Shown in pieces: positions 1-64,000 of a stretch of 64,000 bases of DNA; the stretch's first letter is position 1; each line of letters opens with the position of its first letter. Both the position numbers and the translations under genes were made by a program. Source of the DNA: Diplocarpon mali (lineage: Eukaryota > Ascomycota > Leotiomycetes > Helotiales > Drepanopezizaceae); assembly GCA_024741835.1 (NCBI GenBank), contig JAENRP010000193.1, positions 18,221 through 82,220 of the forward strand, written 5' to 3'. The notes under the pieces were generated by a model. The model saw only the letters and a list, made by a program, of their open reading frames with translations. It made no database searches and was not told where the DNA came from.

Positions 1-131
1 TTGTTAAATAGCTTATAGTTAGAGAGCTCTTATGAATCAAGATATCCAATATCGTCGTTTGCACCTTATACTTCTTTATACCCTCTTCTAGTCTACTATC
101 AAGTTTACTATTAGAGAACCTTATTGCTATA
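1..131 (+). repeat. Probable 3' part of the 5' LTR of copia element E
   Basis: This stretch ends just before a copia-type primer-binding site at 132, so I read it as the tail of a 5' LTR whose start lies left of the window. No second LTR is available for comparison. The LTR/internal boundary therefore rests only on the primer-site position and on the gag-like frame that follows. Confidence 0.45.
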
Positions 132-145
132 GGTTATAAGCCCCG
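132..145 (+). other. Copia-type primer-binding site, element E
   Basis: GGTTATAAGCCCC follows the inferred LTR end. Almost the same string stands directly after the 5' LTR of copia C (2307) and of copia B2 (50741). Many Ty1/copia elements prime on an internal part of initiator methionine tRNA and carry GGTTATGAGCC-like sites. TAAG here in place of TGAG is what RIP would produce. Confidence 0.5.
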
Positions 146-148
146 CAT

Positions 149-900
149 GCCTATAAATAGCATTTAACAAATTCCATTGATCAGAGTCTCCTTTACAAAT
201 GAAAAGGCTAATCGATATTTTAAGTTTTACTTAACTAACGATGTATAAAAAAAGCGTCATTTTAATAATAAAACAGTAGCTACTCCCCTTTTAAAGCGCT
301 ATGCAATAATCTAAGCTTACGCAAGATTCGTTACTATAGCTGAATTATCAGGACTGATAGCTGAGATTACTAGCTTAATTGCTAAAAGTACTCTACTGCT
401 TGAATCACCTAATCTTATAGGGACTGATATATAGTACCTTAAACTCGAATTCAATAGTTCATCTCCTTCTCCTCTTCCTTCTCTACCTTCTCCTTTTAAT
501 AACTCTATATATATACATATAAATAAGATATTATTGTCTTTGGCTGCCCTTAGCCTCCCTAAGTCTTAAAAGCTTAAAGGCGCAGAGGACTATAGCTAGT
601 AGAGGAATAAGGTTTTAAACCTTGCAAAGTCAAACGCCTTAACTATATATCTCTATATAAAAGCTAGAATATATGCTTTACTTAAGGTTGACTTATAGGA
701 CTGTTCTATCACTCTTAAGGAAAGGGACAATTGGGTTAGATAGGAAGCTAAGGAATCTTAGATAAAGCTTGCTATTATACTTAATTGCAAACTAGGCCTA
801 TTAGCTTATATAGAAGGAGACAAATCTGCCTTAGATATATAGGAAGCTCTTTAAAAATAGTATAAAGGATCTGGAACAGTGCTTGAATATAATATTATAC
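149..900 (+). pseudogene. Decayed copia gag, element E, cut at 900
   Basis: From about 537 to 900 one frame stays readable with only TAG/TAA as stops. It reads as a copia Gag: a KLKGAEDY-like segment, ALLKVDLQD, a DNWVRQEAK tryptophan block, ILNCKLGLLAYI, and SALDIQEALQKQYKGSG. This resembles the UBN2/gag domain of Ty1/copia elements. The first ATG after the primer site is at 149, but 149-530 is poorly conserved and includes a CT-rich tract (460-500). The gene stops abruptly where copia B1 begins at 901. Protease and pol would lie beyond the right end of the window. Gag identity is inferred from pattern only. Confidence 0.6.
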
Positions 901-1095
901 TATTGAGCTTAAGTAAGTCGGCGCAGTAGGTAAGGGAAACTTCTAGAGGTCGATAGTCGATATATTAATAAGAGTTAAGGAAAGAAGGTTACCCCTTTCT
1001 TCCCTATAGCTATATACGTATTAATATCCTATTGATTAAGCAGTAGGGTTATATGATAATATATTAGAGTAATAGCTGTATTACCTATCTTAATA
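901..1095 (-). repeat. 3' LTR of copia B1 (195 bp)
   Basis: It has the same length as the two B2 LTRs and the same ends: TATTGAGCTTAAG at one side and ATCTTAATA at the other. These correspond to TGTTGAG...CTCAACA before RIP. The element reads on the minus strand. Confidence 0.9.
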
Positions 1096-1234
1096 CCCTT
1101 ACTTAGACCTTACTCTAATTGACCTATAGTTAGGAAAATAATAACTATCCTTTTGCGCTAATCCAACTCTTAAGTATCTCTTTAAATTAAAAATAATTAA
1201 TTAATAATAACTTCTATTAAAATCACTAAACTCT

Positions 1235-1387
1235 ACTTATAAGGTGGGACTAGGAGTCAATTTTCCTAAAAGCGTTCCTTTATAAGACTATATAACTTAA
1301 CTTGCGGTCTAGGCCTAGGAGTCGATCTAAAGAAAAACATTCCTTTATAAGACTATATAACCTAACTTGCAGGGCGGGCCTAAGAGT
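1235..1387. repeat. Three 23-bp palindromes in the 3' leader of B1
   Basis: Copies at 1235-1257, 1300-1322 and 1365-1387 lie 65 bp apart, embedded in a repeated unit containing CTTTATAAGACTATATAA. Each has half-sites close to ACTTGCAGGCC / GGCCTAGGAGT. The same trio stands in B2 at 56075-56224, so it belongs to the B family. It lies between the pol stop and the LTR. Confidence 0.85.
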
Positions 1388-1419
1388 CGTCCTTAAGCCT
1401 ACTAAGCCCTTACTATCTT

Positions 1420-2114
1420 TTATAACCTTAGTATATCTTTAAACGCTTTAAACTTTACAACTATCTTTAATAGCTTTATAAATCCATTTATTACTATTCG
1501 ATCGGTTAGGATATAGGTAATTAATAATTTGTTCTTTATAATAAGGTTGCAGATAAAGTAGTAAGTAATATTAATATATTTCGATCGCTTATATAAGTAT
1601 GGATTCTTTACAAATGCAATTGCCTTTATATTATCTACTTAAAGATTAATATAGTTCCTATCTTATCTAATATACTTAGTAAAACCTATATCTTTTAGAA
1701 CTTAGGCGATTTATAATCCTTACTTATAATTTAATAATATTAATATATATTCGGCTTTAGTGCTTATAGTAGCTATTGATTTCTACTTCTTACTTCCTTA
1801 TAATATAGGTCTATTATATAGTACTACTACGCTTTTAGATATACTTTTCCGACCTTTTATATTTGCCTAATTAGAATTAGTATATACCTTAAGCTTTACG
1901 CTTATATATTTCATTAGTTTATATCTTATCTTTTATATAATTATCGATTAAAGGTACCTTTTAAGTTGCTTAACTATATTTTTATATTAAATTGTCGGAT
2001 CCTTTAAGTTCTAATTAAGTTGCCTAGTAATAAAGGCGATATCTGGTCTTATATATACTATAGTATATATAATTGCTCTAATATCCTATTAGTACTTCTT
2101 TAGATTTCCTATCG
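1420..2114 (-). pseudogene. Copia pol fragment (end of RT, RNase H), B1
   Basis: The minus-strand reading matches the last part of B2 pol, including the copia RNase H tail with the motif order LIKNP, RSKYI, a YHFI-like block, and a KLSITYI block before the stop at 1420-1422. Upstream it reaches the IRAIIYTIVYIRLDIAF block, the copia RT/RNase H connection. It ends at 2114 because copia C is inserted there. Many TAG/TAA codons make it non-functional. Confidence 0.75.
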
Positions 2115-2304
2115 TGCAGAATAGGCGGAGTCTCCACTTATTCTGGAGACCCTCTATGTGACTCTGCTAAGTCATAAACTCTCCCTTTTCTTTCCAAAGT
2201 CTCTTTACTATATATATACTAGATAATAATATAATTAATCATCTTCTCCTATATTTGCAAGCCTCTTAAGCGACCTAATAAAGGCCCTCCAGCCGACCGT
2301 ACTA
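2115..2304 (+). repeat. 5' LTR of copia C (about 190 bp)
   Basis: It begins TGCAGAATAGG where B1 homology stops and ends CCGTACTA directly before a copia primer-binding site. A short inverted pair, GGAGTCTCCA and TCTGGAGACC, lies near its start. The 3' LTR is outside the window, so the ends are inferred, not compared. Confidence 0.6.
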
Positions 2305-2319
2305 TAGTTATAAGCCCTA
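2305..2319 (+). other. Primer-binding site, copia C
   Basis: TAGTTATAAGCCCTA corresponds to TGGTTATGAGCCCT after two TpG-to-TpA changes. It matches the sites at 132 and 50741. This marks the LTR/internal border. Confidence 0.55.
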
Positions 2320-2510
2320 TAAGCACTTTAATATGCTTTCTCTTTGTATGCAACCGGCTAAAGGGCCCTTTAAGCTCCTAACCGACTTTTCGAGTATTTA
2401 TAATAACTTAAAGGACCTTTACTTTCAATTAACAAATCTCCATTTTCTAATCGAACCTTATTTGCAAATTCCATTTATATACCTAACCTTTTCACTAGAC
2501 TCTATTCAAT

Positions 2511-3927
2511 ATGTCTAACTCTTTAAGCATCTTTAAGCCTTACTTTAATACTTTTGCCTTTTAAGTGAAGTAGTTTAATAAATATATATTCTTTATTAAG
2601 CTTTATAATATTACCATTTTTACCAATCTAAGACTTTTATTTAAGTCAATTATAAAGACTAAGCCTTAAGCTCCCTTTATATAGGAGCTTAAGGAATTGG
2701 AAATGGCTAACCTCTATATAATATATATAAGGTTATATAAAAAGTATATAGCGATTCTATTTAAATAGATTTACGCTCGCTTTTCCTTAAGAGATCTATT
2801 AAAGGCTCTTTTTCTATAGGCTTCTTATAAAGATATTAAGGATAAATATAAAATCTTAATAAAGGAGTACCATATACGTAAAAAGACTTAGAAGACCTAA
2901 TGCAAATACTATAAACTACTCTTAGAATAGGTCTTTAAGACCGTCGATAGAACGCTTCTAGCTTCTGCGATAGCTTAAGTATAAATCTAAGCTAAGAAGC
3001 TCTCCTCTTTAATACTTAATAGAAATACTCCTATAAGTGGAACTACTACTAACGACCTATGTGCTAATTTGGTAAACTAATAACTCTTACTTTAAGGCCT
3101 AGTATTTATTTTAAAGCGTGATATTGCGCCTTCTAATAAGGTTATTTAATCTTAAATAAGGCTTTAATACTATAACGTACTATGCTAAGGTAAGACTAAG
3201 AGAACTAATACTTAGCAGTAGATCTAGGAGTAGTAGGAGGCGTACTGCCTAGTAGAATAATACAATCTCTTTAAAATTAAAGGGAGATTAGGAGTTATTG
3301 ACTTTTTAAACTTAATTATAATAAAGATTAATCTAAGTTAGGCGATTCGCTTAAAGGAGGAAATTATTACTAATAAGCAGATAGGAACCCTATATAAGTA
3401 TAACTTAATATAGCTAAGCTGCGCCTTAGCAGGCATTGAATCTAATAGAGCGATTAATAATAAAGGGCTAGCAGTTTTTACTACTTAAGAGTCTCTTTTA
3501 AATGCCGAAACCCTTTTGCAGGCTTTAGTAAGCAGCTCTCGAAATCGCTCTATAAGCTTTAAAAGGGAGATTAGGCCTAAGTGCCCTTATAAAGGCTTTA
3601 AAAATCACTATTAGAAGCCCTAGGACTATCGGAAACTATTATATACTATAGATAGGCGTAAGGAAAATATGAAAGTTCTCTCCTTGCAAGAGGAGGTCTT
3701 ATAAATATAAAAGGCGTTAAACGCAGGAGATTAGTTTAAAGGTCTTTAAGCATAGCTTAAGGAGAATGATATTGCGGTAACAGCAATTGATAAATTTAAA
3801 GGAAAGGCTTTAGCCTCTAAGGAGGATGGTTTAAATAGTAAAAGGGAGAATTCACTAGTCTTTATAGTAATAGATCCCTTTACCTTTGACGCTTTTAAAG
3901 AATCGTTTAACGTCTATTACCTCTTTA
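2511..3927 (+). pseudogene. Decayed copia gag and start of protease, copia C
   Basis: The frame starts at ATG 2511 (MSNSLSIFKPYF) and runs without frameshift to 3927, where A1 interrupts it. Stops are TAA/TAG only. A middle region reads IQELKELEMANLYI and KTQKTQCKYYKLLLEQVF, as in copia Gag. Near 3570-3625 there is a CPYKGFKNHYQKPQDYRK block that looks like a damaged zinc knuckle. The frame continues past A1 as LECHLLSLSTLFDNC at 10290, which leads into the protease. The 61-codon frame at 2333-2518 lies in another phase and is probably not the gene. Confidence 0.7.
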
Positions 3928-4219
3928 TGTAACGGATTATCACTATGTATAAGTTGTACCCCGGTTCGTACCCAGTTCGGCTATAGCTTGGCGCAATCTC
4001 AGTATAGGTCACGAACCGGGTTACCCCCGGTTGGCATCCGGTTTAGCTCCCTTTAAGCGAGTGACCCTCTTTTCTCTATATATATATTCTATACCCTTCC
4101 ACTCCTTTAGGGCTTAGTAGTTATTGATTCTAAGTCATTACTAAGACGTTCTATTAGCATTACTATATAACTCGTACGCGTATTAGTGCTAAGCAAAGGT
4201 TATACTCCTAGTTATTATA
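3928..4219 (+). repeat. 5' LTR of gypsy A1 (292 bp)
   Basis: It starts TGTAACGGATTATCAC and ends GTTATTATA; the intact form is TGTGACGG...GTCGTCACA as seen in A2. A perfect 10-bp inverted repeat, CCCGGTTCGT (3960-3969) and ACGAACCGGG (4011-4020), could fold into a hairpin. A TATA-like run, CTCTATATATATAT, near 4075-4090 is a candidate core promoter. Confidence 0.93.
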
Positions 4220-4399
4220 TTATTAATAACTCTTTCGCTTCGCTAGAGACAGCGTTATAATACCTATTTATATTATTCCTAGTAGTCGACTAAAACCCTA
4301 ATAAGTACGATAATATACTAAAAGACCTATACTAAGCTCCTGCTATAAGCTTAAAGAATAGTTCCTCCTATTACTTAGTCTTCAAAGACCCCTTGCTTT

Positions 4400-5870
4400 C
4401 CCTCCCTTTAGGAAGGTACTAATATCACCCTTAGTACCTTTCCTACCAACTCCCTACTAGCTGATAATAATAGCCTTAAAGTCACTATATCATAAGCCGA
4501 ACTAGACTCTCTATAGGCATGCCTAACGTCTATAGCAGATAAGCGTAATAGGCATAGCTATAAGCTAAGTTCTATATACTAACAATTGATTAAATAAGAA
4601 AGAGATCTAAATAACCTTTAAAACGCCTTTAAAAGCATTTTAAGATTAATTGAGAAAACTCTAGCACTAGAACGACTCCCCTCTAGTTCACTTACGCGCC
4701 CTTAGCGCTCAATGGACTTCGACTTACCTCCTATTTCCTTTACCGCGCGCAGTAAGCGATGCAATAATTAAGACAATCCTTCTTTTGCTTCCCCTAACCG
4801 ATATACTACCGGTTCGCCTCTAGCTTAGCAGCTAAACCTCTCCCGAATCTATAATATACCGAACCTCACTTAAAAACTGTCTAATAGACGTGATTACCGC
4901 GCCAAACACTAGGAGGCCTACGTACTTAACAATTTAGAGCTTTACTACCTCTACTTTTGTAAGGAATAGGCCTGGCTCAACTACGTTTTAGATCAGACTA
5001 AGGGTATAGCTAAAGACTAGCTAACCCCTTAGGTACTTAATAGAGACGCCCGAATTACTGCCGAAACCCTAGTAAGTCAACTTACTAAGTTCTTAACTAA
5101 CCTAGTAGAACGCAAAGAAGCCGAGATCGAGTTTACTACCCTTTATATAAAGGCCAATAAGTCTTTTTAGGAGTTCTACCTTAAGTTCTCCCGACTGGCC
5201 GCTATAGCAAAGATCGACGATAATAGTCGACTTCGTAGCGCCCTTAAGGAGAAAATCCTAAAACGCCTCCAAACCCCCCTTATATAGAAGTAGCATAAGA
5301 CTAGAACGTTAGATAAGTAGGTTACTGCTATCTAATAAGAAGACGCTAGATAGCGCGCTAAGAGGACGCTATATAATCAGATATAATATAAAGATAAATC
5401 AGGCATTAAGGCCAAGCCTAATCTTAGCAAGCCTGCTTAATAAGGAGATAATAATAAATTAAATTCCTTGCTAAGAAACTTTTCCGAATTGTATCCGAAC
5501 CGACCTTAGTATAGCACCCCTGCCCTTAGCTTCGCTAAGTCCGGAACTCCCTCTTTTCCTCTGCGCTAGACTGATACCCCTAGCGCTCTCCCTCTTATAA
5601 CTAATCGAAAAAATCAGTTTGATAAACGGCCGAAATCCCCTTCTATTACTTTTAAGTATTATAGCTCTTGCGTTAACAAGCTAGAGTATAATAGCTAAGG
5701 ATAGAGTAGCGATAAAGAGGAGGACCCTAAGGCTGAATAAGATAATAGTAGCGCTCTCCTTCCCCCCTTAACTCTTAAGGGAAACGCCCCCGCCTAAGTA
5801 AAGCCTCCTTCTTAGGCGTACTTTATAATATACGATACCTCGATTTAAGAAACCTCTTTAGTAGCAATTC
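4400..5870 (+). pseudogene. Decayed gypsy gag, A1
   Basis: One frame (phase of 4991) reads as a Ty3/gypsy Gag. It has a heptad-like stretch around 4570-4670 (LRLIEKTLALERL), then the capsid signature with a tryptophan block at 4960-5050 (DQTKGIAKD) and the segments TLVSQLTKFL, ERKEAEIEF and FYLKFSRLA. A Cys-rich remnant at about 5645-5700 may be the end of the zinc knuckle. The start codon is not recognisable; ATG may have become ATA. Pol follows in the next frame, so a programmed frameshift or similar is implied. Stops are TAG/TAA. Confidence 0.72.
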
Positions 5871-8800
5871 GATAACGAAACGGATCCTACTCTTAAAAAA
5901 TGGTATTTCTTATAAGGTATTAGTATTGATTGATATAGGCGCTAATAGGTATGCTTTAATTAATTCGGCGTTACTTAAATCTTTATCTTCTTTCCTTAAA
6001 CCATTGATTCGCATACTTCTTATACCCTTTCTAATTAAAGGATATAACGGTTCTTAAGGTAGTACTATCACTTATTATATACTGCTTAATCTATATATCA
6101 ATTAGCGAATTCAATTTTTTACTCCCTTTCTTATTACCAACCTTAGCAACTATAAAGTGATTTTAAGAAGAGCATAGCTTAAGGAGTATAAAGTTTCTAT
6201 TAATTATACTTCTCGCAAGCTGACCTAGCCTGATTCCTATCCTCCTACTGTCTCTTTTATAAGGAATATTAAAATCACTAATACTAAACGGCAAAACTTA
6301 GATTAATACTATTAGCGAAATGCAACTTAATGCGATATAGTACTAGAACGGTCCCTTTTTAAGTATGAAGCTCAACGCTAAGAAACCCTCTCCTAACTCC
6401 CTCCTAAATTACCTCTTATTCTAATTAAATACTCTTTTACTAATTCTACCCTAACTCCACCTTAAGTCAAGGGTATTACCTTTTCCAAGGACCACTCCTG
6501 CAATATATTAATTATAAAGCAAGAGCTTAATATGATTAAGCCTAACTCAGCTCCCTTTCCTATTTCGACCCTAAAACGCATTTACAATTAGATAGCAAAG
6601 TGCAAAATTCCCCTTTCTTCTTTAAATATATACGCAATTTCAGCCTATGCTTTTCGTATAATAGCTAGGAATTAGTAAGGCGTAGAGCTCTTTAGCACCT
6701 TATTTTATAAAATTGATCGATTGATTCGAGATAACTAAGAATATTAGGCCTAATAACGCGAAACCGATTCCCTCTTAAACCGATACTATAATAGAGAAGT
6801 TTTAATAGCTATTTTAACTGCCTTCTTTAAACCAATTGAAAAACCGATTCCAGCCGCTTACGAAGAGTACTGCTATATATTTTCGAAAGCCGCTTCTAAT
6901 GCGTTACCGCCCTATCGACCTTATAATCATAAAATCGAGCTTATAGCCGAAGGTGCTTAAAAGGCCCTTTAATACTCCCCCTTATATAAGATATCTATAC
7001 CTAAACTGGAAATAGTAAAGGCGTACCTTATTAATAACCTTAATAAAGGATTTATCAAGGCCTCCTCTGCCTCTTATGCTACGCTAGTACTATTTATAAA
7101 AAAGGCCAATAGTTCCTTACGATTCTATATTAACTACTATATGCTTAATAACCTTACTTATAAAGATCGATACCCCTTACCCCTAATTGATAAGACCCTA
7201 GCTCGATTAGCCGGCGCTTAGATTTTTATAAAGCTTAATATATAGCAGGCTTTCTATCGAATCCGAATAGACCCTGAATCTAAAGAGCTTACTACTTTTA
7301 GAACTTAGTATAGCGCGTACAAGTATAAGGTGCTCCCTTTTAGCCTTACTAATAGCCCTGCTACCTATCAAAGGTATATAAACGATATCCTTTTCGATTA
7401 CCTTAATGATTTTTATATAGCCTACTTAAATAATATCCTTATTTACTCTACCAACCGACTTAATTATAAATCGCATATAAAACAGGTTCTTTAGCAATTA
7501 TCGGATATAGGACTATAGGCCGACCTAAAGAAGTGTGAGTTTAATATTATAAAGACTAAGTACCTTAGCTTTATAATCACTACTAAAGGCGTTTAGGTTA
7601 ACCTTAATAAGGTAGTAGTAATAGAGAATTAGACCTACCCCTTTACTATAAAGGGTATTCAATCATTCTTTAGTTTTTGCAACTTTTATTATTGTTTTAT
7701 TTAAGACTATAGTCTTATTACTGCCTTCTTAGTGCACCTTACTAAGAATAACGTTCCCTTCTAATTTACCTCTAAATGCAAGCAAAGCTTCTTATAGCTG
7801 CAAGAAGCTCTTATACATACCCTAATCCTTTAGTACTATAAGTAAGACCTCCCTTATATACTAGAAACTAATGCCTTTGATAGTATAATCGCTTTTATAT
7901 TATCGTAGCAATATAGGTCCAAATAGCTCCCGGTTGCTTACTATAGTAAGACTATAGTACCGGCTGAGCTAAACTATGCTATATATAATAAGGAGATACT
8001 AGCTATTATTCGATCATTTGGCTATTTTAAAGCCGAGCTTATAGGAGTACCCTATTGAATCGTAGTATATATAGATCATAAAGCGCTTGAGTACTTTATA
8101 ATTATAAAAAACCTTAGTTCTTAATAGGCCCGCTAGGCCGAGCTTCTCTCTAAATATAATTTTACGATTACCTACCGACCTAGCTCCGAAAACCCTCTTG
8201 CCGACGCCTTAACTTACTGCGTTGATAAGTTAGAGGATTAGAATATAATAAAACGCAATAACCGCCTTATGATATTATTATGCTAGGATCAGATTGACCT
8301 TTGAATCCTCTTTAAATAGCTTTGTAAATAGACTATAGTAGAGAACCTAGTCTCTATTAAAGAGGTTTCGGCCTTCTCCTTTGCTTTTTATATTATCGAT
8401 TAAGTACTAGCCGCTAATCGATAATATAGGCCTTACTAGGTCTATTGCTAGGCAGTCCTTTAAAATAGGTCCGATATAGCCCTAACTAAGGCTAACCCTT
8501 AAACGATAGAAGGAGATTTGCTTCTTTATTAAAGTAAACTAGTAGTACTAGATATAGATCACCTTTATATGTTACTTATATAGGAGGTCTATAATCAAAT
8601 TACTATTGCGCATTTAAGCGCGCGTAAAACCTACTAGCTTCTCTCCTTATAGTACTATTAGCCGAATCTACGCCGATACGTCTCCTAGTACTATAAGAAC
8701 TGCTATACCTATAGATAAAGCAAAGTCCCTTATAATAAGAAACCTAGTCTTCTTTAACCCTTCCCAGTACTAAGCCGACCTTAAGAGCATATAATTATAG

Positions 8801-9990
8801 ATTATATGAGTTTTAATAAAGATAAGCATAGCTATAATAACGTTCTTGTAATTATTAATCGGTTTAGTAAGTAGGCAATCTCAATACCCTACTGAAAGAC
8901 TACCGATTTATGTTAATTAGCCTAATTCTATATATACTATATATATCGCTACTTTAATCCCCTCTTAACAATTACCTTAGACCAAGGCCTTTAATTCATC
9001 TTAAGCTTTTAGAAAGCTTTTACCTCCGTTTTAGGTACGAAACTAACCCTTAATTCGGCCTACTACCTTTAAACCGACAGCTAAACTGAAAACTATAATT
9101 AGTACCTTACGCAACGCCTCTGCCCCTTTGTTAGCTACTATTAAGACGATTAGAGCGAATTCTTGCTTATAATAGATTTCGCCTAGCTAACTCTCTCCTA
9201 TGACTCCCTTAGTGGCTTATTGCCATTTGAAGTAGTGTATAAGTACGCTCTGCGTACTAATTAGGACTAGAAGCTTAATATACCTAATTTGGAGTCCCCT
9301 TCTTAGAAACTTAATTAATAAAACGCCTTTAAGTACTCTATAAGACATTATAAAGCTTAGACCCTTGCTAAATCTCATATCCTTAAGGCTTAAGAACGCA
9401 TGCGAAACGCTACTAATACCTCTTGCCGCTTAGCTACTTTCGAAGTTGGCGATTAAGTATACTTAAATATACGTCCTTACCTTATAGATAGGCCTTTTAA
9501 AAAGCTCAGCTTCTCTAAAGCTAGCCTGTTTAAGATAGTAGAGAAAGTGTTTGATTTATACTAATTAAAGCTACCTAACTCTATAAAGGTATATGACGTC
9601 TTCTACCTAAGTCGCCTTTAAAGGGACCTTAGTACCCCTTTAAATGGTTAAGTAAATAAACCCCCTCTTGCTATTAATATTATAAAAGAATAAGAATATA
9701 AAGTAAAGACCTTACTTATTATATAGAAGCAAGCTAGTACGCTTATATACTGCGCCTCATAGGTTGGCCGCGATATTGATTTAAAATAGTACTTAGCCTT
9801 TAATTTTATATATACGCCTTTTAAGCTTTGCGAATTTTATTAGGAAAATCCAGACCTCCTAGGCCCGCTTGTAAGGCTTCCTAATTAGATATAGGCCTAT
9901 ACTAATAGTATAGATGATTATAATAAGATAGGTGATAATAAACCTATAGTTAGACGCTTAAGGATAAGCTTTTTTCAAAAGGGGAGGTGA
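5850..9990 (+). pseudogene. Decayed gypsy pol (PR-RT-RH-INT-chromodomain-like), A1
   Basis: Frame phase of 6904. Protease has ALIDIGANRYALI near 5925 (family D-T/S-G). RT runs about 6990-7560 with LNKGFIKAS and an RFYINYYMLNN block; its active-site box reads AYLNNILIYS, so both aspartates are lost to Asn. RNase H follows (LETNAFDSIIAFIL, AIYNKEILAII, VVYIDHKALEYF). The integrase core keeps IIIDYMSFN, ITLDQGLQF and TDSQTEN, but its zinc region reads NCYTYR where the second Cys would be expected. A chromodomain-like tail follows at about 9690-9860. The stop TGA 9988-9990 abuts the 3' LTR, so the polypurine tract is coding. Confidence 0.85.
9977..9987 (+). other. Polypurine tract, A1
   Basis: AAAAGGGGAGG directly before the 3' LTR is the expected plus-strand primer. 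A2 has AAAAGGGGGG and D has AAAGGGGGGAGG at the same place. Confidence 0.8.
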
Positions 9991-10282
9991 TATAATAGAT
10001 TATTACTATATATAGGTTATACCCTAGTTTATACCTAGTTTAGCTATAGCTTAGCGCAATCTTAGTATAGGTTACAAACTGGGTTACCCTTAGTTAGCAT
10101 CCGGTTCGGCTTTCCTTAAGCGGGTGACCCTCTTTTCTCTATATATATATTCTATGCCCTTCCACTCCTTTAAGGCTTAATAGTTATTGATTCTAAGTTA
10201 TTACTAAAACGTTCTATTAGCATTGCTATATAACTCGTACGCGTATCGGTGCCGAGCAGAGGTTATACTCCCAGTTGTCATA
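9991..10282 (+). repeat. 3' LTR of gypsy A1 (292 bp)
   Basis: It starts TATAATAGATTATTAC, the RIP-altered form of TGTGACGGATTGTCAC, and ends GTTGTCATA. It has the same length as the 5' LTR and is flanked by the CTTTA duplication. More C-to-T and G-to-A changes are visible here than in the 5' LTR. Confidence 0.93.
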
Positions 10283-10287
10283 CTTTA

Positions 10288-11711
10288 AGCTAGAATGCCA
10301 CCTGCTCTCTTTAAGTACGCTCTTTGATAATTGCGTAATTACTTATATTATTAATTCGAAGGATTTACTTATTATAAGTACCTTTAAGCCTTCTGACAAC
10401 TTATAGTAATATATTAAAGTAGGTACCTTAAGACTCTTAATCATTAGGAAAGGTAATAGATATATAGTAGACTCTCTTTTATAGCGTAATAGCTCTCTTA
10501 TAGGAATAACGCTTTGCAATATTGCTATTATAAAGGAGTTTACTACTAATATTATCTTAAAGAGGCTTCTTATAGATAAGGGTTTTTAATACTCTAAGGT
10601 AGACCTTACTTTGCGCTTTAAGAGCATTAGAGACTTTATAAAGCAAGCTTAATTAAAGCGTTATTATAATCTCATTTTCTTTAAATATAAGCCTATTAAC
10701 TATTTAAATCTCTTAAATATACTTTAATATAACTTCTCTGCTTTAATAGCATTCCTTATAGCTAAGATAACACTTTATAATAGGTTTTAATCTAGCTATA
10801 TACCTATTAAGGTGCGGGATAATAATGCGTATATATAATACCTTTGCGCTAGCTACCTAGGCGCAAAGGCTCTTTAAGTGCTAATTAAGTACGCTAAGGG
10901 AGTAAAGATCAAAGGAATACAAAGGCTAAAGTGCCTTATATACGCAATAGCGTTTGCTAGGCAAGTTATTTCTTGCGCTACCTTTAAGAACCGATCTTTA
11001 AGGCCCTTCTTTAAGATCTCCTAGGATCTCTTTGACTTTTTAAACAACTTATATAATAGTTACTTATAAGTTCTTTTAATTAAAGACAAGTATAGTAGTA
11101 TACTTTAGATATTCCTATTAAGATCGAAGGGCAGAGACGTAGTTATAAAGGTCCTCTAGGCCTTTAAAGCATAGGTAAAACGCTAATATAGGCTTTCTAT
11201 TTGCAAGATTAAGCAAAATAATAACACTTTAATAATCTCCTTAAGGGAAGACTCTTTTATAGAGTACTAAAGATAGGTAAAAGAGGAGGGAATCGATTTA
11301 GAGCTTACTTTTACTTATATATACTAACCTAATAGAGGTATAGAGCGAGTAGGAAGGGAGTTGATTAAACGTTCTATTAAAATAAGGATCTACGCCAGGC
11401 TTCTAGCAAGCCTTTGGCCAGAGGTTATAAAGGCTGCTATATACCTTTATAATATCTCCTTACTTACTAAGAAGAAGATGATCTTATTAAGCAAGGCTCT
11501 TTATAATTAGTTTAAGTAGTATTTTCGATTCTATAAGCTACTACTTATTAAGCAGATAATAGCAAGCTTAAAGCCTAACTAGAGTTACGTTTATATATAT
11601 AGCGCTTGCGCATACCCTTTAATTAAAGAGAGAGAGGTAAGGAGGGACTGCTAAACCTTTAAAATTGAACTATAAAAGCACTTAAGTTATTTAATTAAAT
11701 ATATTACCTTT
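10288..11711 (+). pseudogene. Copia C protease and integrase segment
   Basis: It continues the frame of 2511-3927. A protease-like start reads LFDNCVITYIINSKDLL (10306 onward; copia proteases have an N-C/S-T-H-x-x-N block here). A pre-integrase region follows. The integrase core reads LLIKDKYSSILQIFLLRSKG, then YQPNRGIERVGRE at about 11325-11360 with the catalytic-type Glu kept, and LWPEVIKAAIYLYNI. It ends at CCTTT, the A2 duplication. Stops are only TAA/TAG. The next piece is at 18072. Confidence 0.8.
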
Positions 11712-12003
11712 TGTGACGGATTGTCACTATATATAGGTTGTACCCCGGTTCGTACCCGGTTCGGCTATAGCTTGGCGCAATCTCGGTATAGGTTACAAAC
11801 CGGGTTACCCTTAGTTAGTATCCGGTTCGGCTCCCCTTAAGCGGGTGATCCTCTTTTCTTTATATATATATTCTATACCCTTCTACTCCTTTAGGGCTTA
11901 GTAGTTATTAATTTTAAATTATTACTAAGACGTTCTATTAATATTACTATATAACTCGTACGCGTATTAGTGCTAAGTAAAGGTTATACTCCTAATTGTC
12001 ATA
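11712..12003 (+). repeat. 5' LTR of gypsy A2 (292 bp)
   Basis: It begins with the least altered start seen, TGTGACGGATTGTCAC, and ends ATTGTCATA. The CCCGGTTCGT arm of the family inverted repeat is present, while its partner reads ACAAACCGGG. Confidence 0.93.
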
Positions 12004-12183
12004 TTATTAATAACTCTTTTACTTCGCTAGAGACGGTATTATAATACCTATTTATATTATTCCTAGTAGTCGACCGAAACCCTAACGAGTATAATAATAT
12101 ACCAGAAGACCTATACTAAGCTCCTGCTATAAGCTTAAAGAATAGTTCCTCTTATTACTTAGTCTTCAAAGACCCCTCGCTCT

Positions 12184-13654
12184 CCCCCCCTTTAGGGAGG
12201 TGCTAATATCACCCTTAGTACCTTTCCTACCAACTCCCTACTAGCTAACGATAATAGCCTTAAAGTCACTATATTATAAGCCGAACTAGACTCCTTATAA
12301 GCATACCTAACGTCTATAGTAGATAAGCGTAATAGGCATAGCCGTAAGCTAAGTTCTATATACTAACAATTGATCAAATAAGAAAGAGATTTAAATGACC
12401 TTTAAAACGCCTTTAGAAGCATCCTAAGATTAATTGAGAAAACTCTAGCACTAAAACGATTCCCTTCTAGTTCACCTACGCGCCCTTAGCGCTTAGTAGA
12501 CTTCGACTTACCTCTTATTTCCTCTACTGCGCGCAATAAGCGATGCAATAATTAAGATGATCCTTCTTTTACTTCCCCTAACTAATATACTACTAGTTCG
12601 CCTTTAGCTTAGTAGCTAAACCTCCTTCGAATCTATAATATACCGAACCTCACTTAGAAACTGTCTAATAGATGTGATTATTGCACTAAATACTAAGAGG
12701 CTTGCATACTTAATAATTTAGAGCTTTACTACCCTTACTTCTATAGGGAATAGGCCTAGCTTAACTATATTTTAAATTAGACTAAAGGTATAGCTAAAGA
12801 CTGGCTGACCCTTTAAGTACTTAATAGGAACGCTTAAATTACTATTAAAACCCTAGTAAGTCAACTTACTAAGTTCTTAACTAACCTAGTAGAACGTAAA
12901 GAAGCTAAGATCGAGTTTACTACCCTTTATATAAAGGCTAATAAGTCTTTTTAGAAGTTCTACTTTAAGTTCTCCTAACTAGCTACTATAGCAGAGATCG
13001 ACGATAATAGTCGACTTTATAGCGCCCTTAAGGAGAAAATCCTAAAACGCCTTTAAACCCCCCTTATATAAAAGTGGCATAAGACTAGGATATTAGATAA
13101 GTGGGTTACTGCTATCTAATAAGAAGACGCTGGATAGCGCACTAAGAGGACGCTATATAATCAAATATAATATAGAGATAAATCGAGTACTAAGGCTAAG
13201 CCTAATCTTAGTAAGCCTACTTAATAAGGAGATAATAATAAATCAAATTCCTTGCTAAGAAACTTTTCTAAATCGTATCCGAACTAACCTTAGCATAGCA
13301 CCCTTACCCTTAGCTTCACTAAGTTCGGAACTCCCTCTTTTCCTTTGCGCTAGACTAATACCTCTAGCGCTCTCCCTCTTATAGCTAATCGAAAAAATCA
13401 GTTTGATAAACGGCCGAAATCCCCCTCTATTACTCCTAGGTATTATAGCTTTTGCGTTAATGAGCTAGAGTATAATAGCTAAAGATAGAGTAGTAATAAA
13501 GAGGAGGATCCTAAGGCCGAATAAGATAATAGTAGCGCTCCCCTTCTCCCCTTGACTCTTAAGGGAAACGCCCCCGCTTAAGTAAAGCCTCCTTCTTAAG
13601 CGTACTTTATAATATACGATACCTCGATTTGAGAAACCTCCTTAGTAGCGATTC
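12184..13654 (+). pseudogene. Decayed gypsy gag, A2
   Basis: It aligns base for base with A1 gag at an offset of 7784. The same Gag blocks are present (TKGIAKDWL with the Trp intact at about 12785-12810, LVSQLTKFL, ANKSF). The Cys-bearing tail YYSFCVNELEYNS lies near 13440-13480. It lies one frame away from pol. TAG/TAA codons interrupt it. Confidence 0.72.
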
Positions 13655-16600
13655 GATAATGAAACAGATCCTACTTTTAAAAAATGGTATTTCTTATAAG
13701 GTATTAGCATTAATCGATATAAGCGCTAATAGGTATACTTTAATTAATTCAGCGTTACTTAAATCTTTATCTTCTTTCCTTAAACTATTGATTTGTATAC
13801 TCCCTATACCCTTTTTAATTAAAGGATATAATAGTTCTTAAGGTAGTACTATCACTTATTATATATTACTTAATCTATATATCGATTAGCAAATTCAATC
13901 TTTTACTCCCTTTCTTATTACCAACCTTAATAACTATAGAGTGATTTTAAGAAGAGTATAGCTCAAGGAGTATAAAGTTTCTATTAATTGTGCTTCTTGC
14001 AAGCTAACCTAGCTTAATTCCTATCCCCCTACCGTCTCTTTTATAAAGAATATTGAAATTATTAATACTAAATAGTAAAACTTAGATTGATACCACTAGC
14101 GAAATGCAACTTAATATAATATAGTACTAGAACGGTCCCTTTCTAAGTATAAAGCTCAACGCTAAGAAACCCTTTCCTAACTCCCTTTTAAATCACTTCC
14201 TATTCCGATCAAATACTCTTTTACTAATTCTACCCTAATTCTACCTTAAGTCGAGGGTATTACCTTTTCCAAGGACTACTCCTGCAATATATTAATTATA
14301 AAGCGAGAGCTTAATGCAACTAAGCCTAACTTAGCTCCTTTCTCTATTTCAACCCTAAAACGCACTTATAATTAGATAGCAAAGTGTAAAATTCCCCTTT
14401 CTTCTTTAAATATATACGCAATTTCAGCTTATACTTTTCGTATAATAGCTAAGAATTAGCAAAGCGTAAAGCTCTTTAGCACCTTATTTTATAAAATTGA
14501 TCAATTGATTTAAGATAACTAAGAATATTAGGCTTAATAACGCGAAACCGATTCCCTCCTAAACTAATACTATAATAGAGAAGTTTCAATAGCTATTCTA
14601 ACTACCTCCTTTAAACCAATTAAAAAACCGATTCTAGCCGCTTACAAAGAGTACTACCATATATTCTCGAAAGCTGCTTCTAATGCGTTGCCGCCCTATC
14701 GACCTTATGATTATAAAATCGAGCTTACAGCCGAAGGTGCTCAAAAGGCCTTCCGATACTCCCCCTTATATAAGATGTCTATACCTAAACTGGAAATAGT
14801 AAAGGCGTACCTTATTAACAACCTTAATAAAGGATTTATCAAGGCCTCCTCCACCCCTTATGCTACGCTAGTACTATTTATAAAAAAGGCCGATAGTTCC
14901 CTACGATTCTATATTAACTACTATATACTTAATAACCTCACTTGTAAAGATCGATACCCCTTACCCCTAATCGACGAGACCCTAGCTCAATTAGCCGGCG
15001 CCTAGATTTTTATAAAGCTTAATATATAGTAGGCTTTCTATCGAATCCGAATGGACCCCGAATCTAAAGAGCTTACCACTTTCAGAACTTAGTATAGCGT
15101 GTATAAATGCAAAGTGCTCCCTTTTAGCCTTACTAATGGCCCCGCTACTTATCAAAGGTATATAAACAATATCCTTTTCGATTACCTTAATAATTTTTAT
15201 ATAGCCTACTTAGACGATATCCTTATTTACTCTACTAACCGACTTAACTACAAATCGTATATAAAACAGGTTCTTTAGCGATTATCGGATGCAGGACTGT
15301 AGGCCAACCTAAAGAAGTGTGAGTTTAATATTATAAAGACTAAGTACCTTAGCTTTATAATCACTACTAAAGGCGTTTGGGTTGACCCTAATAAGGTAGT
15401 AATAGTAGAGAATTAGACCTACCCCTCTACTATAAAAGGTATTTAATCATTCCTTAGTTTTTACAACTTTTATTATCATTTTATTTAAGACTATAGTCTT
15501 ATTGCCGCCCTTTTAATACACCTTACTAAAAATAACGTTCCCTTCTAATTTACCCTTAAATGCAAGTAGAGCTTCCTATAGCTACAAAAAGCTCTTACGC
15601 ATACCCTAATCCTCTAGTACTATAAGTAAGACCTCCCTTATATATTAAAAACCGATGCCTCTAATAGTATAATTGCTTTTGTATTATCGCAGCAATACAA
15701 GTCCGAATGGCTCCCAGTTGCCTACTATAGCAAGACTATAGCACCGGCTAAGCTAAACTACGCTATATACAATAAGGAGATACTAGCTATTATTCGATTA
15801 TTTGGCCATTTCAAAGCCGAGCTCGCAAGAGCACCCTACCGAATCGTAGTATATATAGACCATAAAGCACTTAAGTACTTTATAATTATAAAAAACCTCA
15901 GTTCTCGACAGGCCCGCTAGGCCGAGCTTCTCTCCGAATACGACTTTATAATTACCTACCGACCCGGCTTTGAAAACCCTCTCGCCAATGCCCTAACTCG
16001 CTGCGTCAACGAGTTAAAGGATTAGAATATAATAAAACGCAACAACCGCCTTATAACGTTATTACGCTAGGATCAGATTAACCCCCGAATCCTCTCCGAA
16101 TAGCTTCGTAAACAGACTATAGTAAAGAACCTAGTCTCTATCGAAAAGGTTTCGGCCTTCTCCCTTGCTTTCTATATTATCAACTAAGTACTAGCCGCTA
16201 ATCGACAATATAGGCCTTACTAGGTCTATCGCTAAGCAGCCCTCTAAAATAGGTCTAATATAGCCCCGACTAAGGCTAACCCTTAAACGATAGAAGGAGA
16301 TTTACTTCTCTATTAAGGTAAACTAGTAGTATTAGATATAAATCACCTTTATATATTACTTATATAAGAGGTCTATAATCAAATTGCTATCGCGCATTTA
16401 AGCGCGCGTAAAACCTACTAGCTTCTCTCCTTATAGTACTACTAGCCGAATCTACGCCGATACGTCTCTTAGTACTATAAGAACTGCTATACCTATAGAT
16501 GAAGCAAAGTCCCTTATAATAAGAAACCTAGTCTTCTTCAACCCCTCTTAGTACTAAGCCGACCTTAAGAGCATATAACTATAAATTATATAAGTTTTAA

Positions 16601-17774
16601 TAAAGATAAGTATAGCTATAATAACATTCTTATAATTATTAATTGGTTTAATAAGTAGGCAATCTCGATACCCTATTAAAAGACTACCGATTTATATTAG
16701 TTAGCCTAACTTTATATATACTATATATATCGCTACTTTAGTCCCCCTTTGATAATCACCTTAGACTAGGGCCCTTAATTTATCTTAAGCTTTTAGAAAG
16801 CTTTTACCTTTATTTTAAGTACAAAACTAACCCTTAGTTCAGCCTACTACCCTTAAACCGATAGCTAAACTGAAAACTATAATTAGTACCTTACGCAACG
16901 CCTTCGCCCTTTTATTAGCTACTATTAAGACGATTAGAGCGAATTCTTACCTATAATGGATTTCGCCTAGCTAACTCTCCCCTATAACTCCCTTAATAGC
17001 TTATTGCTATTTAAAGTAGTGCATAGGTACGCTTTGCATACTAATTAGGACTAGAAGCTTAATGTACTTAATTTAGAGTCCCCTTCTTAGAAACTTAATC
17101 GATAAAACGCCCTTAAGTACTCCGCAAGATATTATAGAGCTTAGACCTTTGCTAAATCTCATATCCTTAAGGCCTAAGAACGCATGCGAAATGCCACTAA
17201 TACCTCTTGCCGCCTAGCTACTTTCGAAGTCGGCGATCAAGTATACTTAGATATATGTCCCTACCCTATAGATAGGCCTTTTAAAAAGCTTAGCTTCCCT
17301 AGAGCTAGCCTGTTTAAGATAGTAGAGAAAGTATTCGATTTATACTAATTAAAGCTACTTAACTCTATAAAGGTATATGACGTCTTCTACCTAAGTCGCT
17401 TCTAAAGGGACCTTAGTACCTTTTTAGATAGTCAAGTGAATGAACCCCCTCCTACTATTAATATTATAAAAGAATAAGAATATAAAGTAGAGACCCTGCT
17501 TATTATATAAAAGCAAGCCGGTACGCTTATATACCGCGCCTTATAGGTTAGCCGCGATATTAATTTAAAATAGTACCTAGCCTCTAATTTTATATATACG
17601 CCTTTTAAGCTTTGCGAATTTCATTAGGAAAATCCAGACCTCCTAGGCCTACCCGCAAGGCTTCCTAATTAGATATAGGCCTATACTAATAGTATAGATA
17701 ATTATAATAAGATAGGTAATAATAAACCTATAGTTAGACGCTTAAGGACGAGCTTTTTTCAAAAGGGGGGATAA
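13629..17774 (+). pseudogene. Decayed gypsy pol (PR-RT-RH-INT-chromodomain-like), A2
   Basis: Protease lies in an open stretch at 13629-13841 (VLALIDISANRYTLI). RT is open at 14688-15005 and continues to the intact active-site box YLDDILIYS at about 15208-15234. RNase H spans about 15640-16020. The integrase core keeps its TLD- and TDSQTEN-type blocks, and a chromodomain-like tail follows near 17470-17640. The frame stays in phase throughout and ends at TAA 17772-17774 against the 3' LTR. Intact catalytic RT residues make this the better copy for reconstructing family relationships. Confidence 0.86.
17761..17770 (+). other. Polypurine tract, A2
   Basis: AAAAGGGGGG stands 4 bp before the 3' LTR, inside the last codons of pol. 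Confidence 0.8.
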
Positions 17775-18066
17775 TATAATAGATTATCACTATATATAGG
17801 TTATACCTTGGTTTATACCTAGTTCAGCTATAGCTTAGCGCAATCTTAGTATAGGTTATAAACCGGGTTACCCCTAGTTAGCATCCGGTTCGGCTCCCCT
17901 TAAGCGGGTGACCCTCTTTTCTCCATATATATATTCTATGCCCTTCCACTCCTTTAGGGCTTAGTAGTTATTGATTCTAAGTCATTACTAAGACGTTCTA
18001 TTAGCATTGCTATATAACTCGTATGCATATCGGTGCCGAGCAGAGGTTATACTCCCAGTCGTCACA
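17775..18066 (+). repeat. 3' LTR of gypsy A2 (292 bp)
   Basis: It starts TATAATAGATTATCAC and ends with the intact CCCAGTCGTCACA, which shows the original terminal CA. The CCTTT duplication follows directly. Confidence 0.93.
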
Positions 18067-18071
18067 CCTTT

Positions 18072-18736
18072 AATATTTATAGAATCTGGGTTCTTATACT
18101 TTAGTAAGTAATAATAACTTATAATATCGAATTCGATAAGTCTCTCTTCTATAGTTCAAAAGCTGAGCGTATAAACCCTATATCGCGCTAGGAACTTAAG
18201 GCGACCTTCTAATTGATTAAAGAGAGAGAAAGAGCTTAGGATACTAAGTTCAAAGGCATTTTCGAGGAATCAAAGCTTATTATAAGGCTAAATGCAATTG
18301 CTGCAAAAGAAGCCGCTATATAAGAAGAGCCTATATTATAGACTAACGCTGCTCTATAGCCTTTAACTAATAATATAAAAGGCCTTAACTTAAATCCAAA
18401 TCCGAAAGACCTACTTAGAAACTTAAGGATAAAAGCAAGCGAATTGAAAGCCACTTCGCCAGTCTTTAAAAAGGCAAATAGCGACTAGAGCTTAGGGGTA
18501 ATGATTCCTTATAAAGGCCCTACTAAAGAAGGAACTATAGATAACTTTAAAGGAATCTTTAAAGACGAGTTCTATAAGGCGATCGGTAGATCTCTAGCTG
18601 CTATTCTGTATAAAAATGGAAATAGCTTAAGGGCTTTAAGATAGAATCTTCAGTTATAAAGGCAGGCTCTAGTAAACTCTAGTAAAAGATTAAAGGCATT
18701 GCTGCTAAGATCTAAAAGGAGCTTTAATAGTCTTAT
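18072..18736 (+). pseudogene. Copia C integrase C-terminus and linker
   Basis: It resumes the C frame exactly after one copy of CCTTT. The join reads SYLIKYITF then NIYRIWVLIL, followed by NIEFDKSLFYSS. This matches the copia GYLVGY...NIYRIW...V-F-DE block after the integrase core. The rest is a low-similarity charged linker (KGLNLNPNPKDLLRNLRI, IPYKGPTKEGTID) typical of the region between integrase and RT. It is interrupted by G1 at TTAT (18733-18736). Confidence 0.75.
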
Positions 18737-18981
18737 TATAAAACTAAGGGGAGATAATACAAGAATAGGCCCAAGGGAAGACCTAAAAACAAAAGGAGGA
18801 AGCACCACAAGCGGGCTCTCCTAGATAAGATGTTAAGAACAAGTCCCAAGTATAGGGTATATTTAGTACTATAGCAATACGCGCTATCTTTATATATAGA
18901 AGGTAGCCCTTTTATCTTCCTACTGGCCTGCGCCAATTATATAATATATATTATAAGACCTATCTATCTTAGGTCTCTATA
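18737..18981 (-). repeat. 3' LTR of G1 (245 bp)
   Basis: On the plus strand it runs from TATAAAACTAAGG to GGTCTCTATA, matching the LTR at 41826-42070 in length and ends. In element orientation it starts TGTGGAGACC and ends GTTTTACA before RIP. No clear polypurine tract stands next to it, so another reading is a solo LTR. The flanking TTAT pair and the frame of copia C argue for the 3' LTR. Confidence 0.8.
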
Positions 18982-19133
18982 TATATCTTAAATAATAAAA
19001 GTAGTGGCCTCTACTACTATTAGCAAAGAATATAAAATAATATAGGTTAAGGCAATAGCATATTAATTACTAGCAAACCTTAAGTGCAAGAAAACTAATA
19101 TATTAAAAGGCCTAAACTAGGGCTATATTATTA
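18982..19133 (-). other. Short 3' internal tail of G1
   Basis: 152 bp lie between the 3' LTR and the assembly gap. I see no gene and no obvious polypurine tract. The right arm does not reach far enough to compare. Confidence 0.5.
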
Positions 19134-19226
19134 NNNNNNNNNNNNNNNNNNNNNNNNNNNNNNNNNNNNNNNNNNNNNNNNNNNNNNNNNNNNNNNNNNN
19201 NNNNNNNNNNNNNNNNNNNNNNNNNN
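19134..19226. other. Assembly gap (93 N)
   Basis: A run of N separates the G1 3' tail from the region downstream of X2. The true gap size is unknown. Confidence 0.99.
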
Positions 19227-19241
19227 TTTTATATACTTTTC

Positions 19242-19264
19242 ACCTATAGGCCGGGCCTAGGAGT
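19242..19264. repeat. 23-bp palindrome, G1, after X2
   Basis: Half-sites ACCTATAGGCC and GGCCTAGGAGT around a G. It matches 63961 in G2. It lies in the untranslated region after X2. Confidence 0.85.
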
Positions 19265-19666
19265 TAGAAAACGAAACTAACAAAACAAACAAACAAGCTA
19301 TAGAGTCGTAAAAACAATTAAAAATAGTATTAACTTAGATATCAATTTTCCTTAGTTCTCTTTAAGGGATAGGGAGAATTATTACTAGATAATACTCTCT
19401 TTATAAAGCGCCTACTTCTTCTTAATAGTTTACTATTAGTATCGGAAGAGTCCGGTCTTAGTATTACAGGAGCTTTAGTGTTTTATAAAGATGCTAGTAT
19501 AGTTTAATAGCTTCTGCCGATAAGGAGGGAGACTTATATTATAGCGTTATTATTATTATCCTCTTTATTATTATTATCATCCTTTAGAGAGTCTTCTACT
19601 ATAGAGGGGGATAAGGCAGGTAATTTAATAAATAACACTTCCTTTTCTTTACCTTTGGTTAATACA

Positions 19667-19689
19667 AGTTGCAGGCCGGGCCTAAGAGT
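19667..19689. repeat. 23-bp palindrome, G1, X2 C-terminal
   Basis: AGTTGCAGGCC and GGCCTAAGAGT around a G. Counterpart of 63536 in G2. Confidence 0.85.
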
Positions 19690-20488
19690 TATATCAGAGG
19701 GTTTAGTATAAGGTTTCTTAATGCTATACTTTTCGAGAAGGATCGTCTTATTAATTATATTATCAGCCTTAATATCATTATTAGTACCTTTCGTCTTAAT
19801 TTAGGACTTATCCTTATATAGTTATAGTTCCAACTGTTGAATTAGCTTCTAAGTATAGGTGAAATTATTAAAAAGTTCCTACTTATACTTCTTTAGATAT
19901 ATTATCAACTAAGTCATATCTTTAGAAAATAACTCCTTTACTATCATTACTACTAATGGATTATTCTATAGCTGTTTTCCTATAAGTGCCTCTAATAGTA
20001 GGCCTCCTTTTATTATACTAAGCGTTATACGAAATTTGGCTGACGATTCTCTAGTAATACTTTATCTCGCAGTACTAGGTCTCTTTATACTAATAGAATC
20101 GATAAGAAAATCTTCTAAGTCTATACTATTCTTTAGTAAGTTATTACCAACAACTTCTATATAGTTATTACTAATAGTAAGAAAGCCACCTTTTCCTAAT
20201 TCTCTAGCAGATTCTATATTAATAAATGTGCCTTATCTAATAAATATAAAGAATAGAGTCGTCTTATTAAAGATATACTCCTTTAGAAGTATCTTCTCTT
20301 TAGTGTTTAATTCTTTCTATTATACTGCATTTTAAGCTAGATTCAGTAAGATCTATTAAGCATTCTTAAGGCGTTAAGGTATAAGATTTGATAATTTATA
20401 GGATTTTTCCTAAATAGCGAATTCTCCAGTCGATTGTTTAGCTGCTAGAATCATATAATAGTCAATAGTTCTATTATCAAGTGGATTA

Positions 20489-20511
20489 ACCTATAAGCTA
20501 GGCTTAGGAGT
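20489..20511. repeat. 23-bp palindrome, G1, X2
   Basis: ACCTATAAGCT and GGCTTAGGAGT around an A. Counterpart of 62714 in G2. Confidence 0.8.
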
Positions 20512-21718
20512 TAATCTCATAAATCTTATATTAGTATTAATCTTAATGGTAATAACTCTTAAGTGGTAGTCAATTCTAATAAACTATATAGGCTTAGGAT
20601 ACGTTACTAGTTTATATAAAGACTTATATTAAGTTAGTAAAGCACTTAGGTATAATTTATAATATATCCTCAGTATCTATTGTATTAAGCTATAAGTCAT
20701 ATTATAAAGGTAGGCAAAGGGGAGGTTTGGCTTCTTATTTAAGGTCCGGAAGTAGTATTAGTACATTTCTAGTTCTTCTTATATTAATATTAAAAATGAA
20801 TTCTTTCTATAATTACTATGACCATACGTGCGCATAGCGCTTAAAAAGGCGCAGCTAAACAACTTAGGCATATTTAAAAAGCCTTTACTATAGAATGATA
20901 TAAAGTTATCAATAGTCAGTATGGCGTTATATTAGGCAGGGGTTTATACGATATTATAGAATAATTTAAAGGCTTTAGGTGCTACTCTGAACTTAGAGAA
21001 GCCTAATGATATATCCTTCTTAACTTAGCTTGCTATTCTATTGCCAGTGGCTATAATTGTATAATTTCCTAGATGCAATAAAAACAAGGTCGGGTTAGGA
21101 GCAGTGCAAAATTTATAGATATTAGACGATATATCTTTATTAGTAAGGCCTATTATTGCCAATTTATAGTACTGCGTATATTGGCGTTTATAAAGGGTAT
21201 AGAACTTTTCAAAATTGAAGTCCTTAAATATTCCTATTACAAACTTTATAAGTCTTATCTTTATTTCTAGTATTACTACTATCTTAAAACTATTGCTATA
21301 CTGCAGTATTATCTTTATATTAAAGAGGACCTGATAATATTCTATAAAGATAATATTCGTATTAACTTCGGATTTCTCCTTAAGAATATAGAAGTCACCC
21401 TTTAATTTCTTATACTTAATAAAGAACTGTATAATATTATCTATAGAAAATTCGTCTTATAGCAGTTTTATAATTTGCTTAACAGCTCTTATTATCCCTT
21501 CTTATACTAATAAGACTTCTCCCTGACCTTCTTTTCTTAAACGCTTTATTATTAACTTATAGAATTTAAGAATAAATTTTTACAGGTTATTAGGGAAAGA
21601 TTGTATAATATCGGCAGTATTCTTTTTAGTATTATTAAAAATTTCTAGCATATTAGTAATAGTGCCTATTTCTTTATTAGACAATTCATCTTCTAAGTCT
21701 ATAATATTACGTGTATTA

Positions 21719-21741
21719 ACCTATAGGCCGGGCCTGCGAGT
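21719..21741. repeat. 23-bp palindrome, G1, X2-specific copy
   Basis: ACCTATAGGCC and GGCCTGCGAGT around a G. Counterpart of 61484 in G2. X1 has no copy at the matching place. Confidence 0.85.
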
Positions 21742-21904
21742 CATTTTCTTTGCTACTAGTGTTTAGGGTATTTAAGGCATTTCTGGAAATAGTGACTTAA
21801 ATTCGTCTGAGTTAGAGGAATAGTAGTTAGGCAGGTCAGCTACTTAAGTTCCTAGTATTATAGGCACCTCTGGCTTAAGGACATTCTCTTTATATGCTAA
21901 TTCC

Positions 21905-21927
21905 ACTCGTAGGCCAGGCCTACGAGT
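21905..21927. repeat. Perfect 23-bp palindrome, G1, X2
   Basis: ACTCGTAGGCC and GGCCTACGAGT around an A: an exact 11+1+11 inverted repeat. Counterpart of 61298 in G2, which is also exact. Confidence 0.92.
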
Positions 21928-22785
21928 CAAATTCTCTTTATCAGTTATTCCTACTAAGGGTAGTAGCATTTTTAAAGTAATAGGAATAATAAACTCCTAT
22001 CTCTCTAACTTATTATTAAAGTAATTCATAGTATACTCGGCGAGATAAGTCATCTTTTCTTTTATAATAAGTAGACTATATTGCAACTGTTAGAGGCTAA
22101 GTATATTTAAAATAGTTTAATTAAGAAGTGTAAAATTATCATACTATAAGGGTTTATCTTTCATAGTCTAAATGGTAGAGTGTACAATAGTACTTAAGAA
22201 CCTAATAAATTTTCTACCTTTAATACTATTTCCTTACAGCTTTTTTATGCCTTCTTAAATAGTGAAATAATTTAATACCTATATAGCCTTTGCCACTAGT
22301 TGGTATATCTTAAAGATTTTGCCAAGCCCTTGCAGGGCGTTATTAGCAGTAATATCAATTATAAAGTAGGTTTGGAAAAGTATACTATAGGTACTACTTA
22401 TAAATTGCAATAATCTTTTTATATACTTATTCTTCTTATCTCGATTTTTCTAAAACAAATCTATTGAATTAGCATACCTTTAATATTCCTATAGAAATTT
22501 TTCACAATTGATCCCTTTTATCTTAAGCTTATTCTTAAGAAAATCATCAAAGCTTAAAAATCCTTCTTCTATAATAGAAATTCTATAGTTTAATACTTCT
22601 ATAGATGAGTTTAGGAATACTTGCTATTCTATTTCACCTAACGTTCTATAAGTGCTTACTATATCTTCTAATAATCTTAGAGCTTTTCTATCCTATGAAA
22701 AGTTACCCTTTAACATTAGTTTATTATTGGCGGTATTTAAGGGTTTGCTACCCGAAGCTATAACTGATGTATTCTTCTTAAGTAT

Positions 22786-23333
22786 AGCTCTCTTGCTTGA
22801 GCTCAATAGTGCTATAATGAATTATTTAATAGGAGGGAGTAGTTCTAAATAAAGAGATGATTATTTAAGAAAGATTAATAATATAAGAGGCTTATACTAG
22901 AAAAGATTGATAATAAAAGACAATAGTAGTAATACTGATATTATAGGTCTAGTAGGGTTATAGAAAAAGTAAAAAAAGTAAAATCGTAATACAGGGAGAG
23001 GCTTATTTATAGAGTTTGAAATCGCGCTAGTACATATAGGAAAAGTAGGTATAATAAGCTTGGAAGTGGGAATAAAAGTGGGGTATAACGCATATAAGGA
23101 CCTATAATTGGTAAATGACAATTATTAAAGGTAAGGAAGACATTTTAAAGGTAAGCGTTAAAAAGTTGTATATAAAGGGAATAATTAAAGAATGAATTAT
23201 ATAAAGAGTAAAGTAAATAAAGAATATATATAGAATAAAATAATAGGTTAAGAATAAAGAGGTATAGGTATATAGAAAGTAGATAATCCTTAAAAAAATT
23301 CAACTTCTAATTCGCAATCTCTTTAAATGGTTT
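22786..23333 (-). other. Spacer between X1 and X2, G1
   Basis: About 550 bp, very AT-rich. It holds a 74-codon frame at 22897-23121 (minus; MSFTNYRSLY, hydrophobic C-terminal third) that is also open in G2 at 60104-60328. It lacks Gln and Trp codons, so RIP could not easily close it, and openness is weak evidence for a gene. Confidence 0.4.
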
Positions 23334-23556
23334 TCAAAAGGGGAAGTAGTAGACTCGATTCTCTAGGCTTAAGTCGACTCAATTATCAGTTCTATTATCA
23401 CTTCGGAGTCTTCTTCTCTTATATTAATTTTTATTTTTTAATGATTTCTCTACTTTAGGGACCTCTCTTAAAGGATCTTCTATTAGTACCCCTAGATTTG
23501 GTAACTGAGGTTCATCTGAATTATCTTATAGGCTTAAACCAGCCGAGTCCAACCTC

Positions 23557-23579
23557 ACTCGCAGGCCAGGCTCGCGAGT
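23557..23579. repeat. 23-bp palindrome, G1, X1 C-terminal
   Basis: ACTCGCAGGCC and GGCTCGCGAGT around an A. One of the least RIP-altered copies. Counterpart of 59648. Confidence 0.88.
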
Positions 23580-24441
23580 CAGTCTTAGCGTTTTTAAGCT
23601 TAAGGGTAAAAACAGGGGATTAGTTCCTAAATCAGGGTCTAATACTATGCTAAAGTCTCAGTTTATCTCTTTTCCGAATTTTCTTATAATAATGCCTTTA
23701 TCAATTAGTGCATTAGGCTCTTGGATAGCATTTACTTTATCGCGCTATCTTTAAGACTTAAGTCTATAAAGAAGCGACTTAATATTTATAACATTCGTCT
23801 AGGCCTTAATAAGGGTATTAAATAGCTTCTGATTATATTCTATAAGGTGGATTTTCAATTCGTCTTTATTTAAAAGAAATAACTCCTATACTTTAATTAT
23901 AACTAATAGATCCGTTTAAGAGCATCGACTAATAATGGCTTTAAAGAGGCTGCTGCAGTTTTCAAGATGAAAAGCTACTTTAAAAGGTGCAATAGTTCTA
24001 CTTGCGTTAATCTATTAAAGTACTAGAGGTTGCTCTAAAGTAGAGACTGAAAAGATAAGATCAGAGATTCGAATCTTATTTTCTAAGGTGTTCTTATCGC
24101 AGACGGCTATATAGTTATTATAAAAGGCTATAAAACCACCAGTCCTATAAGAATTATCCGAAAGCATTTTAAAAAGGTATTCCTATTTTATTATTATTAT
24201 AATTGAATTGCTATTATTAGTAATAGGTCGTAAGATCTCCTTTTGCTTCAATTTTACAGTTATTTAAGCTAGTTAAGATTTTAAACCAAATGCCTAGGAG
24301 GTCTATTGACTTATCTTCTTCGCAGATAGAGTAAGTTTCATATTCGACTAAGAGCCGACCTACCTATTAAGGCTTCTAGAAGCTGGCCCTTATCCGATCG
24401 GTAGGATCTGATAATCCAAGACTTGCTTTCTAATAAAATTG

Positions 24442-24464
24442 ACTCGCGGGCCGGGACCGCGAGT
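24442..24464. repeat. 23-bp palindrome, G1, X1
   Basis: ACTCGCGGGCC and GGACCGCGAGT around a G. Counterpart of 58763. Confidence 0.87.
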
Positions 24465-25827
24465 GAAAATCGGAATTTCTTTATTAGTAGCACTTATACC
24501 TCTCTTTATCGAAACAACTTAATTATAAAGACCTAGGCCAATCAATTAGGGAGGTTTAAGGTAGGCTATAAGCTGATAGGTTCTTCTACTTCTTACTATT
24601 ATAGCTAAGAGGTAGAGTTTATAGTGCATTTAAAGGACTTATTAAGTAAGACTGAACATTATATTATAGAGAAAATAAAAAGGTATAAAGGTCGCGTTAT
24701 CCATAGGGCAAAAGTGATAAAGGTATATTTCTACTTCTTATCTTATAATAAAGAGGAATATACTTATAAAAGCACTATTATCGGTAGTAAAATTGTCAGT
24801 TAGGAAGCGGCATCCGAAGGGTTTAGGCATTACAATTGACCCTTCTTCTTCTATTTCCTTTTGCTATTTATTGCTTAATAATATTGAAAAGAAAGAATTA
24901 TTCTATTTAATCGGCTCTAACGCCTTTAAAGCTTTAGGATCAGCCCTGAATTTTACAGCACCTAGAGATGCCTCTATTATTAATAGGTTGGATTTGCGTA
25001 TCCTTAAAGAGATAAAGAACTGATTATCAAGGTGGATTAGAAAAAGATTAATATCTTCTACTATATAAAGAAGTTTAAAGTATTTAATAGTTTTATTAAT
25101 ATCAAATCCTTTATAATTAAAACTATAGTAAACCGAAAGAGAGCAAATATAAAGGTCGCAAAGTCTTCTCCCTTCGATTCCTACGCTAGAAAGATACTAT
25201 CGAAAGCGAGTCTTTATTATAAAGGACACCTAAATATCATATCGTTCTTTAAGCTTAAGGTTAAGAATAACTGATTAAGGCATATTGCTACAATTACAAA
25301 TGTCCTAATTAATAGATTCCTCTTTGCGTTCTCTTTCTTATAAGATAAAATAGTCTCGCTTAGCATTCGAGAGATTAGGTTCTTGACTTCTATAATTATT
25401 AAAGAATTGAATAATATCTATAGAGGCGAACTCGTCTAAGATAAGCTATTGAATCTATTTAATAGCTCTCTTAATTATCTTTAAAGCAGTAGGAATAGGG
25501 TCTTCTCCTATATTATCGTTTCTAAAACAGTTGCATATAAATATAAAGAAGTTAAGAACTAGCTCCTTTAAGTTATTAAGGAAGGAGTTTAAGCGAGCGC
25601 GTAATCCTTTAGTTTCAAATTGCAAATTAGCTAAAGTAGCTATCAAACGATCTATCCTTTTTAAAGGTTGAGCTAAAATAGGTCATTTAGCTAAAAGAGA
25701 GTCCTTTAAAGATTTTGAAAATTCTAAAGAGGCTGCGCTAAGCGTTTAGGCAGTTTATTCGGCAGCGGTTTCTAAAATCATTTTAACAAAAGGTAGGTTA
25801 GGTCTAGTTTTAAAATTCTTATTTCTA

Positions 25828-25850
25828 ACTCCTAGTCTAGGACCGCGAGT
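25828..25850. repeat. 23-bp palindrome, G1, X1
   Basis: ACTCCTAGTCT and GGACCGCGAGT around an A. Counterpart of 57377. Confidence 0.83.
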
Positions 25851-26696
25851 TAAATTATATAGTTTAGCACTTATTATATCTTTAAATTAAAAAGCGAATT
25901 TCAAGGCAGGCTTAACCATAAATAACCAATTCCCTTCTTTATTATTAAAGAAATCTTATTTAAACCCTATTATAAGAGTCTAGTTCTCTTTTAAAATAAG
26001 CAAACTATAAGCAAAAGCGCAGAGCCTTAGTATATTAATAATAGTACTATTAGGTAAGGTAATATCTATAGCCTAATTTGATCTTTTTATAGCCCTATTA
26101 GCTACTATAAGTACTGCATTAGATAGGCCCACAAATCTGCGACTGCGAATTCGATTGCCTTAGAATTTTACTACTCCTTCTTAAATAATAAAGAAATTAA
26201 GAATCTAAATAGCTCTAGCGGTAGGAGTATTTTCCTTAAGAATTTTTAATAACACTTGTCTTCTATTATTAGAATTAATATTTATTAGAAAGCGCGAACG
26301 AAATAGGAGTCCTCTCTTATTAGTGGCTAAATTATCTAATTATTAAATAGATTCTTCTCTTTTATCTCAGTCTATTTTAAAAGTGTCGGCTAAGGTTATA
26401 TATTAATCTGCGTCAGCTAAGAATTCCTTTTTAAAGATTCCCTTTAATCTTAATTCTTCGGTTAGGAAGTTGTTAAATTGGAGAATTCCAAGGGCCACCT
26501 GGGTTGAAAGGTTGCTAATAGCATTCGCGTAAGCTAAAAGGAGTTTTTATTACTCTATATCTCCTAAGGCTGCGTAGGTCGATTTGAAGCTTTCTAATAA
26601 TGCAATAGCTCTACTATCCTAAGAGAAGTTTATAATTAATGCTTATTTATCCCCTATCGCAGTAGATAAAACCATTTGTAAGTTCTTTAAAGGCAT

Positions 26697-27008
26697 ATTG
26701 CTTATAAAAGATAGGTAGTATAAATAAGAGAGTTTAATAGGGTATAAGAATTAAAAGGGCATATAAGCTGCAATAGGTTTGCTATATATATATTAAGGAA
26801 ATTGGACTTTTTATTTATTATTTAAGGAAAGTAATAGGAATATTATAATTAAAGGCTAATATTAAGAATGTAAAATAAGTTAAAGTAGGTAAGAATTTAA
26901 GGTGATCCTAAAAGATCTATATTTTAAATAATAAAGGAGGCGACCTTGCCGAAAATGTAAAAATAAGGATTAAAGGAAGGTAAGACAATTAATAGGCTAG
27001 GAAATCGT
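26697..27008 (-). other. Spacer between pol and X1, G1
   Basis: AT-rich, with no frame worth reporting. It could hold an internal ribosome entry or splice signal for X1, but nothing specific is visible. Confidence 0.4.
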
Positions 27009-27090
27009 TTAGTATTCCCGCTTACGTTCTTTAGATATTTTAAGAATAATGACTTAAAGTTGCGATTAGTTAGGTATTTTAATATTCTTC

Positions 27091-27113
27091 ACTTGCAGGA
27101 CCGGCTTATAAGT
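27091..27113. repeat. 23-bp palindrome, G1, pol C-terminus
   Basis: ACTTGCAGGAC and GGCTTATAAGT around a C. Counterpart of 50097. Confidence 0.82.
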
Positions 27114-28525
27114 CAAATTGGAAAAATCTTAGTCTTTATCTAAGGGTTTAAAATTGCTTATATTGCCGTCGGTTCCTATAAAGGATTCGGAGGTTATATC
27201 AATTTCTAATTTATCTTCTAAAGGGAATAAGGTCTAGTTGTATTAATAAAAGCGCTTCAGTCGATTAGCTGCAAAGGTTCCTTTAATATCGATTCCGTCA
27301 AGTTCCTAAAGAGAATAGTATCCCTTATCTTTCTACTTAAATTTAACCTTAAATAGACTAAGCTATCGATAGTCAAGTTTAGTATCTACTAATATATTAA
27401 TACTTCTTATAATATCGTAAACTAAGACAAGATCATCTTTTTAAATAGGGTATATTTTAAGTACTTTAAAAGCAGCCTACGCTTCCTTAGCTTTTTCCTA
27501 ATATCGTTTCTTTTATAGAATAATTTCCTTTATATCTATATCTTAGAGCTTAAGTTGTTAGCATCTTATTATAAGCAAATCGGAACGGTTCCGAATTTAA
27601 CTATAGTCGAACAATCTCTAAATAGGCTATTAGGATTTAAGAGGGAGCTATGCCTCTCTACTATAAATAAGGAAGAATAGTATAACTCTAGTCGGTTTGT
27701 AAATTATCGTTCGATAAGTAAAGAGTATTCTATAAAAGCGTTTTATCTAATCCTTAAATCCTTTATAAGTAACTTTAGATAGACTATTAAGAATATTACA
27801 ATATCCTTATTCTACTATTCTATTAGCTTTCGAATTATACGCTAAGATTTGAACCCGTTTAATGCTATATTTTCGTAAGAAAGCTTTAACTACTCCTTTG
27901 TTTTTAAGGCCTCTATTAATAGTTAATCTGCTAAAAAGTCTATAGCAATAGACTACATCTTCCTAAAGGAACTTTGCAATAGATTCAGAGTTAGTAGATC
28001 TTAAAGGTCGTCTTTTAAGCTATCCTAATAGGTCTTCCTTTACTAAAGTAAAATATATTATCCTATTCTTAGTAGTTAATACTTATATAATATTAAGGCT
28101 GACTTTGTAAAAAAGGCCTAATAGCTAAGTTAGGAATAAAGGATTTTCCTTACGATTAGGTTTTCGTTTCTAATAAGGGATGCAACTCTTTATAAAAGCT
28201 TTACAGTCCTTAAAAGAGCCTTTCTAAAAGAATTTTCTTAAGAGTTAGTAGTAAGTAGACTTAGCTCCTTAGTAGCCAGTTTCCTTATAAATATCTTAAA
28301 TAGCCTTAGCCCTTAGTTTTTCATTATCTAAGCAGAGTTATATAAGGAATGAGTTATCGCTCCTTTTAAACAATTGTCTTCCTTGCATTAGATAAATTAG
28401 AGCTTTAACTTTGAATTTCTGAAAATCCTTAAGAGCAACTGTCTTTAGTCATTTAAATATAATTAAAAACTTTGCGATTTCTTTAGAGTCACTTAAGTAG
28501 TTAAGTAATAAAATTCTCTTATTTG

Positions 28526-28548
28526 ATTTGCAGGCTAGGCCCGCGAGT
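28526..28548. repeat. 23-bp palindrome, G1, pol RH-INT linker, shifted phase
   Basis: ATTTGCAGGCT and GGCCCGCGAGT around an A. It lies in an open stretch and is read as RLAGLACK, not T-x-x-P-G. Counterpart of 48662. Confidence 0.82.
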
Positions 28549-29293
28549 CGAGTCCTTTTAAGGCGATATATCAATAGATAACCAACTTCGTTTTCTACCC
28601 ACTTATTAATATCTGTTTCATCTTTTTTAATTAAATTAAAAGGGTAAGGCCAAGTTCTTTTTAAAAGGCCGTTAGCGGTAGTATTTTTCGTTCTTAGAAT
28701 ATATTTGACTTCAAAGTCCATTAGTCTTATTTAAGCAATCCATTTTATTAGCAAAGCTCTTAGTAGGTCGCTTATAGCTCTATTCAATTGTTCTACTAGC
28801 ACTTTAGCATCAGTTTTAAGAATGAAGTAAATGCTATAGAGGTCACTTCTTATCTTTTTCATCGCCTTTAAAGCGCCTTTACATTCCTATTTAATAATAT
28901 TATACTTTATCTCTACTAGATTCTAAAGACTACTTTCAAAGCAAGCTAGATGTCTTTTCTATTAGCTATCAGCTTATTAAAGGATAGCACCCTATCCAAT
29001 TAAGCTTGCGTCAACTATTAGTATAATTGGCCTAGCGTCGGCTCTATAGTCTATTTTAATTAAACAAGGCGCCTTAAGCAACGCTTGCTTTAGTTGTTTC
29101 ATAGCCTCTATTTAAGGTTTCTCCTATTAAAACTCAGCCCCTTTCTGAAATAAGGAATAAATAGGTACTGCCTTTTTAGTAAAATCCTTGATTCAAATAT
29201 AATAGTATACTATAACTCTAATAAACGCGCGAGCTTCTGCTATATTGTTATACCTCTTCCATTTGTCGATTTTAAGTACTTTAGCCTTCTAAG

Positions 29294-29600
29294 TGTAACG
29301 GCTGCACCTCCACTTAGTGCAATTACCTAGGAGTACGGCGTTCTAAGGTTTCGCAATCTCGATTCGATATAGGGTTTTCTCGAATCGACCCCAAAGGTGC
29401 AAAAGGATATTCTTACATAATATCACATAAGCGGGCAATAGAGCTCCTAGCTGCTATGTATATAAGGAAGAAGGGCTCTCCCCTAAGGAGGGTTCTCTAA
29501 CTTCTTCGTTTCCTTCGTATTAGACCTATAGAATACGCCTTTTGCACTACTTCTTGCTCTTATACTTAATCTTGCACTTTAGCAGTTCTATATCATTATA
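29294..29600 (+). repeat. 5' LTR of gypsy D (307 bp)
   Basis: It starts TGTAACGGCTGCACC and ends TATCATTATA; the intact ends are TGTAACG...CGTTACA. It matches 36533-36839 closely. Confidence 0.94.
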
Positions 29601-29908
29601 TTAAACGAAGAAGTTCTTCTCCGCCAGGGATAGCTTTTAATAATATCCTATCCCTTTGAAAAATCGATTCGCGGTTGTTTCGACTTTCGATAGAGTTAGG
29701 ATCCTAGAGATCTCTTAAATAAACTGGAAGCTTAAGTGTAGCTTATTAACTAGTATAATCGAAGAACGCTTTTATTAGCCGGATTTTCTCAATTACTCCT
29801 TTTGTAGAAGTGCTATAGGCAGAAGTTAAGAGAGCACTATACTACCAGAACCCTTTTTCTATAAAACCCCTTTTTAACCAAATCCCTACTGAAACCAAAA
29901 TCGGTAAA

Positions 29909-31330
29909 ATGAATTCCCTATTAGCCGGAAGTTAGCAAATACGGAATATACCTAGTTCGTTCGGAGGACCAGCTTCTATAGGGAGTACCCCTACCCCAGC
30001 TCCTAAAGCCGGACCTTCCTCCGCCTCCAAGGGCAAGAGACCATAACGCTACAGCCGAGCCAACTAAGATAAACGAGACTTTTCGAACCCGAACGTCTTA
30101 TAAGGAATAGTCTTAGGTTTAAAGGAATCTATATAACGCTAAGACTAATCTAATCGATAATTGTAAAGCGAGATTAGCAGGATTGCCTAGGCTATCTCTA
30201 GCCTAAAGACCCTAGCTTATCAAAGCTAAGAGACAGCTTAGCGCATATATTAGACTACTAAGCGAGATTCCACCTACCCTTAAGATACCTAGCCTCCTTT
30301 GGAAGTTGATATAGATACAAAACGGCTAAAAATTCAGCTGACCGAAAAGATCACCCCCCTTAATAATAGAACCTCCCTAATGTATAAGCAGTAGTTAGCT
30401 TTAGTCTGAGACCAATTATAAATTAATACCGACTTATATCCGAATAAGCGAGCTCGCCGAGCCCTTATTTAGGGATCTACTATAGGATAAGCCTAAACGT
30501 ACCTCGAACCCTAGTACCTTTTGGAGACTAACCCCTTCTAGAACTATTAAGAAATAGTAGAACTGCTAAGCAGTTACTTTTTAACTAGCTAAGAGGTGGA
30601 CCTATTTCGATCCACTTTTCATTACCTTTATATAAGAGAAGCTAGTCATTCTAAAGAAACTTTCCCTTAGTTTCAGGCCCAATTCTAATTTATTGCAATC
30701 TAGGGAGAGGTCTTAAGATCTAAGTAGTTCTTCTTTATATAGAATAAGATTACCCCCTAGCTTAGAGCTACCTGCGCCTTAGCTAAGGCCTCTTAAGGGA
30801 AGGACTATACTATTATAATTAACTAATTGAATGCCCTCGATGCTAAATGCTAAAGCAATTAACTTCTTAACCCTTTGATTAGAAGCAAGGCGACCTTAGT
30901 ATTATACCAAAAGACATCTGGTTCGCTCCTTAATAAGACCGCTCGCGGTCTAAGCGCCGGAAGTACCACCTAAGTCTCTGGGATACCAGCCCTAAAGCCG
31001 ACTACCCCTTTTCGCTAAAATACGCTAGCTAAGGCTAATTCTCTTACTTTACCCCTTAAGCAAGCCACCTACTAGACCTATGGCAAAACTAATCACTATA
31101 AGACTAAGTGCCCTTCTATAGGCAAGATTAATGCCTTAGAAGATGCAAAGGAAGCTGATCTAACTCTAGACTCAATTAAGAATAGGGTCGAAACAGAAGA
31201 AGATTAGGAAAATAAAAAGGCCTAGGAAAAGACTCCTACTTAGGCCTATAAAAGTGCGACTTATCAAAGCTAGATCTCAACTCTTTAATAAAAGGGAAGC
31301 AATTCCTAACCTCTTATACTATTAGTATAA
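29909..31330 (+). pseudogene. Decayed gypsy gag, D
   Basis: ATG 29909 opens MNSLLAGS, followed by a Pro/Ser-rich segment (TPTPAPKAGPSSAS). The capsid region lies at about 30420-30870 (RALIQGSTIG, TYLEP, FQNYQEIVELL). The zinc knuckle at 31070-31111 keeps the exact C-x2-C-x4-H-x4-C spacing. Its first two Cys codons now read TAC and TAT (Tyr), as TpG-to-TpA change predicts. It overlaps or abuts pol, which is in the next frame. Confidence 0.8.
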
Positions 31331-34300
31331 ATGGACTTAGAGTATTATTATTAGCTTTAATAGATACTAAAGCCCTTAATTACCTATTTCTAAATTGTTC
31401 CCTTTCCGTACGTCTTTCGAAAGCGACCGGCTCTTAAATTCTTCCTCTTCCAGCCCCTATTCCTATCTATAGATTTTAAAATACTATTTGCGCGCAAGCT
31501 ACGCACTATATGCGCTTTCACTTGACAATTGATAGAAGGCGTATTTACAACTGCCCTTAGGTTATTCTTGACCTAGGCTAGCGCAACGCTATTATTAGAG
31601 TTAAATGGATACGCCGATTCCGACTTAAACTTAACCTAAAGGAAAACCGATTCTTATAGCCTTTGTATTACCCCCTATCTCCCCGATTTGCAAAGGAAAT
31701 CGTCATTCGTCTTCCTCCTTTTAAAGGACTTCGGATCCGATCCGATTATCAAGCTGATATCAATCGTAGAGAATAAGAAATAGCTATAGACGAAGCTCGA
31801 TAGATTAATAGAAGATAGTCCTGCGTCAATTTAATAGCTCTAGCTAAGCGCAAGATCCTTATTGCTATTACTAGGCTAGCGCCCTTGCCTATAACTAAGC
31901 TAGATTTAGGAAAACAGTCTAATACGAATTGATTACAATCTGACCCTATTCGCAAATGCCTTAAAGCTATAGTTCTTATTTGCGAAATCAGTACTAATGC
32001 CTTTTATTATAATATAAAGCGTAAGGAGATAGAGTTCTTTTAAACTAGTATTTATAAAGTGGATAGGATTTTAAAGGAAAGATATAAGCTTAAGAATCCT
32101 AATGTTGAAAAGCTAATCAACGATCGACTCCTAAAATAGTACCGATCTTTAAAATAAGCCTTCTTAAAAAGGGATATAGATACCCTCCCTTCTTATCAGT
32201 ACTATAATTATAAGATATAGCTAGAAGGGCCCTTGCCTGATACCTATTCGCCCCTCTACTATCAATCTACTAAAGAGCTTAAGGTTATAAAGGAGTACTT
32301 ACTCGAGAATTTAGATAAAGGCTTTATTGAGACAAGTACTAGCCCCTTTGCTTCGCTAATGCTATTTGTAAAGAAGGCCGACGGTAGCCTCTGATTTTAT
32401 ATAGACTATTAGAAGCTAAACGCACTAACTTAGAAGGACGCTTATCTGATTCTGAGGATAGACGAGCTTTTAAGGCGAGTATCCAAAGCCAAGATCTTTA
32501 TAAAACTAGATATTTAAGCCGCTTTCAATCAGATACAAATGGACCCCGAATCGGAGGAATATACTACCTTTCGAATAAGGTACAGATCCTACAAATGCAA
32601 GGTTCTCCTATTCGGCCTCTATAATAGACCTGGTACTTATTAGCAGTATATAAATAATATTCTTTTAAATTACTTAAATGATTTTTACATAGCGTATTTA
32701 AACGATATTTTAATTTACTTAAAGAATATTAAAGAGCACTAGGGTCATATTAAAAAGGTGCTAAAACAACTCTTGAACGCTAGCCTTTAAGCAGATATTA
32801 AGAAGTGCGAGTTCTATATTACTTAAACTTAATATCTTAAATACGTTCTAATAATAACTAGGATCGAACTAGACTTTAAAAAGGTCGAACCGCTGCGCAA
32901 TTAAAAGTACTTGAAAACTGTTACTAAAGTAAAGTCCTACTTAGGATTTTGCAAGTTCTACTGATAATTCATTTGCAACTTTAGGCTAATCGCTAAACCC
33001 CTCTTAATTCTAACCCGACTGACGGTACCTTGGAATTAGATAGAAGAGTGCCGAATCGCTTTTAAAGAGCTTTGCAAGCAGTTGCTCTCGATTTAGCGGA
33101 TTTACCATTTTGACCCTAACTTACTTATAAAGCTAGAAACTAATACTTTTAATAGCATTATCGCTAGAGTACTTTCTTAGCAATACTCCGATAAGCAATA
33201 GTACCTAATTGGCTTCTATTTACATATACTCTCTAGCTATAAACCTAATTAGGAAATATATAATAAGGAACTCTTTGCTATCGTTAAATCCTATTATAAA
33301 TAGAGACCTAAGCTTATATTACTTAAGGAGCGAGTTGATATTTACTCAGATCACCGCTCCCTTAAGTACTTTATAACTACTAAGGTTCTAACCGCGAAAT
33401 AGTGCCGATAGATGGAATTCCTATTTGACTTCAATTTTCGAATCGTATACACTCTTAGTAAAGATAACTGGAAGGCCGATATTCTTAGCTGCTAAGAGTA
33501 GGATATGCCGGTTTATAAGCAAGCGAAGCTAAATAGCCAATCCTGGGTTCTGATTTCCCTAGCCCGGTTGGACCTCCGAATTAATACCGAACTGGCCGAC
33601 AAATTTCTCGCCGAATCTGCCGAAGGCACCCTTGCCCTAATATCAACCGATAATCCCGATTCGACCCTAAATCAACCTAAGGATTCCTTTGATTTGATTA
33701 AGAAGCTTTATTAAAACAATTGCAAATCCTTTCAAGAGATTTGTACCAACCTTCCTAAGAATTACTCTTTAAAAGATAGATTGCTTTACTTTAAGGAGCG
33801 TCTTTGCGTACGCCGCAATACTCCCTTATACACTCGTCTAATTTAAAAAGCTTATAACCAACCTTTAAGTGCGCACCCTAGTAGCTTAAAGACCTACTAG
33901 CTTCTTGCTCTTAAGTACTATTGGGTCAGGATAGGTTCGGACTGTAAAAGACTTATCGCAAACTGCAGACCTTATCAATTTTCGCATTCGAAGACAATTA
34001 AGTAATAAGGCCTCCTATAGCCCCTTCCTATTCCTAATTATCCTATATAGCACTTATATATAGATTTTAAGGATTTCCCTCCTAATAAGTACAGTTTTGA
34101 TCGAATCCTGGTTTTTATAAACCGACTTAATAAGAGCGCTATTACAATTCCTTATTAAAAAGATATCAACGCTTAAGGAACTGCCCGATTATTCGTTCAA
34201 TAGATATATCGATTCGGCCATACTCTAGAGACAATTACCTTAGACCGAGGCCCTTAGTTCGTCTCCTTATTTTAAAGAGAGTTCTATTATATTATCAATA

Positions 34301-35223
34301 TTAAGATTAAACTCTCTATAGCATACTATAAGGAAACTGATAGCCAAACGGAGATTATAAACAAGTATATTAATTTAAGGCTAAGGCCTTTTATTAATTA
34401 CTATTAAGATAATTAGAGTGAACTGATTCTATTAATAGATTATACGCAATCGACTCTACCTTACGCTTTAATCGGTATGACCTTATATTAGCTTAAGTAT
34501 AGAGTTGCACCTTAGACAAGTTAGGACTAGATCTCTTTAAAAACGTCTAGCCTATAGGAGAAATTGAACTAGGCAGAAGCTAAGCTAATAGCAGAGAGGA
34601 TGCACGCAACTTAGGAAGTAGCAAAAGGCAATATAAAACGCGCCTAAGAGAAAATGCGTAAGTCTATGAATTAATATTAAAGGGAGATTAATTAGAAACC
34701 TAAAGATATAGTCTACCTTTTAATAAAAAATCTTAAGAACTACCGCCCTAATAGGAAACTGGCCAATCAATAGGATAGTCCTTTCAAGGTTCTTAAGAAG
34801 GTAGGCAATTCATATTAGATCAAGCTGCCTATAGGTTCTACTATATATAATATCTTTGCACTAGAGCTATTATTTAAAGATCCGCAGAACCCTTTACTAG
34901 GTTAGGAATAATCCTAGCCTACTATAGAAAAGATTACTAAGTAAGAAGAGTATAAAGTGTCCAAGATACTAGGTATACGCCTATTTCAAGGAAAGCTAAA
35001 GTACTAGGTCAAATGGACTAGTTATAACCCTGATTCAAGTTGGTATTGCGCCTCAAATTTTATAGGATCCTTATATAAGATTCGCGACTTTTATCAGACC
35101 AATTCTATAAAGCTAGGACCACCTTAGAACCTATAAGCTTGGCTAAAGGCTTAGGAAAGTAGTATAGATAATTATAATCACTTAGAAGATAATAGGCTAA
35201 ATGCGAAACGGATTAGTAAATAA
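31300..35223 (+). pseudogene. Decayed gypsy pol with chromodomain, D
   Basis: Frame phase of 32341. Protease LALIDTKALNYLF is near 31351. RT is at about 32280-32900, with box AYLNDILIY (first Asp lost) and a CpG-type TGA at 32392 in SL*FYIDY. RNase H is at about 33110-33480 (KLETNTFNSIIARVLS, VDIYSDHRSLKYF). An open 69-codon stretch, 33505-33714, follows RNase H. The integrase zinc region reads SAHPSSLKTYQLL then NCRPYQ; the core has YIDFKDF, ITLDRGPQF and ETDSQTEI. The chromodomain at about 34951-35075 has YKVSKILGIR then YQVKWTSYNPDSSW. The frame ends near TAA 35221. Confidence 0.87.
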
Positions 35224-35329
35224 ATCTAAAAATATAAATAAAAAAAAGGAGAAAAATAATAAAAATAGAAAAATAATAACGCTAGGCCAACTGCCTCCTC
35301 CCTTTACAACTCCTCCAACCCCTTCTCCT

Positions 35330-36290
35330 TTGCGCTTAAGGAGACAAGCTCTAACTCTATTCTAAAGCTAGAGCTTGCCTCTTAAATACGCCCTCGCTTA
35401 GAATAACCCTGACCTCCTCCTTTTGCCGCTGCTAGCGCCGCCCTACTAGCCGCCGCGCCTGACGCTACCCTTGCTACTACAAGCCCCTCTCCTCTTATAA
35501 GAGACTCTGCTACTATAGCGGTCTGCTCTACCGACGCAGCAATAGACCTTAGGAGGCCTAGTATAGTTCGGCTGGATTGCTCTAACCTTACTAGCTAGGA
35601 CTTAATAAGGTTACTACGCTCCTATTAGAAAGTCAGCGGTCGATTTAATACTAATTCGGGTTTAACTTATAGCAACTGTCGCCTAGATCCCCTTTAGCTA
35701 GCTTGCTATAGCCTTAGCTATAAAGTAGAGCTCCGTAAGGCTAGCACGCTCTAGTTAGGAGCGGCTAGTCAAAGCCTTTGCGCTGGCTATTAGCAGGAGG
35801 TTGATAAGAATCCGGGCGCGCTAGACCGCCTCCTAATAGAGCATCTCGCAGTTCCCTGCCGAAACTACACGCGCATCCTTATCGTTGTTATTATCATCCC
35901 CCTTTTGCTACTAAGGAGCCTTCCCCTGCTACTCCTTAAAGGCCGCGGATAGCGCTGCAAACTCCTTACTAATATAGGAGGGAAGTTATAAATAAGTATT
36001 AGCGCGACTAAGTCTCTAGACTCGATTTAGGATACTTATAAGGATGCACTCCGCCTTTTGCTCCTAGCACTAGTAGCACTTCTTACTACGCTTTGATTCA
36101 AACTCGCACTTATACGTAATATCGCGCATAAGGCGCCGTACGTACTAGTAATAATAAACGCAATAGGCTATCGCAAGGGCGCCCGATAGCAGGGGAATTG
36201 GCACTATACGTATTAGACGCGATTCGACCCTAGACTAGGGCAAACTTACTTATAGTAGTTAGTAGTAGTAGTAGTAATTGTTTCTACTAC
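35330..36290 (-). pseudogene. Antisense Cys-rich gene at the 3' end of gypsy D
   Basis: On the minus strand one frame reads clearly as protein, with TAG standing for Gln. It begins with LLSGALAIAYCVYYY then RRLMRDITYK. A Cys cluster near 36080-36125 has C-x9-C-x2-C-x6-C spacing (KKCYQCQEQKAECIL with TAG read as Gln). LSAAFKEQQGKAP and an Asp/Asn-rich stretch (KGDDNNNDKDARV) follow at about 35870-35960. Stops are TAG only here. It lies between pol and the 3' LTR, opposite in direction. I cannot name the function; a small zinc-binding protein is plausible. Confidence 0.5.
36253..36279. repeat. GTA/TAG microsatellite in gypsy D
   Basis: Tandem TAG units (about eight), followed by a CTACTACTA counterpart, lie just upstream of the antisense gene's first recognisable part. 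Confidence 0.7.
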
Positions 36291-36517
36291 TATACATTAG
36301 CCTTACGCTATAGTAGTAGGAGTAGGAGACCTATGCGATTATATGCAGTTATTATACTAAGGAAGGAAGATCCTGCAAGAGGAAAAACAAATTTAAGTAT
36401 ATAATACGACTTGCGCTAAACCAAATATAAAACAGTACTATTCGCATAATAACGCGCTAAGTACATTACTACATAAAAATCATTATAACCTACTAACGCT
36501 TATAGGCAAGCGTTTTC

Positions 36518-36529
36518 AAAGGGGGGAGG
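36518..36529 (+). other. Polypurine tract, gypsy D
   Basis: AAAGGGGGGAGG stands 3 bp before the 3' LTR. Confidence 0.8.
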
Positions 36530-36532
36530 TAG

Positions 36533-36839
36533 TATAATAGCTGCACCTCCACTTAGTGCAATTACCTAGGAGTATAGCATTCTAAGGTTTCGCAATCTCG
36601 ATTCAATGCAGGGTTTTCTCAAATCGACCCTAAAGGTGCAAAAGGATATTCTTACATAATATTATATAAGCGGGCAATAGAGCTCCTAGCTACTATATAT
36701 ATAAGGAAGAAGGGCTCTCCCCTAAGGAGGGTTTTCTAACTTCTTCGTTTCCTTCGTATTAGACCTATAGAATACGCCTTTTGCACCACTTCTTGCTCTT
36801 ATACTTGATCTTGCACTTTGGCGGTTCTGTGTCGTTATA
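36533..36839 (+). repeat. 3' LTR of gypsy D (307 bp)
   Basis: It starts TATAATAGCTGCACC, the altered form of TGTGACGGCTGCACC, and ends TGTGTCGTTATA. It keeps more GC near its end than the 5' LTR. Confidence 0.94.
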
Positions 36840-38043
36840 CTAAGGACTTCGGCCATTAGAATCAGTAATAAAACTAACAATTTCCATCGATAGAAGATAG
36901 TATTATAACTTCAGACTAACTATTGCTCCTACCCTTTTAAATCGTATAAGTACCTAGTCCAGGTTCTAAATATATTCTATTATAAATCATTATATGCTAA
37001 AGAGAACTTCTTTATAGTTATAGAATGATCTTAATCCTTTTACTCCTATATCGTCTATATAAGGGAGCGTAATATTAGGTATGCAATCTACTAGTATCTT
37101 ATAGATTACTTAGACAAATTGAGCGATCGAATTTATAGCCCCTTAAGGTAATCTTATCATTTGAAGTAGCTTAAGAGGGGTTTGAATTGCTATTATATCT
37201 CTTAATTTAATATTAAGAATAAATTGGTTATATCTAAAGAAGAAGTTAATAAGAGAACTGCAGGTTAATCCTACGAATTTATTCAAGAACTCATCTATAT
37301 TTAAAGGAACATTAGCGTCTTTAACAGTTACTTAGTTCATCTCTACTACTACTATTATTAGTCTATAAGTTCCCTTCTCCTTCTTAGCAACTAAGAACTA
37401 TTTATTCCTATAAAGGCTATTACAGAACTTAAGAACACCTTGCTTTAGCCTATCCTTTAACATTTCGATTACCTTTTCTTAAAGAGCTTTAAGGACTTCG
37501 AATGTTTTCTCTTGCTAGGCTTCGTAGGGTATTATCTTAATCTTAATATAAGGCGTAACCTCTTTTTAAATCTAGCTAAGTTCCGTCCAGTCAAAAGCTA
37601 AGGCGCCCTTTCGATTTATTAAGGTTTTATAAAGTAATTTGCGTTCTTACTCTATTAAGTCTTCTCCAATTTTCAGTATATTAAAACGTTCTTTTATTAG
37701 TCGATATCCGATAGGTTTATTAGAAAATCTGCCTATAATAAACTTATCAAATTTGCCACCCGGCTTCAGAGGTCGAAGCTTCTTATCTTATTTAAACCAA
37801 TCATCTAGTCCTTTAGACTTTAAGCTATTAGAGATTCCCTAATCCACCAGTCGTATTTTATTAGCCTTGCTTTTATATATAGTTCAAATATTAGCTAGTA
37901 CTATACTTCTCTACTTCTTTCCTTTTTTATTAAATCCTATAAAACGATCCGAATTTTCCTTTTTAAAAATAAATAAAAGATTTTCTAAATCGTTAATTTA
38001 AAGTGTATAAATGGAAATATTATTAGTAATTTTATTGTTTTTC

Positions 38044-38066
38044 ACTCGCAGGTCCGGCCTATAAGT
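38044..38066. repeat. 23-bp palindrome, G1, pol N-terminal extension
   Basis: ACTCGCAGGTC and GGCCTATAAGT around a C. Counterpart of 46695. Confidence 0.83.
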
Positions 38067-38205
38067 GGTTTTTAGGTTTTTTAAAATAATTGGTAAATTG
38101 TCGAAATTTGTAAAACAAACTCTCTTCTCTACCTTATTTTTCTTTTTTCTTAATTGTTAAGCTGATAAAACGCTAATTATACCATTTTTCAAAATTCCAG
38201 ATTTG

Positions 38206-38228
38206 ACTCTTAGTTTAAGACCGCAAGT
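38206..38228. repeat. 23-bp palindrome, G1, pol N-terminus
   Basis: ACTCTTAGTTT and AGACCGCAAGT around an A; the most decayed G1 copy. Counterpart of 46533. Confidence 0.7.
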
Positions 38229-38250
38229 CAAATCACTATTATTTAAAATC

Positions 38251-41110
38251 GATAAACTCACCTTTCTTTTGCTATAACTCCTTACTAGGTACCTTCCTTT
38301 ATTAGCATTAAGCCTAGCCCTTATACTAGCTAATCGTTTCCCAAAACCTCATTTTAGAATTCGGCTATATCTCTTATAATAACCATTTGTCCTTTTAAGG
38401 ATCGATCTATATTCTAAAGGCTAGCTTTTATAAGCCTATCTCTAGGATAGTTAAATATTAGCTAAGATTTTAAAATAAAGGGCATTCTTAAAAGAATATC
38501 GTTCGAAGAATTCTCTATTACTAGAAAGTTAGTATAATTAACGATTCCTCCGACTCTAACCTTCACGTTTTTTACCTATTTATTAAAATTATATTTCAAT
38601 CTAAAGATAGTCGAATAAATAAGGAGTCGATCGCTAACAATTATCAATTAAGCTATTTCTGCCACTTTTCTAATCATTATATTAACTTCTAAACTATAAT
38701 CGATTAGAGCCTTTGCTTTAACTAATTCTTTTATAAAACAAATAATAATAGGGCTTTTTATCGCAACTATTAAATAATTTCAATTGATATTTTAAGATGT
38801 TAAAGCTATTACTATAATATTATAGTACCTTTAGGTTCCTTTGTCTTTTGCAATCTAAAGACATTTAATTAAGGCTAAGTGCTTCTTAGAGTTCTTTTGT
38901 ATTACAATTTCCATTTCCTTATTATTATTCAAATCTTTAAAAGCAATTAGGATATGCTTTCCTAGCACTTTATTAAAGCGTCTAGTCAAACTAAATAGGT
39001 CTTTAAACGTGAGGTTAATTTGCTAGGCTATAACATTCTCTATAGCTTTCTCTATTATAGTTAAATTAGCGTATTTATCGACGAATTTCTCCTATTTTAA
39101 CATCTGTCTCTTTTACTTAAAGTCAAGGGTTTATGCAATAACTTCAACTTCTTAATCTTCGAGCTTAAAACCATCTTCGTCTATTATATCTCTGATCAAT
39201 TCGTCTACTATATCAGCTTTATCCTCGTCTATTGCAGTTCCAGATTATTAAGTATCTTTTAGCGTTTAGACTCTATATTAAGATTCCTAAGTTGCACGCA
39301 TTGATTTCTGGACTTTGGCTGGTTTTATTAGTATTAAAGGAGTAGTAGATCTAAAAGGACGCCGAGTATTCTAAGGGTTTTTAGATACAGAAGCAGTATT
39401 AATATCAATAGATATATTATTATTAACCTATCTTAAGATAAAGATGCCTTTAACTTCTATAGCTATTTGATCAGAAGCTAGGTCCTTAAGAACTCCCTTA
39501 GGTAGATTGCTAATTAAGCCTATATATATATAAGTTGGGATTTTAGTATTCATATCTATAATATACTATCGTTCGACCAAATTCTCATCTTATTTCATAC
39601 TATATATTATCATTCGAATAGTCTATAACTATAAGCGATTCTAGTGCTTTTTAATAAGGATAGCTTCTAGCCTAAGATCCCTAATGCAAAGTATCCTATA
39701 CTTATTAATATATATAACCCTAGTATTAATAAAACGAAGGAAAAGAGGGCAATTATTGCAATACTTATATAAAGCGCAGTTAGGTTCTTTATTATTGCAA
39801 AAGTTGCAGATTAGTTGTCTTCTATTGCCGATTCCTTAGTACCCTATAGTATTAATATTAGTAGAGTGCTAATTAGGATCAATTCCTCCTTCTTTAACTA
39901 GTTATTGCGTTCTTATATTAGCTAGTTATTCCAAATGATAAGAAGCAGGAGTCTGATAATAGGAACCACTAGGTTGGCTTATAGTAGCTAAGTTTTATCT
40001 ATTACCAAATTAGGAAATATGCTATTTTTCCTATAAGAGATTATTAATTCTAGTTTCTAAGCTTTAGATTCGGAGTTTTGCAAATTAGGTCTTAAGTTCC
40101 TTAATTCTAGGGTTAGATCTCACTCCTAGGTTAGGACTGCAAGTAAAAGGTATAACTATTAGGTTCTTCGTTGCCTCCTTTATAACTTCTAAAGCCTTTA
40201 AATGTTCTTGGACCAGGCTCTTAAGGTCTTTAGTATAAAAGGGAGTAAGGGCTTTTTCCTACTCTATAGTATTAATAGTTCTCTTATTAAGATCTGATTT
40301 TAAAGCAAAGGCCGAGAATTCCTTAAATGAGGCAAAGGTTATAAGGTCTTGCTTATTAATCCTAAAATGCTTAATGATCTTATTTCAAAGGCCAATAAGT
40401 AATCTAAGTAAGAAAAGGCAGCCTCTTTTAACTTCGCTAAGTATTTTCTAGCTAATTAAGGTATTTGATATATAAGTAAAAGTCCGATAGTAGTTTTTAA
40501 ATTCCTTAGGAGTATAAGTAATTAAAATAAATTCCTTTAAGAAAGCTAGGGTATTGCGAATCTGCTATCTATTAAATTTGCGAAATTCAGATTTAAGGGC
40601 CTTAATAAGGAGTTCCTATAAACTATAAGTTTTCCATTCGGGGAGGGACTTGATAATATCCTTACTTATATAATCATAGTAGTAAGGAAGTCGAGAAATC
40701 ATATCCTCTTATATAATACTAAAATCGTAATAAGTTTCCTTATATTACTTAAGGAAATTAGTAATATTAGCGCTTATAAAGTAAGGAGCGCTAGAGGAAT
40801 TAGGGAGGGAGAAGTAATTAGTAATAGCCTTAAATGCGGCTATTATCGTTTTATACTAACCGTCTGAGTTAATAGAATCCATAGGAGGCAAAGGGGAAGC
40901 TTTGATATTACAAGATTGATTGCTAGGAGGAGTACTTTAAAATTCAAAAGGGCTTAAAGAGCGTTTAGAATTCGAGTTAATCTTAAAGTGACTAGGACGA
41001 GTTTGAAAAGATTTAAATAAAGGGTTAGTAAAAAGTTTAAAATTGTTATTATTATTAGTGTTTTTAAGCGTTAATATTAAAAAAGTAAGTGGTAGTCTTA
41101 AGTTGTTTAA
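38251..41110 (-). pseudogene. Decayed gag-protease gene of G1
   Basis: It is the minus-strand counterpart of 43660-46512 in G2. It holds an Asn-rich N-terminal part (about 41080), a capsid region, a damaged zinc-knuckle region (about 39800), and an aspartic protease around 38700. One palindrome lies inside (40122), another just upstream (41131) and one just downstream (38206). Pol follows in another frame. Confidence 0.68.
40122..40144. repeat. 23-bp palindrome, G1, gag
   Basis: ACTCCTAGGTT and GGACTGCAAGT around an A. Counterpart of 44617. Confidence 0.8.
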
Positions 41111-41130
41111 GGATATCTTTTTATCCTCCT

Positions 41131-41153
41131 ACTTATAGGCTAAGCCTAGGAGT
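41131..41153. repeat. 23-bp palindrome, G1, before gag
   Basis: ACTTATAGGCT and AGCCTAGGAGT around an A: exact inverted repeat except at the outer base pairs. Counterpart of 43608. Confidence 0.83.
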
Positions 41154-41825
41154 AGAATTCCGGATTCTACTAAAAGTTTAATCTGAGTTTATTAAGAGAT
41201 TTTAAGTAGGTGCTAAATAGCTAATAGGAGCGTTGCAACTAATCGCAATAAGATAAGGTTTACCTAATCTAAGACCAATTTCCAAGATAAGGTTTATATC
41301 TAAGATTCTTCTTAGCCTTTAGGCTAATTCCTATTAATCTTTAGAATAAAGGAGTCTTTAAAGACGATTCTAAGGCAATTTTTAAAGTTCTATTAAGCTA
41401 AGGCGGCTGAATTATCAGATTCGGATTTCTAAAGATTCTAAGGAAGCACTTCCTATTAGAGTTTGCGCTTAGTATTACTTAAGTACTCGAAACTACCGCT
41501 GTTTAAGATTGCTATTATAGGGTTTATCAAACTTTTCATACCGAAAAGCCGAAAATTCCAAGAATCTCAGAGTTAAGGAAGAAAATAGGGGTTTTTAAAG
41601 CAAAGCCGAAAAGGGAAAATCTAAGGTTATTAATAGTTGCTAAATGAAAATCGATAGTTCTAAGTAACTAAGCGATTAAGGATAAGGGTTTTAGAGTTGA
41701 TCAAAATGCTATAAGTATTTTAAAGACGTATTTTAAAGGCCGGTCTCTTATCTGCAAACTAAGAGATTGATAAGGTTGTATAAGGATAGAAATCTTAAGA
41801 AATCAGTCCCTGCGTAAGTCACTAA
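41154..41825 (-). other. 5' leader of G1
   Basis: About 670 bp between the 5' LTR and the first palindrome. It is AT-rich and I found no convincing frame. No standard tRNA primer site is recognisable next to the LTR. Confidence 0.5.
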
Positions 41826-42070
41826 TATAAAACTAAAGGGAGATAATATAAGAATAGGCCTAAGGGAAGACTTAAAAATAAAAGGAGAAAGCACTATAAG
41901 CGGGCTCTCTTAGATAAGATATTAAAAACAAGTCCTAAGTATAAGGTATATTCAATACTATGGCGACACGCGCTATCTCTATATATAGAAGGTGGCCCTT
42001 TTATCCTCCTACCGGCCTACGCCGATCATATGATATATATCATAAGACCTATCCATCTTAGGTCTCCATA
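41826..42070 (-). repeat. 5' LTR of G1 (245 bp)
   Basis: Plus-strand ends are TATAAAACTAAAG and GGTCTCCATA. It contains GATATATATC and a CTCTATATATAG run that could serve as a core promoter in minus orientation. TTAT follows directly. Confidence 0.88.
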
Positions 42071-42074
42071 TTAT

Positions 42075-42687
42075 AAGAAGCAATTTAATAAAAGGAGTAG
42101 GCCTTAATAATATAATACCTTAAGTTGTAATATTAGCTTAAAGACTATAGGCTTAAGAGATAAAGCTACCTAGACTCCTAAAGGAACCTTTAGCAATAAT
42201 AAAAATAGAGGAAGAGACCTATAGAAAAAAGCATAAGAAGGAACTCCCTCTTCTTAAGTAAAAGAGGATAAGACGCTTAAGCGTTAAGCAATAAGAGACT
42301 TTAAAAGTATACGCTACTACTTTAGAGTATATAATCTCTTAAAGCAATATTAATTTACCTTGCTCCTTATATACGTAGGAGTTTATATTAACCTTCTAAG
42401 TAAATAAATAAATAAGAGAGGATAGGAAGGACTATTTGACAGTTTATATAATTATTAAAGCTGCAGTTAATAGTTAGGTAAAGGATAGAGCGCAGTCTCT
42501 TAACTGCCTATAGTACTAAGGCTCTTTACTAAAGCCTTTAAAAGGATGGCAAGACCTAAAGAAGTACCCTTTTAGCAAACGATTTAAAGAAAGAGGGCGC
42601 TAGGAGATTAGGAATTTAAAATTTTAAAGTTGCTAGAAAATCGTATAAAGGGACTACTTAAAGCCTCTGCCAATACTATTAAAATAG
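42075..42687 (+). pseudogene. Copia C integrase-RT linker
   Basis: It continues the C frame after G1. Near its end it reads LKPLKGWQDLKKYPFSKRF, then RQEIRNLK and RDYLKPLPILLK. This matches the copia linker, a Pro-rich W-x-x-L-x-x-P-F block and then the residues that lead into the first RT motif. G2 is inserted exactly there, so RT itself is not in the window. Stops are TAA/TAG. Confidence 0.72.
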
Positions 42688-42935
42688 TATAAAGACTTGA
42701 GATAGATAGGTCTTGTGATATATATCATATAATCGGCGTAGGCCGGTAGGAGGATAAAAGGGCTACCTTCTATATATAGAGATAGTACGTATCGCTATAG
42801 TACTAAATATACCCTATACTTAGGACTTATTCCTAATATCTTATTTAAGAGAGCCTGCTTATAGTGCTTCCTCCTTTTGTTTTTAGGTCTTCCCTTAGGC
42901 CTATTCTTATATTATCTCCTTTCTAAAGTTTTATA
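42688..42935 (+). repeat. 5' LTR of G2 (248 bp)
   Basis: It starts TATAAAGACTTGAG, the altered form of TGTGGAGACCTGAG, and ends GTTTTATA. It is the reverse complement of the G1 LTRs with a 3-bp length difference. Confidence 0.86.
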
Positions 42936-43607
42936 TTAATAACTTACGTAAGGACCGATTTCTTAAGATTTCCATTCCTATATAACCTTATCGATCTCTT
43001 AGTTTGCAGATAAGAGACTGGCCTTTAAAATATATCTTTAAAACACTTATAGCATTTTAATTAACTTTAAAACCCTTATCCTTAATTGCTTAATTATTTA
43101 GAATTATCGATTTTTATTTAGCAACTATTAATAACCTTAGACTTTCTCTTTTCAGCTTTGCTTTAAAAACCCTTATTCTCTTCCTTAACTTTAAGATTTT
43201 CGGAATTTTCAGCTTCCTAGTATAAAAAGTTTAGCAAACCTTATAATAGCAATCTCAAATAGCAGTAGTTTTAAGTACTTAAGTAATACTAAGTGCAAAC
43301 TCTAATTAGAAGTACCTCCTTAGAATCCTTAGAAATCCGAATCTAATAATTCAGCTGCCTTAATTTAATAAAACTCTAAAAATTGCTTTAGAATTGTCTC
43401 TAAAGACCCCTTTATTCTAAAGACTAATAAGAATTGGCCTAAAGGCTAAGAAGAATCTTAAATATAAACCTTATCTTAGAAATTAGTCTTAGATTAAGTA
43501 AACCTTATCTTATTGCAATTAGTTATAATGCTTCTATTAATTATTTAATACCTACTTAAAATCTTTTAGCAAACTCGGATTAAACTTTTAGTAGAATCCG
43601 AAATTCT
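42936..43607 (+). other. 5' leader of G2
   Basis: It corresponds to 41154-41825. No convincing gene. It ends at the palindrome at 43608. Confidence 0.5.
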
Positions 43608-43630
43608 ACTCCTAAGCCTAGCCTATAAGT
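43608..43630. repeat. 23-bp palindrome, G2, before gag
   Basis: ACTCCTAAGCC and AGCCTATAAGT around a T. If gag starts upstream, it is read as LLSLAYK, the same shifted phase as in pol. Confidence 0.82.
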
Positions 43631-43659
43631 AGAAGGATAAAAAGATATCCTTAAATAAC

Positions 43660-46512
43660 TTAGGACTACTACTTACTTTTTTAATATTAACGCTTAAAAA
43701 TACTAATAATAATAACAATTTTAAACTTTTCATTAACCCTTTATCTGAATCTTTTCAAACTCGTCTTAATCATTCTAAGATTAACTCAGATTCTAAACGC
43801 TCTTTAAGCCCTTTTAAATCTTAAAGTACTCCTCTTAGCAATTAATCTTATAATATTAAAGCTTCCCCTTTGCCTCCTATAGATTCTATTAACTTAAACA
43901 GTTAGTATAAAATAATAATAGCTGTATTTAAAGCTATTACTAATCACTTTCCCCTCTTTAATTCCTCTAGCGCTCCTCACTTTATAAGCGCTAATATTAC
44001 TAATTTCCTTAAGTAATATAAGGAAACTTATTACAATTTTAGTATTATATAAAAGGATATGATTTCTCGACTTCCTTACTATTATAACTATATAAGTAAA
44101 GATATTATTAAATCCTTCCTTAAATGGAAAACGTATAGTTTATAAGAACTCCTTATTAAGGCTCTTAAGTCTGAATTCTAAGAATTTAATAAATAGCAGA
44201 TTTATAATACCCTGGCTTTCTTAAAGGAATTTATTCTAATCACTTATACTCTTAAGGAACTTAAAAACTACTATTAGACTTTTACTTATATATCAAATAC
44301 CTTAATTAATTAGAAAATACTTAGCAAAGTTGAAAGAGGCCGCCTTTTCTTACTTAGATTACCTACTAGCCTTTAAAATAAGATTATTAAGTATTTTAAG
44401 ATTAATAAGTAAGACCCTATAACCTTTGCCTTATTTAAGGAATTCTTAGCCTTTGCTTTAAAATCAGATCTTAGTAAGAGAACTATTAATACTATAGAGT
44501 AGGAAAAAGCCTTTACTCTATCTTATATTAAAGACTTTAAAAGCTTAGTCTAAGAACACTCGAAAGCTTTAGAAGTTATAAAAGAGGTAAAGAAGAACCT
44601 AGTAGTTATACCTTTTACTCGCGGGCCTAACCTAGGAGTAAGATCCAACCTTAGAATTAAGAAACTTAAGACCTAATTTGCAAAACTCTAAATCTAAAGC
44701 TTAGAAATTAGAATTAATAATCTCTTATAAGAAAAATAGCATATTCCCTAGTTTAGTAATAGATAAAACTCAGCTACTATAAGCTAACCTAGTAGTTTCT
44801 ATTATCAAACTCTTGCTTCTTATCATTCGGAATAACCAGCTAATATAAGAATATAATAGCTAGCTAAAGAAGGAGGAATTAATCCTAACTAGCACTCTAC
44901 TAATATTAATACTATAGGGTATTAAGGAAACGGTAATAGAAGACGACTAATTTGCAACTTTTGCAATAATAAAGAACCTAACTGCGCTTTATATAAGTAT
45001 TATAACAATTGCCCTCTTTTCCTTTGTTTTATTAATACTAAGGTTATATATATTAATAAGTATAAGATGCTTTGCATTAAGGATCTTAGGCCAAAAGCTA
45101 TCCTTATTAAAAAGCACTAGAATCACTTATAGTTATAGACTATTTGAACGATGATATATAGTATAAAATAGGATAAGAATTTAGTCGAACGATAGCATAT
45201 TATAGATATAAATGCTAAAATCCTAACTTATATATATATAGGTCCAATTAGTAATCTACCTAAGGGAGTTCTTAAGGACCTAGCTTCTAATCAAACAGCT
45301 ATAGAAGTTAAAGGCATCTCTATCTTAGGATAGATTAATAATAATATTTCAGCTAATATTAATGCTACTTCTATATCTAAGAACCCTTGGAATTCTCAGC
45401 GTCCTTCTAAATCTTCCACTCTACTAATACTAATAAAACCAGCCAAAGTCTAGAAATCAGCGTATACAACTTAGGAATCTTAATATAGAATCCAAATACT
45501 AAAAGATATCTAATAATCTAAAACCGCAATAGACGAGGATAAAGCCGATATAATAGACGAATTGATCAAAGATATAATAGATAAAGATGGCTTTAAGCTT
45601 AAAGATTAAGAAGTTGAAGTTATTATATAGACCCTTGACCTTAAGCGAAAGAGACAGATATTAAAATAGGAAAAATTTATTAACAAATACGCTAGTTTAA
45701 CCGCAATAGAGAAAGCCGTAGAGAATATTATAACCTAGCAAATTAACCTTATATTTAAAGACCTATTTAATTTGACTAGACACTTTAATAAAGTGCTAGG
45801 AAAGTATATTCCAATTACCTTTAAAGATTTAAATAATAATAAGGAAATGGAAATTATAATATAAAAGAACTTTAAGAAGCACTTAGCCTTAATCAAATAT
45901 CTTTAGATTGCAGAAAACAAAGGAACCTAAAGGTACTATAATATTATGGCAATAGCTTTAATATCTTAGAATATTAACCGAAATTATTCAGTAGTTGTAA
46001 TAAAAAGCCTTATTATTATTTATTTAATAGAAAAATCAGTTAAAGCAAAGGCTCTGATCGATTATAGTTTAGAAGTTAATATAATAATTAGAAAAGTGGC
46101 AGAAATGGCTTAATTAACAATTATTAGCGATCGACTCCTTATTTATTCGACTATCTTTAGATTAAAATACAATTTTAATAGATAGGTGAAAAATGTAAAA
46201 GTTAGAGTTAAAGGAATTGTTAATTATACTAACTTTCTAATAATAGAGAATTCTTTAAATGATATTCTTTTAAGAATGCCCTTTATTTTAGAATCTTAGC
46301 TAATATTTAACTATCTTAAAGATAGGCTTATAAAAGCTAGCCTTTAAAATATAGATCGATCCTTAAAAGGACAAATGGTTATCGCAAGAGATATAGTCGA
46401 ATTCTAAAACAAGATTTTAAAAAACGATTAGCTAGCATAAAGGCTAGGCTTAATGCTAGTAAAAGAAGGTACCTAGCGAGGAGTTATAGCAAAAGAAAGG
46501 TAAGTTTATCGA
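43660..46512 (+). pseudogene. Decayed gag-protease gene of G2
   Basis: Frame phase of 43882. The N-terminal part is Asn/Ser-rich (NTNNNNNFKLF, SESFQTRLNHSKINSDS). The capsid-like part lies near 43915-44460 (FLKWKTYSL, FALFKEFLAFALKSDL). The zinc region at 44953 reads CNFCNNKEPNC then YYNNCP. The protease is at about 46045-46150, ALIDYSLEVNIIIRK, where D-S/T-G has become D-Y-S. One palindrome lies in frame at 44617. The true start is unclear; another palindrome (43608) lies just before the readable part. The frame ends near 46512, where pol starts in another phase. Confidence 0.7.
44617..44639. repeat. 23-bp palindrome, G2, gag
   Basis: ACTCGCGGGCC and AACCTAGGAGT around a T. Read in the gag frame as TRGPNLGV. 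Confidence 0.82.
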
Positions 46513-46532
46513 TTTTAAATAATAGTGATTTA

Positions 46533-46555
46533 ACTTATAGTCCTAGACTAGGAGT
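46533..46555. repeat. 23-bp palindrome, G2, pol N-terminus
   Basis: ACTTATAGTCC and AGACTAGGAGT around a T. Read as TYSPRLGV near the gag/pol frame change. Confidence 0.8.
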
Positions 46556-46694
46556 TAAATCTAGAATTTTAAAAAATAGTACAATCGGCATTTTATCAGC
46601 TTAATAATTAAGAAAAAAGAAAAATAAGGTAGAGAAGAGAGTTCGTTTTACAAATTTCGATAATTTACCAATCATTTTAAAAAACCTAAAAACC

Positions 46695-46717
46695 ACTTAT
46701 AAGCCAGACCCGCAAGT
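46695..46717. repeat. 23-bp palindrome, G2, pol N-terminal extension
   Basis: ACTTATAAGCC and GACCCGCAAGT around an A. Read as TYKPDPQV. Confidence 0.82.
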
Positions 46718-48661
46718 GAAAAATAATAAAATTACTAATGATATTTCTATTTATACACTTTAAATTAATAACTTAGAAAATCTTTTATTTATTTTTAAAA
46801 AGGAAAATTTGGATCATTTTATAAGATTTAATAAAAAAGGAAAGAAGTAGAGAAGCATAGTACTAGCTAATATTCGAACTATATATAAAAGCAAGGCCGA
46901 TAAAGTACGACTAGTAGATTAAGGAATCTCTAATAGCTCAAAGCCTAAAGGATTAGATGATTAGTTTAAATAAGATAAGAAGCTTCGACCTTCGAAGCCA
47001 GGTAGCAAATTCGATAAGTTTATTATAAGCAGATTTTCTAATAAACCTATTAGATATCAACTAATAAAAGAACATTTTAATATATTAAAAATTAAAGAAG
47101 ACTTAATAAAGCAAGAATGCAAACTACTTTATAAAACCTTAATAAATCGAAAGGACGCTTTAGCTTTTAATTAAACAGAACTTAACCAGATTTAAAAAGA
47201 AGTCACGCCTTATATTAAAATTAAGATAATACCTTATAAAGCTTAGTAAGAGAAAACATTTAAAGTCCCTAAAGCTCTTTAAGAAAAGGTAATCGAAATA
47301 TTAAAGGATAGGCTAAAGTAAGGTGTTCTTAAGTTCTATAATAGCCCTTATAAAAACAAATAGTTCTTAATTGCTAAAAAGGAAAAGGGAACTTATAGAC
47401 TAATAATAATAGTAGTAGAGATGAACCGAGTAACTATTAAAGACGCTAACGTTCCTCCGAATATAGATAAGTTCTTAAATGAATTCGCAGGATTAACCTA
47501 TAGCTCTCTTATTAACTTCTTCTTTAAATATAACTAATTTATTTTTAATATTAAATTAAGAGATATAATAGTAATTCAAACCCTTCTTAAGCTACTTCAA
47601 ATAATAAGATTACCTTAAGGGGCTATAAATTCGATCGCTTAATTTATTTAAGTAATTTATAAGATACTAGTAGATTATATATCTAATATTACACTCCCTT
47701 ATATAGATAATATAGGAGTAAAAGGATCAAGATCATTCTATAATTATAAAGAAGTTCTTCCTAGTATATAACGATTTATAATAGAATACATTTAGAACCT
47801 AGACTAAGTGCTTATACAATTCGAAAGGGCAAAAGCAATAGTTGGTCCGAAGTTATAATACTATCTCCTATCGATGGAAATTATTAGTTTTATTACTAAT
47901 TCCAATAGCCGAAGTCCTTAAAGGGCTAAAGTACTTAAAATCGATAAATAGAAGAGGTATAATAATATAGCAAAAGCTCGCGCGTTTATTAGAATTATAG
48001 TATACTATTATATTTAGATCAAGGATTTTGCTAAAAAGGCAGTACCTATTTACTCCTTATTTTAGAAAGGGGCTAAGTTTCAATAAGAGAAACCTTAAAT
48101 AGAGGCTATAAAATAACTAAAGCAAGCGTTACTTAAGGCGCCTTATCTAATCAAAATAGACTATAGAGCCGACGCTAGGCCAATTATACTAATAGTTGAC
48201 GTAAGCTTAATCAGATAGGGTACTATCCTTTAATAAGCTAATAGCTAGTAGAAAAGACATTTAGCTCACTTTGAAAGTGGTTTTTAAAATCTAGTAAAAA
48301 TAAAGTATAATACTATTAAATAGGAATGCAAAGGCGCCTTAAAAGCGATGAAAAAGATAAGAAGCAACCTTTATAGTACTTACTTCATTTTTAAAACTAA
48401 TGCTAAAGTGCTAATAGAATAATTAAATAGAGCTGCAAGCGACCTATTAAGAGCCTTACTAATAAAATGGATTACTTAAATAAGACTAATAGACTTTGAA
48501 GTTAAATATATTCTAAGAATGAAAAATACTACTACCGATAGCCTTTTAAGAAGAACTCGGCCTTACCCTTTTAATTTAATTAAAGAAGATAAAATAGATA
48601 TTAATAAGTGGGTAGAAAACAAAGTTGGTTATTTATCAATATATTGCCTTAAAGGGACTCG

Positions 48662-48684
48662 ACTTATAAGCCTAACCTGCAAAT
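48662..48684. repeat. 23-bp palindrome, G2, pol RH-INT linker, shifted phase
   Basis: ACTTATAAGCC and AACCTGCAAAT around a T. Read in the open pol frame as RLISLTCK, one base out of the phase used elsewhere. Confidence 0.8.
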
Positions 48685-50096
48685 CAAATAAGAGAATTTT
48701 ATTACCTAACTACTTAAGTGACTTTAAAGAAATCGCAAAGTTTTTAATTATACTTAAATAACTAAAGACAGTTGCTCTTAAGGATTTTTAAAAATTCAAA
48801 GCTAAAGCTTTAATTTATTTAATATAAGGAAGACGATTATTCAAAAGGAGCAATAACTTATTCCTTATATAACTTTGCTTAAACGATGAAAAACTAAGGG
48901 CTAAGGCTATCTAGGATATTTATAAGGAAACTGGCTATTAAAGAGCTAAGTTCACTTACTACTAACTCTTAAGAAAATTCTTTTAAAAAGGCTCTTTTAA
49001 AGACTGCAAAGCTTTTATAAAGAGTTGCATCCCCTATTAGAAACGAAAATCTAATTATAAGGAAAATCCCTTATTCCCAACTTAGCTATTAGGCCTTTTC
49101 TATAAAGTCAGCCTTAATATTATATAAATACTAACTACTAAGAATAGGATAATATATTTTACTTTAGCAAAGGAAGACCTATTAAGATAGCTTAAAGGAT
49201 AACCTTTAAAATCTACTAACTTTAAATCTATTGCAAAGTTCCTTTAAGAAGACGTAGTCTATTACTATAGACTTTTTAGCAGATTAACTATTAATAGAGG
49301 CCTTAAAAATAAAGGAGTAGTTAAAGCTTTCTTACGAAAATATAGCATTAAATGGGTTCAAATCTCAGTATACAACTCAAAAGCTAATAGAGTAATAGAA
49401 TAAGGACACTATAATATTCTTAATAGTCTATCTAAAGTTACTTGCAAAGGATTTAAGGATTAGATAAAATGCTTTTATAAAATACTCTTTACTTATTAAA
49501 TAACAATCTATAAACCGACTAGAGTTATATTATTCTTCCTTATCTATAGTAGAGAGGCATAGCTCCCTTTTAAATCCTAATAGCTTATTTAAAGATTATT
49601 CGACTATAGTCAAATTCGGAACCGTTCCGATTTACTTATAATAAGATGCTAATAACTTAAGCTTTAAGATATAAATATAAAGGAAATCATTTTATAAAAG
49701 AAATAATATTAGGAAAAAGCTAAGGAAGCGTAGGCTATTTCTAAAGTACTTAAAACGCACCCTATTTAAAAAGATAATCTTATCTTAGTCTACGATATTG
49801 CAAGAAGTATTAATATATTAGCAAATACTAAACTTAACTATTAATAGCTTAATCTATTTAAAGTTAAATTTAAGTAGAAAGATAAAGGATACTATTCTCT
49901 TTAAGAACTTGATAAAGTCGATATTAAGGGAACCTTTATAGCTAATCAACTAAAGCGCTTTTATCAACGCGACTAGACCTTATTCCTTTTAAAAGACAAA
50001 TTAGAAATTGATATAACCTTTAAATCCTTTATAAAAACCGATAGTAATATAAGCAATTTTAAACCCTTAGATAAAGACTAAGATTTTTCCAATTTA

Positions 50097-50119
50097 ACCT
50101 ATAAGCTAGTCCTATAAGT
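50097..50119. repeat. 23-bp palindrome, G2, pol C-terminus
   Basis: ACCTATAAGCT and GTCCTATAAGT around an A. Read as TYKLVLQV. Confidence 0.78.
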
Positions 50120-50201
50120 AAAGAATATTAAAATACTTAACTAATCGCAACCCTAAGTCATTATTCTTAAAATATCTGAAGAATGCAAGCAGGAATACTA
50201 A

Positions 50202-50513
50202 ACGATTTCCTAGCCTATCAATTGTCTTACCTTCCTTTAATCCTTATTTTTACATTTTCGGCAAGGTCGCCTCCTTTATTATTTAAGATATAGATCTTTT
50301 AAGATTATCCTAAATTCTTGCCTACTCTAACTTATTTTACATTCTTAATATTAGCCTTTAATTATAATATTCCTATTACTTTCTTTAAATAATAAATAAA
50401 AAGTCCAATTTCCTTAATATATATATAGTAAACCTATTGCAGCTTATATGCCCTTTTAATTCTTATATCCTATTAAACTCTCTTATTTATACTACCTATC
50501 TTTCATAAGCAAT
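50202..50513 (+). other. Spacer between pol and X1, G2
   Basis: 312 bp, AT-rich, with no gene recognised. Length matches the G1 spacer (26697-27008). Confidence 0.45.
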
Positions 50514-50545
50514 ATGCCTTTAAAGAACTCACAAATGGTTTTATC

Positions 50546-50740
50546 TGTTGAGATGGGTGATACAGCCATCACTCTGATGTATTGTCATGTGACCCTATTG
50601 CTTAGTTAGTAGGATATTAATACGTATATAGCTATAGGAAAGAAAGGGGTAACCTTCCTTCCTTAACTCTTACTAATATATCGACTATCGACCTTTAGAA
50701 GTTTCTATTACCTACTGCGCCGACTTACTTAAGCTTAATA
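50546..50740 (+). repeat. 5' LTR of copia B2 (195 bp)
   Basis: It begins TGTTGAGATGGGTGATACAG and ends AAGCTTAATA. Compared with the 3' LTR (TATTAAGATAGGTAATATAG) it keeps far more of the original G and C at its start. Confidence 0.95.
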
Positions 50741-50754
50741 GGTTATAAGCCCTA
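50741..50754 (+). other. Primer-binding site, copia B2
   Basis: GGTTATAAGCCCTA follows the LTR directly, as in copia E and C. Confidence 0.6.
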
Positions 50755-50862
50755 GATAGACCGATAATAGATTATTAACTTCCCTTAGAAAGCACTTGCG
50801 CTATAACTATTAATAGGAAGTTGAACGAGACTTATAGTAAGAGGCGAGCAATCGGCAAATAG

Positions 50863-50987
50863 GAGGTATGATTCCCTATTTAGCTAACCCGTATTGCAAG
50901 AGGTATGATTCCTTGCTCTATAACCCCTTTGGTATTGCAAGAGGTATGATTCCTTACTTTACTATATTTCATAAGAGGTATAATTCC
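50863..50987 (+). repeat. Leader repeats GAGGTATGATTCC, copia B2
   Basis: Four copies of GAGGTATGATTCC (last one GAGGTATAATTCC) lie at 50863, 50900, 50941 and 50975, spaced 37, 41 and 34 bp. Three carry an ATG. A related CGATAAGAGGA element occurs at about 51014 and 51080. They stand upstream of the gag frame and could act as short upstream reading frames or a packaging signal; that is inference. Confidence 0.75.
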
Positions 50988-51140
50988 CTGCGTTATAATT
51001 TAAAAACCCTTTTCGATAAGAGGACTTCCTCCCTATTTAATACTTCTATAATACCCGCTATTTAATCATTTCGACTTTTCGATAAGAGGAGTGCCCTTAA
51101 CTATTTAATTTATTTGATTTTAAACGCAATTCTATTCGAA

Positions 51141-54100
51141 ACGGCAATAGCTTCCGATTCTAATCGAAACACCAGGCCTAGAGACCTTTAACTCTCTCGA
51201 AAGAACTGGCAATAATAGTTCGACGATTTAGAGCTTTACTTCAAGAGCAAAGGTATTGAAATGGCGATTTAAAAGACACTTATTAAATACGCGAGAATAG
51301 CCTCCTATACTCCTTCTACCGATTTATCTACTTCCACTTTAATAGCTAATATAACTGCTAAGGATTTGCTAAATATACTAAATAAGCTTAGCCTAAGAGC
51401 TTTAGTAGATAATAACCGAGAATCCTAAAGGCAGATTTTAAATATAGAAAAGGAGAAGGAGTATAGGCTAGCCTTAACCAAATGCAAGCTTAAGATTAAT
51501 AAAAGTTTAAGCGATAAAGACTAAGATTTTATTCGAATTTATAATAATGTAAAGATAAGATAGGATACTTTAAAGGTAAAATACTCTTAAACAACTGCCT
51601 TTAATACTTAGTATCTGCTATAGTAGATCACTTTATTTTAATATAAAAAAGATAAAGATAGTAAGGATATAGATATAAATATAGATTCTACTTAATCTAT
51701 ACTATATAAAGCGAGAAAGAGAGTAAGAGCCGCAGATCCTAGGATAGCTATGACTTTTAAGGAAACTCAGCTTTTTAGTTTCTTACTTAATAGCCTCCCT
51801 CTTAAGTTCGCTATTACAAAACAATCTCTTCTTATCTAACCTAACCTTAAGATCTATAAGAAGATCGACCTCCTTCGAACTATCGAGTAAGACCTTAAAG
51901 GATACTCTAAATCAGCAAATGCTGCGTTATAAGGCAAAGATAAGCCTAAGAAGAGGAAGGAGCGTAGGATAAGCCCTTAAGCTTATTAGGGATGCTACTT
52001 CTATAATAGTACTTATAATATTACTAATTGCGAAGTTAGAAGGCAATTGATCAATATAGTCGCCAGCTTTAATATTAAAAAGCAATTGAAGCAGAAGTTA
52101 AGAAGCAAACTGCCCTTATCTTACCAAAGGCTATAACTATTAAGGAAAGGTAAAGGAAAAGGCTATTTAGTCAGAACTTTAGCAAATACCTTTAATAATA
52201 ATAGTAGGTCATTTGAATTTAAATCTACTTTTAATAATTTAAATGATAATTATAATAAAGATGCTTACGTTTTAAAAGCCGATCTTTATAAGATCCTTAA
52301 ATCTAACTAGTATAGTAATACTAGTTATATAGTATATATGACTAATAAACCCTACCTATTTAAAGGCCCGCTTATTAAAATAAAAAGGCGCTTTATTAAG
52401 GTTGGTAGTAGAAGGTTGTATATAGACTCGATAGGTATAGTAGAGATGAATATTGCTAGCATTTCTTTCCTTTTGCAAAATATTCTCCTTATATCTAGCT
52501 TAAGTATTAATCTCTTATTTAGCCGCAAGATCTATGCAAAGTTGAATTATATAGGAGTTTTTAATAATCAATTTATATAGTTTATAAATAATAATTATAA
52601 AGTGATCTTTAAAGCTAAAATCAAAGATAGACTTTACGTTATCTTAAAGGTAATATTATAGAAATTGACTCTTAGGCCAGACTTACAAGTAGGTTCCTTT
52701 AAGGAAAGTGCACTCTCTGCCCTAATACAATTAAGCGAGGATAAGGAGAATAGATGGACTCCTAAGCCAGGATCGCAAGTAAAATTCGCGAAAATGACTC
52801 TTAAGCTAGGACTATAGGTGGATTGTAAGGTATCCTCAAAGATGACTCTTAAGCCGGGATCATAAGTGGATTCTGCAAATTCCAGGAAATCGACTCTTAA
52901 GTTAGGACTGCAAGTAGATCTTGCGGTTTTACTAAAAACGACTCCTGAGCCGGGCTCTTAATTAGAAAACGGTAAAACCTTGAACTGCTATTACTAGTCC
53001 TTTTTAGCTGCCGATAATAAAGTATCGACTAATAATAGGCTACTAAAGCTATTAAAAGCCGAAAGCCTATTAAAGTATTAGCTAATGTATAAAAGATTCG
53101 CGCATCTAAGACTAGAGAAATTAAAGGGCTTGTATAAGGTCTTGACCTTAAAACAGAAGATCTAAGTACTAAAGGATCGCTTAGTATGCCGAATTTGCAA
53201 GCTGATAAAACTTCGAAATCGGACGCAAACTAAGCTTAGTCTATAGAAAGATTCGATACTAGCGCTAATATCTATCGATACTACTGGACTATTTATAACC
53301 TTAATTAGAGGAAATAATTGGTTTTTTCAAATAGTAGATAACTCCACTTAGCAGATATAGACCATTTGCGCTAGGACTAAATCTAAGCTTATAGAAAAGC
53401 TGGAAACTTAAAAAGTGATAGAGGAATGCTAGACTTAGTTAAAGCTAATAGCTATTAGGTCTAATAACACATTAGAGATTAGGGCAAAGCTTAATAAATA
53501 GGTAAAATAAGGAGTTCGTTATAAACTAACTGTAATATACGAAGGTTCCTACTAGAATGGTATCGCTAAGCGAAGCATCTAGCAAGCAAAGACTAACTAT
53601 TGCGCTTTACTATAAGATACTGATTTGCTATTAGAATTCTAGGACCTTGCGGTTAAGGCAGACATATACCTGCGAAATAGAATAGGTAGTAGGCCAATAG
53701 TTAATAGCACCCGAATATCGCTATATAAGGCATATTTTAGATAGAAACTAAGCCTGGACTATATCTGCGTCTTTAAAAGCGTCTGCTACTCTTATATTAG
53801 CCCGAAGTCCTAACCCGCGGGTATAAAGAGTAAGAAGCTAATAGACTAAGGTAGAGAGTATATATTTATTAGGTATATTAAATAGATAATAAAGTAATAG
53901 ATAATATACGCGCTAAACCTAAGGCGAGTAATCATATCTTTAGTAGTTAAGTTTAATAAATCTCGAAATAAGGGGGAGCTATCCTTAAAGCTCTATATAC
54001 CTAAAGATTCGTAAGGTATACCACTCGACGGTAATACTATTAAGCCGAACTAACAACCCCTCTCTTTAAGCTTAGGTACATTAAGCGCACTTGCTAATCG

Positions 54101-56042
54101 ACGACCTGCTAATCGCCCAAAGGCCGAATAGACCATTCCTATCGTCTGCAAACTACTTAAAGTATAGAACAACTTTGATATTATCATCCCTTTAGTTAAA
54201 GTACCTATAGTAAAGGATATTCCCGAAATAGGTATAAGTAATAACAAGCCTCTACTACTAGAAAGCGGTTCCCCAAATGACAAGCCTATAGAACCTATAG
54301 CCGAACCTATATCCTTAAAGAGGAATAGAGACCTAGAACTAAAAGATACCTTAGACGAACGCGAGTCTAAGTGTATTTAAGCCATAATAGCGCATAGGAT
54401 CTATAAGCTCAAACTTTAATAGAGCTTTGACAAAGATAATGCGTTCCTAGCTACTAGGAGAATAATGAAAATCTCTTTTCCAAAGACATATAATAAAGCT
54501 ATCAACAATCTAGAGAATAGAGTAGTATAAAGTAAGGCAATCTAAGAGGAGATAAGCTCTCTTATTGCAAATAGCATATAGATAGAGGAACTGACGCTAA
54601 AGGATATAAACCTAGTATTAACAAAGTAGGTCTTTATAATTAAGATATATACAGATAGAACCCTAGAGCGTTATAAGGCAAGGCTTATAGCTAAGGGCTT
54701 CTCCTAATAGTATAAAGAAGACTACTTCAACACATTCGCACTAATAGTTCGCATAAATACCCTTCGCATATTCATAGCGATAGTAGCCGCTAAGGACTTT
54801 AAATGCAGATAGTATAATATTAAAAATGCATTTACTAAAGCGACTATAAAGGAACGGATTTTTCTCTCCCGACCTAATAGTATTCCTATACGCGCTAGCC
54901 ACTCTCTTTATATACTTTACAGTATCTATAGGCTTAAACAATCAGCTTATAATTAGAACCTCTTATATAGCTCTACTCTAATAGAAATAGGATTCGTTTA
55001 AAGCCTAGCTAACCCTTATCTATTTACCTATACTAAGTGTGGAATTAAGTTGCTACTATATATCGACGATATTACTATAGCTGCGAAAACAACCACTTAA
55101 TTAGATTGGTTCTTTATAACAATTTAGAAACGTTTTAATACTAAGGATCTAAGGGGAATTTATAAGATCCTTAGCATCTGTATCATAAGGAACCGCTCTA
55201 CTTAAGAACTCTAGTTAGATTAAAAGTAGTATATTAAGAAGATCCTAGACCGAATAGGACTCTCTACTTATGCTCCTAACTTTAAGCCAAAGTGTACTCC
55301 AATTAAAGGAAAGTATAATAAGTTAGAGCCTGCTAATGAAAATGAGTAGAGAGGAGATTTAAAGAAGTACTAATAGGACATTAGAGCAATTATATATACT
55401 ATAGTATATATAAGACTAGATATCGCCTTTATTATTAAGTAACTTAGTCAGAATTTAAAGGATCTAACGATTTAATATAAAAATGCAGTTAAGCGACTTA
55501 GAAGGTACCTTCGATCGATAATCATATAAAAGGTGAGATATAGACTAATGAAATATATAAGCGCAAAGCTCAAGGTATATACCGATTCCGACTAGGCAAA
55601 TATAAAAGGTTGGAAAAGTATATCTAAAAGCGTAGCAGTACTATATAGCAGACTTGTATCATAGGGAAGTAGGAAGCAGAAATCAGTGGCTATTGCAAGC
55701 ACTAAAGCCAAATATATATCGATATTATCAAATTGCAAGTAAGAATTATAGATCGCCTAAGTTCTAAAAGATATAGGTTTCGCTAAGTATATTAGATAAG
55801 ATAGGAATTATATTAATCTTTAAGCAAATAATACAAGAGTGATTGCACTTATAAAAAATCCACACTTATATAAGCGATCGAAATATATTAATATTACCTA
55901 CTACTTTATCTGCGACTTTATTATAAAGAATAAGTTATCAATTACCTATATCCTAACCGATCGAATAGTGGTAGATGGATTTATAAAGCTATTAAAGATA
56001 GTTGCAAAGTTCGAAGCGTTTAAAGATATACTAGGGTTATAG
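51141..56042 (+). pseudogene. Decayed copia gag-pol, B2
   Basis: One frame from gag to the TAG at 56040-56042; the start lies somewhere upstream of 51141. Gag has a tryptophan/DDLELYF block (51210-51250) and a zinc remnant near 51993 (CYFYNSTYNITNC). Protease region open at 52338-52580 (RRLYIDSIGIVEMNI, ISSLSINLL). The palindrome array 52668-52963 follows. Pre-integrase region VCRICKLIKLRNRT; integrase core LISIDTTG, with the NGIAERS-type Glu now AAG Lys (53568-53570). RT starts near 54620 (RYKARLIAKGF) and keeps LLYIDDITIA (about 55050-55080). RNase H ends in the open frame 55839-56042. Confidence 0.88.
52668..52963 (+). repeat. Array of six 23-bp palindromes inside copia B2 pol
   Basis: Copies start at 52668, 52758, 52797, 52845, 52893 and 52941, so steps are 90, 39, 48, 48 and 48 bp, all multiples of three. 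All lie in the gag-pol phase and encode a repeated TLKPGSQVD-like peptide within a 16-residue period. The array separates the protease from the pre-integrase region, where other copia elements have only a short linker. Confidence 0.9.
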
Positions 56043-56074
56043 AAGATAGTAAGGGCTTAGCAGGCTCAAGGACG

Positions 56075-56224
56075 ACTCCTAGGCCTGCCCCGCGAGTTAG
56101 GTTATATAGTCTTATAAAGGAAAGTTTTTAAATCGACTCCTAGGCCTAGACCGCAAGTCAAGTCACATAGTCTTATAAAGGAATATCTTTTAGGAAATTT
56201 GACTCTTAATCCTACCCTACAAGT
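56075..56224. repeat. Three 23-bp palindromes in the 3' leader of B2
   Basis: Copies at 56075-56097, 56136-56158 and 56202-56224, separated by repeated TATAGTCTTATAAAGGAA units. They match the trio in B1. They lie after the pol stop and so are not translated. Confidence 0.88.
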
Positions 56225-56346
56225 AGGATTAGTGATTTTAATAAAGGTTACTATTAATTGATTGTTTTTAATTTAAAGAGATACCTAAGAGTTAGATTAG
56301 CGCAAAAGGATAGTTATTGTTTTCCTAACTATAAGTCAATCGGAGT

Positions 56347-56362
56347 AAGGTCTAAGTAGGGG
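56347..56362 (+). other. Polypurine-like tract, copia B2
   Basis: AAGGTCTAAGTAGGGG directly precedes the 3' LTR and is the best candidate for the plus-strand primer. It is imperfect. Confidence 0.5.
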
Positions 56363-56557
56363 TATTAAGATAGGTAATATAGCTATCACTCCAATATATT
56401 ATTATATGACCCTACTGCTTAGTCAGTAGGATATTAATACGTATATAGCTATAGGAAAGAAAGGGGTAACCTTCCTTCCCTAACTCTTACTAATATATCG
56501 ACTATCGACCTCTAGAAGTTTCTATTACCTACTGCGCCGACTTACTTAAGCTCAATA
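56363..56557 (+). repeat. 3' LTR of copia B2 (195 bp)
   Basis: It starts TATTAAGATAGG, ends AAGCTCAATA, and is followed by TTATC. Confidence 0.95.
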
Positions 56558-57376
56558 TTATCTACTATAATAAGGGATAAATAAGCACTAATTACAAACT
56601 TCTCTTAAGATAGTAGAGCTATTGCATTATTAAAGAGCTTCAAATCGACCTACGTAGCCTTAGGAGATATAGAGTAATAAAAACTCCTTTTAGCTTACGC
56701 GAATGCTATTAGCAACCTTTTAACCTAAGTAGCCCTTAGAATTCTCTAATTTAACGACTTCCTAACTAAAGAATTAAGACTAAAGGGAATCTTTAAAGAG
56801 GAATTCTTAGCTAACGCAGATTAATATATAACCTTAGCCGATACTTTCAAAATAAACTAAGATAAAAGAGAAGAATCTATTTAATAATTAGATAATTTAG
56901 CTATTAATAAAAGAGGACTCCTATTTCGTTTGCGCTTCCTAATAAATATTAATTCTAATAATAGAAGACGAGTATTATTAAAAATTCTTAAGGAAAATAC
57001 TCCTACCGCCAAAGCTATTCAGATTCTCAATTTCTTTATTATTTAAAAAGGAGTAGTAAAATTCTAAGGCAATCGAATTTGCAGTTGCAGATTTATAGGC
57101 CTATCTAATATAGTACTTATAGTAGTTGATAGGGCTATAAAAAGATCAAATTGAGCTGCAGATATTACCTTACCTAATAATACTATTATTAATATGCTAA
57201 GGCTTTGCGCTTCTGCTTATAGTTTGCTTATTTTAAAAGAGAACTGGACTCTTATAATAGGGTTTAGATAAGATTTCTTTAATAATAAAGAAGGGAATTA
57301 GTTATTTATAGTTAAGCTTGCCTTAAAATTCGCTTCTTAATCTAAAGATATAATAAGTATTAAACTATATAATTTA

Positions 57377-57399
57377 ACTTATAGTCCTAAACTAGAAGT
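57377..57399. repeat. 23-bp palindrome, G2, X1 site 1
   Basis: ACTTATAGTCC and AAACTAGAAGT around a T. It lies 396 bp after the KILKEN landmark; X2 has a copy 393 bp after its own landmark. Confidence 0.8.
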
Positions 57400-58762
57400 T
57401 AGAAATAAGAATTTTAAAACTGGACCTAACTTACCTTTTATTAAAATGATTCTAAAAACTGCTGCTAAATAAACTGCCTAAACGCTTAGCGCAGCCTCTT
57501 TAGAATTTTCAAAATCTTTAAAGGACTCTCCTTTAGCTAAACGACCCATTTTAGCTTAACCTTTAAAAAGGATAGATCGTTTAATAGTTACCTTAGCTAA
57601 TTTGCAATTTAAAACCAAAGGATTGCGCGCTCGCTTAAACTCTTTTCCTAATAACTTAAAGGAGCTAGTTCTTGACTTCTTTATATTTATATACAACCGT
57701 TTTAGAAACGATAATATAAGGGAAGACCTTATTCCTACTGCTCTAAAGACAACTAAGAGAGCTATTAAATAGATTCAATAGCTTATCTTAGACGAGTTCG
57801 CCTTTATAAATATTATTCAATTCTTTAATAATTATAGAAGTTAAGAACCTAGTCTCTCAGATGCTAAGCAAGACTATTTTATCTTATAAGAAAGAGAATA
57901 TAAAAAGGAATCTATTAATTAGGACATTTATAATTGTAGCAATATGCCTCAATCGGTTATTCTTAACCTTAAGCTTAAAGAATAATATAACATTTAGGTA
58001 TCCTTTATAATAAAGACTCGCTTTCGATAGTATCTTTCTAGCGTAAGAATCGAAGGGAAAAGACTTTACGACTTTTATATTCGCTCTCTTTCGGTTTACT
58101 ATAGTCTTAATTATAAAGGATTTAATATTAATAAAACTATTAAATACTTCAAACTTCTTTATATAGTAAAAGATATCGATCTTTTTCTAATCTACCCTAA
58201 TAATTAGTTCTTTATCTCTTTAAGGATATATAAATCTAACCTATTAATAATAGAAGCATCTTTAAGTACTATAAAATTCAAAGCTAATCCTAAAGCCTTA
58301 AAGGCGTTAGAGCTGATTGAATAGAACAATTCTTTCTTTTTAATATTATTAAGTAATAAATAGCAAAAGGAAATAGAGGAAGAAGGGTCAATTGTAATGC
58401 CTAAACCCTTCGGATGCCGCTTCTTAACCGACAATTTTACTACTAATAATAGTACTTTTATAAGTATATTCCTCTCTATTATAAGATAAGAAGTAGAGAT
58501 ATACCTTTATTACTTCCACCCTATAGATAATACGACCTCTATACCTTCTTATTTTCTTTATAATATAATATTCAGCCTTATTTAATAAGTCCTTTAAATG
58601 CATTATAGACTCTACCTCTTAGCTATAATAGTAAAAAGTAAAGGAGCCTATTAGCTTATAGCCTATCTTAAACCTCTCTAATTAATTGGCCTTAGTCTTT
58701 ATAATTAAGTCGTTTCGATAAAGAGAGATATAAGTGCTACTAATAAAGAAATTCCGATTTTC

Positions 58763-58785
58763 ACTTGCGGTCCCGGCTTATAAGT
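58763..58785. repeat. 23-bp palindrome, G2, X1 site 2
   Basis: ACTTGCGGTCC and GGCTTATAAGT around a C. It lies 1782 bp after the landmark (X2: 1809). Confidence 0.82.
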
Positions 58786-59647
58786 CAATTTTATTAAAAA
58801 GCAAGTCTTGGATTATCAGATCCTACCGATCGAATAAGGGCCAGCTTTTAGAAGCCTTAATAGGTAGGTTGGCTCTCAGTCGACTATAAAACTCACTCTA
58901 TCTATAAAGAAGATAAGTCGATAGACTTCTTAAGTACTCGATTCAAAATCTCAACTAGCTTAAATAACCGCAAAGTTGAAGCGAAAGGAGATCTTGCGAC
59001 CTATTACTAATAATAGCAATCCAATTATAGTAATAACAAAATAGAGATACCTTTTTAAAATGCTTTTGGATAATTCTTATAAGACTAGTAGTTTTATAGC
59101 CTTTTGCAATAACTATACAGCCGTCCTTAATAAGAATACCTTAGAAAATAAGACTCGAATCTCCGATTTTATCTTTTCAGTCTCTACTTTAAAGTAACCT
59201 CTAGTACTTTAATAGATTAACGCAAGTAGAACCACTATACCTTTTAAAGCAGCTTTTTATCTTAAGAACTATAGTAGCCTTTCTAAAGCCATTATTAGTT
59301 AATACTCTTAAACAGATCTATTAGTTATAATTGAAGTATAGGAGTTATTTCTTCTTAATAAAGACAAATTGAAAATCCACTTTATAAAATATAATCAAAA
59401 GCTCTTTAACGCCCTTATTAAGGCTTAAACAAACGTTATAAATACTAAGTCGCTTCTTTATAGACTTAAGTCTTAAGGATAGTGCGATAAAGTAAATACT
59501 ATCTAAGAGCCTAATGCACTAATTAATAAAGGCATTATTATAAGAAAATTCGGAAAAGAGACAAACTAAGACTTTAGCATAGTATTAGACCCTAATTTAG
59601 GAACCAATCCCCTGTTTTTACCCTTAAGCTTAGAAACGCTAAGACTG

Positions 59648-59670
59648 ACTTGCAAGCCTAGCCTGCGAGT
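59648..59670. repeat. 23-bp palindrome, G2, X1 site 3
   Basis: ACTTGCAAGCC and AGCCTGCGAGT around a T. It lies 2667 bp after the landmark (X2: 2631). Confidence 0.83.
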
Positions 59671-59892
59671 AAGGTTGGACTCGGCTGGCTTAAGCCTATA
59701 AGATAGTTCGGATAAACCTTAGTTACCAAATCTAAGGGTACTAATAGAAGATCCTTTAAAAGAGGTCCTTAAAGCTAAGAAATCGCTAAGAAATAAGAAC
59801 TAATATAAGAGAAGAAGACTCTAAAGTAATAATAAAATTAATAATTAAGTCGACTTAAGCCTAAAGAATCGAGTCTACTACCCCCCCTTTGA

Positions 59893-60439
59893 AAACCATT
59901 TGGAAAGATTGCGAATTAGAAGTTGAATTTTTTAAGGATTATCTACTTTCTATATACCTGCACCTCTTTATTCTTAACCTATTATTCTATTCTATATATA
60001 TTCTTTATTTACTTTACTCTTTATATAATTTATTCTTTAATTATTCCCTTTATATACAACTTTCTAACGCTTACCTTTAAAATATCTTCCTTACCTTTGA
60101 CAATTGTCATTTACCAATTATAGGTCCTTATATATATTACACCCTACTTTTATTCCTACTTTTAAGCTTATTATACCCACTTTTCCTATATGTATTAGCG
60201 CGATTTCAAACTCTATAAATAAGCCTCTCCTTACACTACGATTTTACTTTTTTTACTTTTTCTATAACCCTATTAGACCTATAATACCAGCACTACTACT
60301 ATTATCTTTTATTATCAATCTTTTCTAGTATAAGCCTCCTATATCGTTAATCTTTCTTAAATAATCATCTCTTCATTTAGAACTACTCCCCCCTACTAAA
60401 TAATTTATTATAATACCACTAAGCTTAAGTAAGAGAGCC
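59893..60439 (+). other. Spacer between X1 and X2, G2
   Basis: About 550 bp matching 22786-23333 in G1. The 74-codon sense frame at 60104-60328 (MSFTNYRSLY, hydrophobic end FFYFFYN then LLLLSFIINLF) is in the same phase as X2. It is separated from X2 by three TAG/TAA codons found in both copies. A small membrane protein or an N-terminal part of X2 is possible but unproven. Confidence 0.4.
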
Positions 60440-61297
60440 ATACCTAAAAAGAATATATTAGTTATAGCTTTAGGCAGCAAACCCTTAAATACTACTAATA
60501 ATAAACTAATATTAAAGGGTAACTTTTCATAAGATAGAAAAGCTCTAAGATCATTAGAAGATATAGTAAGCACCTATAGAATATTAGGTGAAATAGAATA
60601 ATAAGTATTCCTAAACTTATCTATAGAAGTATTAAACTATAGAATTTCTACTATAGAAGAAGGATTTTTAAGCTTTGATGATTTTCTTAAGAATAAGCTT
60701 AAGATAAAAGGGATCGATTATGAAAAATTTCTATAAGAATATCAAAGGTATACTAATTTAATAGATTTATTTTAAAAAAATCGAAATAAGAAGAATAAGT
60801 ATATAAAAAGATTATTGCAATTTACAAATAGTACTTATAGTACACTTTTCCAAACCCACTTTATAACTAATATTACTACTAATAACGCCCTGCAAAGGCT
60901 TGGTAAAATCTTTAAGATATACTAACCTATAGCAAAGGCCATATAGGTGTTAAATCATTTCACCATTTAAGAAGGCATAAAAAAGCTATAAGGAAATAGT
61001 ATTAGAAGTAGAAAATTTATTAAGTTCTTAAGCACTATTATACACTCTACCATTTAGACTATAAAAGATAAACCCTTATAATATAATAATTTTGCACTTC
61101 TTGACCAAACTATTCTAAATACACTTGGCCTCTAATAGTCGCAATATAATCTACTTATTATAAAAGAAAAGATAACTTATCTCGCTAAGTATACTATAAA
61201 TTACTTTGATAATAAGTTAGAGAGATAGGAGTTTATTATCCCTATTACCTTAAAAATGCTACTACCCCTAGTAGGAATAACTAATAAGGAGAATTTG

Positions 61298-61320
61298 ACT
61301 TATAGGCCTGGCCTATAAGT
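61298..61320. repeat. Perfect 23-bp palindrome, G2, X2 site 1
   Basis: ACTTATAGGCC and GGCCTATAAGT around a T, an exact inverted repeat. Both arms changed symmetrically compared with the G1 counterpart. Confidence 0.92.
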
Positions 61321-61483
61321 GGAATTAGCATATAAGGAGAATATCCCTAAGCCAAAGGTGCTTATAATACTAGGAACTTAAGCAGCTGACCTACCCAATT
61401 ACTATTCCTCTGACTTAGACGAATTTAAGTCACTATCCTTAGAAATGCTTTAAACACCTTAAATACTAGTAGTAAAGAAAATG

Positions 61484-61506
61484 ACTCGCAAGCCCGGCCT
61501 ATAAGT
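61484..61506. repeat. 23-bp palindrome, G2, X2-specific copy
   Basis: ACTCGCAAGCC and GGCCTATAAGT around a C. Read as TRKPGLQV with TAA for Gln. Confidence 0.85.
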
Positions 61507-62713
61507 CAATACATATGACGTTATAGACTTAGAAGATGAATTATCTAATAAAGAAATAGGCACTATTACTAATATGCTAAAAATTTTTAATAATATTAAG
61601 AAGGATACCGCTAATATTATATAATCTTTCCTTAATAACTTATAAAAATTTGTTCTTAAATTCTATAAGTTAATAATAAAGCGTTTAAGAAAAGAAGGTT
61701 AAGGAGAAGTCTTATTAGTATAGAAAGGGATAATAAAAGCTATTAAGCAGATTATAAAACTGTTATAAGACGAATTTTCTATAGATAATATTATACAGTT
61801 CTTTATTAAGTATAAGAAATTAAAGGGTGACTTCTATATTCTTAAGGAGAAATCTAAAGTTAATACAAATATTATCTTTATAGAATATTATCAGGTCCCC
61901 TTTAATATAAAGATGATACTATAGTATAGCAATAGTTTTAAGATAGTAGTAATACTAGAAATAAAGATAAGACTTATAAAGTTTATAATAGGAATATTTA
62001 AGGACTTCAATTTTGAAAAGTTCTATACCCTTTATAAACGCTAATATGCGCAGTACTATAGATTGGCAACAATAGGCCTTACTAATAAAGATATATTATC
62101 TAATATCTATAAATTTTGCACCGCTCCTAACCCGACCTTGTTTTTATTATATCTAGGAAATCATACAATTATAGCTACTAATAATAGAATAGCAAGCCAA
62201 GTTAAGAAGGATATATCGTTAGGCTTCTCCAAGTTCAGAATAGTACCTAAAGCCTTTAAATTATTTTATAATATCGCATAGACCCTTGCCTAATATAACG
62301 CTATACTAACTATTAATAACTTTATATTATTTCATAGCAAAGGCTTTTTAAATATGCCTAAGTTATTTAGCTGCGCCTTTTTAAGTGCTATGCGTACGTA
62401 TAGTTATAGTAATTGTAAAAAGAATTCATTTTTAACATTAGTATAAGAAGAACTAGAAATGTACTAATACCACTTCTAGACCTTAGATAAGAAGCCAAAC
62501 CCCCTCTCTGCCTACCTCTATAATATGACTTATAGCTTAATATAATAGATACTAAGGATACATTATAGATTATACTTAAGTACTTTACTAACTTAATATA
62601 AGTCTTTATATAAACTAGTGATATATCCTAAGCTTATATATTTTATTAGAATTGACTACCACTTGAGAGTTATTGCCACTAAGATTAATACTAATATAAG
62701 ATTTATAAGATTA

Positions 62714-62736
62714 ACTCCTAGGCCTAGCTCGCAGGT
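62714..62736. repeat. 23-bp palindrome, G2, X2 site 2
   Basis: ACTCCTAGGCC and AGCTCGCAGGT around a T. Read without a stop as TPRPSSQV. Confidence 0.83.
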
Positions 62737-63535
62737 CAATCTACCTAACAATAGAACTATTAACTACTATATGATTCTAGCAGCTAAACAATCGACCGGA
62801 GAATTCGCTATTTAAGAAAAATCCTATAAATTATTAAATCTTATACCCTAACGCCTTAAGAATGCTTAATAGATCTTACTAAATCTAGCTCGAAATATAG
62901 TATAATAGAAAGAATTAAATACTAAAGAGAAGATACTTTTAAAGGAGTATATCTTTAATAAGACGACTCCATTCTCTATATTTATTAAATAAGGCACATT
63001 TATTAATATAAAATCTGCTAAAGAACTAGGAAAAGGTAGCTTTCTTACTATTAGTAACAATTATACAGAAGTTATTAGCAATAACTTACTAAAGAATAGC
63101 ATAGACTTAGAAGATTTTCTTATCGATTCTATTAGTATAAAGAGACCTAGCACTATAAAATGGAGTATTGCTAAAGAATCGTTAGCCAAATTTCGTATAA
63201 TGCTTAGTATAACAAAAGGAGGCCTACTATCAAAGGCACTTATAAGGAAACGGCTATAGAACGATCTATTAGTAGTAATAATAATAAAGGAGTTATTCTC
63301 TAAAGATATGACTTAGTTAATAATATATTTAAAGAAGTATAAGTAGGAACTTTTTAATAATTTCACCTATACTTAGAAGCTAATTCAATAGTTAAAGCTA
63401 CAACTATATAAAGATAAGTCCTAGACTAAGACGAAAGGCACTAATAATAATATTAAAGCTAATAATATAATTAATAAGACGATCCTTTTTAAAAAGTATA
63501 GTATTAAGAAACCTTATGCTAAACCCTCTGATATA

Positions 63536-63558
63536 ACTCCTAGGCCCGGCTTGCAACT
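63536..63558. repeat. 23-bp palindrome, G2, X2 site 3
   Basis: ACTCCTAGGCC and GGCTTGCAACT around a C. Read as TPRPGLQL. Confidence 0.83.
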
Positions 63559-63960
63559 CGTATCAACCAAAGGTAAAGAAAAGGAAGTATTATCTATTGA
63601 ATTGCCCGCCTTATCCCCCTTTATAGTAGAAGACTCTTTAAAGGATAATAATAATAATAAAGAGGATAATAATAATAATGCTATAATATAAGTCTCCCTC
63701 CCTATTAGCAGAAGCTATCAAACTATACTAGCATCTTTATAAAACACTAAAGCTCTTGCAATACTAAGACTAGACTCTTCTAATACTAATAGTAAACTAT
63801 TAAGAAGAAGTAGGCGCTTTATAAAAAGAGTATTATTTAGTAATAGTTCTCCTTATCCTTTAAAGAGAACTAAGGAAAATTGATATCTAAGTTAGTACTA
63901 TTTTTAATTGTTTTTGCGACTCTATAGCTTATTTGTTTATTTTGCTAGTTTCGTTTTCTA

Positions 63961-63983
63961 ACTCCTAGGCCTGGCCTATAAGT
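63961..63983. repeat. 23-bp palindrome, G2, after X2
   Basis: ACTCCTAGGCC and GGCCTATAAGT around a T. It lies 77 bp after the X2 stop, so it is not translated. Confidence 0.86.
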
Positions 63984-64000
63984 GAAAAGTATATAAAAAA

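Follow-up and report, generated by a model that had tools for sequence, protein, structure and literature searches.

The window, i.e., the whole stretch of 64,000 nucleotides that was analysed, contains the following LTR retrotransposons and pieces of them carrying a 23-bp palindrome.

18734..42075, minus strand: gypsy-like G1, inverted copy of G2 (self-alignment), LTRs at ~18734-18985 and ~41823-42075; 13 palindromes (score ≥8)
42684..63998, plus strand: gypsy-like G2 (self-alignment), 5' LTR at ~42684-42939, 3' end outside the window; 14 palindromes
50548..56557, plus strand: copia E, 193-nt terminal repeats, nested in G2; 8 palindromes
897..2113, minus strand: partial second copy of copia E (self-alignment); 3 palindromes (1235, 1300, 1365) at 65-nt spacing

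G2 is split by copia E at 50548-56557, and G1 by a gypsy at 29292-36843 and by an N gap. G2 has Pfam matches to RNaseH and, below threshold, to H2C2 at 47919-50562, as well as a weak RT match at 47283-47714. Copia E matches RVT_2 (E=5.2e-27) and, below the cut-off, SH3_retrovirus. These domain matches place G as gypsy-like and E as copia, in agreement with the original prediction that the palindrome is common to the two superfamilies.

A mutation-tolerant profile gives 40 places at score ≥8 in the window, of which 38 belong to the family; the two others (2918 and 15808) were dropped as chance-like despite their score. The places in G1, G2 and copia E are listed below (reading phase in brackets).

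19242..19264, minus strand: palindrome, G1
19667..19689, minus strand: palindrome, G1
20489..20511, minus strand: palindrome, G1
21719..21741, minus strand: palindrome, G1
21905..21927, minus strand: palindrome with perfectly matching arms, G1 (also in the palindrome list)
23557..23579, minus strand: palindrome, G1
24442..24464, minus strand: palindrome, G1
25828..25850, minus strand: palindrome, G1
27091..27113, minus strand: palindrome, G1
28526..28548, minus strand: palindrome, G1
38044..38066, minus strand: palindrome, G1
40122..40144, minus strand: palindrome, G1
41131..41153, minus strand: palindrome, G1
43608..43630, plus strand: palindrome, G2 (phase 2, exception)
44617..44639, plus strand: palindrome, G2 (phase 0, weak)
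46533..46555, plus strand: palindrome, G2 (phase 0)
46695..46717, plus strand: palindrome, G2 (phase 0)
48662..48684, plus strand: palindrome, G2, between the RNaseH and integrase matches (phase 2, exception)
50097..50119, plus strand: palindrome, G2
52668..52690, plus strand: palindrome, copia E (phase 0)
52758..52915, plus strand: in-frame array of four palindromes (52758, 52797, 52845, 52893; steps 39, 48, 48), copia E
56075..56224, plus strand: array of three palindromes (steps 61, 66) near the 3' terminal repeat, copia E
57377..57399, plus strand: palindrome, G2 (phase 0)
58763..58785, plus strand: palindrome, G2
59648..59670, plus strand: palindrome, G2 (phase 0)
61298..61320, plus strand: palindrome with perfectly matching arms, G2 (phase 0; palindrome list)
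61484..61506, plus strand: palindrome, G2 (phase 0)
62714..62736, plus strand: palindrome, G2 (phase 0)
63536..63558, plus strand: palindrome, G2 (phase 0, weak)
63961..63983, plus strand: palindrome, G2, close to the end of the internal region, perhaps not coding

The dispersed palindrome family is confirmed. Five first-order Markov resamples of the window give 0-3 places at score ≥8, against the 40 observed, and 0-1 at score ≥10, against 33. The comparison with shuffled sequence that had been proposed leads to the same result: the literal pattern with ≤3 mismatches has 4 matches in the window and none in 100 dinucleotide-preserving shuffles. The window shows no general excess of palindromes (25 with GC ≥0.4, 12-28 in ten resamples); the excess is therefore a property of this motif. 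The original prediction had counted 14 copies in G1, 14 in G2, 9 in copia B2 (our copia E) and 3 in copia B1 (897-2113). At score ≥8 these numbers become 13, 14, 8 and 3. The lack of palindromes reported for other elements is found again: the A elements (3915-18073) have only the weak place at 15808, and the gypsy at 29292-36843 has none.

The whole-genome scan, also proposed beforehand, gives 191 places for the literal form (≤2 mismatches), 382 for the GC-rich form (≤2 mismatches) and 1098 for the degenerate form; the backwards control is 0 in each case. In a random genome sample of 198 kb, 18 matches fall in 71 AT-rich kb and 1 weak match in 127 GC-rich kb. The contexts seen so far are only retrotransposon or AT-rich repeat DNA. 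The palindrome-bearing LTR retrotransposons lie on contigs of an assembly that also contains gene-rich DNA, from which we infer that the palindromes are nuclear. The exact GC-rich form has no match in viral contigs or in prokaryote genomes.

It could be argued, as in a caveat of the original prediction on the GGCC core, that the palindromes are only GC-rich words resisting RIP, or a product of chance. CpC, CpT and CpG indeed mutate less (0.06, 0.18 and 0.26) than CpA (0.60). However, the shuffles and backwards controls are near 0, and the palindrome is also present in a little-mutated copy (L030) lying in 49% GC DNA. The caveat thus fails to explain the family, and such an artefact, refuted by these controls and by L030, has practically no chance of being the explanation.

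Little-mutated copies have the form ACTC[C/G]CGG[G/T]CC-N-GGCCCGCGAGT. Only 21905 and 61298 have perfectly matching arms among the window palindromes (list with GC ≥0.4); the arms of the remaining ones are mostly broken by transitions, some by older arm-to-arm differences. One frame, read as T-(P/R)-G-P-G-P-R-V, is common to 15 of 17 collapsed sites (p 4.5e-6; phases called by eye), and to 13 of 15 (p 3e-5) without the weak sites 44617 and 63536. It is open in the copies L030, L047 and L066. The phase bias could be a sign of selection on the peptide itself. Nevertheless, the third codon positions carry 0.86-1.73 bits at six of seven and 0.12 at the centre (32 rows, all phases); two of the six constrained positions have a second state (position 9 G/T, position 15 C/A). 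Only the centre being free, copying or constraint at the DNA/RNA level must act, and a protein-only motif is ruled out.

Outside the window, palindromes are carried by another gypsy (H) and occur in further contexts. Three palindrome sites are seen in 3.5 kb of H, and the H linkers encode a Gly-Pro-rich peptide. Protein searches for relatives of H gave one metagenome RT piece, P0002, P0003, P0016 (named Diplocarpon coronariae) and further metagenome pieces; P0003 carries the palindrome-encoded peptide. The genome is probably that of Diplocarpon coronariae. No clean empty linker was found among the inspected protein relatives of H. When G is compared with a 77%-identical relative, all five palindrome sites compared are common to both.

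These data bear on the possibility that the palindrome is a functional module needed by or useful to retroelements (an RNA dimerization or packaging hairpin, a protein linker or a processing site), exchanged by recombination and selected. The phase bias, the sites kept in the copies compared (G and its relative; H3) and the Gly-Pro-rich linkers of H are in line with it. On the contrary, no palindrome is found at gypsy loci A and C, which belong to this genome too (except for one weak, chance-like A match), two G sites are in another frame, some sites may be non-coding, and the number of sites varies widely (14 in G, 8 in E, 3 in 3.5 kb of H). A functional module is thus considered unlikely.

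A copia and two or more gypsy families carry one unit family, either single or arrayed, and in most cases in one reading frame. The steps of the coding arrays are 45, 45, 45, 54, 54, 54, 90, 39, 48 and 48, all multiples of three, and those of the 3' copia arrays are 61, 66 and 65, 65. The coding units are mostly of 39-54 bp, i.e., the palindrome plus an AT-rich spacer. Array length differs between copies: three units in L062 and one in eight copies at H3 (with a pattern admitting only one), two in L047 and one in L051. Locally, the unit has spread largely through tandem duplication of palindrome and spacer together.

Tandem arrays and the sites conserved between G and its relative would also suit an old minisatellite that the host elements received by descent from one ancestor and never exchanged. 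This is very improbable: the hosts belong to different superfamilies, and among the matches listed in the self-alignment none joins E to G, so that their own DNA shows no similarity at this threshold, yet the unit is nearly identical in both.

The 23 bp described originally are the palindrome core; the unit is longer, because the flanks are conserved at −6..−1 and +2..+8 (6-8 bases) and a spacer is shared by E and H. The right flank of copia site 52845 is identical to that of gypsy H at 11 of 15 positions (3 transitions, 1 transversion), a match that beats all 60,816 background 15-mers. For the other copia E units the background fractions are 0.00076 (52758), 0.0057 (52893) and 0.065 (52797). 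At most other sites the H spacer match is absent, so that the sharing rests mainly on unit 52845. Longer homology around the palindromes, which had been named as a sign of recombination between hosts, thus exists in a short form at 52845 and gypsy H, but it is the spacer of the repeat itself and not host sequence.

The flanks resemble direct repeats (GAAWTYG before the palindrome and GAAWTYTG after it, across the conservation rows), with TGATTTT on both sides at site Z and AATTG on both sides at the second unit of L047. Together with the asymmetric form, found in either orientation with respect to the host frame, this may evoke a DNA-level micro-transposon, i.e., a pair of 11-bp inverted repeats set back to back that a transposase would move in trans into a GAAWTYG-like target with a duplication of ~7 bp (+30 bp, 10 codons). 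Flank similarity within sites does not, however, exceed that between sites (28 rows, permutation p 0.23-0.51), and the flank matches give no proof of a plain target duplication, be they direct (p 0.23-0.51) or inverted (p 0.65-0.94). No empty site is found in this genome, neither at Z (0, with 40 filled copies matching a looser pattern) nor at H3 (8 of 8 copies filled). Isolated arms are at chance in the window and L001-L044 (4 vs. 4, 1 and 4 in three resamples), and no longer transposon bounded by palindrome arms is seen there. Finally, a spacer is common to H1 and E. A micro-transposon is consequently quite improbable.

The palindrome had been proposed to be mobile or repeatedly acquired. 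The unrelated hosts speak for it. Nevertheless, the number of independent acquisitions lies far below that of copies, since the copies of one element have sites in common, and movement itself is unseen: no insertion by transfer between elements was caught.

The arms themselves give a further indication. Variants occur in each of the two arms, 29 rows containing 9 of the 16 combinations, and they are transversions, while 659 of the 671 columns in which G1 and G2 differ show transitions. Both arms are alike in one of 15 Z copies compared (L045). Isolated hairpins have energies of −12.7 kcal/mol (z −1.47) and −19 kcal/mol (z −4.60); in their native context, those of L030 and L047 do not fold better than shuffled sequence (z −0.23 and −0.72).

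The explanation that we favour, with modest confidence, is a hairpin-cored, frame-neutral parasitic repeat inside LTR retrotransposons, which probably reaches one retroelement from another through template switching. The 23-bp core would fold as a hairpin of 9-10 pairs, at which reverse transcriptase may switch template between co-packaged RNAs, carrying the unit to another retroelement. Tandem duplication would then spread it locally, and units would be retained where the reading frame stays unbroken. Hairpin-templated copying may carry arm variants from one arm onto the other. The host elements would be carriers of a passenger unit, and RIP would mutate the copies later. The stronger claim of a retrotransposon hyperparasite, i.e., a frame-neutral hairpin unit of the nuclear genome that has no enzyme of its own, spreads via the reverse transcription of its hosts and restores its palindrome by copying one arm from the other, is put forward only tentatively.

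About a thousand recognisable copies in fungal LTR retrotransposons, copia as well as gypsy, would amount to a record, left in nature, of unrelated retroelements exchanging sequence. Palindrome movement would become testable, retroelement copies serving as before-and-after pairs and RIP as an age mark. Apparently selfish coding palindromes are already described, in the accessible parts of the sources, from bacteria, one archaeon and some eukaryotic microbes (PARCELs). No nuclear fungal case appears among the literature matches listed, as given by titles and the beginnings of abstracts, most subscription papers being outside that scope.

Fungal mitochondrial GC clusters and double-hairpin elements are short hairpins, rich in GC and scattered through AT-rich DNA, mostly intergenic; the present palindromes differ in lying inside LTR elements, mostly in frame, and in a location that is probably nuclear and not mitochondrial. 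The coding palindromes of Nematomorpha mitochondria are likewise inverted repeats within coding sequence, but, in the portion of the source available, they are perfect, up to 284 bp long and apparently maintained. With MITEs the family has in common inverted-repeat ends, non-autonomy and multiple copies; it differs by having no internal region and no proven target duplication, and no partner is found in the window and L001-L044. PARCELs, according to the available part of their description, are also tandem protein repeats from DNA with dyad symmetry, tied in some taxa to mobile elements and found in eukaryotic microbes. Their unit has 25 residues, is amphipathic and often occurs in membrane-targeted proteins, whereas the fungal peptide T-x-G-P-G-P-x-V with its short spacer makes 13-18 Gly-Pro-rich residues in retrotransposon frames and is thus not of the 25-residue amphipathic type.

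The analogy with Rickettsia palindromic elements (RPE), already drawn in the original prediction, fits functionally. In the accessible text of these reports, RPE and the coding palindromes of Wolbachia and Methanocaldococcus are dispersed and in frame at tolerated protein positions; target duplication is unsettled (marked "?") and repeat identity fades with time (PMC2229807, PMC2996958, PMC6649704). RPE measure 105-146 bp and occur, as far as that text goes, in protein genes and two RNA genes of bacteria (PMC2229807). The fungal palindrome is also in frame within coding sequence (15 of 17 collapsed sites in one phase), but it has 23 bp in a unit of 39-54 bp, and it belongs to a eukaryotic genome where it has so far been seen only in retrotransposon or AT-rich repeat DNA. 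By analogy, the family appears to work like RPE, of which it is not a member.

The palindromes are much more frequent than in resampled sequence: with a profile tolerating C>T and G>A, 40 places of the window reach a score of at least 8, vs. 0-3 in five resamples. Across the genome, the degenerate form ACTYNYRGKCCNGGMCYRNRAGT is found at 1098 places and its backwards control at 0. The family counted in the original prediction is thus real. Family membership is counted at 38 (13 in G1, 14 in G2, 8 in copia E and 3 in the other E copy); the remaining two places, 2918 and 15808, are left out as chance-like. Sharing by gypsy-like and copia hosts, also predicted, is borne out by these counts and by the copia identity of E (RVT_2, 5.2e-27). 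The host contexts are:

18734..42075, minus strand: G1, copy of the gypsy-like element G
42684..63998, plus strand: G2, copy of G
50548-56557, plus strand: E, copia nested in G2
897-2113: second, partial copy of E
L030, L036 (outside the window): gypsy H, with RVT_1
L047, L051, L065: context I
L066: context J
L045, L046, L048-L050, L052-L061: context Z
L063, L064, L067: context Y

Element G is about 15 kb long; its two inverted copies flank the window centre, each split by a nested element. Pfam recovers RNaseH (1.1e-7) in it and, below cut-off, a zinc-binding domain of integrase; RT is matched weakly (5.5e-4). After the integrase match, a stretch of 7.4 kb (56558-63998) has one stop-poor frame, without any Pfam match in three frames (X at stops). 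It must be noticed that 18734-63998 is a very large inverted repeat, i.e., G copies around a 0.6-kb centre (42076-42683), split by different LTR elements. Gypsy A has same-orientation copies at 3915-10288 and 11702-18073, about 90% identical; the interrupted host sequence around them (2110-3927, 10286-11709, 18066-18575) matches L008.

The assembly holding the window has 49.37 Mb in 676 contigs. In 20 random 10-kb pieces, GC is about 46-59% in gene-rich and 28-36% in AT-rich stretches. Matches at score ≥9 in 198 kb of these pieces are 18 in 71 AT-rich kb, stemming from 3 of the 20 pieces, and 1, weak, in 127 GC-rich kb; the palindrome was not recognised in any ordinary gene of this small sample. 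Among the RT loci L025-L044, 17 of 20 have no match at score ≥9, bar a weak A match in L026; the others are the two H loci and L041, whose single palindrome lies in a neighbouring G-like stretch.

G1 and G2 differ at 671 of 7445 aligned columns, 659 being transitions, and the C>T fractions are led by CpA (0.60; CpG 0.26, CpT 0.18, CpC 0.06). These differences thus reflect RIP-like decay of formerly near-identical copies. H is less decayed (49% and 44% GC). L030 contains TPGPGPRV twice in a 45-bp tandem ahead of RT, and TRGPGPQV between the RNaseH and integrase parts. Proteins named Diplocarpon coronariae are among the protein relatives, and one of them, P0003, carries TRGPGLRV in the same linker; this species or a close one is therefore the likely source.

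Little-decayed copies read ACTC[C/G]CGG[G/T]CC-N-GG[C/A]CCG[C/G]GAGT, with two variable transversion positions per arm; 9 of 16 arm combinations are present in 29 rows, where tandem neighbours are counted, some sites enter in two versions, and 50097 and 56202 are omitted. The H3 left arm (an H site, 8 copies) has CGC in 4, CCT or CTT in 3 and is unclear in 1. One of 15 Z copies (L045) has both arms of one type. The arm variants are read as putative arm-to-arm copying within the hairpin. Quasipalindrome correction is known to occur. The GC-rich form is found without mismatch at 22 places, 17 of them retrieved (15 Z, 2 I). Poly-T tracts of varying length adjoin the palindrome in Z copies L045, L046, L048-L050 and L052-L061. 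The opposite strand is open in places and K-rich, so that Z may lie in coding sequence of a G relative. At L013:5870-6145 the terminal repeat of a G element directly adjoins a Z palindrome at its midpoint, apparently through insertion of G into a palindrome carried by another element.

With arrays collapsed, 15 of 17 sites are in the phase ACT-NNN-GGN-CCN-GGN-CNN-NGN-GTN (binomial 4.5e-6 vs. one third), G sites 43608 and 48662 being in another; without two weak sites (44617, 63536) the tally is 13 of 15 (3e-5). Phase was called from stop counts around sites and open frames, clarity being judged by eye, and 58763, 50097, 63961, 56075, 56136, 56202, Z and Y were omitted as unclear. In coding parts all 10 array steps are divisible by three (one of them, 90, possibly spanning two arrays), vs. 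1 of 4 in the arrays at the 3' side of both E copies. A cause lying in the encoded peptide alone would agree with such phasing. The third codon positions speak against it, since they are constrained too: 0.86-1.73 bits at six, vs. 0.12 at the centre, with a second state at positions 9 and 15.

Flank positions -6, -5, -3, -2, -1, +2, +3, +5, +6 and +8 exceed the 99% null, and no other from -14 to +16 does, in 32 rows where Z and Y are not in sense orientation and tandem neighbours are not independent. The spacer of the array at H1, another H site, resembles those of the H3 array (equal or better in 2/1000 shuffles) and of the copia array (4/1000; the best among 28 pairs). The right flank of copia 52845 has 11/15 identities with H1 (3 transitions, 1 transversion) and beats all 60,816 background 15-mers; background fractions for other copia sites are 0.00076 (52758), 0.0057 (52893) and 0.065 (52797), and most of 27 rows lack the match. 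Palindrome and spacer thus probably crossed superfamilies together in at least one exchange.

No exact match to the GC-rich form was found in viral or prokaryote contigs, and 'palindrom' has 0 occurrences in the main text of two Diplocarpon coronariae genome papers. The family works in a similar manner to RPE (Rickettsia palindromic elements); it is not filed as one, since it fails their length and may differ in gene distribution.
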